The position numbers were made by a program, and so were the translations under genes. The notes beneath the pieces were generated by a model. That model ran no database searches, had not been told where the DNA came from, and saw nothing but the letters and a program-made list of their open reading frames with translations. A DNA stretch of 46,887 bases from Ahrensia sp. (GTDB taxonomy: Bacteria; Pseudomonadota; Alphaproteobacteria; Rhizobiales; Rhizobiaceae), in NCBI GenBank assembly GCA_002706335.1, contig PAKZ01000004.1:1-46887 (forward strand), given 5' to 3'. Shown piece after piece: positions 1 to 46,887 of the stretch (the stretch's first letter is position 1; each line of letters starts with the position of its first letter).

Positions 1-631
1 CCGGCAGGAGGGGCGGGCCATCCCATAAAAGACCGCACATGCACTGGAGCAGGAGCGGTCCGACATCCTGAAGCGGCGTCAGGCGTGGTTCGACGGCCAA
101 CTCGACCTCGATCCGGCAAGGTCGGTCTTCACCGATGAGACCTGGACGGCTACGAACATGGCCCGCACGCATGGCCGGTGCCGCAAGGGCGAGCGCCTTC
201 GGATGGGCTTCCCGCACGGTCACCGCAAAACCATGACGCTCGTCGCCGGTCTGCGGCTGTCAGGGATGGTGGCACCGATGGTTCTCGACGGGCCGATCAA
301 CGGTGACTGGTTCGAAGCCTATGTCACCTCGATTCTGGTACCGGAACTCAGTCCCGGCGACATCGTCGTGATGGATAATCTGTCCAGCCACAAGCGGGCA
401 GCGGTGCGAGAGAAGATCGAGGCGGTGTGCGCAACACTGTAGTTGCTTCCGCCTTACAGTCCCGACTTCAATGCCATCGAGAAGGCCTTCTCACGCCTCA
501 AGGCAATGTTCCGTAAGGCCGGTGAGCGCACCGTGTCCGGCCTCTCGAGCCTCATCGGCAAACTCGTCGATATCTTCGAGCCAGACGAATGCGCAAACTA
601 CTTCAGGTCGTGCGGATATGACCCGGAATGA
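1..631 (+). pseudogene. IS630-family transposase remnant with in-frame stops
   Basis: Reading the frame of the ATG at 158 across the whole stretch gives a recognisable IS630/Tc1-mariner DDE transposase: FTDETW with the first Asp at 134-136, VVMDNLSSHK with the second Asp at 374-376, and PYSPDFNAIE with the Glu at 479-481. Coding similarity continues upstream of 158 (WFDGQLDLDPARSVF), so 158 is not the true start and the 5' part lies partly outside the window. The same frame carries TAA at 26-28 and TAG at 440-442; the second falls between the second Asp and the Glu, so any product would lack a complete catalytic triad. The TAA at 26-28 may instead mark a frameshift. The ORF ends 12 bases before the stop of the convergent dehydrogenase. 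I could not define terminal inverted repeats. The family call is firm; inactivity is inferred. Confidence 0.85.
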
Positions 632-643
632 TCGTAAACCGCT

Positions 644-1810
644 TTAGAAAGCGTTGAACCCTGTCAGGTTTCGCCCGATGACCAGCTTCTGGATCTCGGT
701 GGTGCCGTCGGGGATCGGAAGGACCTTGGCATTGCGGAAATGCCGTTCGACCGGAAATTCCTTAGTGATGCCGTTGCCGCCGTGGATCTGCACGGCCTTG
801 CCTGCGATTTCGACGGCGATTTCCGTCGCATACCATTTCGCCATTGAGGTCTGAGTGTCGCAACGTACGCCCAGATCAAGAAGTTGCAGCCCGCGCTGGC
901 ATAACAATCGCGCCGCATCCAGATGCGTAGCCATGTCTGCCAGGTAACCCTGGATCAACTGGTGCCCGCCGATCGGCTTGCCGTGCTGTTGGCGCTCTTG
1001 CGCGTATTTAACGGCGCATTCCAGTGCCGCCTGGGCAATGCCGATGCTCGTCAGGCCGACAAACACGCGCGCGCTTTCAAAGAGTTTCAACGTCTGGAAC
1101 AGGCCCCCACCTGCATTTCCGAGAACATGTTCGGCGGTGGTTTCGGCCCTTTCGAAGAACAACTCGCAGGTAGAGGCGCTGACAAGCCCCATCTTGCGCA
1201 ATTCTCGGCTCTCATAGCCGCCTTTATCTCGATCCACGATGACCATGGAAATCCCGTCGTCCAGATTGCAGACAACGATGGCGAAATCCGACTGGGCCCC
1301 ATTGGAAATCCAGAGTTTTTGTCCACTGACAAAAATCTTGTCGCCCTCGCGGTCCGCACGTGTCTTGACCTCGCGCACGTTCGAGCCGACCTCAGGTTCG
1401 GAAATGCAGGTTGCGCAGATGCGTTCGCTGCGCAGGAGCGGCCCAAGATAGGCCTCTTTCTGCGCCGCATTTCCCAAAAGGTTGACCGCAAACACTGCGT
1501 GACCCTGAATCAGCACCGCAATCGCCAGATCGGCCCAGATCCGGGCCAGTTCCTCGTAGAGAATGCCATAGGTCATGCGGTCGATTCCGGCGCCGCCGTC
1601 TTCCTCGGGTATCAGCCCACTGATCAGCCCGAACTCCTCGACCTTGGAGAACAGGGATTTCAGCGTTTCCGCGTCGGGCGGGTGGCCGAGGTCCTCGTAT
1701 TGCTCGGCCAGCGGAGCGAACTTCGCCTCGGCCATCTTGCGAAAGTTCTCCAGCAACATGCGTTGCTCGTCTGTATAGACTGCCTGAGCGGCAGAGATCA
1801 CATTTTCCAT
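644..1810 (-). CDS. acyl-CoA dehydrogenase with Asp at the usual catalytic-base position
   Basis: A 388-residue flavoprotein of the acyl-CoA dehydrogenase family, oxidising an acyl-CoA to the enoyl-CoA with electrons passed to ETF. The family arrangement is intact: helical N-terminal domain, the FAD/substrate motif CISEPEVGSN, KLWISNGAQSD, and C-terminal IHGGNGITKEFPVERHFR. Where most members have YEGT with the catalytic Glu, this protein reads IPDGTTEIQK, so Asp occupies that position. The frame is open 51 codons further upstream, but that extension runs into the thiolase gene; the ATG at 1810 begins a normal N-terminus (MENVISAAQ) with AAGG upstream. It is the last gene of a three-gene minus-strand set with thiolase and crotonase. 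The substrate cannot be told; Asp-type members include alicyclic acyl-CoA dehydrogenases, which would suit this cluster. Confidence 0.9.
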   Translation of the reverse strand: MENVISAAQAVYTDEQRMLLENFRKMAEAKFAPLAEQYEDLGHPPDAETLKSLFSKVEEFGLISGLIPEEDGGAGIDRMTYGILYEELARIWADLAIAVLIQGHAVFAVNLLGNAAQKEAYLGPLLRSERICATCISEPEVGSNVREVKTRADREGDKIFVSGQKLWISNGAQSDFAIVVCNLDDGISMVIVDRDKGGYESRELRKMGLVSASTCELFFERAETTAEHVLGNAGGGLFQTLKLFESARVFVGLTSIGIAQAALECAVKYAQERQQHGKPIGGHQLIQGYLADMATHLDAARLLCQRGLQLLDLGVRCDTQTSMAKWYATEIAVEIAGKAVQIHGGNGITKEFPVERHFRNAKVLPIPDGTTEIQKLVIGRNLTGFNAF

Positions 1811-1826
1811 TGTTTTCAACCTTGTT

Positions 1827-3065
1827 TCAGCGTCCCAGAATGGTGACGCAGGCGGCGGCTTCCTCGACCCCGTGCAAACCGCCGCCGTTTTCGGCGATGG
1901 CGTTCTGCGCGCCTTCGACCTGACGCGCGCCCGCTTCGCCGCGCAGCTGCGTAACCAGTTCAAAAACCTGCCCGATCCCAGTGGCCCCGACCGGGTGGCC
2001 CTTGGATTCCAATCCGCCCGAGGGGTTCACCGGAATGCGCCCGCCGATCTTTGTATCGCCGCGCAGGCTGGCTGGCCCCCCCTCTCCGAATTCGACAAAC
2101 CCGAGATTTTCGATTTGGATCACCTCGCCCACGGCAGTGGCGTCATGTACTTCGGCAACCGACATATCCTCTGGGCCGAGCCCGGCCTGTTCATAGGCCT
2201 GAAGCGCGGCAAGGCGGGTCAGGTGGTTCTTATAATCTTCCGGCGGACGGTCGGTGCCGGAGCGCAGGATCGCGGCTTTGACCTTGATAGCGCGTGCGGG
2301 ATCGAGCCCCAGTCGCTTGAGTCCTTCGCCCGTGCACAGCACGGCCGCCGCGGCACCGTCCGAGATCGGGGCGCACATTGGCAGGGTCAGCGGATAGGTG
2401 ATGGGCGGCGCGGCCATGACCTGATCTACGCTCATGGCATCGCGGTACTGCGCCAACGGATTATGCGCGGAATGTTCATGGTTCTTGGCAGAGACAGCGG
2501 CAAACTGTTCTTGCGTGGTGCCGAAAGTCTTCATGTGCAGCCGCGCGAAGCCTGCGTAGACATCCATGAATACGCTGTAGGGCTTGGGCGATTTCGATCC
2601 TTCGGGTTCCTCGACGCCGGCCCCCAGATCGGCCAGGCGTTGCGCAACCTCTTCGCCGTTGCTGACGTCCCAGCCGCTGTCGAAGGCCGAAAACATCAAC
2701 GCGCGGTCATCGGAATACATTTTTTCGGCACCCACGGCGAGACAGCAGTCACCATTGCCTGCCTTGAGGAAATCCACCGCCAGCTTGAACCCGGTCGAGG
2801 CGCTGGCACAGGCATTTTCGACATTTACCACCGGAATACCCTGAATGCCCATTTCGCGCAGCGCGATCTCGCCCCGGATCATGTGCTGGCCCTCCATGTG
2901 GCCCTGCACTGCGTTGGAGAAGAAGGCGCCGTTGATCCGGTCGGCGGCCAGCCCGGCGTCCGCAAGGGCGGCGGCGACAGCCTCGCCCGTCATGTCCTTG
3001 ATGGTCTTGGTCCGGAATTTTCCGAACGGCGTCATCCCGACGCCAACGACGTATATGTCCTGCAT
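1827..3065 (-). CDS. thiolase of the SCP-x/lipid-transfer type
   Basis: A 412-residue thiolase-fold protein expected to cleave a 3-ketoacyl-CoA (or, in reverse, to condense two acyl-CoAs). The nucleophilic Cys lies at residue 86 in VNVENACASAS, followed by the EVHDATAVGE segment and the C-terminal GHPVGATGIGQ loop. HDA instead of HEAF and the NPSGGLESKGHP context are typical of the SCP-x/non-classical thiolase branch often linked to branched or sterol-like side-chain substrates. The ATG at 3065 is preceded by a near-perfect AGGAGG; the longer open frame upstream to 3116 overlaps the start of nothing useful and lacks such a site. It sits between a crotonase and an acyl-CoA dehydrogenase, so this is a small beta-oxidation operon. 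It is the only thiolase visible in the window. Confidence 0.9.
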   Translation of the reverse strand: MQDIYVVGVGMTPFGKFRTKTIKDMTGEAVAAALADAGLAADRINGAFFSNAVQGHMEGQHMIRGEIALREMGIQGIPVVNVENACASASTGFKLAVDFLKAGNGDCCLAVGAEKMYSDDRALMFSAFDSGWDVSNGEEVAQRLADLGAGVEEPEGSKSPKPYSVFMDVYAGFARLHMKTFGTTQEQFAAVSAKNHEHSAHNPLAQYRDAMSVDQVMAAPPITYPLTLPMCAPISDGAAAAVLCTGEGLKRLGLDPARAIKVKAAILRSGTDRPPEDYKNHLTRLAALQAYEQAGLGPEDMSVAEVHDATAVGEVIQIENLGFVEFGEGGPASLRGDTKIGGRIPVNPSGGLESKGHPVGATGIGQVFELVTQLRGEAGARQVEGAQNAIAENGGGLHGVEEAAACVTILGR

Positions 3066-3081
3066 CGTTCGTCCTCCTGTT

Positions 3082-3870
3082 CTAGTATCCGCGAAACTGA
3101 GGTTTGCGCTTTTCATTGAACGCCGAAAGCCCCTCGTGCATGTCCCAGGACCGCATGTGCGCGCGCAGGTTCAGCATCTCATCGGAAAGAGCGGCGGTTT
3201 CGTCGACGTCCAGCGACCGGTTGGCAACCGCCTTCATACGGCGCAAGACCGACGGGCTCTTGTCTGCTAGCCTGTCAGTGAAGGCCTGCACCGCGTTGTG
3301 CAGGTCGTCGTCCGCGACGACCTTGTTGACCAGCCCCCAGTCCATCATGTCCTGCGCCGAGACGTTTTCCCCCGAGAACAACAAATATTTCGCGCGGTTC
3401 AATCCAATCCTGCGCGGCAGGATCGCAGCACCGCCTGCACCGGGAAAGACGCCGAAGTTGGAATGGGCATCGCCCAGTTGCGCGCTTTCGGCGGCAAAGA
3501 CCAGATCGCAGGCCATCACCATCTCCAGCCCGCCGGCCATGGCCAGCCCGTTCACGGCGGCGATCACCGGCTTGGGACCATGCCGCATCAGTCCGAACGT
3601 GTGATCGACGAGATCAAGAAGGTCCGGTTCGCCCGGTTTGTGTTTGGCGTCAGCGATCTCTTTCAGATCGGCACCAGCGCAGAATGCCCGGCCCGAACCG
3701 GTTAGGACAATTGTGCGAACCGCATCGTCGGTCAGCGCGGCTTCCAGTGCAACCGCCATTTCTTGCAGCATCTGCGTTGACATGGCGTTCAGCTGTTCGG
3801 TTCGCTGGAGGGTAATCCATTCTGTTCTTGCCACGCGTTCGACGGATAGCGTCTGCTTCGCTTCATTCAT
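3082..3870 (-). CDS. enoyl-CoA hydratase/isomerase-family protein lacking both canonical glutamates
   Basis: A 262-residue crotonase-fold protein. The CoA oxyanion-hole segments are clear: SGRAFCAGADLKEI and AAVNGLAMAGGLEM. In classical enoyl-CoA hydratase two Glu residues act on water; the aligned segments here read LGDAHSNFGVFPGAGG and AKYLLFSG, giving His and Tyr instead. It may therefore be an isomerase, hydrolase or C-C lyase rather than a hydratase. The start at 3870 has AGGGA upstream and was preferred over the 42-codon extension to 3996, which would overlap the divergent CoA-transferase start. It is the first gene of the set with the thiolase (16-base gap) and dehydrogenase. Family certain, reaction not. 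Confidence 0.88.
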   Translation of the reverse strand: MNEAKQTLSVERVARTEWITLQRTEQLNAMSTQMLQEMAVALEAALTDDAVRTIVLTGSGRAFCAGADLKEIADAKHKPGEPDLLDLVDHTFGLMRHGPKPVIAAVNGLAMAGGLEMVMACDLVFAAESAQLGDAHSNFGVFPGAGGAAILPRRIGLNRAKYLLFSGENVSAQDMMDWGLVNKVVADDDLHNAVQAFTDRLADKSPSVLRRMKAVANRSLDVDETAALSDEMLNLRAHMRSWDMHEGLSAFNEKRKPQFRGY

Positions 3871-3888
3871 GCTAAGTCCCTGAAAATT

Positions 3889-3899
3889 ATAACTGTTAT
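3889..3899. promoter_or_regulatory. 11-bp palindrome ATAACTGTTAT in a divergent promoter region
   Basis: The 113-base gap between the divergent crotonase (start 3870) and CoA-transferase (start 3984) contains the perfect palindrome ATAAC-T-GTTAT. It lies 19 bases upstream of the crotonase start codon. Its arms resemble the TAAC/GTTA core of the four TCTAAC-N4-GTTAGA sites elsewhere, but the spacer is 1 rather than 4 bases, so it is either a site for another TetR-type repressor or chance. Confidence 0.35.
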
Positions 3900-3983
3900 G
3901 GGATTTTTGCCTTGTCTTTTGCAGCGATCTGCGCTGCGATGGGTCGGACCCGCTCGCGGGGAAAACGTGACTTGGAGACCAAT

Positions 3984-5093
3984 ATGAGCGCTGCACCCCT
4001 GGCCGGTCTGAAGATCCTCAGCCTGGCCGAACAATTTCCCGGTCCCTACGCGACAATGCTGTTGTCGGACATGGGGGCTGAGGTGATCATGATCGAACGC
4101 CCAAGCGTTGGTGATCCGGCCCGGCAGTTTCCGCCGTTGTTCCGGGCGTTGAACCGGGGCAAGCGCAGCGTCGCGCTGGATTTGAAATCGGCTGCTGGGT
4201 TGGCGAGTTTTCGCGAACTGGCCAAGGACTCGGATGTTATCGTTGAAGGGTTCCGCCCTGGCAAGCTCGCGGCCCTCGGCGCCGGTTTCGAGGACATGCG
4301 CAGCGTCAACCCGCGGCTGGTTTACGTGTCGATTTCGGGCTACGGGCAGGACGGCCCCTATCGTGACAGGGCCGGGCATGATCTGAGCTATGAAGGCGTT
4401 GGCGGCCTGCTGGCCGATCAGGCCGATGCGGGGCAGCCCGGACCTGTGCCGGCGATCCCCTTCGCGGATGTTGGCGCGGCGCTGTTCGCTGCGATCGCAA
4501 TACTGTCGGCTGTGGTGTCGAGCCAGCGGACGGGGCAGGGGCGTTACGTGGACGTTTCCATGTCGGACGCGGTGGTTTCGATGCTGACCGCATTCCTTGT
4601 TCCGGCCGCCAATGGCACACCGCTGGGCGAATTCATCGCCGAGCCGGGCTATGGCGTGTTCACCTGCAAGGACGGCAAGCTCATGACATTGTCCATCGCG
4701 CACGAGGACTGGTTTTGGCAACCGTTCTGCGATGTGATCGACAGGGCGGAGCTTGCTTCGATGACGGGCCGCGAACGTGTTGCCAGCAAGGACGCGCTGC
4801 GGGAAGAGATCGCGGCGGTTGTAGTCGGCAAGCCCCGTGCCGAGTGGGGCGATCTTCTGGATAAGGCGGGCGTGCCATGGGGTCCGGTCAATTCTTTGAT
4901 CGAAGCGCTGGATGACGCCCATGTGCGCGCGCGCCAGTTGCTGCGCACGATCACGCATGACAGCGGCAAGACCGAGACTTTCCTCGTCCAGCCTCTGAAA
5001 TTCGATGATTTCGAGACCGCAACCCCGGACCTGCCACCAGAACTCGGGGCAGACAATGACAGCATCCTCCCGAAAGGCTCCGACGAGCGGTAG
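3984..5093 (+). CDS. class III CoA-transferase or racemase (CaiB/BaiF family)
   Basis: A 369-residue CaiB/BaiF-family protein. These enzymes move CoA between carboxylic acids or, in the alpha-methylacyl-CoA racemase branch, epimerise 2-methyl-branched acyl-CoAs. The N-terminus LAGLKILSLAEQFPGPYATM and the segment SGYGQDGPYRDRAGHD are diagnostic; the conserved catalytic Asp is residue 133 in GHDLSYEG. The GHD-x-x-Y pattern is the one seen in methylacyl-CoA racemases, which fits a branched substrate, but it also occurs in transferases. The ATG at 3984 has GGAG nine bases upstream; an earlier in-frame start at 3912 was rejected for lack of a binding site. It is a single gene, divergent from the crotonase operon and convergent with the SDR at 5110. 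Confidence 0.88.
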   Translation: MSAAPLAGLKILSLAEQFPGPYATMLLSDMGAEVIMIERPSVGDPARQFPPLFRALNRGKRSVALDLKSAAGLASFRELAKDSDVIVEGFRPGKLAALGAGFEDMRSVNPRLVYVSISGYGQDGPYRDRAGHDLSYEGVGGLLADQADAGQPGPVPAIPFADVGAALFAAIAILSAVVSSQRTGQGRYVDVSMSDAVVSMLTAFLVPAANGTPLGEFIAEPGYGVFTCKDGKLMTLSIAHEDWFWQPFCDVIDRAELASMTGRERVASKDALREEIAAVVVGKPRAEWGDLLDKAGVPWGPVNSLIEALDDAHVRARQLLRTITHDSGKTETFLVQPLKFDDFETATPDLPPELGADNDSILPKGSDER

Positions 5094-5109
5094 CCACCTG
5101 TTTTCGGCT

Positions 5110-5898
5110 CTAGCAGGCAAAAGAATACCCGCCATTCACCGGATAGGTCTGTCCGGTGATCCAGCTGGCGGCATCCGAGCAGAGAAACAGGATCATTCCG
5201 GCGGGATCTTCCGGCTCGCCCAGACGGCGGATCACATATTGCGACAATGCTCGCTTCTCGGTCTCTGCATCCGGGATCAGGTCAGCAACAGCCGGAGTCC
5301 TCGTGCCCCCCAAGGCGACGCAATTCGCGGTGATCCCGTACCGGCCAGCGGCTTTTGCAATGGCCCGCATGAAGCCCGCCGCGCCGGCTTTGGCCCCGGA
5401 ATAAACCACCAGGTGCGGCTCGCCGACGCGTCCGGCGTCGGAAATGACGGTCACGATGCGACCATAGCCACATTTGACCATTAAAGGCATGGCGTGACGG
5501 GTGCAGTTCAGCACCCCGTCGAAATTGGTGGCCATCCAGCGGCGCCATTCAGTGGGATCCGACTCCCAAAACGGGACAAGATCGTCAAGCCGCGATGTCG
5601 GCCCGGCGTTGCCGGCATTGTTGACCAGAATATCCACGCTGCCGAAGGCGTTCTGCGCCTTGGCAAAGGCCGCGCCGACGGCTTCGAACTCTGAAACATC
5701 AAACGCGAGCGGCAGCGCCTTTGCACCGGCAGCTTCCACTTCTGCGGCAACGCGTTCGGCCCGGTCGGCGTGAAAATCGTTGACAACAACGGCACCGGCC
5801 CCGTGTTCGGCCAGGTAAAGTGCGACTTGACGGCCCACACCTTGACCTGCTCCGGTTACAAATGCAGTCCGCCCCTTGATGGCAAGCAGTTCACTCAT
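5110..5898 (-). CDS. short-chain dehydrogenase/reductase (SDR)
   Basis: A 262-residue classical SDR, NAD(P)-dependent, probably a 3-hydroxyacyl-CoA or alcohol dehydrogenase. Visible motifs are TGAGQGVGR (dinucleotide binding), NNAGNAG, a Ser in VISDAGR and the YSGAK active-site Tyr/Lys pair; the C-terminus ends SWITGQTYPVNGGYSFAC as in many degradative SDRs. The ATG at 5898 follows GGAAAGGAGAGACA, a strong ribosome-binding site; the frame is open to 6015, but that extension would overlap the LivF gene. It is the last gene downstream of the ABC importer operon, 13 bases after livF, so its substrate is probably derived from what that importer brings in. Confidence 0.88.
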   Translation of the reverse strand: MSELLAIKGRTAFVTGAGQGVGRQVALYLAEHGAGAVVVNDFHADRAERVAAEVEAAGAKALPLAFDVSEFEAVGAAFAKAQNAFGSVDILVNNAGNAGPTSRLDDLVPFWESDPTEWRRWMATNFDGVLNCTRHAMPLMVKCGYGRIVTVISDAGRVGEPHLVVYSGAKAGAAGFMRAIAKAAGRYGITANCVALGGTRTPAVADLIPDAETEKRALSQYVIRRLGEPEDPAGMILFLCSDAASWITGQTYPVNGGYSFAC

Positions 5899-5911
5899 TG
5901 TCTCTCCTTTC

Positions 5912-6703
5912 CTACCCCAGCCATCTTTTGCGGCGGCGATAGTGCTTGATCTCTCGATAGCTCTTGCGCTCGCCTGAGGCGGTGACACCAAGATAGAATT
6001 CCTTGATATCCTCATTGTCAGCGAGCTTGTCGGCCGGGCCGTCCATCACGATACGACCATTTTCCATCACATAAGCGTAGTCGGCGATCGACAGTGCCGC
6101 GGCGGTGTTCTGTTCGACCAGCAAAAAGGTCGTGCCTTCTGATTTGAGTTGCTTGAGCACGTCGTAGACATCCCGGATCATCATCGGGGCCAGACCCAAC
6201 GACGGCTCGTCGATTGCGATGATCTTGGGCTTTGCCATCATTGCCCGGCCGATCAGCAGCAGTTGCTGTTCGCCACCAGACATAAATCCGGAGGTGCGGT
6301 GGCGGAGATCCGCAAGCCGCGGCATCAGAGTATAAACTTGGTCCAGGCGGTTCTTGAGCTCGGCGGAGCTAGGCACCATATGCCCGCCCACGATCAGGTT
6401 TTGCTCTGACGTGAGATGTCGCAATACGCGCCGATCCTCCATCACATGGATCAGACCGTTCTTTACAACGTTCGACGCTTCCATGTTCTGGACAGGGGTG
6501 CCGTCTAGAATGATGGACCCCGCCGAAACGGTTCCATCTTCGGATTTGAGCGTCCCTGAGATGGCCTTGAGCGTCGTACTTTTGCCCGCGCCATTGCCAC
6601 CGAGCAGAGCAACGCATTGACCTTCACGGACCGTCATGGAAACGCCTTTTAGCGCCAGGATGACGTCGGAATAGGTCACTTCTACGTTGTTGAGTTCCAG
6701 CAT
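5912..6703 (-). CDS. livF: LivF-type ABC importer ATPase
   Basis: A 263-residue ATP-binding subunit of a HAAT (branched-chain-amino-acid-type) importer. Walker A is GGNGAGKST at residues 35-43, the ABC signature is MSGGEQQLLLIGRAM, followed by Walker B IIAIDEPSLGL and a switch His region ending in LVEQNT. The C-terminal tail is unusually basic (HYRRRKRWLG), beyond the normal end of LivF. It is the fifth component gene of the importer and follows the binding-protein gene after a 61-base gap containing a strong stem-loop. No strong ribosome-binding site is seen before the ATG at 6703. HAAT importers in such clusters often carry aromatic or alicyclic carboxylates rather than amino acids. Confidence 0.93.
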   Translation of the reverse strand: MLELNNVEVTYSDVILALKGVSMTVREGQCVALLGGNGAGKSTTLKAISGTLKSEDGTVSAGSIILDGTPVQNMEASNVVKNGLIHVMEDRRVLRHLTSEQNLIVGGHMVPSSAELKNRLDQVYTLMPRLADLRHRTSGFMSGGEQQLLLIGRAMMAKPKIIAIDEPSLGLAPMMIRDVYDVLKQLKSEGTTFLLVEQNTAAALSIADYAYVMENGRIVMDGPADKLADNEDIKEFYLGVTASGERKSYREIKHYRRRKRWLG

Positions 6704-6734
6704 GGTCGTATTGCCCGAGGCTAAGGATCAGGAG

Positions 6735-6756
6735 GGGCGCCGCGACCGCGGCGCCC
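6735..6756. other. perfect 10-bp inverted repeat between binding-protein gene and livF
   Basis: GGGCGCCGCG at 6735-6744 and CGCGGCGCCC at 6747-6756 are perfect inverse complements with a two-base loop. It starts 9 bases downstream of the binding-protein stop on the minus strand and is not followed by a T-run, so it does not look like a simple Rho-independent terminator. A stem here would protect the upstream mRNA and help give more binding protein than ATPase, a known arrangement in importer operons; that role is inference. Confidence 0.6.
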
Positions 6757-6764
6757 TGTTAAAT

Positions 6765-8003
6765 TCACCACTTCTGAACGTCGGGAATGTCGGCGCCGGT
6801 TGCTTCGATGGTGATCTTGCCATCTTTGACGGTGCCCACATTCACCTTGAGACCTTCCAATGGGAAAGGCGCTTCGGGAGTGAAAGTGAGGGAGGGCAGA
6901 AAGCCGTGGGTTTCTTCGGTGGTGATCGGTTTAGTAAAGAGCGCCTCACGAACCATCTCTCCGGTCAGGCCCTCGGCGCCGTTCTCCTCGATCGCGTGAT
7001 CGATCACGCTCACGACAAAAAGACCTTGAGAAACACCCATCGCGGTCACAACGTTCCAGGGCGCCTCGAGCCCATATTTCGCAACCAGTGTTTCGTAGAA
7101 TTGTCGTGCGGGTGTGTCCTCATCGGCCGCAATCGCCATACCGTAAGCCTCAAAGTCGCCCTCCAGTTGGTCAAGGCCGCCAAGCGCACTCCCCGAGGCC
7201 GGCAACCCGTTATGCGAACTCATCATGATCGGGATGTTCGCCCCGTTGGCTTGCAGTCCACGTTTCGCCGCCACCACGATAGAGGTGTTCGTCTGGATAA
7301 TCAGCGCCTCGGCGCCGGCCCGCACGACGCGGCGCATTTGCGCCGTCAGATCGGTCGGTTGCACTTCGGTATAGATTACCTCGACGAGATCGATCACTTC
7401 GGGATGCTGTTCGGCATAAAGTTCGAGGCCCTTTGCCATGTCGACATAGGCAGGCGAGGCCTCGGAGGCGAGGATCGCGACCTTGAGCGGATCGTCTCCG
7501 CCCCGCTGTTCACGCATCCAGTTCACAAAGCCCGCGCTTTCGTGCGAATAGGTCGGACGCGGGTTGAAGATCCAGGAATCCGGTTGCCAGGCAAAACCGT
7601 AGGCGGCCGTCGCCATGAACATCGGGATCTTATCATCCGGCAGGCGTTCGGAAAGCGCGGCAACGTCCGGCCCGCCAAGGCCGACGACCGCAATCGGGTC
7701 CAGTTCCGATTTGATCCCGGGCCAGAGGCTCGCCACCTGTGCCGCGTCGTAGCGGGTTTCGTAGTTTTTGTAGTTCAGCGTAACGCCAAGTTCCTTGCCG
7801 CGGGTTTCATTCCACCAGGTGAATACAGCCTCGCGTCCGCCTGCCAGAATGGGCATGATGTCGGCATAGGGGCCGGAAAAGTCCGACAGCAGGGCGAGAT
7901 TATAGTTTGTCTCCGCCTGCGCCTTCAAAGGCATAGTCGCCGCAACAGCTATGGCACCCGCTGCCAGCAAGCCGCGGAGACCTCGTTTCGTTTGGTATGT
8001 CAT
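6765..8003 (-). CDS. periplasmic substrate-binding protein of a HAAT-type ABC importer
   Basis: A 412-residue type I periplasmic binding protein (LivJ/LivK fold). It has a Sec signal peptide: basic MTYQTKRGLRG, hydrophobic LLAAGAIAVAATM, and a likely cut after AQA near residue 30. The mature protein begins with LALLSDFSGPYADIMP, the usual first strand and ligand loop of this family. The start at 8003 has GGGAGGAAG upstream. It lies between livM and livF. The ligand is unknown; linkage to acyl-CoA ligases and ring- or branch-degrading genes suggests an organic acid rather than an amino acid. Confidence 0.92.
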   Translation of the reverse strand: MTYQTKRGLRGLLAAGAIAVAATMPLKAQAETNYNLALLSDFSGPYADIMPILAGGREAVFTWWNETRGKELGVTLNYKNYETRYDAAQVASLWPGIKSELDPIAVVGLGGPDVAALSERLPDDKIPMFMATAAYGFAWQPDSWIFNPRPTYSHESAGFVNWMREQRGGDDPLKVAILASEASPAYVDMAKGLELYAEQHPEVIDLVEVIYTEVQPTDLTAQMRRVVRAGAEALIIQTNTSIVVAAKRGLQANGANIPIMMSSHNGLPASGSALGGLDQLEGDFEAYGMAIAADEDTPARQFYETLVAKYGLEAPWNVVTAMGVSQGLFVVSVIDHAIEENGAEGLTGEMVREALFTKPITTEETHGFLPSLTFTPEAPFPLEGLKVNVGTVKDGKITIEATGADIPDVQKW

Positions 8004-8037
8004 ATTCTTCCTCCCATGTTAAAAGCCCCTCTGTTCT

Positions 8038-9090
8038 TCAGTAGGGAAACGGCCAGATACGGTAAGATGATTTCAGAATGTTCCAGCGGTGCATCAGCCC
8101 CTTGGGTTCGAGGATCATGAACAATGCGATCACGCCGCCAAGTACGACATTCATGCCGGCAAACACGATGTCACCGCCAAGGAATGATACCGAGTCGGCA
8201 ATATTGGGGCCCACCGTCGCGATGATTTCCTGGATGATTCGGATAGTGAAAACCCCTATCAGGGCCCCCACGATCGATCCCATCCCGCCGACAATGATCA
8301 TCGCCACGAAAAAGATCGAGTGAAACAGGGTGAACTGGTCCACCCCCACGAAGCGAATCAAATAGGCCCATAGCGCCCCGCCGACGCCGGCATAGAAAGC
8401 TCCAATCAGGAAGGCATTGGCCTTGGTGGCCGCGACATTAATCCCCATGATACCAGCAGCCACATCATCATCCCTGACCGCCACAAAGGCGCGGCCAAAG
8501 CGTGATCGCACGATCCCGAACGCACCCGCGATCATGATCGTCGCGACCACAAGATTCATGTAGAACTGCGCTGTTTCGCTAACAAGGCGCAGTCCGAAAA
8601 GCTCTGCGGGCGGCACGGTGATACCGTTTGATCCACCCATCCAGGTTGAAGGCAGGTTCAATACGGCAAAGTGGAACAGGAATTGAGCCGCAATGGTGGT
8701 TAGGGCCAGATAAAAACCTTTGATCCGCGCCGCGGTCAGGCCGAAGAGAAACCCGAACAGCGCGGCCGAGAGCCCGGCCAGAGGAATCGTCAGCAGGAAT
8801 GTGAGGCCGGTCTTCGAGGCCAGTATCGAGGCTGTATAGGCCCCGACCCCCATGAACGCCGCCTGACCCAGGTTGATCTGGCCCGCATAACCGGTGCAGA
8901 TCTGAAGCCCGACGGCAATAACAGCGCTGATCTGCATCATGTTCAGGATAGCGATGATACGCCCGCTCACCATATAAGGTGCTGCCAGCAGTAAAACCAT
9001 GAACAGGGCGAGGACAAGCGCCTGCCAGCGCGTTCGGATAAGACGTCTGTCACTGCGATAGCTTGTCGGGAAAACGCCAGAAGGATCCAT
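8038..9090 (-). CDS. livM: LivM-type inner-membrane permease
   Basis: A 350-residue integral membrane protein with many hydrophobic segments (for example ALVLALFMVLLLAAPYMV near residue 25). It carries the LivM pattern GYAGQINLGQAAFMGVGAYT and, near residues 230-260, the conserved region KANAFLIGAFYAGVGGAL with GGMGSIVGALIG after it. It forms the translocation pore with LivH. The stop of livH at 9094 is only 3 bases before this start, so the two are probably translationally coupled; the binding site upstream is weak (GCGGG). Confidence 0.92.
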   Translation of the reverse strand: MDPSGVFPTSYRSDRRLIRTRWQALVLALFMVLLLAAPYMVSGRIIAILNMMQISAVIAVGLQICTGYAGQINLGQAAFMGVGAYTASILASKTGLTFLLTIPLAGLSAALFGFLFGLTAARIKGFYLALTTIAAQFLFHFAVLNLPSTWMGGSNGITVPPAELFGLRLVSETAQFYMNLVVATIMIAGAFGIVRSRFGRAFVAVRDDDVAAGIMGINVAATKANAFLIGAFYAGVGGALWAYLIRFVGVDQFTLFHSIFFVAMIIVGGMGSIVGALIGVFTIRIIQEIIATVGPNIADSVSFLGGDIVFAGMNVVLGGVIALFMILEPKGLMHRWNILKSSYRIWPFPY

Positions 9091-9093
9091 GGA

Positions 9094-9978
9094 TTAAACC
9101 CGCTCGATTGTGCGCCAGCCGAACAGGCCGGTTGGCCGGATCAGCAGAATGGCGAGCATGATAATGTAGGGCACAACACTGCCAAGTGAGCCGCCGATCA
9201 GCGGGTCAAGATAGTTGGTGGTCAGGCTCTGGATGATACCGATGATCACGCCCGCCAGGATCAGCCCGCCAATGGACTCCAACCCGGCGAACAGCGCGAC
9301 CGGCAGGGCCGCGAACCCGATATCCGAGGCCAGAAAGGTCAGCGATTTACCGCTGAGAAAGATCATCGCGCCGATCGTGGACAGGATTGCCCCAAGCACC
9401 CAGGCAAAGGCAATCGAAGCCTTGACGGAAATCCCCATCGAAGATGCCACGACGTGATCTTCTGCCACTGCGGTCATCCGCAGGCCGGACCGGGTCCGGT
9501 TGAAGAACCACGACAGCCCGACGGCGGCGACAATAGTGATGATTCCGCCGAGAAGAAGGTTCATCGGGATCAGCATATCGCCGAGGAACAGTGGTCTCAG
9601 CGGGAAAATGATTGGGAAGGGCCGAACGGCGGGACCGAACAAAAGCAGCACCAATCCGCGCAGCAGGATCAGCAGGCCGACAGTGACCATGACCATCGAA
9701 AAAACCGATTCACCAATCAGCTTAGTCAGAAAAAGACGTTCGATTGCGTATCCTACCAGGCCGGCGAGAACCAGCGATAGCGGTATCGACAACCAGAGGC
9801 TAAGCCCGGCCTGCATCGTCGTGAACCAGACGATGAAACCGCCGATGATCACTAGTTCGCCCTGTGCGAAGTTGAATACCTTGCTGGCGCGGTAAATCAC
9901 GACAAAGCCCATGGCCACCAGCGAATACAGAAGGCCGATCAAAGCCCCGGTTATGATGTCGTTTATGAAATAAACCAT
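9094..9978 (-). CDS. livH: LivH-type inner-membrane permease
   Basis: A 294-residue membrane protein of the LivH family, with the characteristic N-terminus FINDIITGALIGLLYSLVAM and the conserved segment VIYRASKVFNFAQGEL. Late hydrophobic segments include ALFAGLESIGGLILAGVIIG. I chose the ATG at 9978, because AGGAGG lies nine bases upstream of it; the GTG at 9984 is only three bases from that site. It pairs with LivM as the permease heterodimer. The preceding gene, an acyl-CoA ligase, ends 15 bases upstream. Confidence 0.92.
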   Translation of the reverse strand: MVYFINDIITGALIGLLYSLVAMGFVVIYRASKVFNFAQGELVIIGGFIVWFTTMQAGLSLWLSIPLSLVLAGLVGYAIERLFLTKLIGESVFSMVMVTVGLLILLRGLVLLLFGPAVRPFPIIFPLRPLFLGDMLIPMNLLLGGIITIVAAVGLSWFFNRTRSGLRMTAVAEDHVVASSMGISVKASIAFAWVLGAILSTIGAMIFLSGKSLTFLASDIGFAALPVALFAGLESIGGLILAGVIIGIIQSLTTNYLDPLIGGSLGSVVPYIIMLAILLIRPTGLFGWRTIERV

Positions 9979-9993
9979 TTTCACCGACCTCCT

Positions 9994-11991
9994 TTAAGAT
10001 CTGGACCGCCGTTTGGCGGTCTTCGATGCGTTTTCGACATCTGATATGCGCACCGTGGCCTTGAGCACGCCTTGACGGCCGTCCTGATAGGTCACGGCGA
10101 TTTCAAGATCGGTCTTGTCATCGCCGCCATACATCGCCTCGACAAGCTTTGCATATCGTTGCTCCAGAAAGGCCCGCCGGAGTTTCCGGCTGCGGGTCAA
10201 CTCGCCCTCATCCGGGTCGAGCTCTTTAGGGAAATTCGCAAACCTCGCCACGCGCGAGCCTTGGGGCAGCAGAGCATTGATGCGCGCCACTTCGCCCATG
10301 ATAAGGTCCAGAATTTCGGGTTTTTGCGACAGGTCGGTGTACGTCGAGAAGCTGATTTTGTTCCCTTCCGCCCAACTGCCGAGGACTTCCATATCGATAT
10401 TGATAAGCGCGCTGACGAAGTTTCGGCTTTCGTCGCCCAGGGTCATGAGGTCCTTGATGAAGGGGCTGTAGCGTAGCCGCGTTTCGATGAACTGCGGCGG
10501 GTAGCTGTGGCCGTTTGCCAGGCGGCGCATGTCCTTGACGCGGTCAAAGAACAATAGCTCGCCGTCGTCGGTCATCGAAACCGCGTCGCCAGTCGCATAC
10601 CAGCCGTCTTCGGTTAGCGGCTCGGCGGTCTTGTCGGGTTTCCCATAGTACCCGCCGAACCCCGATCCGCCGCGAACCTGAAGCTCGCCTTCCGGCGAGA
10701 CCCTGTATTCCAGCGGCTCGCCGTAAGCGGTATTGCTTTGCATCCAACTGCCGCTTGTTTCCAGCTGATAGCTTTCACCCACATGCGCGGTCAGTAGTCC
10801 GATTTCGGTCGCGCCATAGACGTTGCGGAGCTTGACCCCCATCGCGTGGAACATGCGAAAGACGTCCGGCGCCATCAAGGCACCACCGCTCATGGCATTT
10901 TTCGCTTTACCAAGGCCAAGATTGTCGCGCAGGTGATGAAGCACCAGAGCCTCGGCAAAGGGAAGTTGCAGGCGAGCGGCAAGGCTGGGGCTGCGCCCCT
11001 CCAGTCGTTCGACATAAACGTCGCGGCCGACTTTCATACCCCAATTGTACATCGCGTTGCGGACCTTGCCCGCACCCAGCATCCGGGCCTGAACGATGGA
11101 GGCGAGGTTCTCCCACTGGCGCGGGCTGAACACCAGGGCGTCAACCGCCAGTTCGCGAATATTGGTTAGCACATCTTCGGGGCCTTCGGGAAAGTTGACG
11201 ACCATGGGCGCGATCAGTCCGATCGACAGGCCGAAAATCTGTTCCGTCACCCAGGCAGGCGAAATGTACGTCAGGTATTCGGTGCCGGGCGCGATCTCGA
11301 TCGCCCCCATCACCCGTGAGCAGTTGTCGAACAGGTAGCGATGGCTGATGATAACGCCTTTGGGACTTCCCGTGGTCCCAGAGGTATAGGACAACAAGGC
11401 TATATCATCCGCCCGTCCGCGTTTGACGTGTTCTTCAAATCTGGCGGGCTCTTTGGCGTGGATTTGACGTCCTGCTGCGCTCACGCTTTCGAAGGAATGC
11501 AACAAGGGATGATCATAGCCCCACAGCCCGGAATCATCCCAGTACACGATCGCCAGGGCACCTGGGTACTTGTCCGCGATCTCGATGCATTTATCGACTT
11601 GCTCCTGATCCTGTGCCAAAAAAATCCGCGTCTGCGAGTCTTCGGCCAGATACAGAATCTCTTCGGCGGTCTGATCCGGGTAGACGGACAGGACCTTGCC
11701 GCCCAGTGATTGCACAGCGTATTCAGCCCAGAAATGTTCCGGCTCGTTTTCGCCGATCATCATGACGGAATCGCCAGCGGACAGGCCTTTGCTCTCCAGC
11801 CCGAGCGCTAGGTCGCGCACCTTGCCAAGCATGTCGGCCCAAGTGAATTCACGCCAGATGCCAAGGCGCTTGTGGCGTTCGGCCAGGGCACCCGGGGTGG
11901 ACTTGGCGCGCGCCAGCAAGACCTGAGGCAGGGTTTCGCTCTGCGTGACGCAGGGGTCTTTAAAGCTTTTTGCTGTTCGTTGTGTGACCAT
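9994..11991 (-). CDS. long-chain-type acyl-CoA ligase (AMP-forming) inside the importer operon
   Basis: A 665-residue AMP-binding enzyme that would activate a carboxylic acid to its CoA thioester. The ATP loop is LLSYTSGTTGSPKGVI, the adenylate motif is NVYGATEIG, and YATGDAVSM plus FFDRVKDM mark the hinge. Length and the late insertion resemble the FadD15-like/long-chain branch rather than benzoate-CoA ligases. The C-terminus is basic (KTAKRRSRS). It lies between livG and livH with gaps of 4 and 15 bases, so uptake and activation are co-transcribed. This ligase-within-liv layout is recurrent in proteobacterial aromatic or alicyclic acid clusters. Substrate unknown. Confidence 0.92.
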   Translation of the reverse strand: MVTQRTAKSFKDPCVTQSETLPQVLLARAKSTPGALAERHKRLGIWREFTWADMLGKVRDLALGLESKGLSAGDSVMMIGENEPEHFWAEYAVQSLGGKVLSVYPDQTAEEILYLAEDSQTRIFLAQDQEQVDKCIEIADKYPGALAIVYWDDSGLWGYDHPLLHSFESVSAAGRQIHAKEPARFEEHVKRGRADDIALLSYTSGTTGSPKGVIISHRYLFDNCSRVMGAIEIAPGTEYLTYISPAWVTEQIFGLSIGLIAPMVVNFPEGPEDVLTNIRELAVDALVFSPRQWENLASIVQARMLGAGKVRNAMYNWGMKVGRDVYVERLEGRSPSLAARLQLPFAEALVLHHLRDNLGLGKAKNAMSGGALMAPDVFRMFHAMGVKLRNVYGATEIGLLTAHVGESYQLETSGSWMQSNTAYGEPLEYRVSPEGELQVRGGSGFGGYYGKPDKTAEPLTEDGWYATGDAVSMTDDGELLFFDRVKDMRRLANGHSYPPQFIETRLRYSPFIKDLMTLGDESRNFVSALINIDMEVLGSWAEGNKISFSTYTDLSQKPEILDLIMGEVARINALLPQGSRVARFANFPKELDPDEGELTRSRKLRRAFLEQRYAKLVEAMYGGDDKTDLEIAVTYQDGRQGVLKATVRISDVENASKTAKRRSRS

Positions 11992-11995
11992 GAGG

Positions 11996-12775
11996 CTATC
12001 CCAGATATGCCTTGATCACAGCGGGGTTTTTCTGGATTTCATCGGGCGTGCCCTCGGCGATGACCCGCCCGAAATCCAGCACTACAATACGGTCGGCAAG
12101 GTCCATGACCACGCCCATGTCGTGCTCGACCAGAACCACGGGGATCTTGCGTGCTTCACGCACATCGAGAATGAAACGCGCCAAGTCTTCTTTCTCTTCC
12201 GAGTTCATCCCCGCCATGGGCTCATCCATCAGAAGAATCGAGGGCTCCTGCGCGAGCGCTCGGCCCAGATCGACCCGTTTGCGCAGCCCGTACCCCAACG
12301 TGCCTACGGACCTGTTTCGGATCGCCCCGATTTCCAGAAAATCGATAATTTCTTCCGCCGCTTCGCGATGCTCCGATTCCTCGCGCATCACGGGCCCAAA
12401 CTGAAAAAAGGCCTGGATAACATTCGATTGCATCAGCATGTGACGGCCGATCATGATGTTTTCCACCACGGTCTGCCCAGCAAAGAGATGAGTGCCCTGA
12501 AAAGTACGGGCCAGGCCACGCCGGGCGATCTGATCAACACGCAGGCCGGTTACGTCCTGCCCGGACAATTCGACACGGCCCTTCTGCGGACGATAGAAGC
12601 CTGCAGAAACGTTCAAGAGAGATGTTTTTCCAGCACCGTTCGGACCAATGATCGCAAGCAATTCATCGTCGTTCACGGTGATGCTCACATCGTCGAGAGC
12701 CGTCACACCGCCGAAATTCAAGGTTGCACCGCGTACCGCAAGCGGCGCTGAGACAATTCCCGCATCAGAGGTCAT
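11996..12775 (-). CDS. livG: LivG-type ABC importer ATPase
   Basis: A 259-residue ATP-binding subunit, first structural gene of the importer operon. Walker A is GPNGAGKT at residues 44-51; the signature region is GYGLRKRVDLGRALA, slightly unlike the usual LSGGQ; Walker B is ILLMDEPMAGM and the switch region ends VLVEHDMG. The LivG hallmark FGGVTALDDVS is at residues 21-31. Starts at 12817 (GTG) and 12787 (ATG) are also open. I prefer the ATG at 12775, because its ATG overlaps the stop of an upstream 30-codon ORF as ATGA and no ribosome-binding site precedes the others. The gene is followed 4 bases later by the acyl-CoA ligase. Confidence 0.9.
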   Translation of the reverse strand: MTSDAGIVSAPLAVRGATLNFGGVTALDDVSITVNDDELLAIIGPNGAGKTSLLNVSAGFYRPQKGRVELSGQDVTGLRVDQIARRGLARTFQGTHLFAGQTVVENIMIGRHMLMQSNVIQAFFQFGPVMREESEHREAAEEIIDFLEIGAIRNRSVGTLGYGLRKRVDLGRALAQEPSILLMDEPMAGMNSEEKEDLARFILDVREARKIPVVLVEHDMGVVMDLADRIVVLDFGRVIAEGTPDEIQKNPAVIKAYLG

Positions 12776-12864
12776 GACTTGGCCCATGCCATGCGCTGAC
12801 AATCCACGGGATCGCACAAAGCTTGATTGAGCGGCGATTCGTTGGAGACGAGGTATCCCCGCAT
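12772..12864 (-). CDS. 30-residue leader ORF coupled to livG
   Basis: An ORF of 30 codons begins at ATG 12864 directly after GGGAGGAGAATCA, the best ribosome-binding site in this intergenic region, and its TGA overlaps the livG ATG (ATGA at 12775-12772). Its product starts MRGYLVSNESPL and ends RMAWAKS; it has no transmembrane stretch and no family I recognise. The position suggests a translated leader through which ribosomes are delivered to livG, as livG has no good binding site of its own. It could alternatively be the relic of a longer LivG N-terminus. Confidence 0.45.
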   Translation of the reverse strand: MRGYLVSNESPLNQALCDPVDCQRMAWAKS

Positions 12865-12929
12865 TGATTCTCCTCCCACCTGTTATTTCAGCGGTTAGCC
12901 TGGTCTATTCGCCAAGTTGGTTCCTACAA

Positions 12930-12945
12930 ACTAACAGCTGTTAGA
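12930..12945. promoter_or_regulatory. TetR-type operator upstream of the importer operon
   Basis: ACTAACAGCTGTTAGA contains a perfect 14-bp palindrome, CTAAC-AGCT-GTTAG. It lies 66 bases upstream of the leader ORF and just beyond the end of the broken hydratase gene. It matches the consensus TCTAAC-N4-GTTAGA seen in three other intergenic regions of the window, with one outer mismatch. It probably overlaps the promoter of the livG operon. The palindrome is directly visible; the regulator is inferred. Confidence 0.7.
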
Positions 12946-12986
12946 AAAAATGGTCAACTACTGAAACCGCTGCAAAACATAACAAT

Positions 12987-13824
12987 TCAGACGGTCGAGT
13001 ATTCGGCGGAAAAACTCCGAAGACCAGTTTGGTCCCGGCACCAGACTATCCCGGAGGAACCAGCTCTTTCATGGTGCAGCTGCAATTTGCAGGGCAATGT
13101 CAGCGGAGCGAGACCCGGAAGGAAAACTGATGGGGCGGATCGTGCAAAGTGCTCGCAGCAAGATTGAGGAGCAGCGTTGCCTGTAAAGGGCCATGCACAA
13201 CGAGCCCGGGATAGGCTTCGGTTTGGGTCGCATAGACATGGTCATAGTGAATGCGATGAGCATTGAACGTCAGCGCGGAATAGCGGAACAGCAGCACCGG
13301 ATCCGGTGCAAGGCTCGATCTGAGCGTGGTGGGATCGGCCGCTGCGGGCGCGTTCTTGACAGGGCGCGGCGCGGTGATCTGACGATAGACGATCGACTGC
13401 TGCTCCCGGATACAAAGCTGGTTGCCGCTCAAATGCTCATGTTCAACGCTAACAAAGACCAATACACCACTGCGGCCCTGCTTGGCCGTTATATCCCCGA
13501 TTACAGAGCGGCGGGTGAAGGTTTCGCCGATCTTCAGCGGGGCGATATGTATAACATCGCCGCCGGCCCACATGTGGGCGGGAAGCGGGACAGGTGGCAG
13601 AAACCCGCCCCTCACGGCATGGCCATCCTCTGAGAGCGAAGAACCTGGCACGGTGTCAAGTGCCATACACCAATGTATTCCCAGCGGCACATCGCCCGCT
13701 CCGTCCCAAAGATGCGTGCCGAACGTGGCACGATATTTGTCGATCAGCCCCTGCGTCAGAACATCTTCTCTGGCTTGGGTCGTCCCGACCAAGGTGGCAG
13801 CGCGTCAAGGTCGATCCCGCTCAT
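12987..13824 (-). pseudogene. HTD2/mesaconyl-CoA-hydratase-like (MaoC fold) gene with two frameshifts
   Basis: The longest open piece (13100-13792) is a hot-dog-fold hydratase of the 3-methylfumaryl/mesaconyl-CoA hydratase type, with the active-site strand FNAHRIHYDHVYA followed by YPGLVVHGPLQA. Both ends continue in other frames. Upstream, MSGIDLDALPPWSG (from ATG 13824) matches the family N-terminus and must shift at 13784-13786. Downstream, GLAPLTLPCKLQL through GIVWCRDQTGLRSFSAEYS matches the family C-terminus and must shift at 13114-13116. At both points restoring one G to a GGG run rejoins the frame and yields about 279 residues, normal for the family. The ATG is 10 bases after the preceding dehydrogenase. 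Either the gene is decayed or the assembly dropped a base in two G-runs. Confidence 0.75.
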
Positions 13825-13834
13825 TGTCTTAGTC

Positions 13835-14986
13835 TCAGAAGGATCGCGGCATTCCCAGGATATGCTCTCCGACATAGGACAGGATGAGGTTAGTCGAGAT
13901 CGGCGCCACCTGATACAATCGGGCCTCGCGGAACTTGCGCTCGACATCGTATTCCCGCGCGAAACCGAAGCCGCCATGGGTCTGGATGCAGGCGTTGGCG
14001 GCGTCCCAGCTGGCCTCGGAGGCCAGTAGCTTGGCCATATTCGCCTGCGCCCCACACACCTGCCCGGCATCGAAGCGTCTGCAGGCCTCAAAGCGCATCA
14101 GATTGGCGGCCTCGATGTTCACATAGGCCCGCGCAATGGGGAATTGCACGCCCTGGTTCTGGCCGATGGGACGGTCGAAGACGATGCGCTCGCCGGCATA
14201 GGCGCGAGCCTTGTCCACGAACCAGTAGCCATCGCCGATGCATTCCGCGGCGATCAGCGTGCGTTCGGCATTCAGCCCGTCTAGAATATGGTAAAATCCG
14301 CGCCCCTCTGTGCCGATCAGGTTCTCGGCGGGGATCTCGAGGCTGTCGAAAAAGACCTCGTTGGTTTCGTGGTTCGGCATGTTGGCGATGGGGTGGACCT
14401 CCATGCCGTTGCCGATGGCCTCTTTCAGATCGACCATGAAGATCGACAGGCCTTGAGACTTCTTCTTGACCTCGGTCAGCGGCGTAGTGCGCGCCAGCAG
14501 GATCATCAGGTCGGAATGCTGGATGCGGCTGATCCAGACCTTTTGGCCATTGATCACGTAGCGGTCGCTTTTCCTGACCGCCGAGGTCTTGAGCTTGGTG
14601 GTGTCCGTCCCGGTGGTCGGTTCGGTCACCGCCATGGATTGCAGGCGCAATGTGCCGCTGGCGATGCCGGGTAGGTATTTCTGCTTCTGCGCGTCCGAGC
14701 CGTGCCGCAGAAGCGTGCCCATGTTGTACATCTGCCCGTGGCAATGACCCGCATTGCCACCGCAGCGGTTGACCTCTTCCATTATGATCGAGGCCTCGGT
14801 CAGCCCCAGGCTCGAGCCGCCATATTCCTCGGGGATCATCGCGGCCAACCAGCCCTCGCGGGTCAGCGCATCGACGAACTCTTCGGGGTAGGTTTCGCGG
14901 CGGTGATACTCAGGCGGGAACTGCGCGCAGAGCGCGCGCAACGCGTCGCGCAGATCGTTATGGGTGTCGGGGGCTGAGGTCTGCAT
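13835..14986 (-). CDS. acyl-CoA dehydrogenase, helix-G glutamate type
   Basis: A 383-residue acyl-CoA dehydrogenase. Motifs: IPEEYGGSSLGL, the flavin/substrate loop AVTEPTTGTDTTKL, GQKVWISRIQHSD and the C-terminal THGGFGFAREYDVERKFR. The usual YEGT glutamate is replaced (YQVAPIST), while DGLNAERTLIAAE carries a Glu at the position used by isovaleryl-CoA-type enzymes, so it likely oxidises a branched acyl-CoA. It starts after GGGCGGGATAAGCG, 3 bases downstream of the lyase stop, and precedes the frameshifted hydratase. A role in making an enoyl-CoA for that hydratase is likely but unproved. Confidence 0.9.
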   Translation of the reverse strand: MQTSAPDTHNDLRDALRALCAQFPPEYHRRETYPEEFVDALTREGWLAAMIPEEYGGSSLGLTEASIIMEEVNRCGGNAGHCHGQMYNMGTLLRHGSDAQKQKYLPGIASGTLRLQSMAVTEPTTGTDTTKLKTSAVRKSDRYVINGQKVWISRIQHSDLMILLARTTPLTEVKKKSQGLSIFMVDLKEAIGNGMEVHPIANMPNHETNEVFFDSLEIPAENLIGTEGRGFYHILDGLNAERTLIAAECIGDGYWFVDKARAYAGERIVFDRPIGQNQGVQFPIARAYVNIEAANLMRFEACRRFDAGQVCGAQANMAKLLASEASWDAANACIQTHGGFGFAREYDVERKFREARLYQVAPISTNLILSYVGEHILGMPRSF

Positions 14987-14989
14987 CGC

Positions 14990-15784
14990 TTATCCCGCCC
15001 CCGGGCCGGAGGTTTCGAGGATCTCTTCCTCGGCGCGCTGCCACAGCTCATAGGAAATCGGGTTCTCGCTTTCCTCGAGGATGTGGCCGACCAGCCCGAT
15101 GGCCCGCGCCATGACGCCAAAGCCGCGCACGATCTTCCAAGGAAAGCCGAATTCGCAGCAGATCGCGCCGATGGCGCCGGTGGCATTGATTGGCAGCATC
15201 TTGCCCGACATTTCCTCTGCGTCGGCCTGGATCTTCTGGATCAGTTCGATGTATTCGCCCGATTTGCCGTTTTCGGCCGCGATCTGGAACAGGCGCGGGG
15301 CGCGCGGGTCAACGGGCTTGTGCACCGGATGGCCCAGTCCCGGCACGATGGCCTTGCGGGCACTGAACTTCTCGACCGTCTCCAGCGCGATGGCCTCCAG
15401 ATCGGCGCCGGTGCCCAGCTTGTCCTGCGGCAGCGCCTCGTACAGCATCCTCGACGCGCCTTCCATCGAGCCGACAAAGACTGTGCCCAATCCGCACAGC
15501 CCGGCCGCAACGGCGGCCTGAAGCGATTCCGGCGCGCCCATATAGGTCATCCGCGCGGCCATGGCAGAGGGCGTGATACCATGTTCGACCAGAGTAATGA
15601 CGATGGCGTTGAAGACTCGGCTTTCCTCGGGCGTGGCCTTGCGGCCCGTCAGCTGCAGAAACGCCAGATCACCGAGGTTCATGTGGCCAAGGATTTCATT
15701 CGGCAGGTCGAGCCCGCGCACGGTGATCCTGTCGGGTGTGCTCCAGCCGATGTTGGAGCTGATCTTTTCCTTGCGCTTACTCAT
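14990..15784 (-). CDS. citryl-CoA-lyase-like protein (citrate synthase fold)
   Basis: A 264-residue protein of the citrate-synthase superfamily, much shorter than citrate synthase (about 430) and resembling stand-alone citryl-CoA lyases and the C-terminal lyase part of ATP-citrate lyase. Conserved stretches are GLGHPVHKPVDPRAP with the catalytic-type His, NATGAIGAICCEFGFPW, and GFGVMARAIGLVGHILEE. Such enzymes split a citryl-CoA-like 3-hydroxy-3-carboxyacyl-CoA to acetyl-CoA and a 2-oxoacid, or run in reverse. Its ATG overlaps the TGA of the upstream SDR by one base (TGATG), implying coupling. In this operon it probably acts on a carboxylated, methyl-branched hydroxyacyl-CoA rather than on citrate. 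Confidence 0.75.
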   Translation of the reverse strand: MSKRKEKISSNIGWSTPDRITVRGLDLPNEILGHMNLGDLAFLQLTGRKATPEESRVFNAIVITLVEHGITPSAMAARMTYMGAPESLQAAVAAGLCGLGTVFVGSMEGASRMLYEALPQDKLGTGADLEAIALETVEKFSARKAIVPGLGHPVHKPVDPRAPRLFQIAAENGKSGEYIELIQKIQADAEEMSGKMLPINATGAIGAICCEFGFPWKIVRGFGVMARAIGLVGHILEESENPISYELWQRAEEEILETSGPGAG

Positions 15785-16698
15785 CAGACCGGATCCCAGG
15801 AAAAGACGTCCGCAGAAACCTCGAGCGGCGTGAATTGCGACTTGAGCGCGGGAATGGCGCGCTCGGCGATTTCGTCGGCGGTCCAGCCGTCGCCGTTATG
15901 TACCGACCGCACCGGGCGCGGCTGGTTGAACAGGAAGATCTCGTTCTTGCGCACCGCGAAGATCTGTCCCGTGACGTCAGCGGCGTGGTCGCTCATCAGG
16001 AAACAGGCCATCGGCGCGACCTTGGCCGGGGTCATTTCCTTAATCTTCTCGACACGCGCCTTCTGTTCGGGCGTGTCGGTCTTGATAGACGAGATCATCC
16101 GGCTCCAGGCGAAGGGAGCGATACAGTTCGAGCGCACGTTCCAGCGCTTGAGGTCCAGCGCGACCGACTTGGAGAAGGCCGCGATACCGAGCTTGGCAGC
16201 GGAGTAGTTCGCCTGGGCGTAATTGCCGATCAGACCTGAGGTCGAGGTCATGTGAACCAGGGCGCCGCTTTCCTGTTCGCGGAAATAATCAGTTGCAGCT
16301 CGGCTGGTGTTGAAAGTTCCGTACAGGTGGACCTTCACCACCGCGTCGAAATCCTCGTAGGTCATTTTGTGGAAGAAACCGTCGCGAAGGATGCCGGCAT
16401 TGTTCACCACCGCGTCGATGCGGCCGAATGCCTTGACGCCGGTCTCGACCATCGCGCGCGCGGCATCGGGGTCGGTCACATTGCCGCCATCGGCGATCGC
16501 ATCGCCGCCTGCGGCCTTGATTTCCTCTACGACCTTCTGGGCCGCGGTCTCGGTCTGGCCGGTGCCCTTCAGCGACGCGCCCAGATCGTTCACCACCACC
16601 GCGGCGCCTTCCGCCGCCGCCATTAGGGCGATGTCGCGTCCGATCCCGCCACCGGCGCCGGTGACAAGGACCACCTTTCCGTCAAGTGCCTTCGCCAT
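15784..16698 (-). CDS. SDR similar to multifunctional-enzyme (R)-3-hydroxyacyl-CoA dehydrogenase
   Basis: A 304-residue SDR with TGAGGGIGRDIALM, NNAGILRDGFF, Ser in TSTSGLIGNY, and Tyr/Lys in NYSAAKLGI. The insertion after the cofactor strand (VNDLGASLKGTGQTETAA) and NNAGILRD are hallmarks of the dehydrogenase domain of HSD17B4/MFE-2, which oxidises (R)-3-hydroxyacyl-CoA; bacterial stand-alone versions occur in sterol and branched-chain degradation. The roughly 50-residue C-terminal tail (GWTADEIAERA) is also typical. GGGAGGACGAAG precedes the ATG. An (R)-specific dehydrogenase matches the MaoC-type hydratase downstream. Confidence 0.88.
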   Translation of the reverse strand: MAKALDGKVVLVTGAGGGIGRDIALMAAAEGAAVVVNDLGASLKGTGQTETAAQKVVEEIKAAGGDAIADGGNVTDPDAARAMVETGVKAFGRIDAVVNNAGILRDGFFHKMTYEDFDAVVKVHLYGTFNTSRAATDYFREQESGALVHMTSTSGLIGNYAQANYSAAKLGIAAFSKSVALDLKRWNVRSNCIAPFAWSRMISSIKTDTPEQKARVEKIKEMTPAKVAPMACFLMSDHAADVTGQIFAVRKNEIFLFNQPRPVRSVHNGDGWTADEIAERAIPALKSQFTPLEVSADVFSWDPV

Positions 16699-16710
16699 CT
16701 TCGTCCTCCC

Positions 16711-17670
16711 TCAGCTTGCCTTGCGGTACTTGTCGAGACCGCCTGAATGCATGACCCGGCCCATTAGTGGCGCGCCGATGATCTCTTCGGCCTTCACGGC
16801 GGCTGCGATTAACTTGTCCAGGTCGATGCCCGTCTCGATGCCCATTTCGTGGCACAGGAACACCGCGTCCTCGGTGCAGACATTGCCGGCGGCCCGCGCA
16901 TGGCCGTGGCCCGCGAAAGGACAGCCGCCAAGCCCGGCGACCGAGCTTTCGAACATGTCCACGCCCATCGACAGGGCGGCATAGACGTTGGCGATGCCAA
17001 GGCCGCGGGTATCGTGGATGTGCATGCCAATGCGGGCCTCGGGCGCCATTTCGCGCAACGCACCGATCATGCGCTTAACCGCTTCGGGGTTGCCCCAGCC
17101 CATCGTGTCGGCGACCACCAGGATGGGAACCGGAATGTCCTCTTCCTCGCACAATTGCAGGATGAAGCGGAAATCGTCTAGAATGCGTTCCTGCGGGATC
17201 GGGCCTTCGTAGTTGCAGCCGAAAGCGGTCATCACATACGCTGCATCGACGGCATAGCCCTCTTCCTTGTAGAGGCGCACCCAGTCGCGCTGCCGCTCGC
17301 GCATCTCGGCGGAGGAGCAGTTGTTGTTGGCCTGCGCGAAGGCTTCGGAGGGGTAGAACAGCAGACGCGGGTCGATATCGACCTTATGCGCCGTCAGGGC
17401 CTTGCGAAACCCCTTGTCGTTCAACCAGAGCGAGGTGTAGTTTACGCCCGGCTTGCGCTTGATACGCTGGAACAGCTCGCCCGTATCGGCCATCTGGGGC
17501 ACGAATTCGGGGCTGACGAAACTGCCCACCTGGATGCGCTTCAACCCTGTTTCGCTGAGCATGTCGATCAGTTCGGTCCGCTGTTCGATCGGGTAAATCT
17601 TCTTTTCGATCTGAAAACCCTCGCGCGGGCCTTCCTCGCGGAATTCGACAAATTTAGGAAAGTCGCTCAT
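16711..17670 (-). CDS. HMG-CoA-lyase-family enzyme
   Basis: A 319-residue TIM-barrel lyase of the hydroxymethylglutaryl-CoA lyase family, cleaving a 3-hydroxy-3-methyl dicarboxyl-CoA to acetyl-CoA and an oxoacid. The family signature with its catalytic Cys is present (SSVAGLGGCPFAGHGHARAAG), as are the metal-binding MHIHDTRGLG and an N-terminal REGPREGFQIE in place of the usual DGLQ motif. The start at 17670 follows GAGGAGTGACCGC; the open frame upstream overlaps the carboxylase gene. It lies directly after the biotin carboxylase genes (4-base gap), the classic order of leucine/isovalerate-type degradation: carboxylate, hydrate, split. Substrate may be HMG-CoA or a longer analogue. Confidence 0.88.
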   Translation of the reverse strand: MSDFPKFVEFREEGPREGFQIEKKIYPIEQRTELIDMLSETGLKRIQVGSFVSPEFVPQMADTGELFQRIKRKPGVNYTSLWLNDKGFRKALTAHKVDIDPRLLFYPSEAFAQANNNCSSAEMRERQRDWVRLYKEEGYAVDAAYVMTAFGCNYEGPIPQERILDDFRFILQLCEEEDIPVPILVVADTMGWGNPEAVKRMIGALREMAPEARIGMHIHDTRGLGIANVYAALSMGVDMFESSVAGLGGCPFAGHGHARAAGNVCTEDAVFLCHEMGIETGIDLDKLIAAAVKAEEIIGAPLMGRVMHSGGLDKYRKAS

Positions 17671-17674
17671 GCGG

Positions 17675-19681
17675 TCACTCCTCGGGTGGCAGGATCTCGG
17701 CGATGACCTGGCCGCGGTCGACCATGTCCCCATTCGAGACGGTGATGTTGTTGGCCGTACCGGCAGCCGCGGCACGAATCGAGATTTCGAGCTTCATGGA
17801 CTCCATGACCGCGATGACATCGCCCTCGGCCACGATCTGGCCCTCCGTGACTTTGACCTCGACGATCATGCCGGTCAGCGGCGAGGTTACGGCGCGATCC
17901 GCCGCCGCGTCGCCGCTGGCAAAGTCGAGCGGTGCGGCGGGGTGGAAAACCAGCCGTCCCTCGGGCGTATCCAGTTCGATCACCCCCGCATGGAGCCGTG
18001 CGTCGATCACATGGATTTCGTCGCCCGTGACCATGCGCCAGCGGCCAGGGCCGATCTCGCGCGCGGTCAGGGCGATCGCCGCGCCGTCTTCGGGCAGAAC
18101 GGTGTATCGGTCGCCATGCTTCACCGGGCCGACGCGCATTTCCTCCGAGGCGCCATCCGCGCCCTTCAGTGTCACGCGCTGCCCCGCCTCCAGCGCGTCG
18201 CCGCCAAGGCCCAGCCGCCAGCCGGTGAAGGTATCGCGGTTGGTCCAGGGCTCGGCCGTCGTGTCGCGTCGCCCCGCGGCCACGAACAGCACCGCCGCCG
18301 CCGCTTTCCACAGCGCGGAGCGGGCCAGCGCGGGCGGCTGCGTTAGCTCGTCGATGCGGCCGTCGATCCATCGTGTATGAACCTGCATCCATTCGAATTC
18401 TGGGTTTCGCGCCAACGCCGTCAGAAAGGCGCGATTGGTCTCGCCTCCCTCCACGGCGACATGATCTAGCGCCGTGGCGAGACGTGCCAATGCGGTTTCC
18501 CGGTCGGGCGCGTGCACGATCAGCTTGGCAATCATCGGATCGTAATAGGGCGTGACCGCATCGCCTTCCTCGACGCCGCTGTCGATCCGCAGGCCCGATG
18601 GCAGGCTGAGCGTGGTGAGCGTGCCCGTCGACGGGGCGAATTGCATTGCTGGGTCTTCGGCATAGAGCCGCGCCTCGACCGCGTGGCCGTTGATCGTCAG
18701 ATCGTCCTGCACCAGGCCCAGGCCCGCGCCTTCTGCAATGCGCAGATGAAGCGCGACCAGATCGAGTCCGGTGATCGCCTCGGTCACGGGGTGTTCCACC
18801 TGGATGCGGGGGTTCACCTCTAGAAAGAAGTATTCCTCGCCCGCCACCAGAAATTCCACTGTGCCGAGGCCGCGATAGTCCAGCGTTTCGCCCAGGCGCA
18901 CCGCGTCATGGGCGATCTCGTCCAGAAGCGTGCGCGGCAGGCCCCAAGCGGGCGCTTCCTCGATGACCTTCTGGTGGCGGCGCTGAAGCGTGCAGTCGCG
19001 TTCGAAAAGGTGCACCACGTGGCCCTTGCCGTCGCCGGCGATCTGCACCTCGATATGGCGCGCCTCGGGCAGGAACCGTTCCAGCAGCAGCCCTTCGGAG
19101 CCGAAGGTGGATTTCGCCTCGCGTAGCGCGCCCTGGATATCCTCCATCAGCGTGGTCTCGTCGGTTACCAGGCGCTGCCCGCGCCCGCCGCCGCCGCCGA
19201 CCGCCTTCAGGAGGACGGGCAGGCCCATTTCCCGGACTTCAGCTGCGATCTGCTGGGGATTCGACTGCGCGCCCTCTGCGCCCGAGATCACCGGCACGCC
19301 GGCGGCCACGGCCGCCACCTTGGCGCTGGCCTTGTCGCCGAAACGTTCCAGCGTCTCCGGCGTCGGCCCCATGAAGATCATACCGGCAGCCTCGACCGCG
19401 CGGGCGAAATCGGGGTTCTCGGCCAGAAAGCCGTAACCGGGATGGATCGCATCCGCGCTGACGGACTTGGCCGCCGCGATCACTGCGTCGATCTTCAGAT
19501 AGCTTTCCGACGCCGGGCCGCCGCCGATGCAGACAGATTGCCCGATCTCCCGCACATGGAGGGCATTCGCATCAGCCAGGGAATGCACGCCGACGGGGGT
19601 GATGCCGCTGGCCCGCGCGGTGCGCGCGATCCGGCAGGCGATTTCGCCACGGTTGGCGATGAGAAGCGTCTTGATCTTCAT
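17675..19681 (-). CDS. acyl-CoA carboxylase alpha subunit (biotin carboxylase + BCCP, MCC/GCC type)
   Basis: A 668-residue fused subunit. Biotin carboxylase part: IANRGEIACRIAR (N-terminus), HPGYGFLAEN at 80-89, ATP-grasp glycine loop GGGGGRGQ at 162-169, and [15 protein letters not shown] linker region with a BT-type domain follows, then the carrier domain with biotinylated Lys630 in VMESMKLE. It has ESMKL in place of the common EAMKM. The layout equals methylcrotonyl-CoA or geranyl-CoA carboxylase alpha. Its start has GAGGGGCGAGCC and is 10 bases after the beta-subunit gene. The product carboxylates the gamma-methyl carbon of a 3-methyl-2-enoyl-CoA if it follows family rules. It differs from the split carboxylase at 43676-46887. 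Confidence 0.92.
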   Translation of the reverse strand: MKIKTLLIANRGEIACRIARTARASGITPVGVHSLADANALHVREIGQSVCIGGGPASESYLKIDAVIAAAKSVSADAIHPGYGFLAENPDFARAVEAAGMIFMGPTPETLERFGDKASAKVAAVAAGVPVISGAEGAQSNPQQIAAEVREMGLPVLLKAVGGGGGRGQRLVTDETTLMEDIQGALREAKSTFGSEGLLLERFLPEARHIEVQIAGDGKGHVVHLFERDCTLQRRHQKVIEEAPAWGLPRTLLDEIAHDAVRLGETLDYRGLGTVEFLVAGEEYFFLEVNPRIQVEHPVTEAITGLDLVALHLRIAEGAGLGLVQDDLTINGHAVEARLYAEDPAMQFAPSTGTLTTLSLPSGLRIDSGVEEGDAVTPYYDPMIAKLIVHAPDRETALARLATALDHVAVEGGETNRAFLTALARNPEFEWMQVHTRWIDGRIDELTQPPALARSALWKAAAAVLFVAAGRRDTTAEPWTNRDTFTGWRLGLGGDALEAGQRVTLKGADGASEEMRVGPVKHGDRYTVLPEDGAAIALTAREIGPGRWRMVTGDEIHVIDARLHAGVIELDTPEGRLVFHPAAPLDFASGDAAADRAVTSPLTGMIVEVKVTEGQIVAEGDVIAVMESMKLEISIRAAAAGTANNITVSNGDMVDRGQVIAEILPPEE

Positions 19682-19691
19682 GGCTCGCCCC

Positions 19692-21299
19692 TCACATCCT
19701 GAACACGCCGAAATGGGTTTCTGCCTTTGGCCGGCGCGAGGTCACGTCCAGCATCAGCGCCATGACGTCGCGGGTCTCGCAAGGTTCGATCACGCTATCG
19801 ATCCAGAGGTTGGAGGCGAAATTATAAGCCCCCTGGAAATCCTCGTATTCCTTGCGGATCGGTGCCTTGAATGCTTCCTCCTCCTCCGGTGTCCAGCTCC
19901 TGCCCTCGCGCTCGTTTATCTGTGCACGGACCTGAGCCAGCACGCTGGCGGCCTGTTCCGGCCCCATGATCGCCGAGCGGCCCGTGGGCCAGGCGAACAT
20001 CGCGTCGGGCCGGAACGGGCGGCCCAGCATCGCCAGATATCCCGCCCCATAGGAGCCGCCGGTGATGATCGTGAATTTCGGCACCCGGGCCGAGGACATG
20101 GCGGTGATCATCTTGGCGCCCGCCTTGGCGATGCCCATCTGTTCGACCTCGCGGCCCACCATGAAGCCGTTCACATCGGCCAGGAACAGCAGCGGAATGT
20201 CGCGCTGCACGCAAAGATTGATGAAATGCGTTGCCTTCAGCGCGGCCTCGACAAAGAGCACGCCGGTATTGGCCAGAATGCCCCCCTCGTGGCCGTGGAT
20301 ACGGCCCCAGCCGGTCATGATCGTATCGCCATAAAGCGGCTTGAACTCGTGGAAATCGCTATCATCGACAAGCCGCGCGACGATCTCGCGGTTGTCGGTC
20401 GGCACTTTAGGGTCACGGCTGACAATGCCGTAGATTTCCTCGACCGGATAGGCCGGCGGGCGCGGCGTCTTGGGCGTCTTGCGGGGCAGGGGCTTTTCGC
20501 CCAGATGGCTGACGATCTCGCGCGTGATGGCCAGCGCGTGGGCGTCATCCTCGGCCAGGTGGTCGGTCACGCCCGACACTGACGAGTGCATCTTGGCGCC
20601 GCCCAGTTCCTCAGCATCCACCTTCTCGCCGGTTGCGGCAAAGGTCAACTCCGGCCCGCCCAGATACATGAAGCCCTGGCCGCGCACGATCACCACCTCG
20701 TCGCAGAGCGCGGGGATATAGGCGCCGCCCGCCGTACAGGGGCCCATGACCACGGCAATCTGCGGCACACCGTCGCCCGACATGCCGATCTGCTGATGGA
20801 AGATTGAGCCGAACTGGCCCTCGTCGGGAAATATGTTTTCCTGATCGGGAAGGAAGGCGCCGCCAGAATCGACCAGCGTGATGACCGGAAGGCGGTTCTT
20901 CCACGCAATCTTCTGGGCGCGCACATGCTTGCGGGAGGTCATGCCGAAATAGGTGCCGCCCTTCACCGTGGCGTCGTTCGCGATGATCATGCACTGACGG
21001 CCGTCGATTACCCCGATGCCGGTGATGATCCCCGCCCCGGGAGGCACGCCATCGTATTTGTTCAGTCCGGCCAGCTCGCCGATCTCGAGGAAGGGCGTGC
21101 CGGGGTCGATCAGGCGCTCGATCCGTTCGCGCGGCAGGATCTTGCCCTTTTTTACATGTCGTTCGCGCGCCTTTTCGGGGCCGCCGATGCGTTGGGTCAG
21201 TCGGAGGGCGTGTAGCTCGTCGACTTTTTCGCGATACCGCGCGTCGTTTTCCCGAAAGTCGTTAGACCCGGTGTTGAGCAGGGATTTCATTCGTGTCAT
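19692..21299 (-). CDS. acyl-CoA carboxylase carboxyltransferase (beta) subunit, MCC type
   Basis: A 535-residue carboxyltransferase that moves CO2 from biotin to an acyl-CoA. It has the crotonase-like N and C halves: KGGTYFGMTSRKHVRAQ, LVDSGGAFLPDQ, MGPCTAGGAYIPAL in the N-terminal half and NGFMVGREVEQMGIAKAGAK, GGSYGAGYLAMLGR in the C-terminal half. Length and the HFGVFRM ending are exactly those of methylcrotonyl-CoA/geranyl-CoA carboxylase beta subunits. The ATG at 21299 overlaps the ligase stop (ATGA); a second ATG at 21290 is also possible. It pairs with the downstream alpha subunit. Substrate chain length cannot be read by eye. Confidence 0.92.
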   Translation of the reverse strand: MTRMKSLLNTGSNDFRENDARYREKVDELHALRLTQRIGGPEKARERHVKKGKILPRERIERLIDPGTPFLEIGELAGLNKYDGVPPGAGIITGIGVIDGRQCMIIANDATVKGGTYFGMTSRKHVRAQKIAWKNRLPVITLVDSGGAFLPDQENIFPDEGQFGSIFHQQIGMSGDGVPQIAVVMGPCTAGGAYIPALCDEVVIVRGQGFMYLGGPELTFAATGEKVDAEELGGAKMHSSVSGVTDHLAEDDAHALAITREIVSHLGEKPLPRKTPKTPRPPAYPVEEIYGIVSRDPKVPTDNREIVARLVDDSDFHEFKPLYGDTIMTGWGRIHGHEGGILANTGVLFVEAALKATHFINLCVQRDIPLLFLADVNGFMVGREVEQMGIAKAGAKMITAMSSARVPKFTIITGGSYGAGYLAMLGRPFRPDAMFAWPTGRSAIMGPEQAASVLAQVRAQINEREGRSWTPEEEEAFKAPIRKEYEDFQGAYNFASNLWIDSVIEPCETRDVMALMLDVTSRRPKAETHFGVFRM

Positions 21300-22687
21300 G
21301 GCAGGTCTGGGTATTTCCTTAGAACAAAGGCGACCTTGGCGGCGCCGGGTTTTTCGAAAGTGTCGGCAGCAACCAGGTGAACATCGGCCTTGAAGACCAA
21401 AGAGTCGCGCAGCCGCTGCTCGATCTTCTTTTTAAGGGCGGCGTCGTCGGCCGGATCGCGGCCGGGGCCGCGTTCGACAATCACCGTCAGCGCGCCCTGC
21501 GTTGTGTGGCCCTCGAAATCGGCCACGATACGCATGACGCCATTGGTCTCCGGCACCATCTCGGTGATGACGCTGTTGATGGCCGACGGAAAGACATTGG
21601 CCCCGCGCACGATCAGCATGTCGTCGGTGCGGCCGGTGCAACGGATCTTGGCACCGGTGCGCCCGCAGGAGCATTCGGTGTCGATGACTTCGATATAATC
21701 GCCTGACCGGAACCGGACGAGCGGGCTCGCCTGTCGGCCGATCGCGGTGTAGACCATCTCGCCCTCGGCGCCTTTCCCCCAAGGAATGATCTGACCGCTT
21801 TCGGGGTCCAGCAGCTCGGTGATGATATAGTCCATGTTGACCATATGCATCCCCGACTGAGCATCGCATTCGGCCCAGTAGGTCACACCCAGATCGGTGC
21901 CGCCCAGCATTTCCGCGCATTTAGCGCCCCAGGCGGCCTCGATCTTGGCGCGGATGGCGGGGATGCCGCCGCCTGGCTCTCCGCCGACGATCACATGTTC
22001 GACCCCCAGTTCGCTGGCCTCGCAGCCCAGCACTTCGGGCGCCTTTTCCGCCAAGTGCAGAACGAAATTCGGCGCGCCCACGATGCAGCGCGGGCGGGTG
22101 TCGGCGCAGGCGCGCAACAGGCGGTCCGCACCGCCATCCGCCCCCACCGGCACATCGATCGCGCCCATGTACTGCAACCCCTGCATCACGGGGATGCCGC
22201 CGACAAAGCCCTTGGCCAGCGAAAACGCATGCAGCACCATGTCGCCCGGACGCACGCCGTTGGCAAAGAAACAGCGCGCCGTCATCTCGTGCCACATCTC
22301 GGCGTCGGCTTCGGTCAGGGCCACATAAGAGGGGCTGCCCGTCGTGCCCGACGAGGCCTGCATCTGGACGATCTCGGCCATCGGCGCCGCCCGGTGCTTG
22401 CCAAAGGGCGGCTCGGCGGCCAGGCTCTCGCGGATCTCGGTCTTGTAGGTATAGGGCAGCTTCTGCAGGTCTTCGACGGTGTGGATCTCGTCGAAATCGA
22501 CGCCGGCCGCGGCGAACTTCTCCTGATAGAAGGTCGAGTTCGCCTTGAGATATGCCATCTGATCGCGCAGCCGCTCTTCCTGGCTGCGACGGACCTCGTC
22601 GAGCGGCTTGCCCTCGATCTCGTGCCAGAAACGATCATTCAACTTGTCGGCTGCATCTTGCCGCCTGAAGCGCATTCCAAATTGCAT
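21296..22687 (-). CDS. phenylacetate-CoA-ligase-like AMP-forming enzyme
   Basis: A 463-residue ANL-superfamily ligase of the PaaK branch, shorter than other acyl-CoA ligases. The ATP loop is QASSGTTGSPSYVAL, and the PaaK-typical Cys-rich stretch TECSCGRTGAKIRC precedes GRTDDMLIVRGANVFPSAIN. It should activate an aromatic, alicyclic or branched carboxylate. The ATG at 22687 has GGAGG five bases upstream; the upstream extension starts with TTG and has no site. It sits between an acyl-CoA dehydrogenase and the carboxylase beta gene. It is the third ligase type in the island, suggesting several entry acids or an intermediate that must be re-activated. Confidence 0.9.
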   Translation of the reverse strand: MQFGMRFRRQDAADKLNDRFWHEIEGKPLDEVRRSQEERLRDQMAYLKANSTFYQEKFAAAGVDFDEIHTVEDLQKLPYTYKTEIRESLAAEPPFGKHRAAPMAEIVQMQASSGTTGSPSYVALTEADAEMWHEMTARCFFANGVRPGDMVLHAFSLAKGFVGGIPVMQGLQYMGAIDVPVGADGGADRLLRACADTRPRCIVGAPNFVLHLAEKAPEVLGCEASELGVEHVIVGGEPGGGIPAIRAKIEAAWGAKCAEMLGGTDLGVTYWAECDAQSGMHMVNMDYIITELLDPESGQIIPWGKGAEGEMVYTAIGRQASPLVRFRSGDYIEVIDTECSCGRTGAKIRCTGRTDDMLIVRGANVFPSAINSVITEMVPETNGVMRIVADFEGHTTQGALTVIVERGPGRDPADDAALKKKIEQRLRDSLVFKADVHLVAADTFEKPGAAKVAFVLRKYPDLP

Positions 22688-22713
22688 ATCGTCCTCCGTG
22701 ACGGGCAGCGCGA

Positions 22714-23874
22714 TCAATAAGACCGCGGCATGCCCATGACCTTTTCACCGATGAAGCTGAGACATAGTTCGCGGTTCACCGGCGCCGTGCGCAGCAGACG
22801 CACCAGCGGGTACATCTCGAAGAGCCCCGTGTCTTCGGTGAAACCCGATCCGCCATGCGCCTGCAGCGCGGCATCCACCGCTTCGATCCCGGCCTCGGCG
22901 GCGGCGTATTTCGCCATGTTCGACGAGGCCCCTGCGGGCAGCTTGTTATCGAACTCCCATGCCGCGCGGCGGGTCATCAGGCTGGCCATCTCGACCGCTG
23001 TATGCGCCTTGGCCATCGGGTGCTGTACCCCTTGGTGCGCGCCGATTGGTTGACCGAAGACATTGCGCTCGGACGCGTAGTTCACACCCTTGTTCAGGGC
23101 GAAGCGACCGATGCCGCAGCACAGGGCGGCCAGGATGATGCGTTCGGGGTTGAGGCTATCGAACAGGATCGAGAAGCCCTCGTCGACCTCGCCGACCACA
23201 TCCTCCGGGCCCAGGTCCACGTCGTCGAAGAACAGCGTCCACTGTTCTTCGGGCAGAGGAATCGAGATCTTCACCCGCTGCTTTTCGACGCCTTTTTTCT
23301 TCAGATCCACGGCGAACAGGGTAAAACCGTCGGTCTTGCGACTGACCTCGGTATGCGGCTTGGTCCGCGCCACCACGAGGCAGTAGTCGGCCACTTCGGC
23401 CCCGGTGATAAAGGTCTTCTCACCCGACAGGCTGAACCGGTTGCCCCGGCGCTTGGCCAGCGTGGTGGCCTTCATCGTGTTCGACCCGGCCCCCGGTTCG
23501 GTGATCGCGAAACAGAACTGGATATCGCCGCGGCAGGCCGCCGGCAGCAGCTCACTCTTGTGGAATTCGCTCCCGTGGCTGGCGATATGGGCCAGCGACA
23601 TGGTCGGCCCGACCACCATCATCAAAAGCGGAATGCCGTGGTTCGCGGTGCCCTCCATGAACAAGGCCATTTCGGTCATGCCAAGGCCCGCGCCGCCGTA
23701 TTCCTCGGGCACCATGATGCCCAGGAAGCCGTCATCGGCAATCTGCTTGAACATCTCCTGCGGGAACTCGTGCCTGCGCGCGTGGTCCAGCCAATAGGCA
23801 TTGTCGTATTTCTGCGCCAACTGGCCGCCGTATTCGTAAATCTGGCGCTGTTCGTCGTTTAAAGTGAAGTCCAT
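22714..23874 (-). CDS. acyl-CoA dehydrogenase, helix-G glutamate type
   Basis: A 386-residue acyl-CoA dehydrogenase. Motifs: MVPEEYGGAGLGMTEM, FAITEPGAGSNTMKA at the flavin, GEKTFITGAEVAD and QAHGGSGFTEDTGL. The C-terminal YEGT box is missing (RTAPVNREL), and Glu occurs in DSLNPERIIL, the position of the isovaleryl-CoA-type base. It ends in MGMPRSY, nearly the same tail as the dehydrogenase at 13835 (LGMPRSF), so these two form a subfamily. The start has AAGGAAGAG upstream; the 34-codon upstream extension would enter the crotonase gene. Its stop is 26 bases before the PaaK-like start. Confidence 0.9.
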   Translation of the reverse strand: MDFTLNDEQRQIYEYGGQLAQKYDNAYWLDHARRHEFPQEMFKQIADDGFLGIMVPEEYGGAGLGMTEMALFMEGTANHGIPLLMMVVGPTMSLAHIASHGSEFHKSELLPAACRGDIQFCFAITEPGAGSNTMKATTLAKRRGNRFSLSGEKTFITGAEVADYCLVVARTKPHTEVSRKTDGFTLFAVDLKKKGVEKQRVKISIPLPEEQWTLFFDDVDLGPEDVVGEVDEGFSILFDSLNPERIILAALCCGIGRFALNKGVNYASERNVFGQPIGAHQGVQHPMAKAHTAVEMASLMTRRAAWEFDNKLPAGASSNMAKYAAAEAGIEAVDAALQAHGGSGFTEDTGLFEMYPLVRLLRTAPVNRELCLSFIGEKVMGMPRSY

Positions 23875-23884
23875 AGTCTCTTCC

Positions 23885-24664
23885 TTAGGCCTTGAATTCG
23901 GGCCCGCGCCGGTTCTCGAACGCGTCGAGCCCCTCGGCGACGTCATCGCTGGGCAACGCGCGCACGGCGGCGTCACGCTCCAGCCGCATTTGCTGGTCGA
24001 TGCCGAGATCCGCGCCTTCGCGTGCCAGCCGCTTCATCTCGGCGATACCGGGACGCGAGCGGGTGGCGATCTTCTGGCAGTATTCCAGCGCGGCCTGATG
24101 CAGATCCGCATCCGGCACGATGTAGTTGACCAGGCCGGCATCCTTGGCCTCGTCCGCCTTGAGCCAGCGGGCCGAGAACATCAGATCCAGCGCACGGCGC
24201 AGGCCCATCTGACGCGTCAGCCGCTGTGACCCGCCCCAGCCCGGGATCAGGCCGAACTGTGCGTGCTGATCGCCGAATTGGGCGGTCTCGGCGGCGAAAC
24301 ACACGTCACAGGACAGCATCAGTTCGATCCCGCCGGCCAGACACAACCCCTGCACCGCCACGACGACTGGGAGGGAGGAGGTTTCGAGCGCGCGCAGGTT
24401 GTTCATGCCGAAGGCGATGAAATGGTCCAGCGCGGCGGGATCGTTCAATTTACCTTTCACTTCCACCAGATCGGCACCGGTGCAAAAGTGCTTGCCTTGC
24501 GCCCGGATGAGGATCGCCCGAATAGCCGGGTTTGCCTCGTATTCCGCACGCGCGGCAGATATGCGCTCATGCACCTCAAGTGACAGGCAATTGAATTTCT
24601 CGGGGCGGGCCAGCTCGATGATGCCGACGTTGCCCTCGTCGCTGACGATGACGGGATCGCTCAT
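23885..24664 (-). CDS. enoyl-CoA hydratase/isomerase-family protein
   Basis: A 259-residue crotonase-fold protein. Oxyanion-hole segments are GKHFCTGADLVEV and AVQGLCLAGGIELM. The region of the first catalytic Glu reads FGDQHAQFGLIPGWGG (His instead of Glu) and the second ALDLMFSA (Asp instead of Glu), so water addition by the textbook two-Glu mechanism is doubtful; a subgroup of crotonases with GDQHAQFGL and PGWGG exists. Its ATG overlaps the stop of the upstream dehydrogenase (ATGA), with AAAGG as the binding site. The partner dehydrogenases on both sides suggest action on an enoyl-CoA or ring ketoacyl-CoA. Confidence 0.88.
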   Translation of the reverse strand: MSDPVIVSDEGNVGIIELARPEKFNCLSLEVHERISAARAEYEANPAIRAILIRAQGKHFCTGADLVEVKGKLNDPAALDHFIAFGMNNLRALETSSLPVVVAVQGLCLAGGIELMLSCDVCFAAETAQFGDQHAQFGLIPGWGGSQRLTRQMGLRRALDLMFSARWLKADEAKDAGLVNYIVPDADLHQAALEYCQKIATRSRPGIAEMKRLAREGADLGIDQQMRLERDAAVRALPSDDVAEGLDAFENRRGPEFKA

Positions 24665-25842
24665 TTCGCGGACCCTTTCGCCTTCTTGTCATATTGCAGC
24701 GCCACTCGACCGACCTTCTCGCGGGCGATCACCAGCTTTTGGATCTGCGCGGTGCCGTCGCCGATCTGAAGGCCCAGAACGTCGTTGTAGCGCTGATGAT
24801 GCGGCAGGTCTGTAGTATAGCCGTAATGTCCGTGCAGGATCAGACACTGGTGCAGAATCTCGCAGGCGGTCTTGGGCAGGTACCATTTGCACATCGCCGC
24901 CTCAGAGGTGTGGGGCAGGCCGCGGTCCCGCAGGTCCAGCGTGTAGTAGCAAAGCTGGCGCATCATGGTCAGCTGCGTTTCCGCCTCGGCCAGCGGAAAG
25001 CTGACGCCCTGATATTGCACGATCGGCGCGCCGAACGCCTCGCGCTCCTGCACATATGCCCAGGTCTCGTCAACCGAAGCCTGCGCCGCGCCCAGGCATT
25101 CCAGACCGATCAGCGCACGGGAATAGTCGAATCCCATCATGATGGTGCCAAAGGCGCGGTCCTGCTCGGCCATCATGTTTTCGGCCGGCACGAAGACATC
25201 GTCGAAGAACACCGATCCACGCCCGACGGGCTTGGTGCCGATGTCGTCGAAATGCGTGCGCTTGATGCCGGGCTGGTTCAGGTCGACGAAGAAGGCGCTG
25301 ACCCCGCGCGAACCGCCGTTGGGATCGCCGGTACGGGCAAAGACTACCGCCGCATCGGCCTGGCTGGCAAAACTCATGGAGGTCTTTTCACCGTTCAGCC
25401 GCCAGCCGTTGCCGGATTTTTCGGCCTTCAGAATCAGGTTCGCCGCATCCGAACCGCCGCGCGGCTCGGTCAGGCCCAGGCCAATGACGGCATCACCCGA
25501 AACCACCTTGGGCACCCATTCCGACGCGATGTCGCGCGAGGCATGCTTGGCGACCATGCCGCCCATGAGCGATCCCAGAAGCTGCACGTAACTTGCGTTG
25601 AAATCGGCATAGGCGATCTCTTCGACGATCAGCCCCGACGTGACAGAGCTTTCGCCCAAGCCGCCGAATTCCTCGGGCAGGTCGGGGCCGATCAGGCCGA
25701 GCGCCCCCATTTCCCTGATCAGGTCACGGTCGAATTCGTGCTTGGCGGCCCGCTCCTGATAGCTGGGGGCCAGCTTTTCGGTGGCAAAGCGTTTCGCCGT
25801 CTCGCGGAACGCTTGTTGGTCCTCTGTAGGCTGAAACTGCAT
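24661..25842 (-). CDS. acyl-CoA dehydrogenase with catalytic-position Asp, possibly alicyclic
   Basis: A 393-residue acyl-CoA dehydrogenase and first gene of the long minus-strand operon. Motifs: LPEEFGGLGESS, GLTEPRGGSDAANL, GEKTSMSFASQAD, and LHGHYGYTTDLPHHQRY. The base position reads IGDGTAQIQK with Asp in place of Glu, as in the dehydrogenase at 644. The pattern recalls cyclohexanecarboxyl-CoA dehydrogenases (AliB-like), which would pair with the BadH-like SDR at 33699; I hold this as a lead, not a call. GGGAGGGCGAAGGGA precedes the ATG. The promoter side carries the TCTAAC-N4-GTTAGA operator 44 bases upstream. Confidence 0.9.
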   Translation of the reverse strand: MQFQPTEDQQAFRETAKRFATEKLAPSYQERAAKHEFDRDLIREMGALGLIGPDLPEEFGGLGESSVTSGLIVEEIAYADFNASYVQLLGSLMGGMVAKHASRDIASEWVPKVVSGDAVIGLGLTEPRGGSDAANLILKAEKSGNGWRLNGEKTSMSFASQADAAVVFARTGDPNGGSRGVSAFFVDLNQPGIKRTHFDDIGTKPVGRGSVFFDDVFVPAENMMAEQDRAFGTIMMGFDYSRALIGLECLGAAQASVDETWAYVQEREAFGAPIVQYQGVSFPLAEAETQLTMMRQLCYYTLDLRDRGLPHTSEAAMCKWYLPKTACEILHQCLILHGHYGYTTDLPHHQRYNDVLGLQIGDGTAQIQKLVIAREKVGRVALQYDKKAKGSAK

Positions 25843-25885
25843 TCCCTTCGCCCTCCCACTGCGGTGAAATCTTCTTTAAAAAAAA

Positions 25886-25901
25886 TCTAACAAACGTTAG
25901 A
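25886..25901. promoter_or_regulatory. TetR-type operator in a divergent promoter
   Basis: TCTAACAAACGTTAGA: two perfect 6-bp inverse-complement arms with a 4-base spacer. It sits in the 94-base gap between the minus-strand dehydrogenase (start 25842) and the plus-strand FeS flavoprotein (start 25937), 43 and 35 bases from their start codons, where a repressor could block both promoters. An A-rich run flanks it on the left. It is one of four sites of this pattern. Confidence 0.75.
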
Positions 25902-25936
25902 ATGCAGCGCAAGAGTTGTTTTCAAAGGAGGGGAGC

Positions 25937-27973
25937 ATGATGAAGTCTTTGGATGAAACGGGCTACGGGGCGCTGCTTTCACCAATCAGCGCGGGCAGCA
26001 GGACGTTGCGCAATCGCGTGATAATGGGCTCGATGCATACGCGCCTTGAAACCGAACCTGACGGTATCGCCAGGCAGATTGCCTTTTATGCGGAGCGGGC
26101 CCGCGGCGAGGCGGCGATTTTGGTCACGGGTGGTTTTTCCCCCAATGCCGATGGAATATTTGATCCCGACGGTCCGCGTATCGATGATCGGGACGAGGCG
26201 CTGAAACTGCGTCCCATCTGCGAAGCAGTCCAGGCCGAAAGTAGCCTGATCTGTGCGCAGCTTCTTCATGCCGGCCGATATGCAAAGATTGAAGATTGCG
26301 TTGCTCCGTCGCCGATTCGCGCGCCGATCAATCGTTACACTCCCCGCGAGATGAGTGATGCAGATATCCGCCGTACAATCTTGGACTTCGCCAAAGCCGC
26401 TGCCAATGCGCAAGCTGCCGGATTCGACGGTGTCGAGATCATGGGCTCCGAGGGCTATCTCATCAACGAGTTCACCGTCACGCACACAAACAAACGCGAG
26501 GATGACTGGGGCGGAAGCGTCGAGAACCGGCACCGTTTTCCGGTCGAGATCGTGCGCGCCGTTCGCGCGGCCTGCGGGCCGGATTTCCTGATCATCTACC
26601 GGATTTCTGCCGCGGACCTGGTCGAAGAGGGGGCACCGACCGAGGAGATCGCAGCGCTGGCACAGAAGATCGAGAAGGCAGGAGCCGACATTCTGAACAC
26701 CGGTATCGGCTGGCACGAAGCGCGTGTACCGACCATAGCCTATCCCGTGCCACGGGGGGCCTGGCGAAAGGCCGCAGCCAACGTGAAGGCCGCGGTTTCA
26801 ATTCCGGTGGTGGCCTCGAACCGCATCAACACTCCCGATATCGCGGAGGATATTATTGTTTCCGGTGAGGCAGATTTGGTCTCGATGGCTCGGCCGTTCC
26901 TCGCGGATCCGCATTTCATGAAGAAGGTGCGCGAAGGCCGCGCCGAGGAAATCAATACCTGCATTGCATGCAACCAAGCCTGTCTCGATTTCATATTCTC
27001 CGACCGACCGGTCGGGTGCCTCGTCAATCCACGAGCCGGGCGCGAAACGGAATTCCGGGACACGCCTGCAGAATTGCCGAGGAAGGTGGCGGTTGTCGGC
27101 GGCGGGGCCGCGGGAATGGCGGCGGCGGCCGAAGCGGCGCGGCTTGGCCATGACGTCACGCTTTTCGAAGCTACGGACGAACTTGGCGGTCAACTGAACC
27201 TGGCGCGCGCGGCGCCGGGTAAGGACGAGTTCAACGAAACCCTTCGTTATTATGCTGGTCAGATGAGAAAGCACGGAGCAAAGCTGCGGCTGGGACAGCG
27301 GGCGCAAGCCGATGATCTGGAGGGTTTCGATCATGTGGTGATCGCGACCGGGGTGGTCCCGCGCATTCCCGATCTGCCGGGCATAGACCATCCCAGTGTC
27401 GCAACCTACGCCGAGATTCTCTCTGGCGCGCGCGTCGCAGGCGAGACTGTTGCGGTGATGGGCGCGGGCGGGATCGGGCACGACGTGGCCGAGTTCCTCG
27501 TGACCGAGCCAGCCGTGGTCCACAACACCGGAACATTCTGCTCGACATGGGGCGTCGATCCGGAATTCGCCGCACCGGGCTCCTTGGTAAGCGATCCATT
27601 GGCGCCAAAACCCTCGCGGCGTAGAGTTGTCATGCTCCAGAGAAAGACTTCGAAGCCCGGTGCACGGCTCGGCGTCTCGACGGGATGGATCCTGCGCAAC
27701 GCCCTGCGCAAGCATGGAGTCGAGGCTTTGTGCGGCGTGGTCTATGACAGCATCGACGACGACGGGCTGCACATCCTTTTGGACGGCAAACCAAGGGTTA
27801 TTGTCGCCGATACGATCGTATTGTGCACTGGCCAGGAACCCGAGCGGAGCTTGGCCGATGAGCTTGCATCGCGCGGCGTTACGGTCACGATGATCGGCGG
27901 GGCCAAGGAAGCCGCCGAACTCGATGCATTGCGCGCCATTGATGAAGGAGTGCGATTGGCGCAAAGTTTCTGA
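25937..27973 (+). CDS. FeS flavoprotein of the 2,4-dienoyl-CoA reductase/OYE family
   Basis: A 678-residue enzyme like bacterial 2,4-dienoyl-CoA reductase (FadH), trimethylamine dehydrogenase and bile-acid/enoate reductases. The N-terminal FMN TIM barrel includes QLLHAGRYA, EIMGSEGYLINEF and NKREDDWGGSVENRHRF. A 4Fe-4S cluster follows with Cys 342, 345, 349 and 361 (C-x2-C-x3-C-x11-C). The C-terminal half has the FAD motif VAVVGGGAAGMAAA near 386 and the NAD-binding VAVMGAGGIGHDVAEFL. It would reduce a conjugated double bond of a dienoyl-CoA or ring enone. The ATG at 25937 follows AAGGAGGGGAGC; the TTG at 25916 was rejected. Divergent from the long dehydrogenase operon and sharing its operator. 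Confidence 0.92.
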   Translation: MMKSLDETGYGALLSPISAGSRTLRNRVIMGSMHTRLETEPDGIARQIAFYAERARGEAAILVTGGFSPNADGIFDPDGPRIDDRDEALKLRPICEAVQAESSLICAQLLHAGRYAKIEDCVAPSPIRAPINRYTPREMSDADIRRTILDFAKAAANAQAAGFDGVEIMGSEGYLINEFTVTHTNKREDDWGGSVENRHRFPVEIVRAVRAACGPDFLIIYRISAADLVEEGAPTEEIAALAQKIEKAGADILNTGIGWHEARVPTIAYPVPRGAWRKAAANVKAAVSIPVVASNRINTPDIAEDIIVSGEADLVSMARPFLADPHFMKKVREGRAEEINTCIACNQACLDFIFSDRPVGCLVNPRAGRETEFRDTPAELPRKVAVVGGGAAGMAAAAEAARLGHDVTLFEATDELGGQLNLARAAPGKDEFNETLRYYAGQMRKHGAKLRLGQRAQADDLEGFDHVVIATGVVPRIPDLPGIDHPSVATYAEILSGARVAGETVAVMGAGGIGHDVAEFLVTEPAVVHNTGTFCSTWGVDPEFAAPGSLVSDPLAPKPSRRRVVMLQRKTSKPGARLGVSTGWILRNALRKHGVEALCGVVYDSIDDDGLHILLDGKPRVIVADTIVLCTGQEPERSLADELASRGVTVTMIGGAKEAAELDALRAIDEGVRLAQSF

Positions 27974-28000
27974 GATGGCACCGTAACAATGGAGGACGCG

Positions 28001-29515
28001 ATGCTGCCTGAGGTACTGCGCGCGGGCCGCGCTGATCTGTACTCGGTCTTCCGCACCCGCGCGGTGGAGAGGGACGGCGCGCTTGCGGTCGAGGATGGCG
28101 AGACCTGCCGCAGCTATAGCGAACTGCTCGACCGTGTGGATCGCTTGGCGTCGGTGTTTCTGTCGCGAGGGGTGGCGCCCGGCGACAGGATCGCCATCCT
28201 GTCGCATAACCGCGTCGAGCATCTTGAGCTGGAACTTGCGGCGGCGGGAATCGGCGCCATTGTCGCCTGCCTGAACTGGCGGCTCGCCGCGCTGAAGCAT
28301 TGCATCGAACTGGTCGAACCGGGGCTGGCCGTGGTCGAACCCGAATTGCGTGATGCCTTTCGCGCAGTGTCGGATCTGCCCGGCCTGGAGATCGGACCCG
28401 AATGGGAGCAGTCGCTGGCCTCGGCGAACCCCGACCCGCGCACCGGCACGCTGGCGAATGATCCTGAGGCTGGCCTCACGATACTCTATACCTCGGGAAC
28501 AACCGGGTTGCCGAAAGGCGCCCTAATCAGCCACCGTGCCCATATCGCGCGTGCTATGGCCTTTGCGGCGCAGCTTGCGCTGGATCCCGATGACGGTTTC
28601 ATCGCATGGGCGCCAATGTTTCACATGGCATCGACCGACCAAGCGCTGGCGACGCTTCTGCGTGGCGGGACTGTGGTGATGGTGGATGGACTGTAGCCCT
28701 CGGTGATGAATGAGGCGTTGTCACGCCACAGGATCGGCTGGTTCGTGATGATGCCCGGGGCGCTTGAGGCCTTCATCGGCGAACGGCGCGCCAATCCACT
28801 GCCGTTGAAAGGGATCAAGGTCTGCGGCGCGATGGCCGATCTGGTGCCGCCGCACCAGATCGCGGAACTGACGAGTCTTCTCGGTGCGCCCTATCTGAAT
28901 TCCTTCGGCGCCACAGAAACCGGTCTGCCGCCGGGCACCGCCGATCTGATCGCCCCCGGTGTCGCGCCCGAGACATTGTCCAAACGGATCAGCGCATTCT
29001 GCGAGGTTCGGCTGGTGGATCCCGAGGATCGTGACGTCCCGATCGGATCGCCCGGCGAAATGGCGTTGCGTGGACCGACCCTGTTTTCAGGATACTGGAA
29101 TGCCGACGACACCAACGTCGGCGACTTCCGCAACGGTTTCTTTCATATGGGCGATCTGTTCCGCCGAAACCGCGATGGTACAATCGATTTCGTGGACCGG
29201 GTGAAATACCTGATCAAGACCGGCGGCGAGAACGTCTATCCAGCTGAAATCGAGCGTGTGCTGCTTGCGCATCCAGGTGTGGTCGATGCAGCGGTTGTGC
29301 GGGCGCTCGATGCGAAATGGGGCGAAAGCGCCGTTGCGTTTGTCGCCTGCGGCAACGATGGGCCCGACGCCGAGGAGTTGATGCAGTTATGCCGCGAGAA
29401 GCTGGCGGGGTACAAGCGCCCGCGCGAGTTTCTGTTCATCGCATTCGAGGACTTTCCCAGATCGACCAGCGGCAAGATCCAGCGCCACATCCTGGAAAGC
29501 CGGTTGACGAACTGA
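28001..29515 (+). pseudogene. acyl-CoA ligase (AMP-forming) interrupted by one amber codon
   Basis: Two adjoining open stretches in the same frame form one complete ANL ligase of about 504 codons. The N-terminal part has the ATP loop LTILYTSGTTGLPKGALISH; the C-terminal part has NSFGATETG, FFHMGDLFRRN, VDRVKYLIKTGGENVYP and the catalytic-Lys region RSTSGKIQRH. They are separated only by TAG at 28694-28696 (codon 232), in GL-stop-PSVMNEAL. A single C-to-T change of CAG would create it. The ATG at 28001 has GGAGG five bases upstream and was preferred to 27989. Three other ligases in the window could cover the loss. A sequencing error or readthrough is also possible. Confidence 0.85.
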
Positions 29516-29517
29516 GA

Positions 29518-29566
29518 GGCCGTCGGCGGGAGAACCGGAGTTGAAGCTCCGAGCACCCGATCGGCC
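29518..29566. other. possible nested stem-loop between convergent genes
   Basis: GGCCGTCGG at 29518-29526 can pair with CCGATCGGCC at 29557-29566 with one bulged base, enclosing a smaller hairpin CGGAG/CTCCG at 29536-29551. It lies between the broken ligase (+) and the thioesterase (-). There is no T-run on either strand, so its use as a bidirectional terminator is only a guess. Confidence 0.3.
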
Positions 29567-29596
29567 GGCCTTCAACCGGTCAAGCGGCTTGCAGCC

Positions 29597-30052
29597 TTAT
29601 CCGGCTACGCCCGTTCGCCCGACAAGGGCCATCAGCGTTCCGGTCATCGCGGCGACGAGCCTCTCATCCCCGCCCTTCACCGCAAAGGCGCGCGCCTCGC
29701 AGATCGTCAGGGTGCGCCCCGGCTTGACCACATCCGCGACGAATCGAAACCGCTCGCCGTTCGCCGGGTTGAGCAGGTTGATCTTGAATTCCACGGTCAG
29801 CACCGCAGCCTCGGCGGGCATCAGAGAGAAGGCCGCATAGCCGCAGGCACTGTCGAGCGCGGTCGACACGATCCCGGCGTGCAGAAAACCGTGCTGTTGA
29901 GTCAAGGCATCATTATGTACCATCTCCAGCACGATACGACCGGGCGAGAGTCCGGCAATACCGATCCCCAGCGTATGCATCACCTTCTGGCGCTCGAAAC
30001 TGTCGCGCACGCGCGCGTCATAGTCAGGATTCTTCGGTTCGAATTCCGGCAT
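29597..30052 (-). CDS. PaaI-family hot-dog thioesterase
   Basis: A 151-residue hot-dog protein of the PaaI/4HBT type, hydrolysing acyl-CoA thioesters. The active-site helix is seen in QQHGFLHAGIVSTALDSACG, followed by TVEFKINLLNPANGERF, the usual second half. Such enzymes release CoA from dead-end or slowly processed intermediates and protect the CoA pool. It is the last gene of the minus-strand set after the AraC regulator (22-base gap) and is convergent with the broken ligase. GGGAG lies about 14 bases before the ATG. Confidence 0.88.
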   Translation of the reverse strand: MPEFEPKNPDYDARVRDSFERQKVMHTLGIGIAGLSPGRIVLEMVHNDALTQQHGFLHAGIVSTALDSACGYAAFSLMPAEAAVLTVEFKINLLNPANGERFRFVADVVKPGRTLTICEARAFAVKGGDERLVAAMTGTLMALVGRTGVAG

Positions 30053-30074
30053 AGACTGTCTTGCACTCCCTTTT

Positions 30075-30815
30075 TCAGCGATCGATGATCAGTCTTAACC
30101 GGCTATTCAACCTGTTATCTTGGAAAAAACGGCCACCGGATGGTGCTGCTGCCTGAAGGCGAATCGCGCCGGGGGGCTTCCCGGCGAAGGCGCGGCAGGC
30201 GGCCGACATGTGCGACTGGTCGTAATAGCCGGTGTCGAGCGCCAATTCGCCCAGGGGCTGTGCGTGGTTGGCAAGCCCACCCAGTAGATGCCGGAATCGA
30301 CGGGTTGCGGCTAGGCGGCGGCGCGACATGCCCGTTGCCATCCGGATGCTGCGCCTCTCGCTGCGAGCGCTTGTAGGCGCCGTGCCGATCGCAGGGAAGC
30401 CTAGTTCGCAGGCAAGCCGGTCAAGCGCGGCTACAAGCGGAACAAGAGCCTCGTTGCCGGTGGTAAATTCGTGCAGGAACCCGGCCAGTTCGACGAGAGA
30501 TGCCTCGGGCGGAAGCCGTTCGGGCGCGGAAGCGAGTCGCAGCCCTGCCAACACTCCCCGGAAGGGCGCGATCCGCGGGCTGAACGCGGGGCGGGGTGGC
30601 GTGAGGGTCGGGCGGGGGAGGGCATTCTTCCCCCGAAGCGGGTCGAAAGCGAAGGAAAGCGTGAAGAGATCCGTGGCAAAACGGCCGCTGCCATGTCCCG
30701 TGAGATGACCCCAATCGCGGAAGACGAACATGTGGTCGACCGGGGTGGGCCCCCCGGGCGGCGGCGCGAGTTCGAGATAAAGCGGCGCGGGCGCCGCCTC
30801 ATCCGGTAAAGGCAT
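30075..30815 (-). CDS. AraC-family transcriptional regulator
   Basis: A 246-residue protein with a C-terminal AraC/XylS DNA-binding domain: IRMATGMSRRRLAATRRF (first helix-turn-helix) and GELALDTGYYDQSHMSAACR with the downstream KPPGAIR (second helix-turn-helix and end of the domain). The Pro- and Arg-rich N-terminal part, about 130 residues, has the look of the DUF6597-like sensor half of small AraC regulators (PLYLELAPPPGGP). I start it at ATG 30815, giving a 17-base overlap with the NmrA-like gene; the longer frame to 30863 has no binding site. It is probably a local regulator of the NmrA/thioesterase set; no target site was recognised. Confidence 0.8.
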   Translation of the reverse strand: MPLPDEAAPAPLYLELAPPPGGPTPVDHMFVFRDWGHLTGHGSGRFATDLFTLSFAFDPLRGKNALPRPTLTPPRPAFSPRIAPFRGVLAGLRLASAPERLPPEASLVELAGFLHEFTTGNEALVPLVAALDRLACELGFPAIGTAPTSARSERRSIRMATGMSRRRLAATRRFRHLLGGLANHAQPLGELALDTGYYDQSHMSAACRAFAGKPPGAIRLQAAAPSGGRFFQDNRLNSRLRLIIDR

Positions 30816-31653
30816 GCCTGTTCTCGGCCACGAAATCGGCAAAACGGCGCGCCGGCTGTCCAAGCACGTCGCTCACCGTGGTCTCGATGCCGGCGAGGTA
30901 GCCCTTGGGTGCGATCGAGGCCAGTTCCACCATGGCCGCGGCGACCTCGTCCTGCATCCCGCCGGCGAACTTTGCCGCCTTGGCGTCCTCGGCGGACAGG
31001 GGCGCGCAAGCGACCTGCCGACCCGTCGCTTCCGACAGAATTGCCGCAATCTCTTCTCCAGACAGGGCCTCGGGACCAGTCAGGCCATAGGACTTGCCTT
31101 CATGCCCCGCGCCGGTCAGCGCATCGGCCGCGACGTCAGCAATGTCGCGGGCATCGATCCAGGCCACAGGCCCCCCCAGATCGTCGTAATAAACCCCGTC
31201 CCTTGCGATGTTGCCGGCCTGCCACAACAGGTTCTGCATGAAATAGGTCGGTTGAACGAAGGTCCAGCCCAGGCCGCTTTCCTTCAGCAGTTCCTGGGTT
31301 TCCGAATGCCACATGCCAAAGGTCAGCCAGGCTTTGGGCGAGGCACCAAGTCCGGTGGCCAGAACGACGTGGCGCACCCCTGCCGCCTTCGCCGCTTCGA
31401 TCGCATCGGCCTTCCAGCGGCGCATGTCCCGGTGCGCGGGTGTCACCAAATAGATCCGTTCAGCCGTTAGACAAGCACGATTCAACGCAGCGGGATCGGT
31501 GAAATCGGCAACGATGGCCTCGCACCCCTTGGCCTTGAGCGCGTCGAGCTTGGCCGGGTCGCTGGTGACGGCGCGCACTTTCGCGCCCTTGGCCAATAGC
31601 GTATCGACAAGGGGGACGCCGGTGGTGCCGGTTGCTCCGAAGACGGTAATCAT
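30799..31653 (-). CDS. NmrA-like NAD(P)H-binding protein
   Basis: A 284-residue atypical SDR of the NmrA/NAD(P)H-azoreductase-like group. The N-terminal cofactor motif is FGATGTTGVPLVDTLLAKG; later VLATGLGAS, the FVQPTYFMQNLL segment and the YGLTGPEALSGEEIAAILS region fit the group, which lacks the normal catalytic Tyr/Lys. Members act as redox sensors or quinone reductases. The ATG at 31653 overlaps the stop of the upstream ligase (ATGA). It overlaps the AraC gene by 17 bases, so the pair may be functionally linked: a redox sensor with its regulator. Function unproved. Confidence 0.82.
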   Translation of the reverse strand: MITVFGATGTTGVPLVDTLLAKGAKVRAVTSDPAKLDALKAKGCEAIVADFTDPAALNRACLTAERIYLVTPAHRDMRRWKADAIEAAKAAGVRHVVLATGLGASPKAWLTFGMWHSETQELLKESGLGWTFVQPTYFMQNLLWQAGNIARDGVYYDDLGGPVAWIDARDIADVAADALTGAGHEGKSYGLTGPEALSGEEIAAILSEATGRQVACAPLSAEDAKAAKFAGGMQDEVAAAMVELASIAPKGYLAGIETTVSDVLGQPARRFADFVAENRHAFTG

Positions 31654-33587
31654 GATTTGTCCTTTCGCAGGGCCGCGATGGCCTCCATCGTCTCGGGGTT
31701 GCTGACAGAGGACAGGTCGCCCGGATCCTCGCCCAGAAAAGCGGCGCGCACGAGCCGGCGCATCGTCTTCATGCTGCGGGTCTTGGGAAGCGCCTCGACG
31801 AAATGGATCTCGCGCGGGCGGAAGGGCTTCGAAACGATCTCTCCCACGCGGTCCTTGAGCTGCTCCACTAGTGTCGCGTCGGGCAATACACCGGGCGACG
31901 CCACGCAGACGCAGACCACCGCCACGCCTTTCAGATCGTCCGGGGCAGCGATGGCCGCCGCGTCCACCACCTTCCCCGTCTCGTTCAGCGCCGCCTCGAT
32001 CTCGGGCGGGCCGATGCGCTTGCCGGCAATGTTCAACGTATCGTCCGAGCGGCCGAGGATATACCATGTGCCGTCCGGATCGCGGCGCACCCAGTCGCCG
32101 TGCCGCCAGATACCGGGGAAGGTAGACCAGTAGGTTTCGAGATAGCGTTCGCGGTCTCCCCAAATGGTCGGTGTCAGCCCGATCGGCGGTTGGGTCACGA
32201 CCAGTTCGCCAACCTCGCCCGGCGCGGCTTCGCTTCCGTCGACGCGCAGCACTTTTGCGCCGACCCCCAGGGCTTGAGCAGAGAATCCACCGGGTTTGAC
32301 CTCGTGCAATACGGTTGAAGTCAGGATCGCGCCGAACAACTCGGTGCCGCCTGAAATGTTGAGCGGTACCGCGCGGCGGCGGCAGATATGGTCGAGATGC
32401 CACAGCCAGGCGTCATCGGTCCAAGGTTCGCCGGTCGAGGCGACGATGCGTAAAGGCGAAAGGTCGTAGCCGGAAAGTGGCCCGGGATCCTGGGTCATGA
32501 ACTGCCGCACCAGCGTGGGGGCGACACCAAGGTGGGTGACGCCAATCTCTGAGGCCAGGCGCAGCAGCCGGAAGGGGTCGTCCGGCATCGAGGGCGCACC
32601 CTCGGCGAGCGCCAGCGTGGCGCCCGAAAGCAGCACCGACAGAAGCGTGAGTGGCCCCATCACCCAGCCCATGTCAGTCATCCACAAATGACGATCATCG
32701 CGTTTCATGTCGAGGCACAGCAAGAAGTCGGCCGTGGCCTTGGCCTGGACGCCGAGATGGGTATGAACCACGCCCTTGGGCTTGCCAGTCGTACCCGAGG
32801 TGTAGGCGATAAGCAGGGGCGCATCGGCGTCTACCGGATGGGCGGGACGCCTCGCGTCAGCTTTGCCGACGGTCTCCTGCCAGTCGAGATCGCGGACTGG
32901 ATCGGCCACTATGCCGCCGAACCGCCGCAGGCTGAGCACGGTATGGACAGATGGTACCTCCTTCAGGGCTTCGGCCAGCGTGGCCTCCATCCAGACGGGT
33001 TTACCCCGCCGGGGCGTCGCATCTGCTGTCAGTACCGCAACGGCAGGGGCATCGTTCAGACGGGTGACGATGGCGTGCGCGGCAAAACCGGAAAACAGCG
33101 GGACCGCCACGGCGCCCAACCGTGCGATGCCCAGAAACGCCGCCTCGATTTCAGGGATCATCGGCATGTAGATACCTACCGCCTGTCCGGGTTCCACCCC
33201 GCGAGCGGCAAGGGCCGACGCAACGCGGGCGGCCTCGGCGGCAAGCTCGGCATAGGTCCAGCGGCGGCGACTTCCGTCCTCGCCAACCCAGTCGATCGCG
33301 GTTTTGTCACCCAGCCCCCCCGCGATGCGGGCATCGAGGCAGGTCTCTGTCAGATTCAGGGTACCCCCGACAGCCCATCGGATCGAATCTGGCCCTGCGG
33401 ATATATCCCGCAGTTGTGTATAGGGATGATGGAACCGGATACCGGCATAGCCGATTATCCGGCCCCAGAACCATTCCGGTTCGGCATGGGCACGCTTGAC
33501 GAGACCTTCGTAACTGTCCGCACCACAGTCATCAAGGAAGGCCGCGAGTGTGCTTGCTCGTTGAATAACAGGGTCCGGTTGGAACAT
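31650..33587 (-). CDS. acetyl-CoA-synthetase-like AMP-forming acyl-CoA ligase
   Basis: A 645-residue ANL enzyme with the ACS-type N-terminal extension (WFWGRIIGYAGIRFHHPY). Motifs: IAYTSGTTGKPKGVVHTH, ISGGTELFG, WRHGDWVRRDPDG, GRSDDTLNIAGKRIGPPEIE. The C-terminal catalytic-Lys loop reads LPKTRSMKTMRR, with Met where acetyl-CoA synthetase has Gly (RSGK). The large acyl pocket expected from the ACS/acetoacetyl-CoA type suggests a short or branched acid. ATG 33587 with AAGG nine bases upstream was preferred to the ATG at 33608, which follows a T-run with no binding site. A terminator-like hairpin lies directly upstream, in what would be its leader. Followed by the NmrA-like gene with an ATGA overlap. 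Confidence 0.88.
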   Translation of the reverse strand: MFQPDPVIQRASTLAAFLDDCGADSYEGLVKRAHAEPEWFWGRIIGYAGIRFHHPYTQLRDISAGPDSIRWAVGGTLNLTETCLDARIAGGLGDKTAIDWVGEDGSRRRWTYAELAAEAARVASALAARGVEPGQAVGIYMPMIPEIEAAFLGIARLGAVAVPLFSGFAAHAIVTRLNDAPAVAVLTADATPRRGKPVWMEATLAEALKEVPSVHTVLSLRRFGGIVADPVRDLDWQETVGKADARRPAHPVDADAPLLIAYTSGTTGKPKGVVHTHLGVQAKATADFLLCLDMKRDDRHLWMTDMGWVMGPLTLLSVLLSGATLALAEGAPSMPDDPFRLLRLASEIGVTHLGVAPTLVRQFMTQDPGPLSGYDLSPLRIVASTGEPWTDDAWLWHLDHICRRRAVPLNISGGTELFGAILTSTVLHEVKPGGFSAQALGVGAKVLRVDGSEAAPGEVGELVVTQPPIGLTPTIWGDRERYLETYWSTFPGIWRHGDWVRRDPDGTWYILGRSDDTLNIAGKRIGPPEIEAALNETGKVVDAAAIAAPDDLKGVAVVCVCVASPGVLPDATLVEQLKDRVGEIVSKPFRPREIHFVEALPKTRSMKTMRRLVRAAFLGEDPGDLSSVSNPETMEAIAALRKDKS

Positions 33588-33602
33588 TCTCTGCCTTGCA
33601 TG

Positions 33603-33631
33603 AAACAAAAGGCCGCACCTGATGCGCGGCC
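33603..33631 (-). terminator. Rho-independent-type terminator or attenuator
   Basis: On the minus strand GGCCGC (33631-33626) and GCGGCC (33616-33611) form a GC-only stem with a 9-base loop, followed immediately by TTTTGTTT. It would end transcripts from the BadH-like gene. It also lies only 16 bases before the ligase start codon, so any ligase promoter between 33632 and 33698 would transcribe through it. Confidence 0.6.
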
Positions 33632-33698
33632 AGTTGGGGAGGATATTTAGACACGCCTCGACCGCAATGGTACATGTCTGGACGTATTCATTTTACGA

Positions 33699-34460
33699 TC
33701 AACCGTGCATCGACAAGCCGCCCGAAACGGAAATCACCTGGCCGGTGATGAATCCTGCATCGTCGGAAGCCAAGAAGCAGATTATTCCGGGGTAGTCGCT
33801 CGGCTGCGCCAGTCGCTTCATCGGAATGGCCCGCTTGAGGCCTTCCGCGATCTTTTCACCAGCCTCGCCTTGGGCGACTTGGGCGAAGAGAGGCGTATCG
33901 GTCGGGCCAGGCGCAACCGCGTTCAGCTGAACGCCTTTTCGCGCCAGTTCCCGCGCCACGGTCTTGGTAAAGGAGATGATGCCGCCTTTGCAGGCCGAAT
34001 AAACCGCTTCGCCTGACGATCCTACGCGGCCGGCGTCGGAGGCGATGTTGACAACGCGGCCGCCGCCATTCTTGACCATACTGGGAAGCACCGCGTGATG
34101 CATGTTCAGCGGACCATAGAGGTTGATGTCGATGATTTTTTTCCAGAGGTCAGCATCTGTGTCGATGAATGGCTTGATCACGTCCCATCCGGCGTTGTTC
34201 ACCAAAATGTCGATCGGACCTCCGGCCTCGAACTCGACCACGGACTTGTCAACCTGAGCGCGATCGGTGATGTCTACCTTGAAGGCCTCGGCCTTGCCGC
34301 CAGACTTCTTGATCAGGCGAGTGGTCTCCTGTGCGCCTTCTTCGTTCAGGTCGAACACTGCGACGTCAGAACCTTCCTCGCCGAATCGCTGACAAACGGC
34401 TCGGCCGATTCCGCTTCCGCCTCCTGTGACAATGACCCGTTTGCCATTCAATCCACGCAT
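33699..34460 (-). CDS. SDR resembling 2-hydroxycyclohexanecarboxyl-CoA dehydrogenase (BadH)
   Basis: A 253-residue classical SDR: TGGGSGIGRAVCQRF, VFDLNEEGAQET (an acidic residue after strand 2, favouring NAD), NNAGWDVIKPFIDTD, Ser in VNIASDAGRVGSSG and Tyr/Lys in YSACKGG. The stretches NNAGWD-x-x-KPF, NMHHAVLP, SDAGRVGSSGEAVYSACKGG and SDDAGFITGQVISVSGGL-x-M are those I know from BadH, the ring 2-hydroxyacyl-CoA dehydrogenase of cyclohexanecarboxylate degradation. AAAGG precedes the ATG. It is divergent from the tandem TetR gene and shares an operator with it, so it is likely a key pathway gene. A related hydroxyacyl-CoA substrate remains possible. Confidence 0.85.
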   Translation of the reverse strand: MRGLNGKRVIVTGGGSGIGRAVCQRFGEEGSDVAVFDLNEEGAQETTRLIKKSGGKAEAFKVDITDRAQVDKSVVEFEAGGPIDILVNNAGWDVIKPFIDTDADLWKKIIDINLYGPLNMHHAVLPSMVKNGGGRVVNIASDAGRVGSSGEAVYSACKGGIISFTKTVARELARKGVQLNAVAPGPTDTPLFAQVAQGEAGEKIAEGLKRAIPMKRLAQPSDYPGIICFLASDDAGFITGQVISVSGGLSMHG

Positions 34461-34531
34461 TTTGGCTGCCTTTCTACGTCTGTGAGCACCTGTGCTAGCG
34501 TTGCTTATCCAGAGGGTGCGTTCAACAATAT

Positions 34532-34547
34532 TCTAACAATCGTTAGA
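34532..34547. promoter_or_regulatory. TetR-type operator between regulator and BadH-like gene
   Basis: TCTAACAATCGTTAGA, perfect 6-bp arms around a 4-base spacer. It lies 71 bases upstream of the BadH-like start (34460) and 45 bases upstream of the tandem TetR start (34593), the usual place for an autoregulatory TetR operator. The arms are identical to those of the site at 25886-25901; only the spacer differs (AATC against AAAC). Confidence 0.78.
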
Positions 34548-34592
34548 TTTATCGCAATAGACAGTCCTTTGTCCAGTTGTTATCTAAGCCAT

Positions 34593-35954
34593 ATGTGTGT
34601 GCAGCCGCCTCAAGCATGCCTTGCCGGCGACGATCAGAGCAAGGCGGAAAGGACCCGCGAGGAAATCCTCCGCGCGGCAGCGCGTCTATTCCGCTATGAG
34701 GGATTTAATTCGACGACGATGCGGGAGATCGCACGTGAAGCGAACATCGAAGCCGGGAGCATCTATTATCATTTCGACTCAAAAGAGAAGATGCTGGATG
34801 TGGTGCTCGACGTCGGTGTCCGGCGTCTACACAATGAGGTGGCCAGGATAATTAGGTGTGCGGGTGCAAATGACGAACCCTTTCGCGAAACTTTCGCGAA
34901 ACTGGTCGACACGCATCTGACCTTCCTTTTGATAGATAGCGACTTCACGTCTGCGAATATCCGAAACTACCCGATGTTGTCGGAGGAAGCACGACGCGCT
35001 CATCGGGAACTGCGCGGTTCATATGCTAAGTTGTGGGGTGGATTCCTGCAGAACGCCCGCGACAAGGGTTTATTGCGCAAAGACATTTCAGTTCCTCCCA
35101 TTCGCCAATTCATCTTAAGTGCGATGAACTGGACCGTTGAATGGTACGAAGTGAAACGTTATCCGGTCAGTATTCTCTCGGAACGCATGAGCAGATTGAT
35201 CTTGGACGGAATGTGCGACAAGCGTCGTCCGGGAAATAGCCTCCCCAAGCCAAACGTCATATCCCTCCCGGAGCCGGTCGAGCCCCACGGAAAAGCGGCC
35301 AGGACGCGTAGCGAAATCCTGCGCGCGGCCGCGCGCGTTTTGAGAGATAGGGGGTACAAGGCTACGACGCTACGCCAGATCGCTGTTGAGGCAAATATGG
35401 AGGCGGGCAGCGTCTACTATCATTTCAAATCAAAAGAGAAGATTGTAGACGAGGTGTTGCAAACCGGACTGAGCGACCTGCTTGTCGGTGTCAGTCGCGT
35501 CATTGAGCAGTTCGAGGAACCCAACGATCATTGTGCCAGGATATCGGCGGCCATTTCGGCTCATATGGATTTCCTATTCAGGGCCAGCGAGTTCACGTCG
35601 GCAAATGTCCGCAGCTATGGAATGTTGCCCACGAAGCTTCGTCGCAGTCACCGGGGTATCCGTCACGAATACGCGGCTGTTTGGGACAAGCTGTTGTCCG
35701 ATGCGCAGCAAAGCGGTGCTGTGAGAAAGGACATACAGATCGTTCCTCTGCGCCAGGTCATGCTGGGAGCCTTGAACTGGACCGTTGAATGGTTCGACCC
35801 ACGGAAAGCTGGACAGGAAGGATACCACACCCTGTCCGAGTTTTCCGACATGCTGGTAAGGCTGCTTTTCAACGGAATCTGCGAAGCGGAACAACCGCTT
35901 AGAGAGGGGGTCTCTGACAGCTTGCTTCGCGCTCGCGAAGGTTCAGACCAATAG
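34593..35954 (+). CDS. tandem TetR-TetR fusion transcriptional regulator
   Basis: A 453-residue protein made of two whole TetR-family regulators, about twice the usual 200 residues. First copy: DNA-binding domain about 17-70, with ANIEAGSIYYHF as recognition helix. Second copy: about 234-290, with ANMEAGSVYYHF. By hand, 38 of 56 aligned residues of the two DNA-binding domains are the same. The ligand domains also match (FTSANIRNY/FTSANVRSY; MNWTVEWY/LNWTVEWF). A linker at about 210-233 (Pro-rich, SLPEPVEP) joins them. I start at ATG 34593; the open frame upstream to 34095 is antisense to the SDR. No strong binding site is visible, so a nearby TTG is possible. It probably represses its own gene and others through TCTAAC-N4-GTTAGA, relieved by an acyl-CoA. 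Confidence 0.93.
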   Translation: MCVQPPQACLAGDDQSKAERTREEILRAAARLFRYEGFNSTTMREIAREANIEAGSIYYHFDSKEKMLDVVLDVGVRRLHNEVARIIRCAGANDEPFRETFAKLVDTHLTFLLIDSDFTSANIRNYPMLSEEARRAHRELRGSYAKLWGGFLQNARDKGLLRKDISVPPIRQFILSAMNWTVEWYEVKRYPVSILSERMSRLILDGMCDKRRPGNSLPKPNVISLPEPVEPHGKAARTRSEILRAAARVLRDRGYKATTLRQIAVEANMEAGSVYYHFKSKEKIVDEVLQTGLSDLLVGVSRVIEQFEEPNDHCARISAAISAHMDFLFRASEFTSANVRSYGMLPTKLRRSHRGIRHEYAAVWDKLLSDAQQSGAVRKDIQIVPLRQVMLGALNWTVEWFDPRKAGQEGYHTLSEFSDMLVRLLFNGICEAEQPLREGVSDSLLRAREGSDQ

Positions 35955-36344
35955 GAAGTGATACAAGCCCTCGGCGACGGATTTCTCCGGACTTGCCTGC
36001 CAGGACAGTACTCTTACACTTGCGATACGCGACCCCTTCCGCGTCACGGTTGCGTGCGCAGTAAGCGGTCCCTTCATGCCAGGCCTAAGGTAGTCGACGG
36101 TCAGATTGATCGGCTTGACAGGCACTTCCGCGAAATCGGGTTGGACTGCTATGGCGGCTGTGGCTTCCATGAAGCTGGCGATAATTCCCCCGTGGTAATG
36201 TTCCATAACCGGGTTTCCGATATGGCGCGAATCAAACGCCATCTCGGCTTTGGCATGGAACTCGCCGACTTCCTGAATATCAAAGTTCAGAAAGCGGAAG
36301 AAAGGAACCCGGAAAACGTTCATGCTGACGGCTTGCAGGTCCAT
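35943..36344 (-). CDS. PaaI-family hot-dog thioesterase (short)
   Basis: A 133-residue hot-dog protein with the PaaI-type helix MEHYHGGIIASFMEATAAIA and the strand INLTVDYLRPGMKGPLTAHA. It probably hydrolyses an acyl-CoA thioester. Its ATG lies one base after the stop of the preceding thioesterase (TAAgATG), with GGGAAAGG as the binding site; an internal ATG at 36323 is also possible. The 3' end overlaps the convergent tandem TetR gene by 12 bases. Two thioesterases side by side suggest a two-component or heteromeric hot-dog enzyme. Confidence 0.86.
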   Translation of the reverse strand: MDLQAVSMNVFRVPFFRFLNFDIQEVGEFHAKAEMAFDSRHIGNPVMEHYHGGIIASFMEATAAIAVQPDFAEVPVKPINLTVDYLRPGMKGPLTAHATVTRKGSRIASVRVLSWQASPEKSVAEGLYHFLLV

Positions 36345-36345
36345 C

Positions 36346-36825
36346 TTATGCCTTTCCCCTGGTCATTTCCTCAAACAGGCTGGTTTCCCCACGCGTCAAC
36401 GCAAACGAGGCAGTCCCGCGCGCGATTTCATCACCGACATGGTTATCAAACCAGATGCTGCCGGAATTGAAGGCGATATGGCGGGTTTGACGATAGCAAT
36501 GCGCACGAACGATGACATCCGCGCGCGAATGGGCAGCGCGCAGATAATCAACCCTGAGGTCAAGCGTCGCCATCGTGCTGACGCCCTCAATGGCCACAAA
36601 GTTTGCAAGCCCGAAGACACTGTCGAGAAGGGCCGTCAGGATGCCGCCGTGAAGCAAGGTTTGATCGCTGTCGACGCAAAAATCGGGGTTGAATGGCATC
36701 CGGACCAATACGCCTTCCGTCGAAACCTCTTCGATCTTGAGCGCCATTTGGGTAATCAGCCCCTTTCCACGCATATTCCACATCTGCGCGATTTGGTCCA
36801 ATTTCTGCTGTGAGAGGTCAGGCAT
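36346..36825 (-). CDS. PaaI-family hot-dog thioesterase
   Basis: A 159-residue hot-dog protein with LLHGGILTALLDSVFGLAN (catalytic helix) and MATLDLRVDYLRAAHSRADV. It belongs with the short thioesterase directly downstream, and a PaaI-like hydrolase role is expected. AAGGGAAGGATTGC precedes the ATG. It follows the crotonase gene by 12 bases in the operon that begins with the two isovaleryl-CoA-dehydrogenase-like genes. Substrate unknown. Confidence 0.88.
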   Translation of the reverse strand: MPDLSQQKLDQIAQMWNMRGKGLITQMALKIEEVSTEGVLVRMPFNPDFCVDSDQTLLHGGILTALLDSVFGLANFVAIEGVSTMATLDLRVDYLRAAHSRADVIVRAHCYRQTRHIAFNSGSIWFDNHVGDEIARGTASFALTRGETSLFEEMTRGKA

Positions 36826-36837
36826 GCAATCCTTCCC

Positions 36838-37641
36838 TTAGCGGCCTGTAAAGTTCGGTTTTCGCTTTTCCAAAAAGGCAGCGACCGCTTCATGGTGGTC
36901 TTCTGTCTGATGCATCAAAGCTTGGTATGCCGCGGCCGAGTTCAAGAAATCAGGCAAATCCATTCGCTCGGCATTGCGCATAAGGCGCTTGGCGACGCGC
37001 ACCGCCCGCGGCGGTTTCGAAGCGATGACAGCAGCGCGTTCGCGGGCGCGATCCATCAGCGTGTCATGGGGAACAACCTCCAGCACCATCCCCAGCTCAA
37101 GCGCCTCTTCGGCACCAACCATCCGGCCCGAAAAGGTCAAGTCCGCTGCTTTCTGATGCCCCAGACGCCGCAGCAGGAACCAGCTGCCCGCATCGCCCGG
37201 AATGATCCCGAGATTGATGAAGACCTCGCCAAACATAGCGTTTTCCGAGGCGACGCGCATGTCGCACATCATGGTCAGGTCGCACCCAGCGCCGACTGCC
37301 GCGCCGTTAACCGCCGCGATGGTCGGAATGTCCATGTTGTAAAGCGCCTGAGGCAGACGTTGCACCCCGTCGACATAGCTTTGCGCCGCTGTCAGCGGCT
37401 CCTTGCGGAAGACGCCGTCGGGGTCGTTCATCTCCTTGATGTCGCCCCCGGCACAAAAGGCCGGGTCGGCGCCGGTCAGGATCATAACGCTGATGTCCGG
37501 ATCGAGGTGCACCTTCGCGAAGATCTCCAGAAGGGCGGCGATCATGTCGTTTCCAGTGACCGGATTGCGGCGTTCCGGCTCGTTGAGCGTGACCGTGGCA
37601 ATCCTGTCGGAGATATCCAGAAGGACGGGGGACCTACTCAT
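36838..37641 (-). CDS. enoyl-CoA hydratase/isomerase-family protein
   Basis: A 267-residue crotonase-fold protein with GADPAFCAGGDIKEM and AAVNGAAVGAGCDLTMMCD. The catalytic-Glu segments read FGEVFINLGIIPGDAGSW (Glu three residues before the usual place) and AADLTFSG (Asp), so the chemistry may differ from simple hydration. The ending FLEKRKPNFTGR is typical. I chose ATG 37641 (GGAG nine bases upstream) over 37650, which touches that site; the start overlaps the upstream SDR by 8 bases, suggesting coupling. Confidence 0.87.
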   Translation of the reverse strand: MSRSPVLLDISDRIATVTLNEPERRNPVTGNDMIAALLEIFAKVHLDPDISVMILTGADPAFCAGGDIKEMNDPDGVFRKEPLTAAQSYVDGVQRLPQALYNMDIPTIAAVNGAAVGAGCDLTMMCDMRVASENAMFGEVFINLGIIPGDAGSWFLLRRLGHQKAADLTFSGRMVGAEEALELGMVLEVVPHDTLMDRARERAAVIASKPPRAVRVAKRLMRNAERMDLPDFLNSAAAYQALMHQTEDHHEAVAAFLEKRKPNFTGR

Positions 37642-38485
37642 TCTTTCCATCTCCGCGTTCGCGTTTCTCGAACATGTCAGGGTTGATCATGTCACGTGCG
37701 TCGTGGCCCAGATGCAGGGTTTCGCCACCATCGACATAGATGTCTTCGCCCGTGATGAAACTTCCCAATCTGGACGCGAGGAATATGATCGTGCCGGATA
37801 TGTCCTCGGCAGCGCCCATCCGGTTCAGAACCGAGCGATTAAGCTGTTTCCAGCGGTCTGGTGGAATGGGATAGCGGCCAAGGGCCTCGGTCTTGATCGT
37901 GCCGGGCGCAACGCAGTTCAGACGAATGCCGTATTCGCCCCATTCGGCGGCCAGGGTCTTCATCATCCCGGTTACGCCGGCACGGGCGGCGACAGTGTGC
38001 GTGAACCCGGTCAGCGCAGTTCGGGTCGAAATAGCCGTGACGAAAACGATCGATCCGCCGTTGTCGTACATGAAATGATCCGCCGCGGCGCGGGTCATCT
38101 GCCATGAGCCGATCAGGTTGTTACGGATCACCGCTTCAAAACCCTTGTTAGTGATATCGCGCGCAGCAGCGATATACTGGCCGCCCGCATTGTTGACCAG
38201 AACGTCAAGCTGCCCGTAATGGTCCTTGATACGCGCCATCGCGGCTTCGATGCTGTCTTCATCGCGGGTGTCACCGGGCACGACGAAGGCCTCGCCGCCC
38301 GCCGCGCGGATCATCTCGGCGGTCTCTTGGAGCGGGTCCTCGCGGCGGGCGAACAATGCCAGTTTAGCCCCGCAGGAAGCCATCTCAAGCGCGGTTGCCC
38401 GCCCCATGCCGGAACCCGAGCCGGTTATAAGGGCTACCTGACCTGTCATGAGATCGGGCGCGTAACGCTGGATCTGTTCTGTCAT
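37634..38485 (-). CDS. SDR of the enoyl-/dienoyl-CoA reductase branch, YxxxK motif altered
   Basis: A 283-residue SDR with TGSGSGMGRATALEM, NNAGGQYIAAARDI and a glycine-rich C-terminus. The active site is atypical: instead of Tyr-x3-Lys the aligned stretch reads THTVAARAGVTGMMK. The pattern AARAGV-x4-K-x-LA-x-EW is that of peroxisomal trans-2-enoyl-CoA reductase and 2,4-dienoyl-CoA reductase-like SDRs, which use a different residue set. It may therefore reduce a double bond rather than oxidise an alcohol. GAGGAG six bases before ATG 38485 sets the start. It lies between two dehydrogenase genes and a crotonase. Confidence 0.85.
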   Translation of the reverse strand: MTEQIQRYAPDLMTGQVALITGSGSGMGRATALEMASCGAKLALFARREDPLQETAEMIRAAGGEAFVVPGDTRDEDSIEAAMARIKDHYGQLDVLVNNAGGQYIAAARDITNKGFEAVIRNNLIGSWQMTRAAADHFMYDNGGSIVFVTAISTRTALTGFTHTVAARAGVTGMMKTLAAEWGEYGIRLNCVAPGTIKTEALGRYPIPPDRWKQLNRSVLNRMGAAEDISGTIIFLASRLGSFITGEDIYVDGGETLHLGHDARDMINPDMFEKRERGDGKNE

Positions 38486-38496
38486 GGTTCCGCTCC

Positions 38497-39696
38497 TCAA
38501 TTCTTCAGAAGCTCACCGGAGATAATCAGTTTGCGCACCTCCTGGGTGCCCGCACCAACCTCCAGCACACGGCCGGTGCGGTACAGGCGGTTCACCTCGG
38601 TGTCGCGCATGTAGCCCGAGCCGCCGTGGATCTGCACCGCCTTGTCCAGCACGAAAGAAGTTGCCGCCGCAGCCTTGTAGATCGCGGCCGCGGTCAGCTT
38701 GTGGATCTCGCCACGCCCGCCAGCGCCCTCTTCCAGGCCCTCGCACATGGCGGCCGTCTTCAGCGACAGGCTTCGCGCCGCCTCGATCTGGGTATACATG
38801 TCGGCCAGCATCGCCTGCACCATCTGGAAATTGGCAATGGGCTTGCCGAATTGCTGGCGTGTCCTGGCGTAGTCGATGGAGATTTCCAGCGCGCGGCGCG
38901 CAATGCCCGTGGCATTAAAGCAGACAATGGCGCGTTCCAGATCCAGCCCCGACATCGTCACCGCAACACCGCCATCAAGCTTGCCGACTATGTTCTTGGC
39001 CGGAACTCGGCAATCCTCGAATACCAGCTCGCCGGTGGGCGAACCGCGGAAGCCCATCTTGTTGAGTTTCTGCGCCACCTTAAAGCCAGGTGTGTCGGTT
39101 TCCACGATGAAGGCGGAAATGCCCTTGGCGCCCTTTTCAGGCGAGGTCTTGGCATATACCAGGACGAGATCGGCGATCGGCCCGTTGGTGATGTAGATCT
39201 TGGCGCCGTTCAGGATGTAGTCGTCGCCGTCCTTCCGCGCGGTGGTACGCATCGAGCCGAGCGCGTCCGACCCGGCACCGGGTTCGGTCAGGCCCAGGGC
39301 GCCGATCAGCGAGCCGTCGCAGAGGCCCGGCAAATATTTTTTCCGCAATTCGTCATTGGCGTTGCGGTAGATGTTGTTGACGCACAGGTTGTCGTGGGCC
39401 ACATGAGTCAGCCCGATGGCAGCCGAGGCGCGCGACAATTGCTCGGTGATGATACACGCCGAGGTAAAATCCAGCCCGGCGCCGCCGAACTCGGGCGGAA
39501 TGTTCAGCCCGAGATAGCCCATCTCCCCCAGTTTCGGGAAAACCGAGGCCGGCAGGTCGTCGGTGTCGTCCATCTCCGCGTTAAGGTGATGGAACTCGGA
39601 AAAGAAGAATTTGCCGGCCTGATCGGCCAGCGCCTGCTGCTCATAGGTCAGGAAATGCGACGGCAGGTCGGGGGCATTTCGCAAAGTCTGGTTCAT
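38497..39696 (-). CDS. isovaleryl-CoA-dehydrogenase-like acyl-CoA dehydrogenase (second copy)
   Basis: A 399-residue acyl-CoA dehydrogenase with LGLTEPGAGSDALGSMRTTA, GAKIYITNGPIAD and IHGGSGYMRDTEVNRLYR. The C-terminal box is GAGTQEVRK (Gly, not Glu), while MSGLDLERAIV carries the catalytic Glu at the position that marks isovaleryl-CoA dehydrogenases. It therefore should take a 3-methyl-branched acyl-CoA. ATG 39696 is 8 bases from GGGAGG and better placed than the ATG at 39702. It directly follows a close paralogue with a 14-base gap. Confidence 0.92.
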   Translation of the reverse strand: MNQTLRNAPDLPSHFLTYEQQALADQAGKFFFSEFHHLNAEMDDTDDLPASVFPKLGEMGYLGLNIPPEFGGAGLDFTSACIITEQLSRASAAIGLTHVAHDNLCVNNIYRNANDELRKKYLPGLCDGSLIGALGLTEPGAGSDALGSMRTTARKDGDDYILNGAKIYITNGPIADLVLVYAKTSPEKGAKGISAFIVETDTPGFKVAQKLNKMGFRGSPTGELVFEDCRVPAKNIVGKLDGGVAVTMSGLDLERAIVCFNATGIARRALEISIDYARTRQQFGKPIANFQMVQAMLADMYTQIEAARSLSLKTAAMCEGLEEGAGGRGEIHKLTAAAIYKAAAATSFVLDKAVQIHGGSGYMRDTEVNRLYRTGRVLEVGAGTQEVRKLIISGELLKN

Positions 39697-39710
39697 GGTC
39701 ATGTCCTCCC

Positions 39711-40925
39711 TCAGGCGCGCAGCAACTCTTCGGCGATGATGATCTTGCGCACCTCGCTGGTGCCGGCGCCGATCTCCAGAAGCTTGTTGGCGCGATAGAG
39801 CCGGTTGATCTCGGTGTCATGCATGTAGCCGGAACCGCCGTGGATGTGGCAGGCCTCGGTCACCGCCTTGTTGAAAGCCTCGCCGGCGTAAAGACAGGCC
39901 GCCGCGGTCAGCTTGTGGATCTGGCCGCGGCCGCCGGCGCCCTTGGGCAGGCCGACGCAGGCCGCCAGTGCCCGGTGGCCGAAGGCGCGGGCGGTTTCTA
40001 GCTCGATATAAATCTCGGCCAGTTTCGACTGCACCATCTGAAAGCTTGCGATTGGCTTGCCGAACTGTTCGCGGAGCTTGGCGTATTCCAGGCCCAGCTC
40101 CAGGGCGCGTTCCGCCATGCCGACGCAGACCGAGGCGACCATGGCACGTTCCAGGTCCAGTCCGCTCATCACGATCGATACGCCGCTGTTTTCGGCGCCG
40201 ACCAAGGCCGAGGCCGGCACCCGGCAATCCTCGAACAGCAATTCCCCGGTGGGCGAGCCGCGGAACCCCATCTTGTCCAGCTTCTGCGCCACCTTGAAGC
40301 CGGGATTATCCGTCTCGACGACGAACGCGGAAATTCCCTTGGCGCCCCTCGACTTGTCGGTCTTGGCATAGAGCAGGATCACGTCGGCGATCGGGCCGTT
40401 GGTGATGTAGATCTTCGAGCCGTTGATGACATAGTCGCCGCCGTCTTTCCGCGCTGTCGTCGCCATCGAACCCAGCGCATCGGAACCCGCGCCGGGTTCG
40501 GTGAGGCCAAGGGCTCCAACCAGTTCGCCCGAGCACAGGCCGGGAACGTATTTCTTTAACTGCTCTTCCGACCCGTTGCGCAGGATGTTGTTAAGGCACA
40601 GGTTGTCATGCGCCCCGTGCGACAGCCCGACGGCCGGGTTCCATTTCGAAATCACCTGAGATACCAGTGCTTGGGTGAATTCGTCCTGACCTGATCCCCC
40701 CAATTCTTCTGGGGCGGTGACGCCCAGAAGCCCAAGTTCGCCCATCTGTTTGAATAGATCCTCGGGCCACCATTCTTCCGCATCCATTCTTTCCTGCAGC
40801 GGATGAAGCAGCTCGCGCGAAACGCGGTCCACATGGTCGACGATTTGACGCTGTTCCTCTGTCAGCGAGTAATTGGCCTTTATGGCCTCTAGCTCGGCCA
40901 ACTCCGGCCCTGCCTGAACACTCAT
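39711..40925 (-). CDS. isovaleryl-CoA-dehydrogenase-like acyl-CoA dehydrogenase (first copy)
   Basis: A 404-residue acyl-CoA dehydrogenase, paralogue of the next gene: LGLTEPGAGSDALGSMATTA, NGSKIYITNGPIAD, FRGSPTGELLFEDCRVPA and MSGLDLERAMV with the isovaleryl-type Glu; the C-terminal box is GAGTSEVRK. Two such enzymes in tandem point to two successive or two differently sized branched substrates, as for isovaleryl-CoA and citronellyl-CoA in acyclic terpene degradation. GGGAGG precedes ATG 40925; the extension to 40979 crosses the operator. First gene of a six-gene minus-strand operon, divergent from the AtuA/carboxylase operon. Confidence 0.92.
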   Translation of the reverse strand: MSVQAGPELAELEAIKANYSLTEEQRQIVDHVDRVSRELLHPLQERMDAEEWWPEDLFKQMGELGLLGVTAPEELGGSGQDEFTQALVSQVISKWNPAVGLSHGAHDNLCLNNILRNGSEEQLKKYVPGLCSGELVGALGLTEPGAGSDALGSMATTARKDGGDYVINGSKIYITNGPIADVILLYAKTDKSRGAKGISAFVVETDNPGFKVAQKLDKMGFRGSPTGELLFEDCRVPASALVGAENSGVSIVMSGLDLERAMVASVCVGMAERALELGLEYAKLREQFGKPIASFQMVQSKLAEIYIELETARAFGHRALAACVGLPKGAGGRGQIHKLTAAACLYAGEAFNKAVTEACHIHGGSGYMHDTEINRLYRANKLLEIGAGTSEVRKIIIAEELLRA

Positions 40926-40971
40926 TCCAAATCCTCCCAATCGGCTTGGCAGCTTCCCCTGTTGACCAAAA

Positions 40972-40987
40972 TCAAACATATGTTAGA
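40972..40987. promoter_or_regulatory. TetR-type operator in a divergent promoter
   Basis: TCAAACATATGTTAGA: right arm identical to the other sites, left arm TCAAAC differs by one base, same 4-base spacer. It lies in the 135-base gap between the isovaleryl-type dehydrogenase (start 40925) and the crotonase (start 41061). It is the weakest of the four sites, but its place and spacing match. Confidence 0.65.
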
Positions 40988-41060
40988 AAATAATTCAAGG
41001 CACCGCGTTCATGGTCGAGCGTTGAGTGCGATTGGGTGGTGCGAATGGGGGGCAGGGAAA

Positions 41061-41846
41061 ATGACCGATCAGGTTGTGCTTTGTCAGAGCGACGGATGCG
41101 ATATCCGCATAACGATTAACCGTCCCGACCAGCGAAATGCGTTGAACCGGGACGTCGCTGAGGGGATCATTGCTGCGATCACAGAGGCGGAGGCCGATCC
41201 CGGCTGCCGCGTAATCGTGCTGACGGGGGCGGGCGAACGCGCCTTTTGTGCTGGTGGCGACATCAAGGCGGGTGCCGATGGTGGCCCGTTTGTGATGGAC
41301 CCCTCCGAGCCGGGCCACTTTGCCGGTCAGTTGTTCGAGAAAATCGACGCCTGCAAGAAGCCGACGATCGCGCGAGTCAACGGTGTGGCGATGGGCGCGG
41401 GCGCGGGCATCATCTGCGCCTGTGATCTCGCAGTAATGGCCGATCACGCCCGGATTGGAACGCCGGAGGTAAAGGTGGGCCTGTTTCCCATGACCATTGT
41501 GCCGTCGATGATGCGGGTGCTGCCCCGGCGACGGCTGATGGAGATGTTCATCACCGGTGTGCCTCTGACGGCAGAAGAGGCGCTGCGCTACGATTTGGTG
41601 AATTACGTGACAGAGTCGAGCGGCCTGGATGCCAAGGTCGAGGAACTGGTCGCACAGATCACCGCGCAATCGCCAACGGCGATCCGGTTGGGGAAATACG
41701 CTTGCCACGCAATGACGGACATGACGTATCCACAGCAGATGCGTTTTGCCGAAACGCTACTGCCACGCGTGGCACAAACGGAGGATGCGCGCGAAGGCTT
41801 CGCTGCCTTCATTGGCAAGCGCGCGCCGGAATGGACCGGGCGCTGA
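41061..41846 (+). CDS. enoyl-CoA hydratase (LiuC/AtuE-like)
   Basis: A 261-residue crotonase-fold protein that keeps both catalytic glutamates: TPEVKVGLFPMTIV and LMEMFITG. The oxyanion-hole segments are GERAFCAGGDIKAG and ARVNGVAMGAGAGIICACD. It is the best candidate in the window for a real hydratase, and the PEVKVGLFPM pattern is like 3-methylglutaconyl-/isohexenylglutaconyl-CoA hydratases (LiuC, AtuE). It would hydrate the carboxylated product of the neighbouring carboxylase. GGCAGGGAAA precedes ATG 41061; the longer frame from 40962 overlaps the operator. First gene of the plus-strand operon, 19 bases before atuA. Confidence 0.9.
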   Translation: MTDQVVLCQSDGCDIRITINRPDQRNALNRDVAEGIIAAITEAEADPGCRVIVLTGAGERAFCAGGDIKAGADGGPFVMDPSEPGHFAGQLFEKIDACKKPTIARVNGVAMGAGAGIICACDLAVMADHARIGTPEVKVGLFPMTIVPSMMRVLPRRRLMEMFITGVPLTAEEALRYDLVNYVTESSGLDAKVEELVAQITAQSPTAIRLGKYACHAMTDMTYPQQMRFAETLLPRVAQTEDAREGFAAFIGKRAPEWTGR

Positions 41847-41865
41847 GCGAATTCAGGAGAAAGAA

Positions 41866-43665
41866 ATGCCGGATCGGAAGTTGCGCATAGGATGCGCGTC
41901 CGGCTTCTGGGGCGACACGCCGGAAGCCGTCGGGCAATTGGTGAGCAAGGGTGAGATCGACTATCTGGTGTTCGATTACCTGGCCGAGGTGACGATGTCG
42001 CTGATGGCGCGGGCGCGCGCCAAGACGCCGGAGGCGGGCTTCGCACCGGATTTCATCAAAGCGCTGACGCCATGGCTGGCCGAGATAAAGGCCAAGGGGA
42101 TCAAGGTGGTGGCCAATGCCGGCGGGGTGAACCCGCGCGGCTGCCGCGACGCGCTGGCCAGGGCGGCCGAGGCGGCGGGCGTCGACATCTCTATCGGCGT
42201 CGTGCTGGGCGACGACCTTCTGGACCGCGCGGACGAGATCCGCGCCCGCGGCGAGACAGAAATGTTCTCGGGCGCCGCCTTCCCCGGGGATGTCTGGAGC
42301 ATGAACGCCTATCTGGGCGCTCGCCCCATCGCGGTGGCGCTGGATGCGGGAGCCGAGATCGTGATCACGGGGCGCTGCGCCGACAGCGCGGTGGCGCTGG
42401 GCCCCTTGATGCATGAATTCGGCTGGAAGGATGACGATTGGGACAAGCTCAGCCAGGGCTCGCTGGCCGGCCACCTGATCGAATGCGGCCCGCAGGGCAC
42501 GGGGGGCAACTTCACCGACTGGAGGGACGTGCCCGGCTGGGACGACATGGGCATGCCCATCGTCGAGGTCTCCGAGGACGGCAGCTTCGTCATGACCAAG
42601 ACGCCGGACACAGGCGGCCTGGTGGTGCCCGGATCGGTCGGCGAGCAGATGCTCTACGAGATCGGCGATCCACGCGCCTACCTTCTGCCGGACGTGATCT
42701 GCGACTGGTCCGGGGTCACCCTGGAGCAGGTCGGCCCCGACCGGGTGCTGGTCAAGGGCGGCAGGGGGCTGGGGCGCACCGGCAGCTACAAAGTCTCGGC
42801 GACCCATGCCGACGGGTGGCGCGCCATCACTACGCTTACGCTTGCCGCTATCGACGCCCCCGCCAAGGCCGAGAGGGTTGCCGAGGCAATTCTGACACGC
42901 TGCCGCCGGATTTTCCGCGACAGGAACCTCGCTGATTTCCGGCAGGTCAGCGTCGAGGTGCTGGGCGCCGAGGCCGCCTATGGCGCCAATGCCCGGGCAC
43001 AGACGCGCGAGGTGGTGCTGAAGATCGGCGCGGTCCATGACGATCGCGACGCGCTGAATATCTTTGCCGGAGAAATCGCACCGATGGCGATTTCGACCGC
43101 GCAGGGTCTGACCGGGTTCTTCGCCGGACGGCCCAAGGTGCAGCCGGTGGTGCGGCTGTTCTCTTTCCTGATGGACAAGGCCGATACCCCCCTCGCGGTC
43201 GAGGTCGACGGCGCGGGTGTGCCCGTCGCCATCGCTGCCGAGGCGGTGCGCCTCGATCCGCCCGCGGCGCCGTCGGCGAAAGGCCGCAAGGCCGGTCCGG
43301 ACGCGGTCAAGGTGCGGCTGGTGGACTTGGCCTGGGGCCGCTCGGGCGACAAGGGGGACATCGCCAATATCGGCATCCTGGCGCGCAAGCCGGATTACCT
43401 GCCCTATATCCGCACCGCCCTGACCGAAGAGGTGGTGAAGGGCTACTTCGCACACCTCTGCAACGGAGTGGTCGAGCGTTTCGACCTGCCGGGCAGCAAT
43501 GCGCTGAACTTCCTGCTGCACGAGTCTCTGGGCGGCGGCGGTATCGCCTCGGTCCGCATCGATCCGCAAGGCAAGGGCTTCGCGCAGATGCTGCTCGACA
43601 TCGAAATCCCCGTGCCCGCCGATCTGGCCGCGCGCGACGGGCTGCGCCCCGCCAAGAGTGCGTGA
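41866..43665 (+). CDS. atuA: AtuA-family protein
   Basis: A 599-residue protein of the acyclic-terpene-utilisation AtuA family (DUF1446 domain plus a C-terminal ferredoxin-like AtuA domain). Evidence: RIGCASGFWGDTPEAV at the N-terminus, DYLVFDYLAEVTMSLMARA, VVANAGGVNPRGC, IVITGRCADSAVALGP, and the second domain from about 510 with VDLAWGRSGDKGDIANIG and LPGSNALNFLLHESLGGGG. AtuA is needed for citronellol/geraniol use in Pseudomonas, but its chemistry is unknown to me; its constant company with acyl-CoA carboxylases suggests a step on the carboxylated CoA ester. AGGAGAAAGAA precedes the ATG; the biotin carboxylase gene begins 10 bases after its stop. Confidence 0.9.
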   Translation: MPDRKLRIGCASGFWGDTPEAVGQLVSKGEIDYLVFDYLAEVTMSLMARARAKTPEAGFAPDFIKALTPWLAEIKAKGIKVVANAGGVNPRGCRDALARAAEAAGVDISIGVVLGDDLLDRADEIRARGETEMFSGAAFPGDVWSMNAYLGARPIAVALDAGAEIVITGRCADSAVALGPLMHEFGWKDDDWDKLSQGSLAGHLIECGPQGTGGNFTDWRDVPGWDDMGMPIVEVSEDGSFVMTKTPDTGGLVVPGSVGEQMLYEIGDPRAYLLPDVICDWSGVTLEQVGPDRVLVKGGRGLGRTGSYKVSATHADGWRAITTLTLAAIDAPAKAERVAEAILTRCRRIFRDRNLADFRQVSVEVLGAEAAYGANARAQTREVVLKIGAVHDDRDALNIFAGEIAPMAISTAQGLTGFFAGRPKVQPVVRLFSFLMDKADTPLAVEVDGAGVPVAIAAEAVRLDPPAAPSAKGRKAGPDAVKVRLVDLAWGRSGDKGDIANIGILARKPDYLPYIRTALTEEVVKGYFAHLCNGVVERFDLPGSNALNFLLHESLGGGGIASVRIDPQGKGFAQMLLDIEIPVPADLAARDGLRPAKSA

Positions 43666-43675
43666 AAGGAAAAAA

Positions 43676-45144
<1,469 letters not shown>

Positions 45145-45145
<1 letters not shown>

Positions 45146-45648
45146 TGCGCAGGATATTCCAGGTCGGCGGCGTCGAAGCCGAATGCTGGCTCATCCATGA
45201 TGGGAGCCGCTTTATCCTGAACACGCCCGATGGCGCGGTTCCCTGCCAGTTGGACGCAACGGGGGAGCCGGGCGGCCATGTCCTTCGGGCGCGGGGCGTC
45301 GTGCAAGAGCTGCGGCTCGCCGTCGGACCCGATTCGACCTTCGTGCACCTGAACGGTCGGGCGTACGAGATTGGGCGGGTCGATCCCGCTCGGCGTCTGG
45401 CCGGAAGCGATGGCGGCGCAGCAGATGACCGCATCGTGGCGCCGATGCCGGGGGTCGTCGTGTCGGTGGCGTTCAAACCCGGAGACGCTGTCAAGGAAGG
45501 GCAGCCCCTGCTGGTAATCGAAAGCATGAAGCTGGAGACCACCCTGTCCGCGCCGCGCGACGGCGTGATCGCCGAGATGCCATTTGCCGCCGGCGACAGT
45601 TTCGGGCTGAAGGCCGTCCTCGCCCAGTTGGCACCGGAGGAGAAGTGA
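45145..45648 (+). CDS. biotin carboxyl carrier protein
   Basis: A 167-residue carrier with a C-terminal biotinyl domain: [20 protein letters not shown] and the biotinylated Lys129 in [14 protein letters not shown]. The N-terminal 90 residues look like the BT-type interaction domain found between carboxylase and carrier in fused subunits ([14 protein letters not shown]), so this gene equals the C-terminal third of such a fused protein. GGAG lies six bases before ATG 45145, which overlaps the upstream TGA (TGATG); a GTG start at 45133 is less likely. The carboxyltransferase gene starts 2 bases after its stop. Confidence 0.88.
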
Positions 45649-45650
45649 CC

Positions 45651-46887
45651 ATGCGCCGGATTGAAAGCCAGATCGACACCAACGCGGCCGACTTCAAGGC
45701 CAATTTCGCCGCGATGTCAGAGCGGTTGAAAGAGTTCCACGCCCGCCAGCACGCGGCCCGCTACGAACGCCCGCAGCGCGACATCGAGCGTCTGGCCCGG
45801 CAGAACAAGCTGGGCGTGCGCGAGCGGCTGGAACTGCTGCTGGACCCCGGCACGCCGTTCCTGGAATTCTCGACCCTTGCCGCCTGCCGCGAATACGATG
45901 GCGCGGTACCCGGCGCTGCCGTCGTGACCGGCATCGGCATCGTGCAGGGGCGCGAGGTGGCTATCCACGCTAACGACGCCAGCGTTAAAGGCGGTGCCTG
46001 GTATCCGCATACCGTGAAAAAAATCGTGCGGCTTCTAGATGTCGCGCTGGAGAACCGTTTGCCTGTCATCCACATCTGCGACAGCGCGGGCGGCTTCCTG
46101 CCGCTCCAACATGGCGTCTTTCCCGACCGCTATTTGGGCGGACGGGTGTTCCGCAACCAGGTCAAGCTGAGCCAGGCCAATATTCCGCAGATCGCGGTGG
46201 TCGGCGGGCATTGCACCGCGGGCGGGGCCTATGTGCCGACGCTGAGCGACTATAACATTATCATCGAGGGCACCGGCGCCATCTTCCTGGGCGGGCCGCC
46301 GCTGGTGAAGGCCGCCACTGGCGAAGAGGTTGGCGTACAGGAGTTGGGCGGGGCGGTCATGCACACCTCGGTCTCGGGTACCGGTGATTATCGCGCGGCG
46401 ACCGAACAGCATGCCTTTTCTCTGGCCCGCGAGATTGTCAACCAATGGAAGCGGATGCCGAAAGCGGTCATCGAGACCGCGGCCTTCGAAGAGCCTTTCT
46501 ACGATCCGAAGGAGCTCTATGGTATCATCCCGAAGGACCGAAAAACCCAGTTCGACATGCGCGAGGTACTGGCGCGGATCGTGGATGGCTCACGCTTCCA
46601 CGAATATCAGCCGGATTACGGCACAACGCTTGTCTGTGGTTTCGCCCATATCTGGGGTTACAAGGTTGGGATCCTCGCCAATAACGGGGTGCTGTTCAAC
46701 GACAGCTCGCTGAAGGCCGCGCATTTCATGCAGCTTTGCAACCAGAACCGCACGCCACTGGTGTTCTTTCAGAACATCACCGGCTACATGGTCGGCCGCG
46801 AATACGAAGAACGCGGCATCGCCAAGGACGGCGCCAAGATGCTGATGGCGCAGGGCGGCTCGGTCGTGCCGAAGTTTCCCGTGATCG
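45651..46887 (+). CDS. acyl-CoA carboxylase carboxyltransferase subunit (3' end outside window)
   Basis: The frame from ATG 45651 (after GGAGGAGAAGTGACC) stays open for 412 codons to the window edge, so the last quarter or so of the gene is missing. It is a carboxyltransferase of the MCC/GCC type: KGGAWYPHTVKKIVRLLD, CDSAGGFLPLQHGVFPD, GGHCTAGGAYVPTL, GAIFLGGPPLVKAATGEEVG, LVCGFAHIWGYKVGILANNG and FFQNITGYMVGREYEERGIA. The GPPLVKAATGE and QNITG-x-MVG stretches resemble LiuB/AtuC more than the beta subunit at 19692 does (GPELTFAATGE, ADVNGFMVG). With the carboxylase and carrier upstream it forms a three-gene enzyme. Confidence 0.9.
   Translation, partial: MRRIESQIDTNAADFKANFAAMSERLKEFHARQHAARYERPQRDIERLARQNKLGVRERLELLLDPGTPFLEFSTLAACREYDGAVPGAAVVTGIGIVQGREVAIHANDASVKGGAWYPHTVKKIVRLLDVALENRLPVIHICDSAGGFLPLQHGVFPDRYLGGRVFRNQVKLSQANIPQIAVVGGHCTAGGAYVPTLSDYNIIIEGTGAIFLGGPPLVKAATGEEVGVQELGGAVMHTSVSGTGDYRAATEQHAFSLAREIVNQWKRMPKAVIETAAFEEPFYDPKELYGIIPKDRKTQFDMREVLARIVDGSRFHEYQPDYGTTLVCGFAHIWGYKVGILANNGVLFNDSSLKAAHFMQLCNQNRTPLVFFQNITGYMVGREYEERGIAKDGAKMLMAQGGSVVPKFPVI

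Follow-up and report, generated by a model that had tools for sequence, protein, structure and literature searches.

The window, by which we mean the whole analysed stretch of 46,887 nucleotides (contig C4), carries a series of operons in which LIV-type uptake, CoA activation and acyl-CoA metabolism are encoded. On the minus strand, an importer operon (W_12-W_7, 5912..12787) encodes a LIV-type ABC transporter with two ATPases, two permeases and a binding protein, along with an AMP-forming acyl-CoA ligase (Pfam), and ends, by our operon rule, with an SDR dehydrogenase (W_6, 5110..5898, minus; Pfam). A long operon (W_23-W_14, 13835..25842, minus) encodes three acyl-CoA dehydrogenases, a hydratase, a PaaK-like ligase, and biotin carboxylase alpha and beta, as well as HMG-CoA-lyase-like, SDR and citryl-CoA-lyase-like proteins (Pfam, NCBIfam). 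Divergent from it (25937..29515, plus) are W_24, of the 2,4-dienoyl-CoA-reductase/OYE type, and an AMP-forming ligase split into W_25 and W_26 (Pfam), which is a single annotated gene in NZ_CP114787.1. W_31-W_27 (29597..34460, minus) encode a BadH-like SDR, acetate-CoA-ligase-like and NmrA-like proteins, an AraC-type regulator and a thioesterase (Pfam, NCBIfam). The proposed repressor is W_32 (34593..35954, plus), a tandem TetR of 453 aa recognised by Pfam, alignment, tree, AlphaFold2 model and a match to Mce3R.

Two further operons complete the window. W_38-W_33 (35943..40925, minus) encode two acyl-CoA dehydrogenases, an SDR, an enoyl-CoA hydratase and two 4HBT thioesterases (Pfam). W_39-W_43 (41061..46887, plus) encode an enoyl-CoA hydratase, an AtuA family protein (PF07287, 1.9e-143) with adjoining carboxylase genes for a biotin carboxylase and a biotin carrier, and a carboxyltransferase that is cut by the contig end and continues in contig C15. 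W_39 and W_40 were named by Pfam; the names of W_41-W_43 come from BLAST matches to other carboxylase genes, together with the annotation of a syntenic plasmid. Together, the genes look like a pathway for the degradation of methyl-branched, isoprenoid-like acids, the substrate class being our reading of the gene content; a search of Pfam, NCBIfam and the literature for a named substrate gave no firm answer. Among the NCBIfam matches listed, no enzyme reached an equivalog cut-off (BadH scored 362.9 vs 431.2), and some subfamily models were passed, namely those for HMG-CoA lyase, citryl-CoA lyase, a lipid-transfer protein, an acetyl-CoA acetyltransferase and a glucose-1-dehydrogenase-type SDR.

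A preliminary description of this DNA had reported four TCTAAC-N4-GTTAGA palindromes in intergenic promoter regions. Scanning the window recovered all four as described, and none (0/4) lies inside a gene of our own gene calls. Operator 1 (ACTAACAGCTGTTAGA, 12930..12945; like the others, assigned to neither strand) has a 14-bp perfect core and lies 142 bp before the importer operon W_12-W_6. The remaining three occupy divergent intergenic regions. Operator 2 (TCTAACAAACGTTAGA, 25886..25901, perfect arms) is 43 bp from the start of W_23-W_14 (minus) and 35 bp from that of W_24-W_26 (plus); operator 3 (TCTAACAATCGTTAGA, 34532..34547, perfect arms) is 71 bp from W_31-W_27 (minus) and 45 bp from the tandem TetR gene W_32 (plus); and operator 4 (TCAAACATATGTTAGA, 40972..40987, one mismatch) is 46 bp from W_38-W_33 (minus) and 73 bp from W_39-W_43 (plus).

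Such sites are rare. With at most one mismatch the window holds exactly these four; 100 shuffles averaged 0.01 and gave at most 1. At up to three mismatches there are six sites vs 4.76 expected, which is no enrichment, and thus only near-perfect sites count as evidence. Genome-wide, the six exact sites all fall on C4 and C15, as do nine of the ten sites with at most one mismatch (the other is at C35:155331) and 12 of the 26 with at most two. Equally good sites are therefore not scattered through the genome (6/6 exact and 9/10 at one mismatch or fewer lie within the island).

The regulon continues into contig C15, giving 12 operators in all, each located before genes (12/12). The earlier proposal of one regulon of about 30 genes is supported as to the shared regulon, but its count was too low: a generous operon rule gives 38 gene models for the window alone and 74 for C4 and C15 together, both figures including the doubtful ORF W_13 and the one gene split as W_25/W_26. 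The importer operon was taken to end at W_5, a CoA transferase gene on the plus strand, and W_2-W_4 were therefore left out. The C4 and C15 ends have about 83 bases in common and then diverge over the last ~11 bases of C4, so an exact overlap was rejected; their adjacency is shown instead by a closed plasmid. C15 also encodes a second, paralogous TetR (C15_5) with its own operator variant. The island is accessory, in that the five congeners all lack close relatives of the regulator (best match 2.4e-34). Transposase and trb genes are located alongside it.

We then followed the sites to other loci. At least 76 tetR loci were found by tblastn and 67 were used, nine having been dropped as fragments or distant matches (L115, L128 and L133-L139); 51 of the matches listed are tandem-TetR loci, a count that omits the single-domain locus L125. 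The loci are related, and the counts given below are not independent (85-95 non-redundant sites). Every window site recurs upstream of the corresponding operon elsewhere. For operator 1, a 1-mismatch site lies 139-175 bp upstream in 10/10 W_12 orthologues (identity at least 88%), where a -35-like hexamer, TTGAC or TTGAT, starts 11-12 bp before it; the site is absent in all four W_12 homologues at 55-71% identity. Operator 2 is kept exactly in a Roseibium plasmid and in L065, and 19 sites at other loci, whose flanking genes were not each compared, lie -9 to -5 kb from tetR. For operator 3, a site with at most one mismatch precedes the tetR match by 50-125 bp in 46 of the 51 tandem loci listed (30 exact), as expected of a TetR-family regulator with a palindrome near its own gene; of the other five, four carry one with two mismatches there, whereas L099 has no site. 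For operator 4, TCAAAC...GTTAGA is retained in 30/30 sites lying some +6.3 kb from tetR among the matches listed for other loci. The single mismatch first reported at 40972-40987 is thus present (at 40974), but because it is conserved in all 30 orthologous sites it is a feature of this operator rather than decay.

The operator consensus is roughly WWTCTAAC-RNNY-GTTAGAWW. Strong conservation is limited to the 12 core bases, while flanks vary and 31 kinds of spacer occur among 95 non-redundant sites. That the palindromes are instead repeat or mobile-element marks, such as insertion or transfer sites, would suit an accessory island (regulator relative absent in 5/5 congeners) beside transposase and trb genes. 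This reading is nevertheless highly improbable given the varied spacers and flanks around 12 conserved bases, and the placement of the sites in the core promoter, 12/12 before genes, and recurrently before corresponding operons.

The product of W_32 consists of two TetR units in one chain, with two stretches matching the N-terminal HTH domain (PF00440, TetR_N; 2.4e-35) and two matching the C-terminal ligand domain (PF17932, TetR_C_24; 2.8e-28). Both halves carry the same recognition-helix motif. In the tree, the N and C halves of the tandem TetRs cluster together against all other rows (support 99/93). That tree is midpoint-rooted, samples 19 of the 51 tandem loci besides W_32, and has long branches among some outgroup rows. 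The AlphaFold2 model, a monomer without DNA built from 38 sequences (the alignment took in 37 of the 51 tandem loci), is almost wholly helical, and it predicts the intrachain pseudo-dimer fold expected of a double TetR-family regulator (double-TFR). Two other assignments were rejected: the ScbR_bind_reg equivalog is passed (157.4 vs 150) only by summing the two halves, and the apparent triple TetRs at some loci (tblastn spans of ~2 kb) are a tandem gene followed by a separate TetR gene.

The motif accompanies the tandem TetR and also the single-domain TetRs most closely related to it. In an Alphaproteobacteria panel, a close relative of the regulator occurs in only 3/289 genomes, all three with the exact motif, whereas 13 of the 286 genomes without one have the exact motif, one or two copies each. 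At up to one mismatch, a backward control is at least as common as the motif in 14 of the 24 genomes with the island; for these, the evidence is confined to how the sites cluster and where they lie. For the Bradyrhizobium-type single TetRs, no site was found directly before their own genes, the nearest being 1.4-2.7 kb away. Co-occurrence with the subfamily and clustering in the island support the tandem TetR as the likely common regulator, as had been suggested, with binding a prediction from sequence.

In a competing assignment, C15_5 chiefly controls the sites, with the tandem protein as a partner or an anti-repressor. C15_5 lies in the same island, is 35% and 38% identical to the W_32 halves, shares the AGSIYYHF recognition-helix motif and might recognise part of these sites; moreover, 16/16 of its relatives examined have a CTAACN4GTTAG core ahead of their own genes. 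However, the operators of these relatives begin with C in 14/16 and end with T or G in 14/16, as opposed to T...A in 46/46 tandem sites. Three genomes (G073, G076 and G079) have the tandem TetR and the motif and no C15_5 match at E 1e-45, a weak absence given that they are MAGs and possibly incomplete. We consider this assignment unlikely.

The site positions, their rarity and conservation, the promoter geometry, the TetR-subfamily link, the duplication and the predicted fold all come from computation, and they are best explained, with good confidence, if the palindromes are operators of one large regulon under the tandem TetR (34593-35954) as repressor. Binding, repression, the inducer class and the substrate are what we infer from them. 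The operator is predicted to occupy core-promoter DNA, in many cases the stretch from the -35 hexamer to the -10, with its right half-site forming part of the -10. TTGACA-like -35 hexamers also accumulate, in raw counts, at offsets 28 (11), 21 (9) and 26 (6), and one lies at 11-12 in the importer promoter; the geometry is thus not identical at every site. Activation is known for some TetR-family proteins, and the sites might be genuine and belong to an activator; an operator overlapping the predicted -10 and spacer is a repressor's place, however, and we regard activation as very unlikely.

Under repression by W_32, one chain with two near-identical DNA-binding domains would most likely fold on itself as a pseudo-dimer, and a single molecule could thereby occupy both palindrome halves. 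Bound at this predicted core-promoter position, the protein would shut out RNA polymerase, and it would also repress its own gene. Alternatively, two tandem chains may dimerise on each palindrome via N-N or C-C pairs, as an ordinary TetR does, leaving the second unit free to take another ligand or to loop DNA between operators. A two-unit protein would be well suited to looping among the 12 spaced operators, and Mce3R likewise makes a dimer of chains (PMC11667970); this arrangement is conceivable, if rather doubtful. For the single-chain repressor, a CoA-thioester intermediate formed after substrate uptake and activation would most likely bind the C-terminal domains and free the DNA. Derepression would then extend to two LIV-type importers, CoA ligases, three biotin-dependent carboxylases, many acyl-CoA dehydrogenases and hydratases, thiolases, ETF and the biotin transporter BioY. 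The single TetR C15_5, preceded by an operator variant of its own, stands at the head of one carboxylase operon and would form a nested sub-circuit. We lean slightly towards the fuller picture in which an in-frame-duplicated TetR kept its homodimer palindrome, one chain filling the operator, and governs a 12-operator catabolic regulon of ~70-80 kb that is plasmid-borne between bacterial orders, with C15_5 using a second operator dialect (outermost C...T/G vs T...A), a single core motif thereby serving the nested circuits.

The proposal would give this mobile, uncharacterised degradation island, carried by marine and often alga-associated bacteria, a regulator and a defined operator, and make it testable as a single regulon. 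The operator logo may be used to find regulon members in other genomes, and the regulator could serve to identify the inducer and hence the substrate. The double-TetR class would gain a duplication-born, palindrome-linked case, the only solved example found being the asymmetric Mce3R. Our search of open-licence papers for the motif, tandem TetRs or the island system found Mce3R and nothing on the island system.

Mce3R of Mycobacterium tuberculosis, a double-TFR repressor, has halves from distinct subgroups and a nonpalindromic operator of 25 bp (PMC11667970). W_32 too has two TetR units in one chain, but its halves cluster as duplicates of each other (identity to Mce3R is 15-16%), and its putative operator is palindromic with at most small departures. 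Mycobacterial KstR is a TetR repressor that regulates itself and a large set of lipid-degradation genes, predicted to number 83 in M. smegmatis, through a short palindrome that overlaps the -10; its operator, TnnAACnnGTTnnA, has a 2-bp spacer (PMC1995591). The large regulon, the short palindrome at the -10 and autoregulation are shared with our proposal, although KstR is single-domain; its palindrome, TAGAACN2GTTCTA, has no match in the window at up to two mismatches. AtuR/RdmA of Pseudomonas is described as a TetR repressor that controls a cluster of the atu type, with AtuA-H homologues, and has the operator AGCAAGCGCTTGG (PMC9973270). That operator has one match at two mismatches in the window vs 1.7 expected, not above chance. 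In the island, too, AtuA is encoded next to carboxylase genes, but AtuR/RdmA is single-domain. Two further TetR regulators are single-domain: AibR, solved with isovaleryl-CoA and operator DNA according to PDB titles, and mycobacterial BkaR, a repressor of branched-chain keto-acid genes, acc genes among them, whose operator, GTTA(N)T(N4)A(N)TAAC, has its arms reversed relative to the island motif (PMC3920632).

The preliminary description placed four copies of the palindrome TCTAAC-N4-GTTAGA at 12930, 25886, 34532 and 40972, and a pattern scan of the window returned every one of these positions. They are exactly the four motif sites found in the window with at most one mismatch, where 100 shuffles gave a mean of 0.01. 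At up to three mismatches the motif is not in excess in the window (6 observed versus 4.76 expected), so only the near-perfect sites count as evidence. A genome-wide scan for equally good scattered sites found that the exact copies in the 5.1 Mb genome (6/6; two in the window and four on a second contig, C15) and 9/10 sites with at most one mismatch lie on the window contig, C4, or on C15, as do 12 of 26 at up to two mismatches. The reversed pattern has no exact copy in the genome and 224 copies at two mismatches; thus, matches this permissive are background for patterns of this kind. Four of 60 relatives contain the exact motif (five sites in total), and the exact sites of G005 (contig C6) and G035 (contig C51) share a contig with the respective genome's best TetR relative.

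The regulon exceeds the window. The final window gene, encoding a carboxyltransferase, is truncated by the contig end and its remainder opens C15; the ends of C4 and C15 have ~83 bases in common and then diverge across the last ~11 bases of C4. The order of C4 followed by C15 is given by NZ_CP114787.1, a closed plasmid of Roseibium sp. Sym1 (from Symbiodiniaceae), which shows a 93% match to window positions 13075-46887, followed by C15 1-42540 in four main blocks (78-99% identity) adjoined by trb conjugation genes. C15 carries operators starting at 1319, 1401, 3645, 11040, 13523, 27696, 31297 and 34947. Eleven of the 12 operators on the two contigs fall in syntenic sequence, all 11 with a plasmid counterpart at two mismatches or fewer; the region of operator 12930 is non-syntenic. 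The intergenic location first described holds for 12/12 sites, which lie outside called genes (non-genic sequence is 9.1%). When operons are delimited generously, the 12 operators have 74 gene models behind them; this total, made on our own gene calls, includes W_13, an ORF of doubtful status, and the two fragments of a split gene, W_25/W_26. The earlier figure of about 30 genes is too low, as the window alone has 38 such models. Gene models downstream of the C15 operators encode another LIV-type importer (the second) accompanied by ligase and ETF genes, MaoC hydratases, acyl-CoA dehydrogenases, CoA transferases, BioY, a third carboxylase, and a ChsH2-like OB-fold protein paired with a thiolase (identified by BLAST against window genes, Pfam, NCBIfam and plasmid annotation). 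The split gene W_25/W_26 (28001-29515) is an AMP-forming ligase in two open frames, annotated as a single uninterrupted gene in the syntenic Roseibium plasmid; the split reflects either recent pseudogenization or an error in sequencing. An AraC-type regulator at 30075-30731, behind operator 34532, has an annotated plasmid counterpart of about half its length.

A homology search yielded at least 76 loci, of which 67 (1.22 Mb) were used and nine dropped as fragments or distant. The 67 loci contain 64 exact and 73 one-mismatch sites, versus 0-1 and 0-8 for seven control patterns. Among the loci listed, 51 (L064-L114), mostly from Roseobacter-group bacteria, encode a two-domain relative of the tandem TetR, W_32 (34593..35954, + strand). 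Sites with at most one mismatch occur 50-125 bp upstream of the tetR match in 46 of these 51 tandem loci (30 exact); of the other five, L108, L109, L111 and L113 carry a site at two mismatches and L099 lacks one even at that level. Operator 34532 is the predicted autoregulatory site of the tandem tetR. Sites before corresponding operons elsewhere support each of the four window operators. The exact operator 25886 is retained in the Roseibium plasmid and L065, and 19 sites in other listed loci, positioned -9 to -5 kb relative to tetR, are candidate counterparts by distance. For operator 12930, ahead of the importer operon (W_12-W_6), a one-mismatch site lies 139-175 bp upstream in 10/10 importer-ATPase orthologues at ≥88% identity, and 4/4 homologues at 55-71% identity lack an upstream site. 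The imperfect form of operator 40972, TCAAAC...GTTAGA, is kept in 30/30 sites at equal tetR distance among the loci listed, which argues that the mismatch (at 40974) is selected; it may adjust the strength of the operator or promoter.

The autoregulatory logo, built from 27 non-redundant sites (48 rows from the loci listed, one a single-domain locus), has 1.77-2.0 bits in 10/12 half-site columns, 1.39 and 1.03 at the two third positions, flank averages of 0.43 and 0.97, and 0.06 at the second spacer base. In 95 non-redundant sites, the most frequent spacers are purine-first and the two bases flanking either side are almost invariably A/T; in a set of 85, 44/47 departures fall at half-site positions 1 and 3. 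Those 85 sites include 22 with a -35-like hexamer (≥5/6) at offset 10/11 ahead of the operator (shuffled control: mean 1.75, maximum 6), which puts TAGAWT, the right half-site plus the next two bases, 16-17 bp past the -35. Further hexamers stand at offsets 28, 21 and 26 (raw counts 11, 9 and 6), and at 11-12 in the importer promoter. This geometry suggests that the operator often lies within the core promoter, such that protein bound there would block access by RNA polymerase.

The tandem TetR had been proposed as the single likely regulator, a claim favored by the co-occurrence of motif and regulator relatives across 289 Alphaproteobacteria. Relatives at E 1e-50 or better occur in only three of these genomes, two with the tandem form and one (G141) with a single-domain relative alone. 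All three contain the exact motif (6, 6 and 1 copies) versus 13 of the 286 others (Fisher p 1.4e-4), and the G141 site ends 14 bases upstream of the TetR match. A set of 24 island-bearing or related genomes has 2-11 sites each at one mismatch or fewer; the reversed control is at least as frequent in 14 of them, so clustering is informative and raw counts are little so. Examples, drawn from nine of the 24, include 7/7 sites inside 52 kb (G074) or 41 kb (G081), 8/8 on two contigs (G069), 8/10 on two (G061), and 8/9 (G063), 5/6 (G082) and 8/10 (G062) on one, the last with another on a different contig ahead of the importer ATPase.

W_32 has two TetR_N and two TetR_C_24 domains (Pfam). Its halves share 35/50 HTH residues (average 57.5% over 38 sequences) and 58/145 positions outside the HTH. 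In a 63-row tree (the window protein and 19 of the 51 tandem loci, 15 single-domain and eight other TetRs), the N halves (20) form one clade and the C halves (20) another (100/99 each), and the two together separate from everything else (99/93). Because the halves group together, W_32 most likely arose through internal duplication. The next branch comprises single-domain TetRs of Bradyrhizobium, Xanthobacteraceae and a Hyphomicrobiales MAG (93/91). At E 1e-20 the relatives in G080, G081 and G082 are all single-domain, and exact sites cluster with them; the motif thus seems older than the fusion. In six loci (L095, L096, L098, L101, L103, L106), the tandem tetR is followed at short distance by a third TetR gene, which is divergent.

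C15 also encodes a single TetR, C15_5, with 35% and 38% identity to the W_32 halves. It has a match at E 1e-45 in 20/24 genomes (≥60% identity in 15); three MAGs (G073, G076, G079) have the tandem form and motif with no C15_5 match at this threshold. A CTAACN4GTTAG core lies 39-80 bp upstream in 16/16 relatives examined of the 20, with C as left outer base in 14/16, versus an initial T in 46/46 tandem sites of the loci listed (Fisher p 1.7e-13). This second dialect, CCTAAC-N4-GTTAG(T/G), found at C15 3645-3660 and in L142-L157, goes with C15_5 and its relatives.

Degradation of methyl-branched, isoprenoid-like acids is the pathway suggested by the gene content (carboxylases, an AtuA-family protein, HMG-CoA-lyase-like proteins, SCP-2-type thiolases, two importers and BioY); among the matches listed, no enzyme reached an NCBIfam equivalog cut-off. 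Among the structure entries neighboring the repressor are, by title, complexes of AibR with isovaleryl-CoA and of FadR proteins with acyl-CoA; we thus propose that a CoA thioester would be the inducer. The island is accessory, as 5/5 congeners lack a close regulator relative. The regulator matches 387 plasmid records, 37 at ≥60% identity; the 25 listed, many of them near-copies from a single species, come mostly from marine sources, with many derived from algal cultures. A DDE transposase fragment (158-442) lies at the left contig end. At the right edge of C15 (41571-52550), translations read by eye include panB/panC-like, ETF-QO-like and LuxR/LuxI-like genes and a TrbI-like end, which suggests a conjugative plasmid or integrative element.
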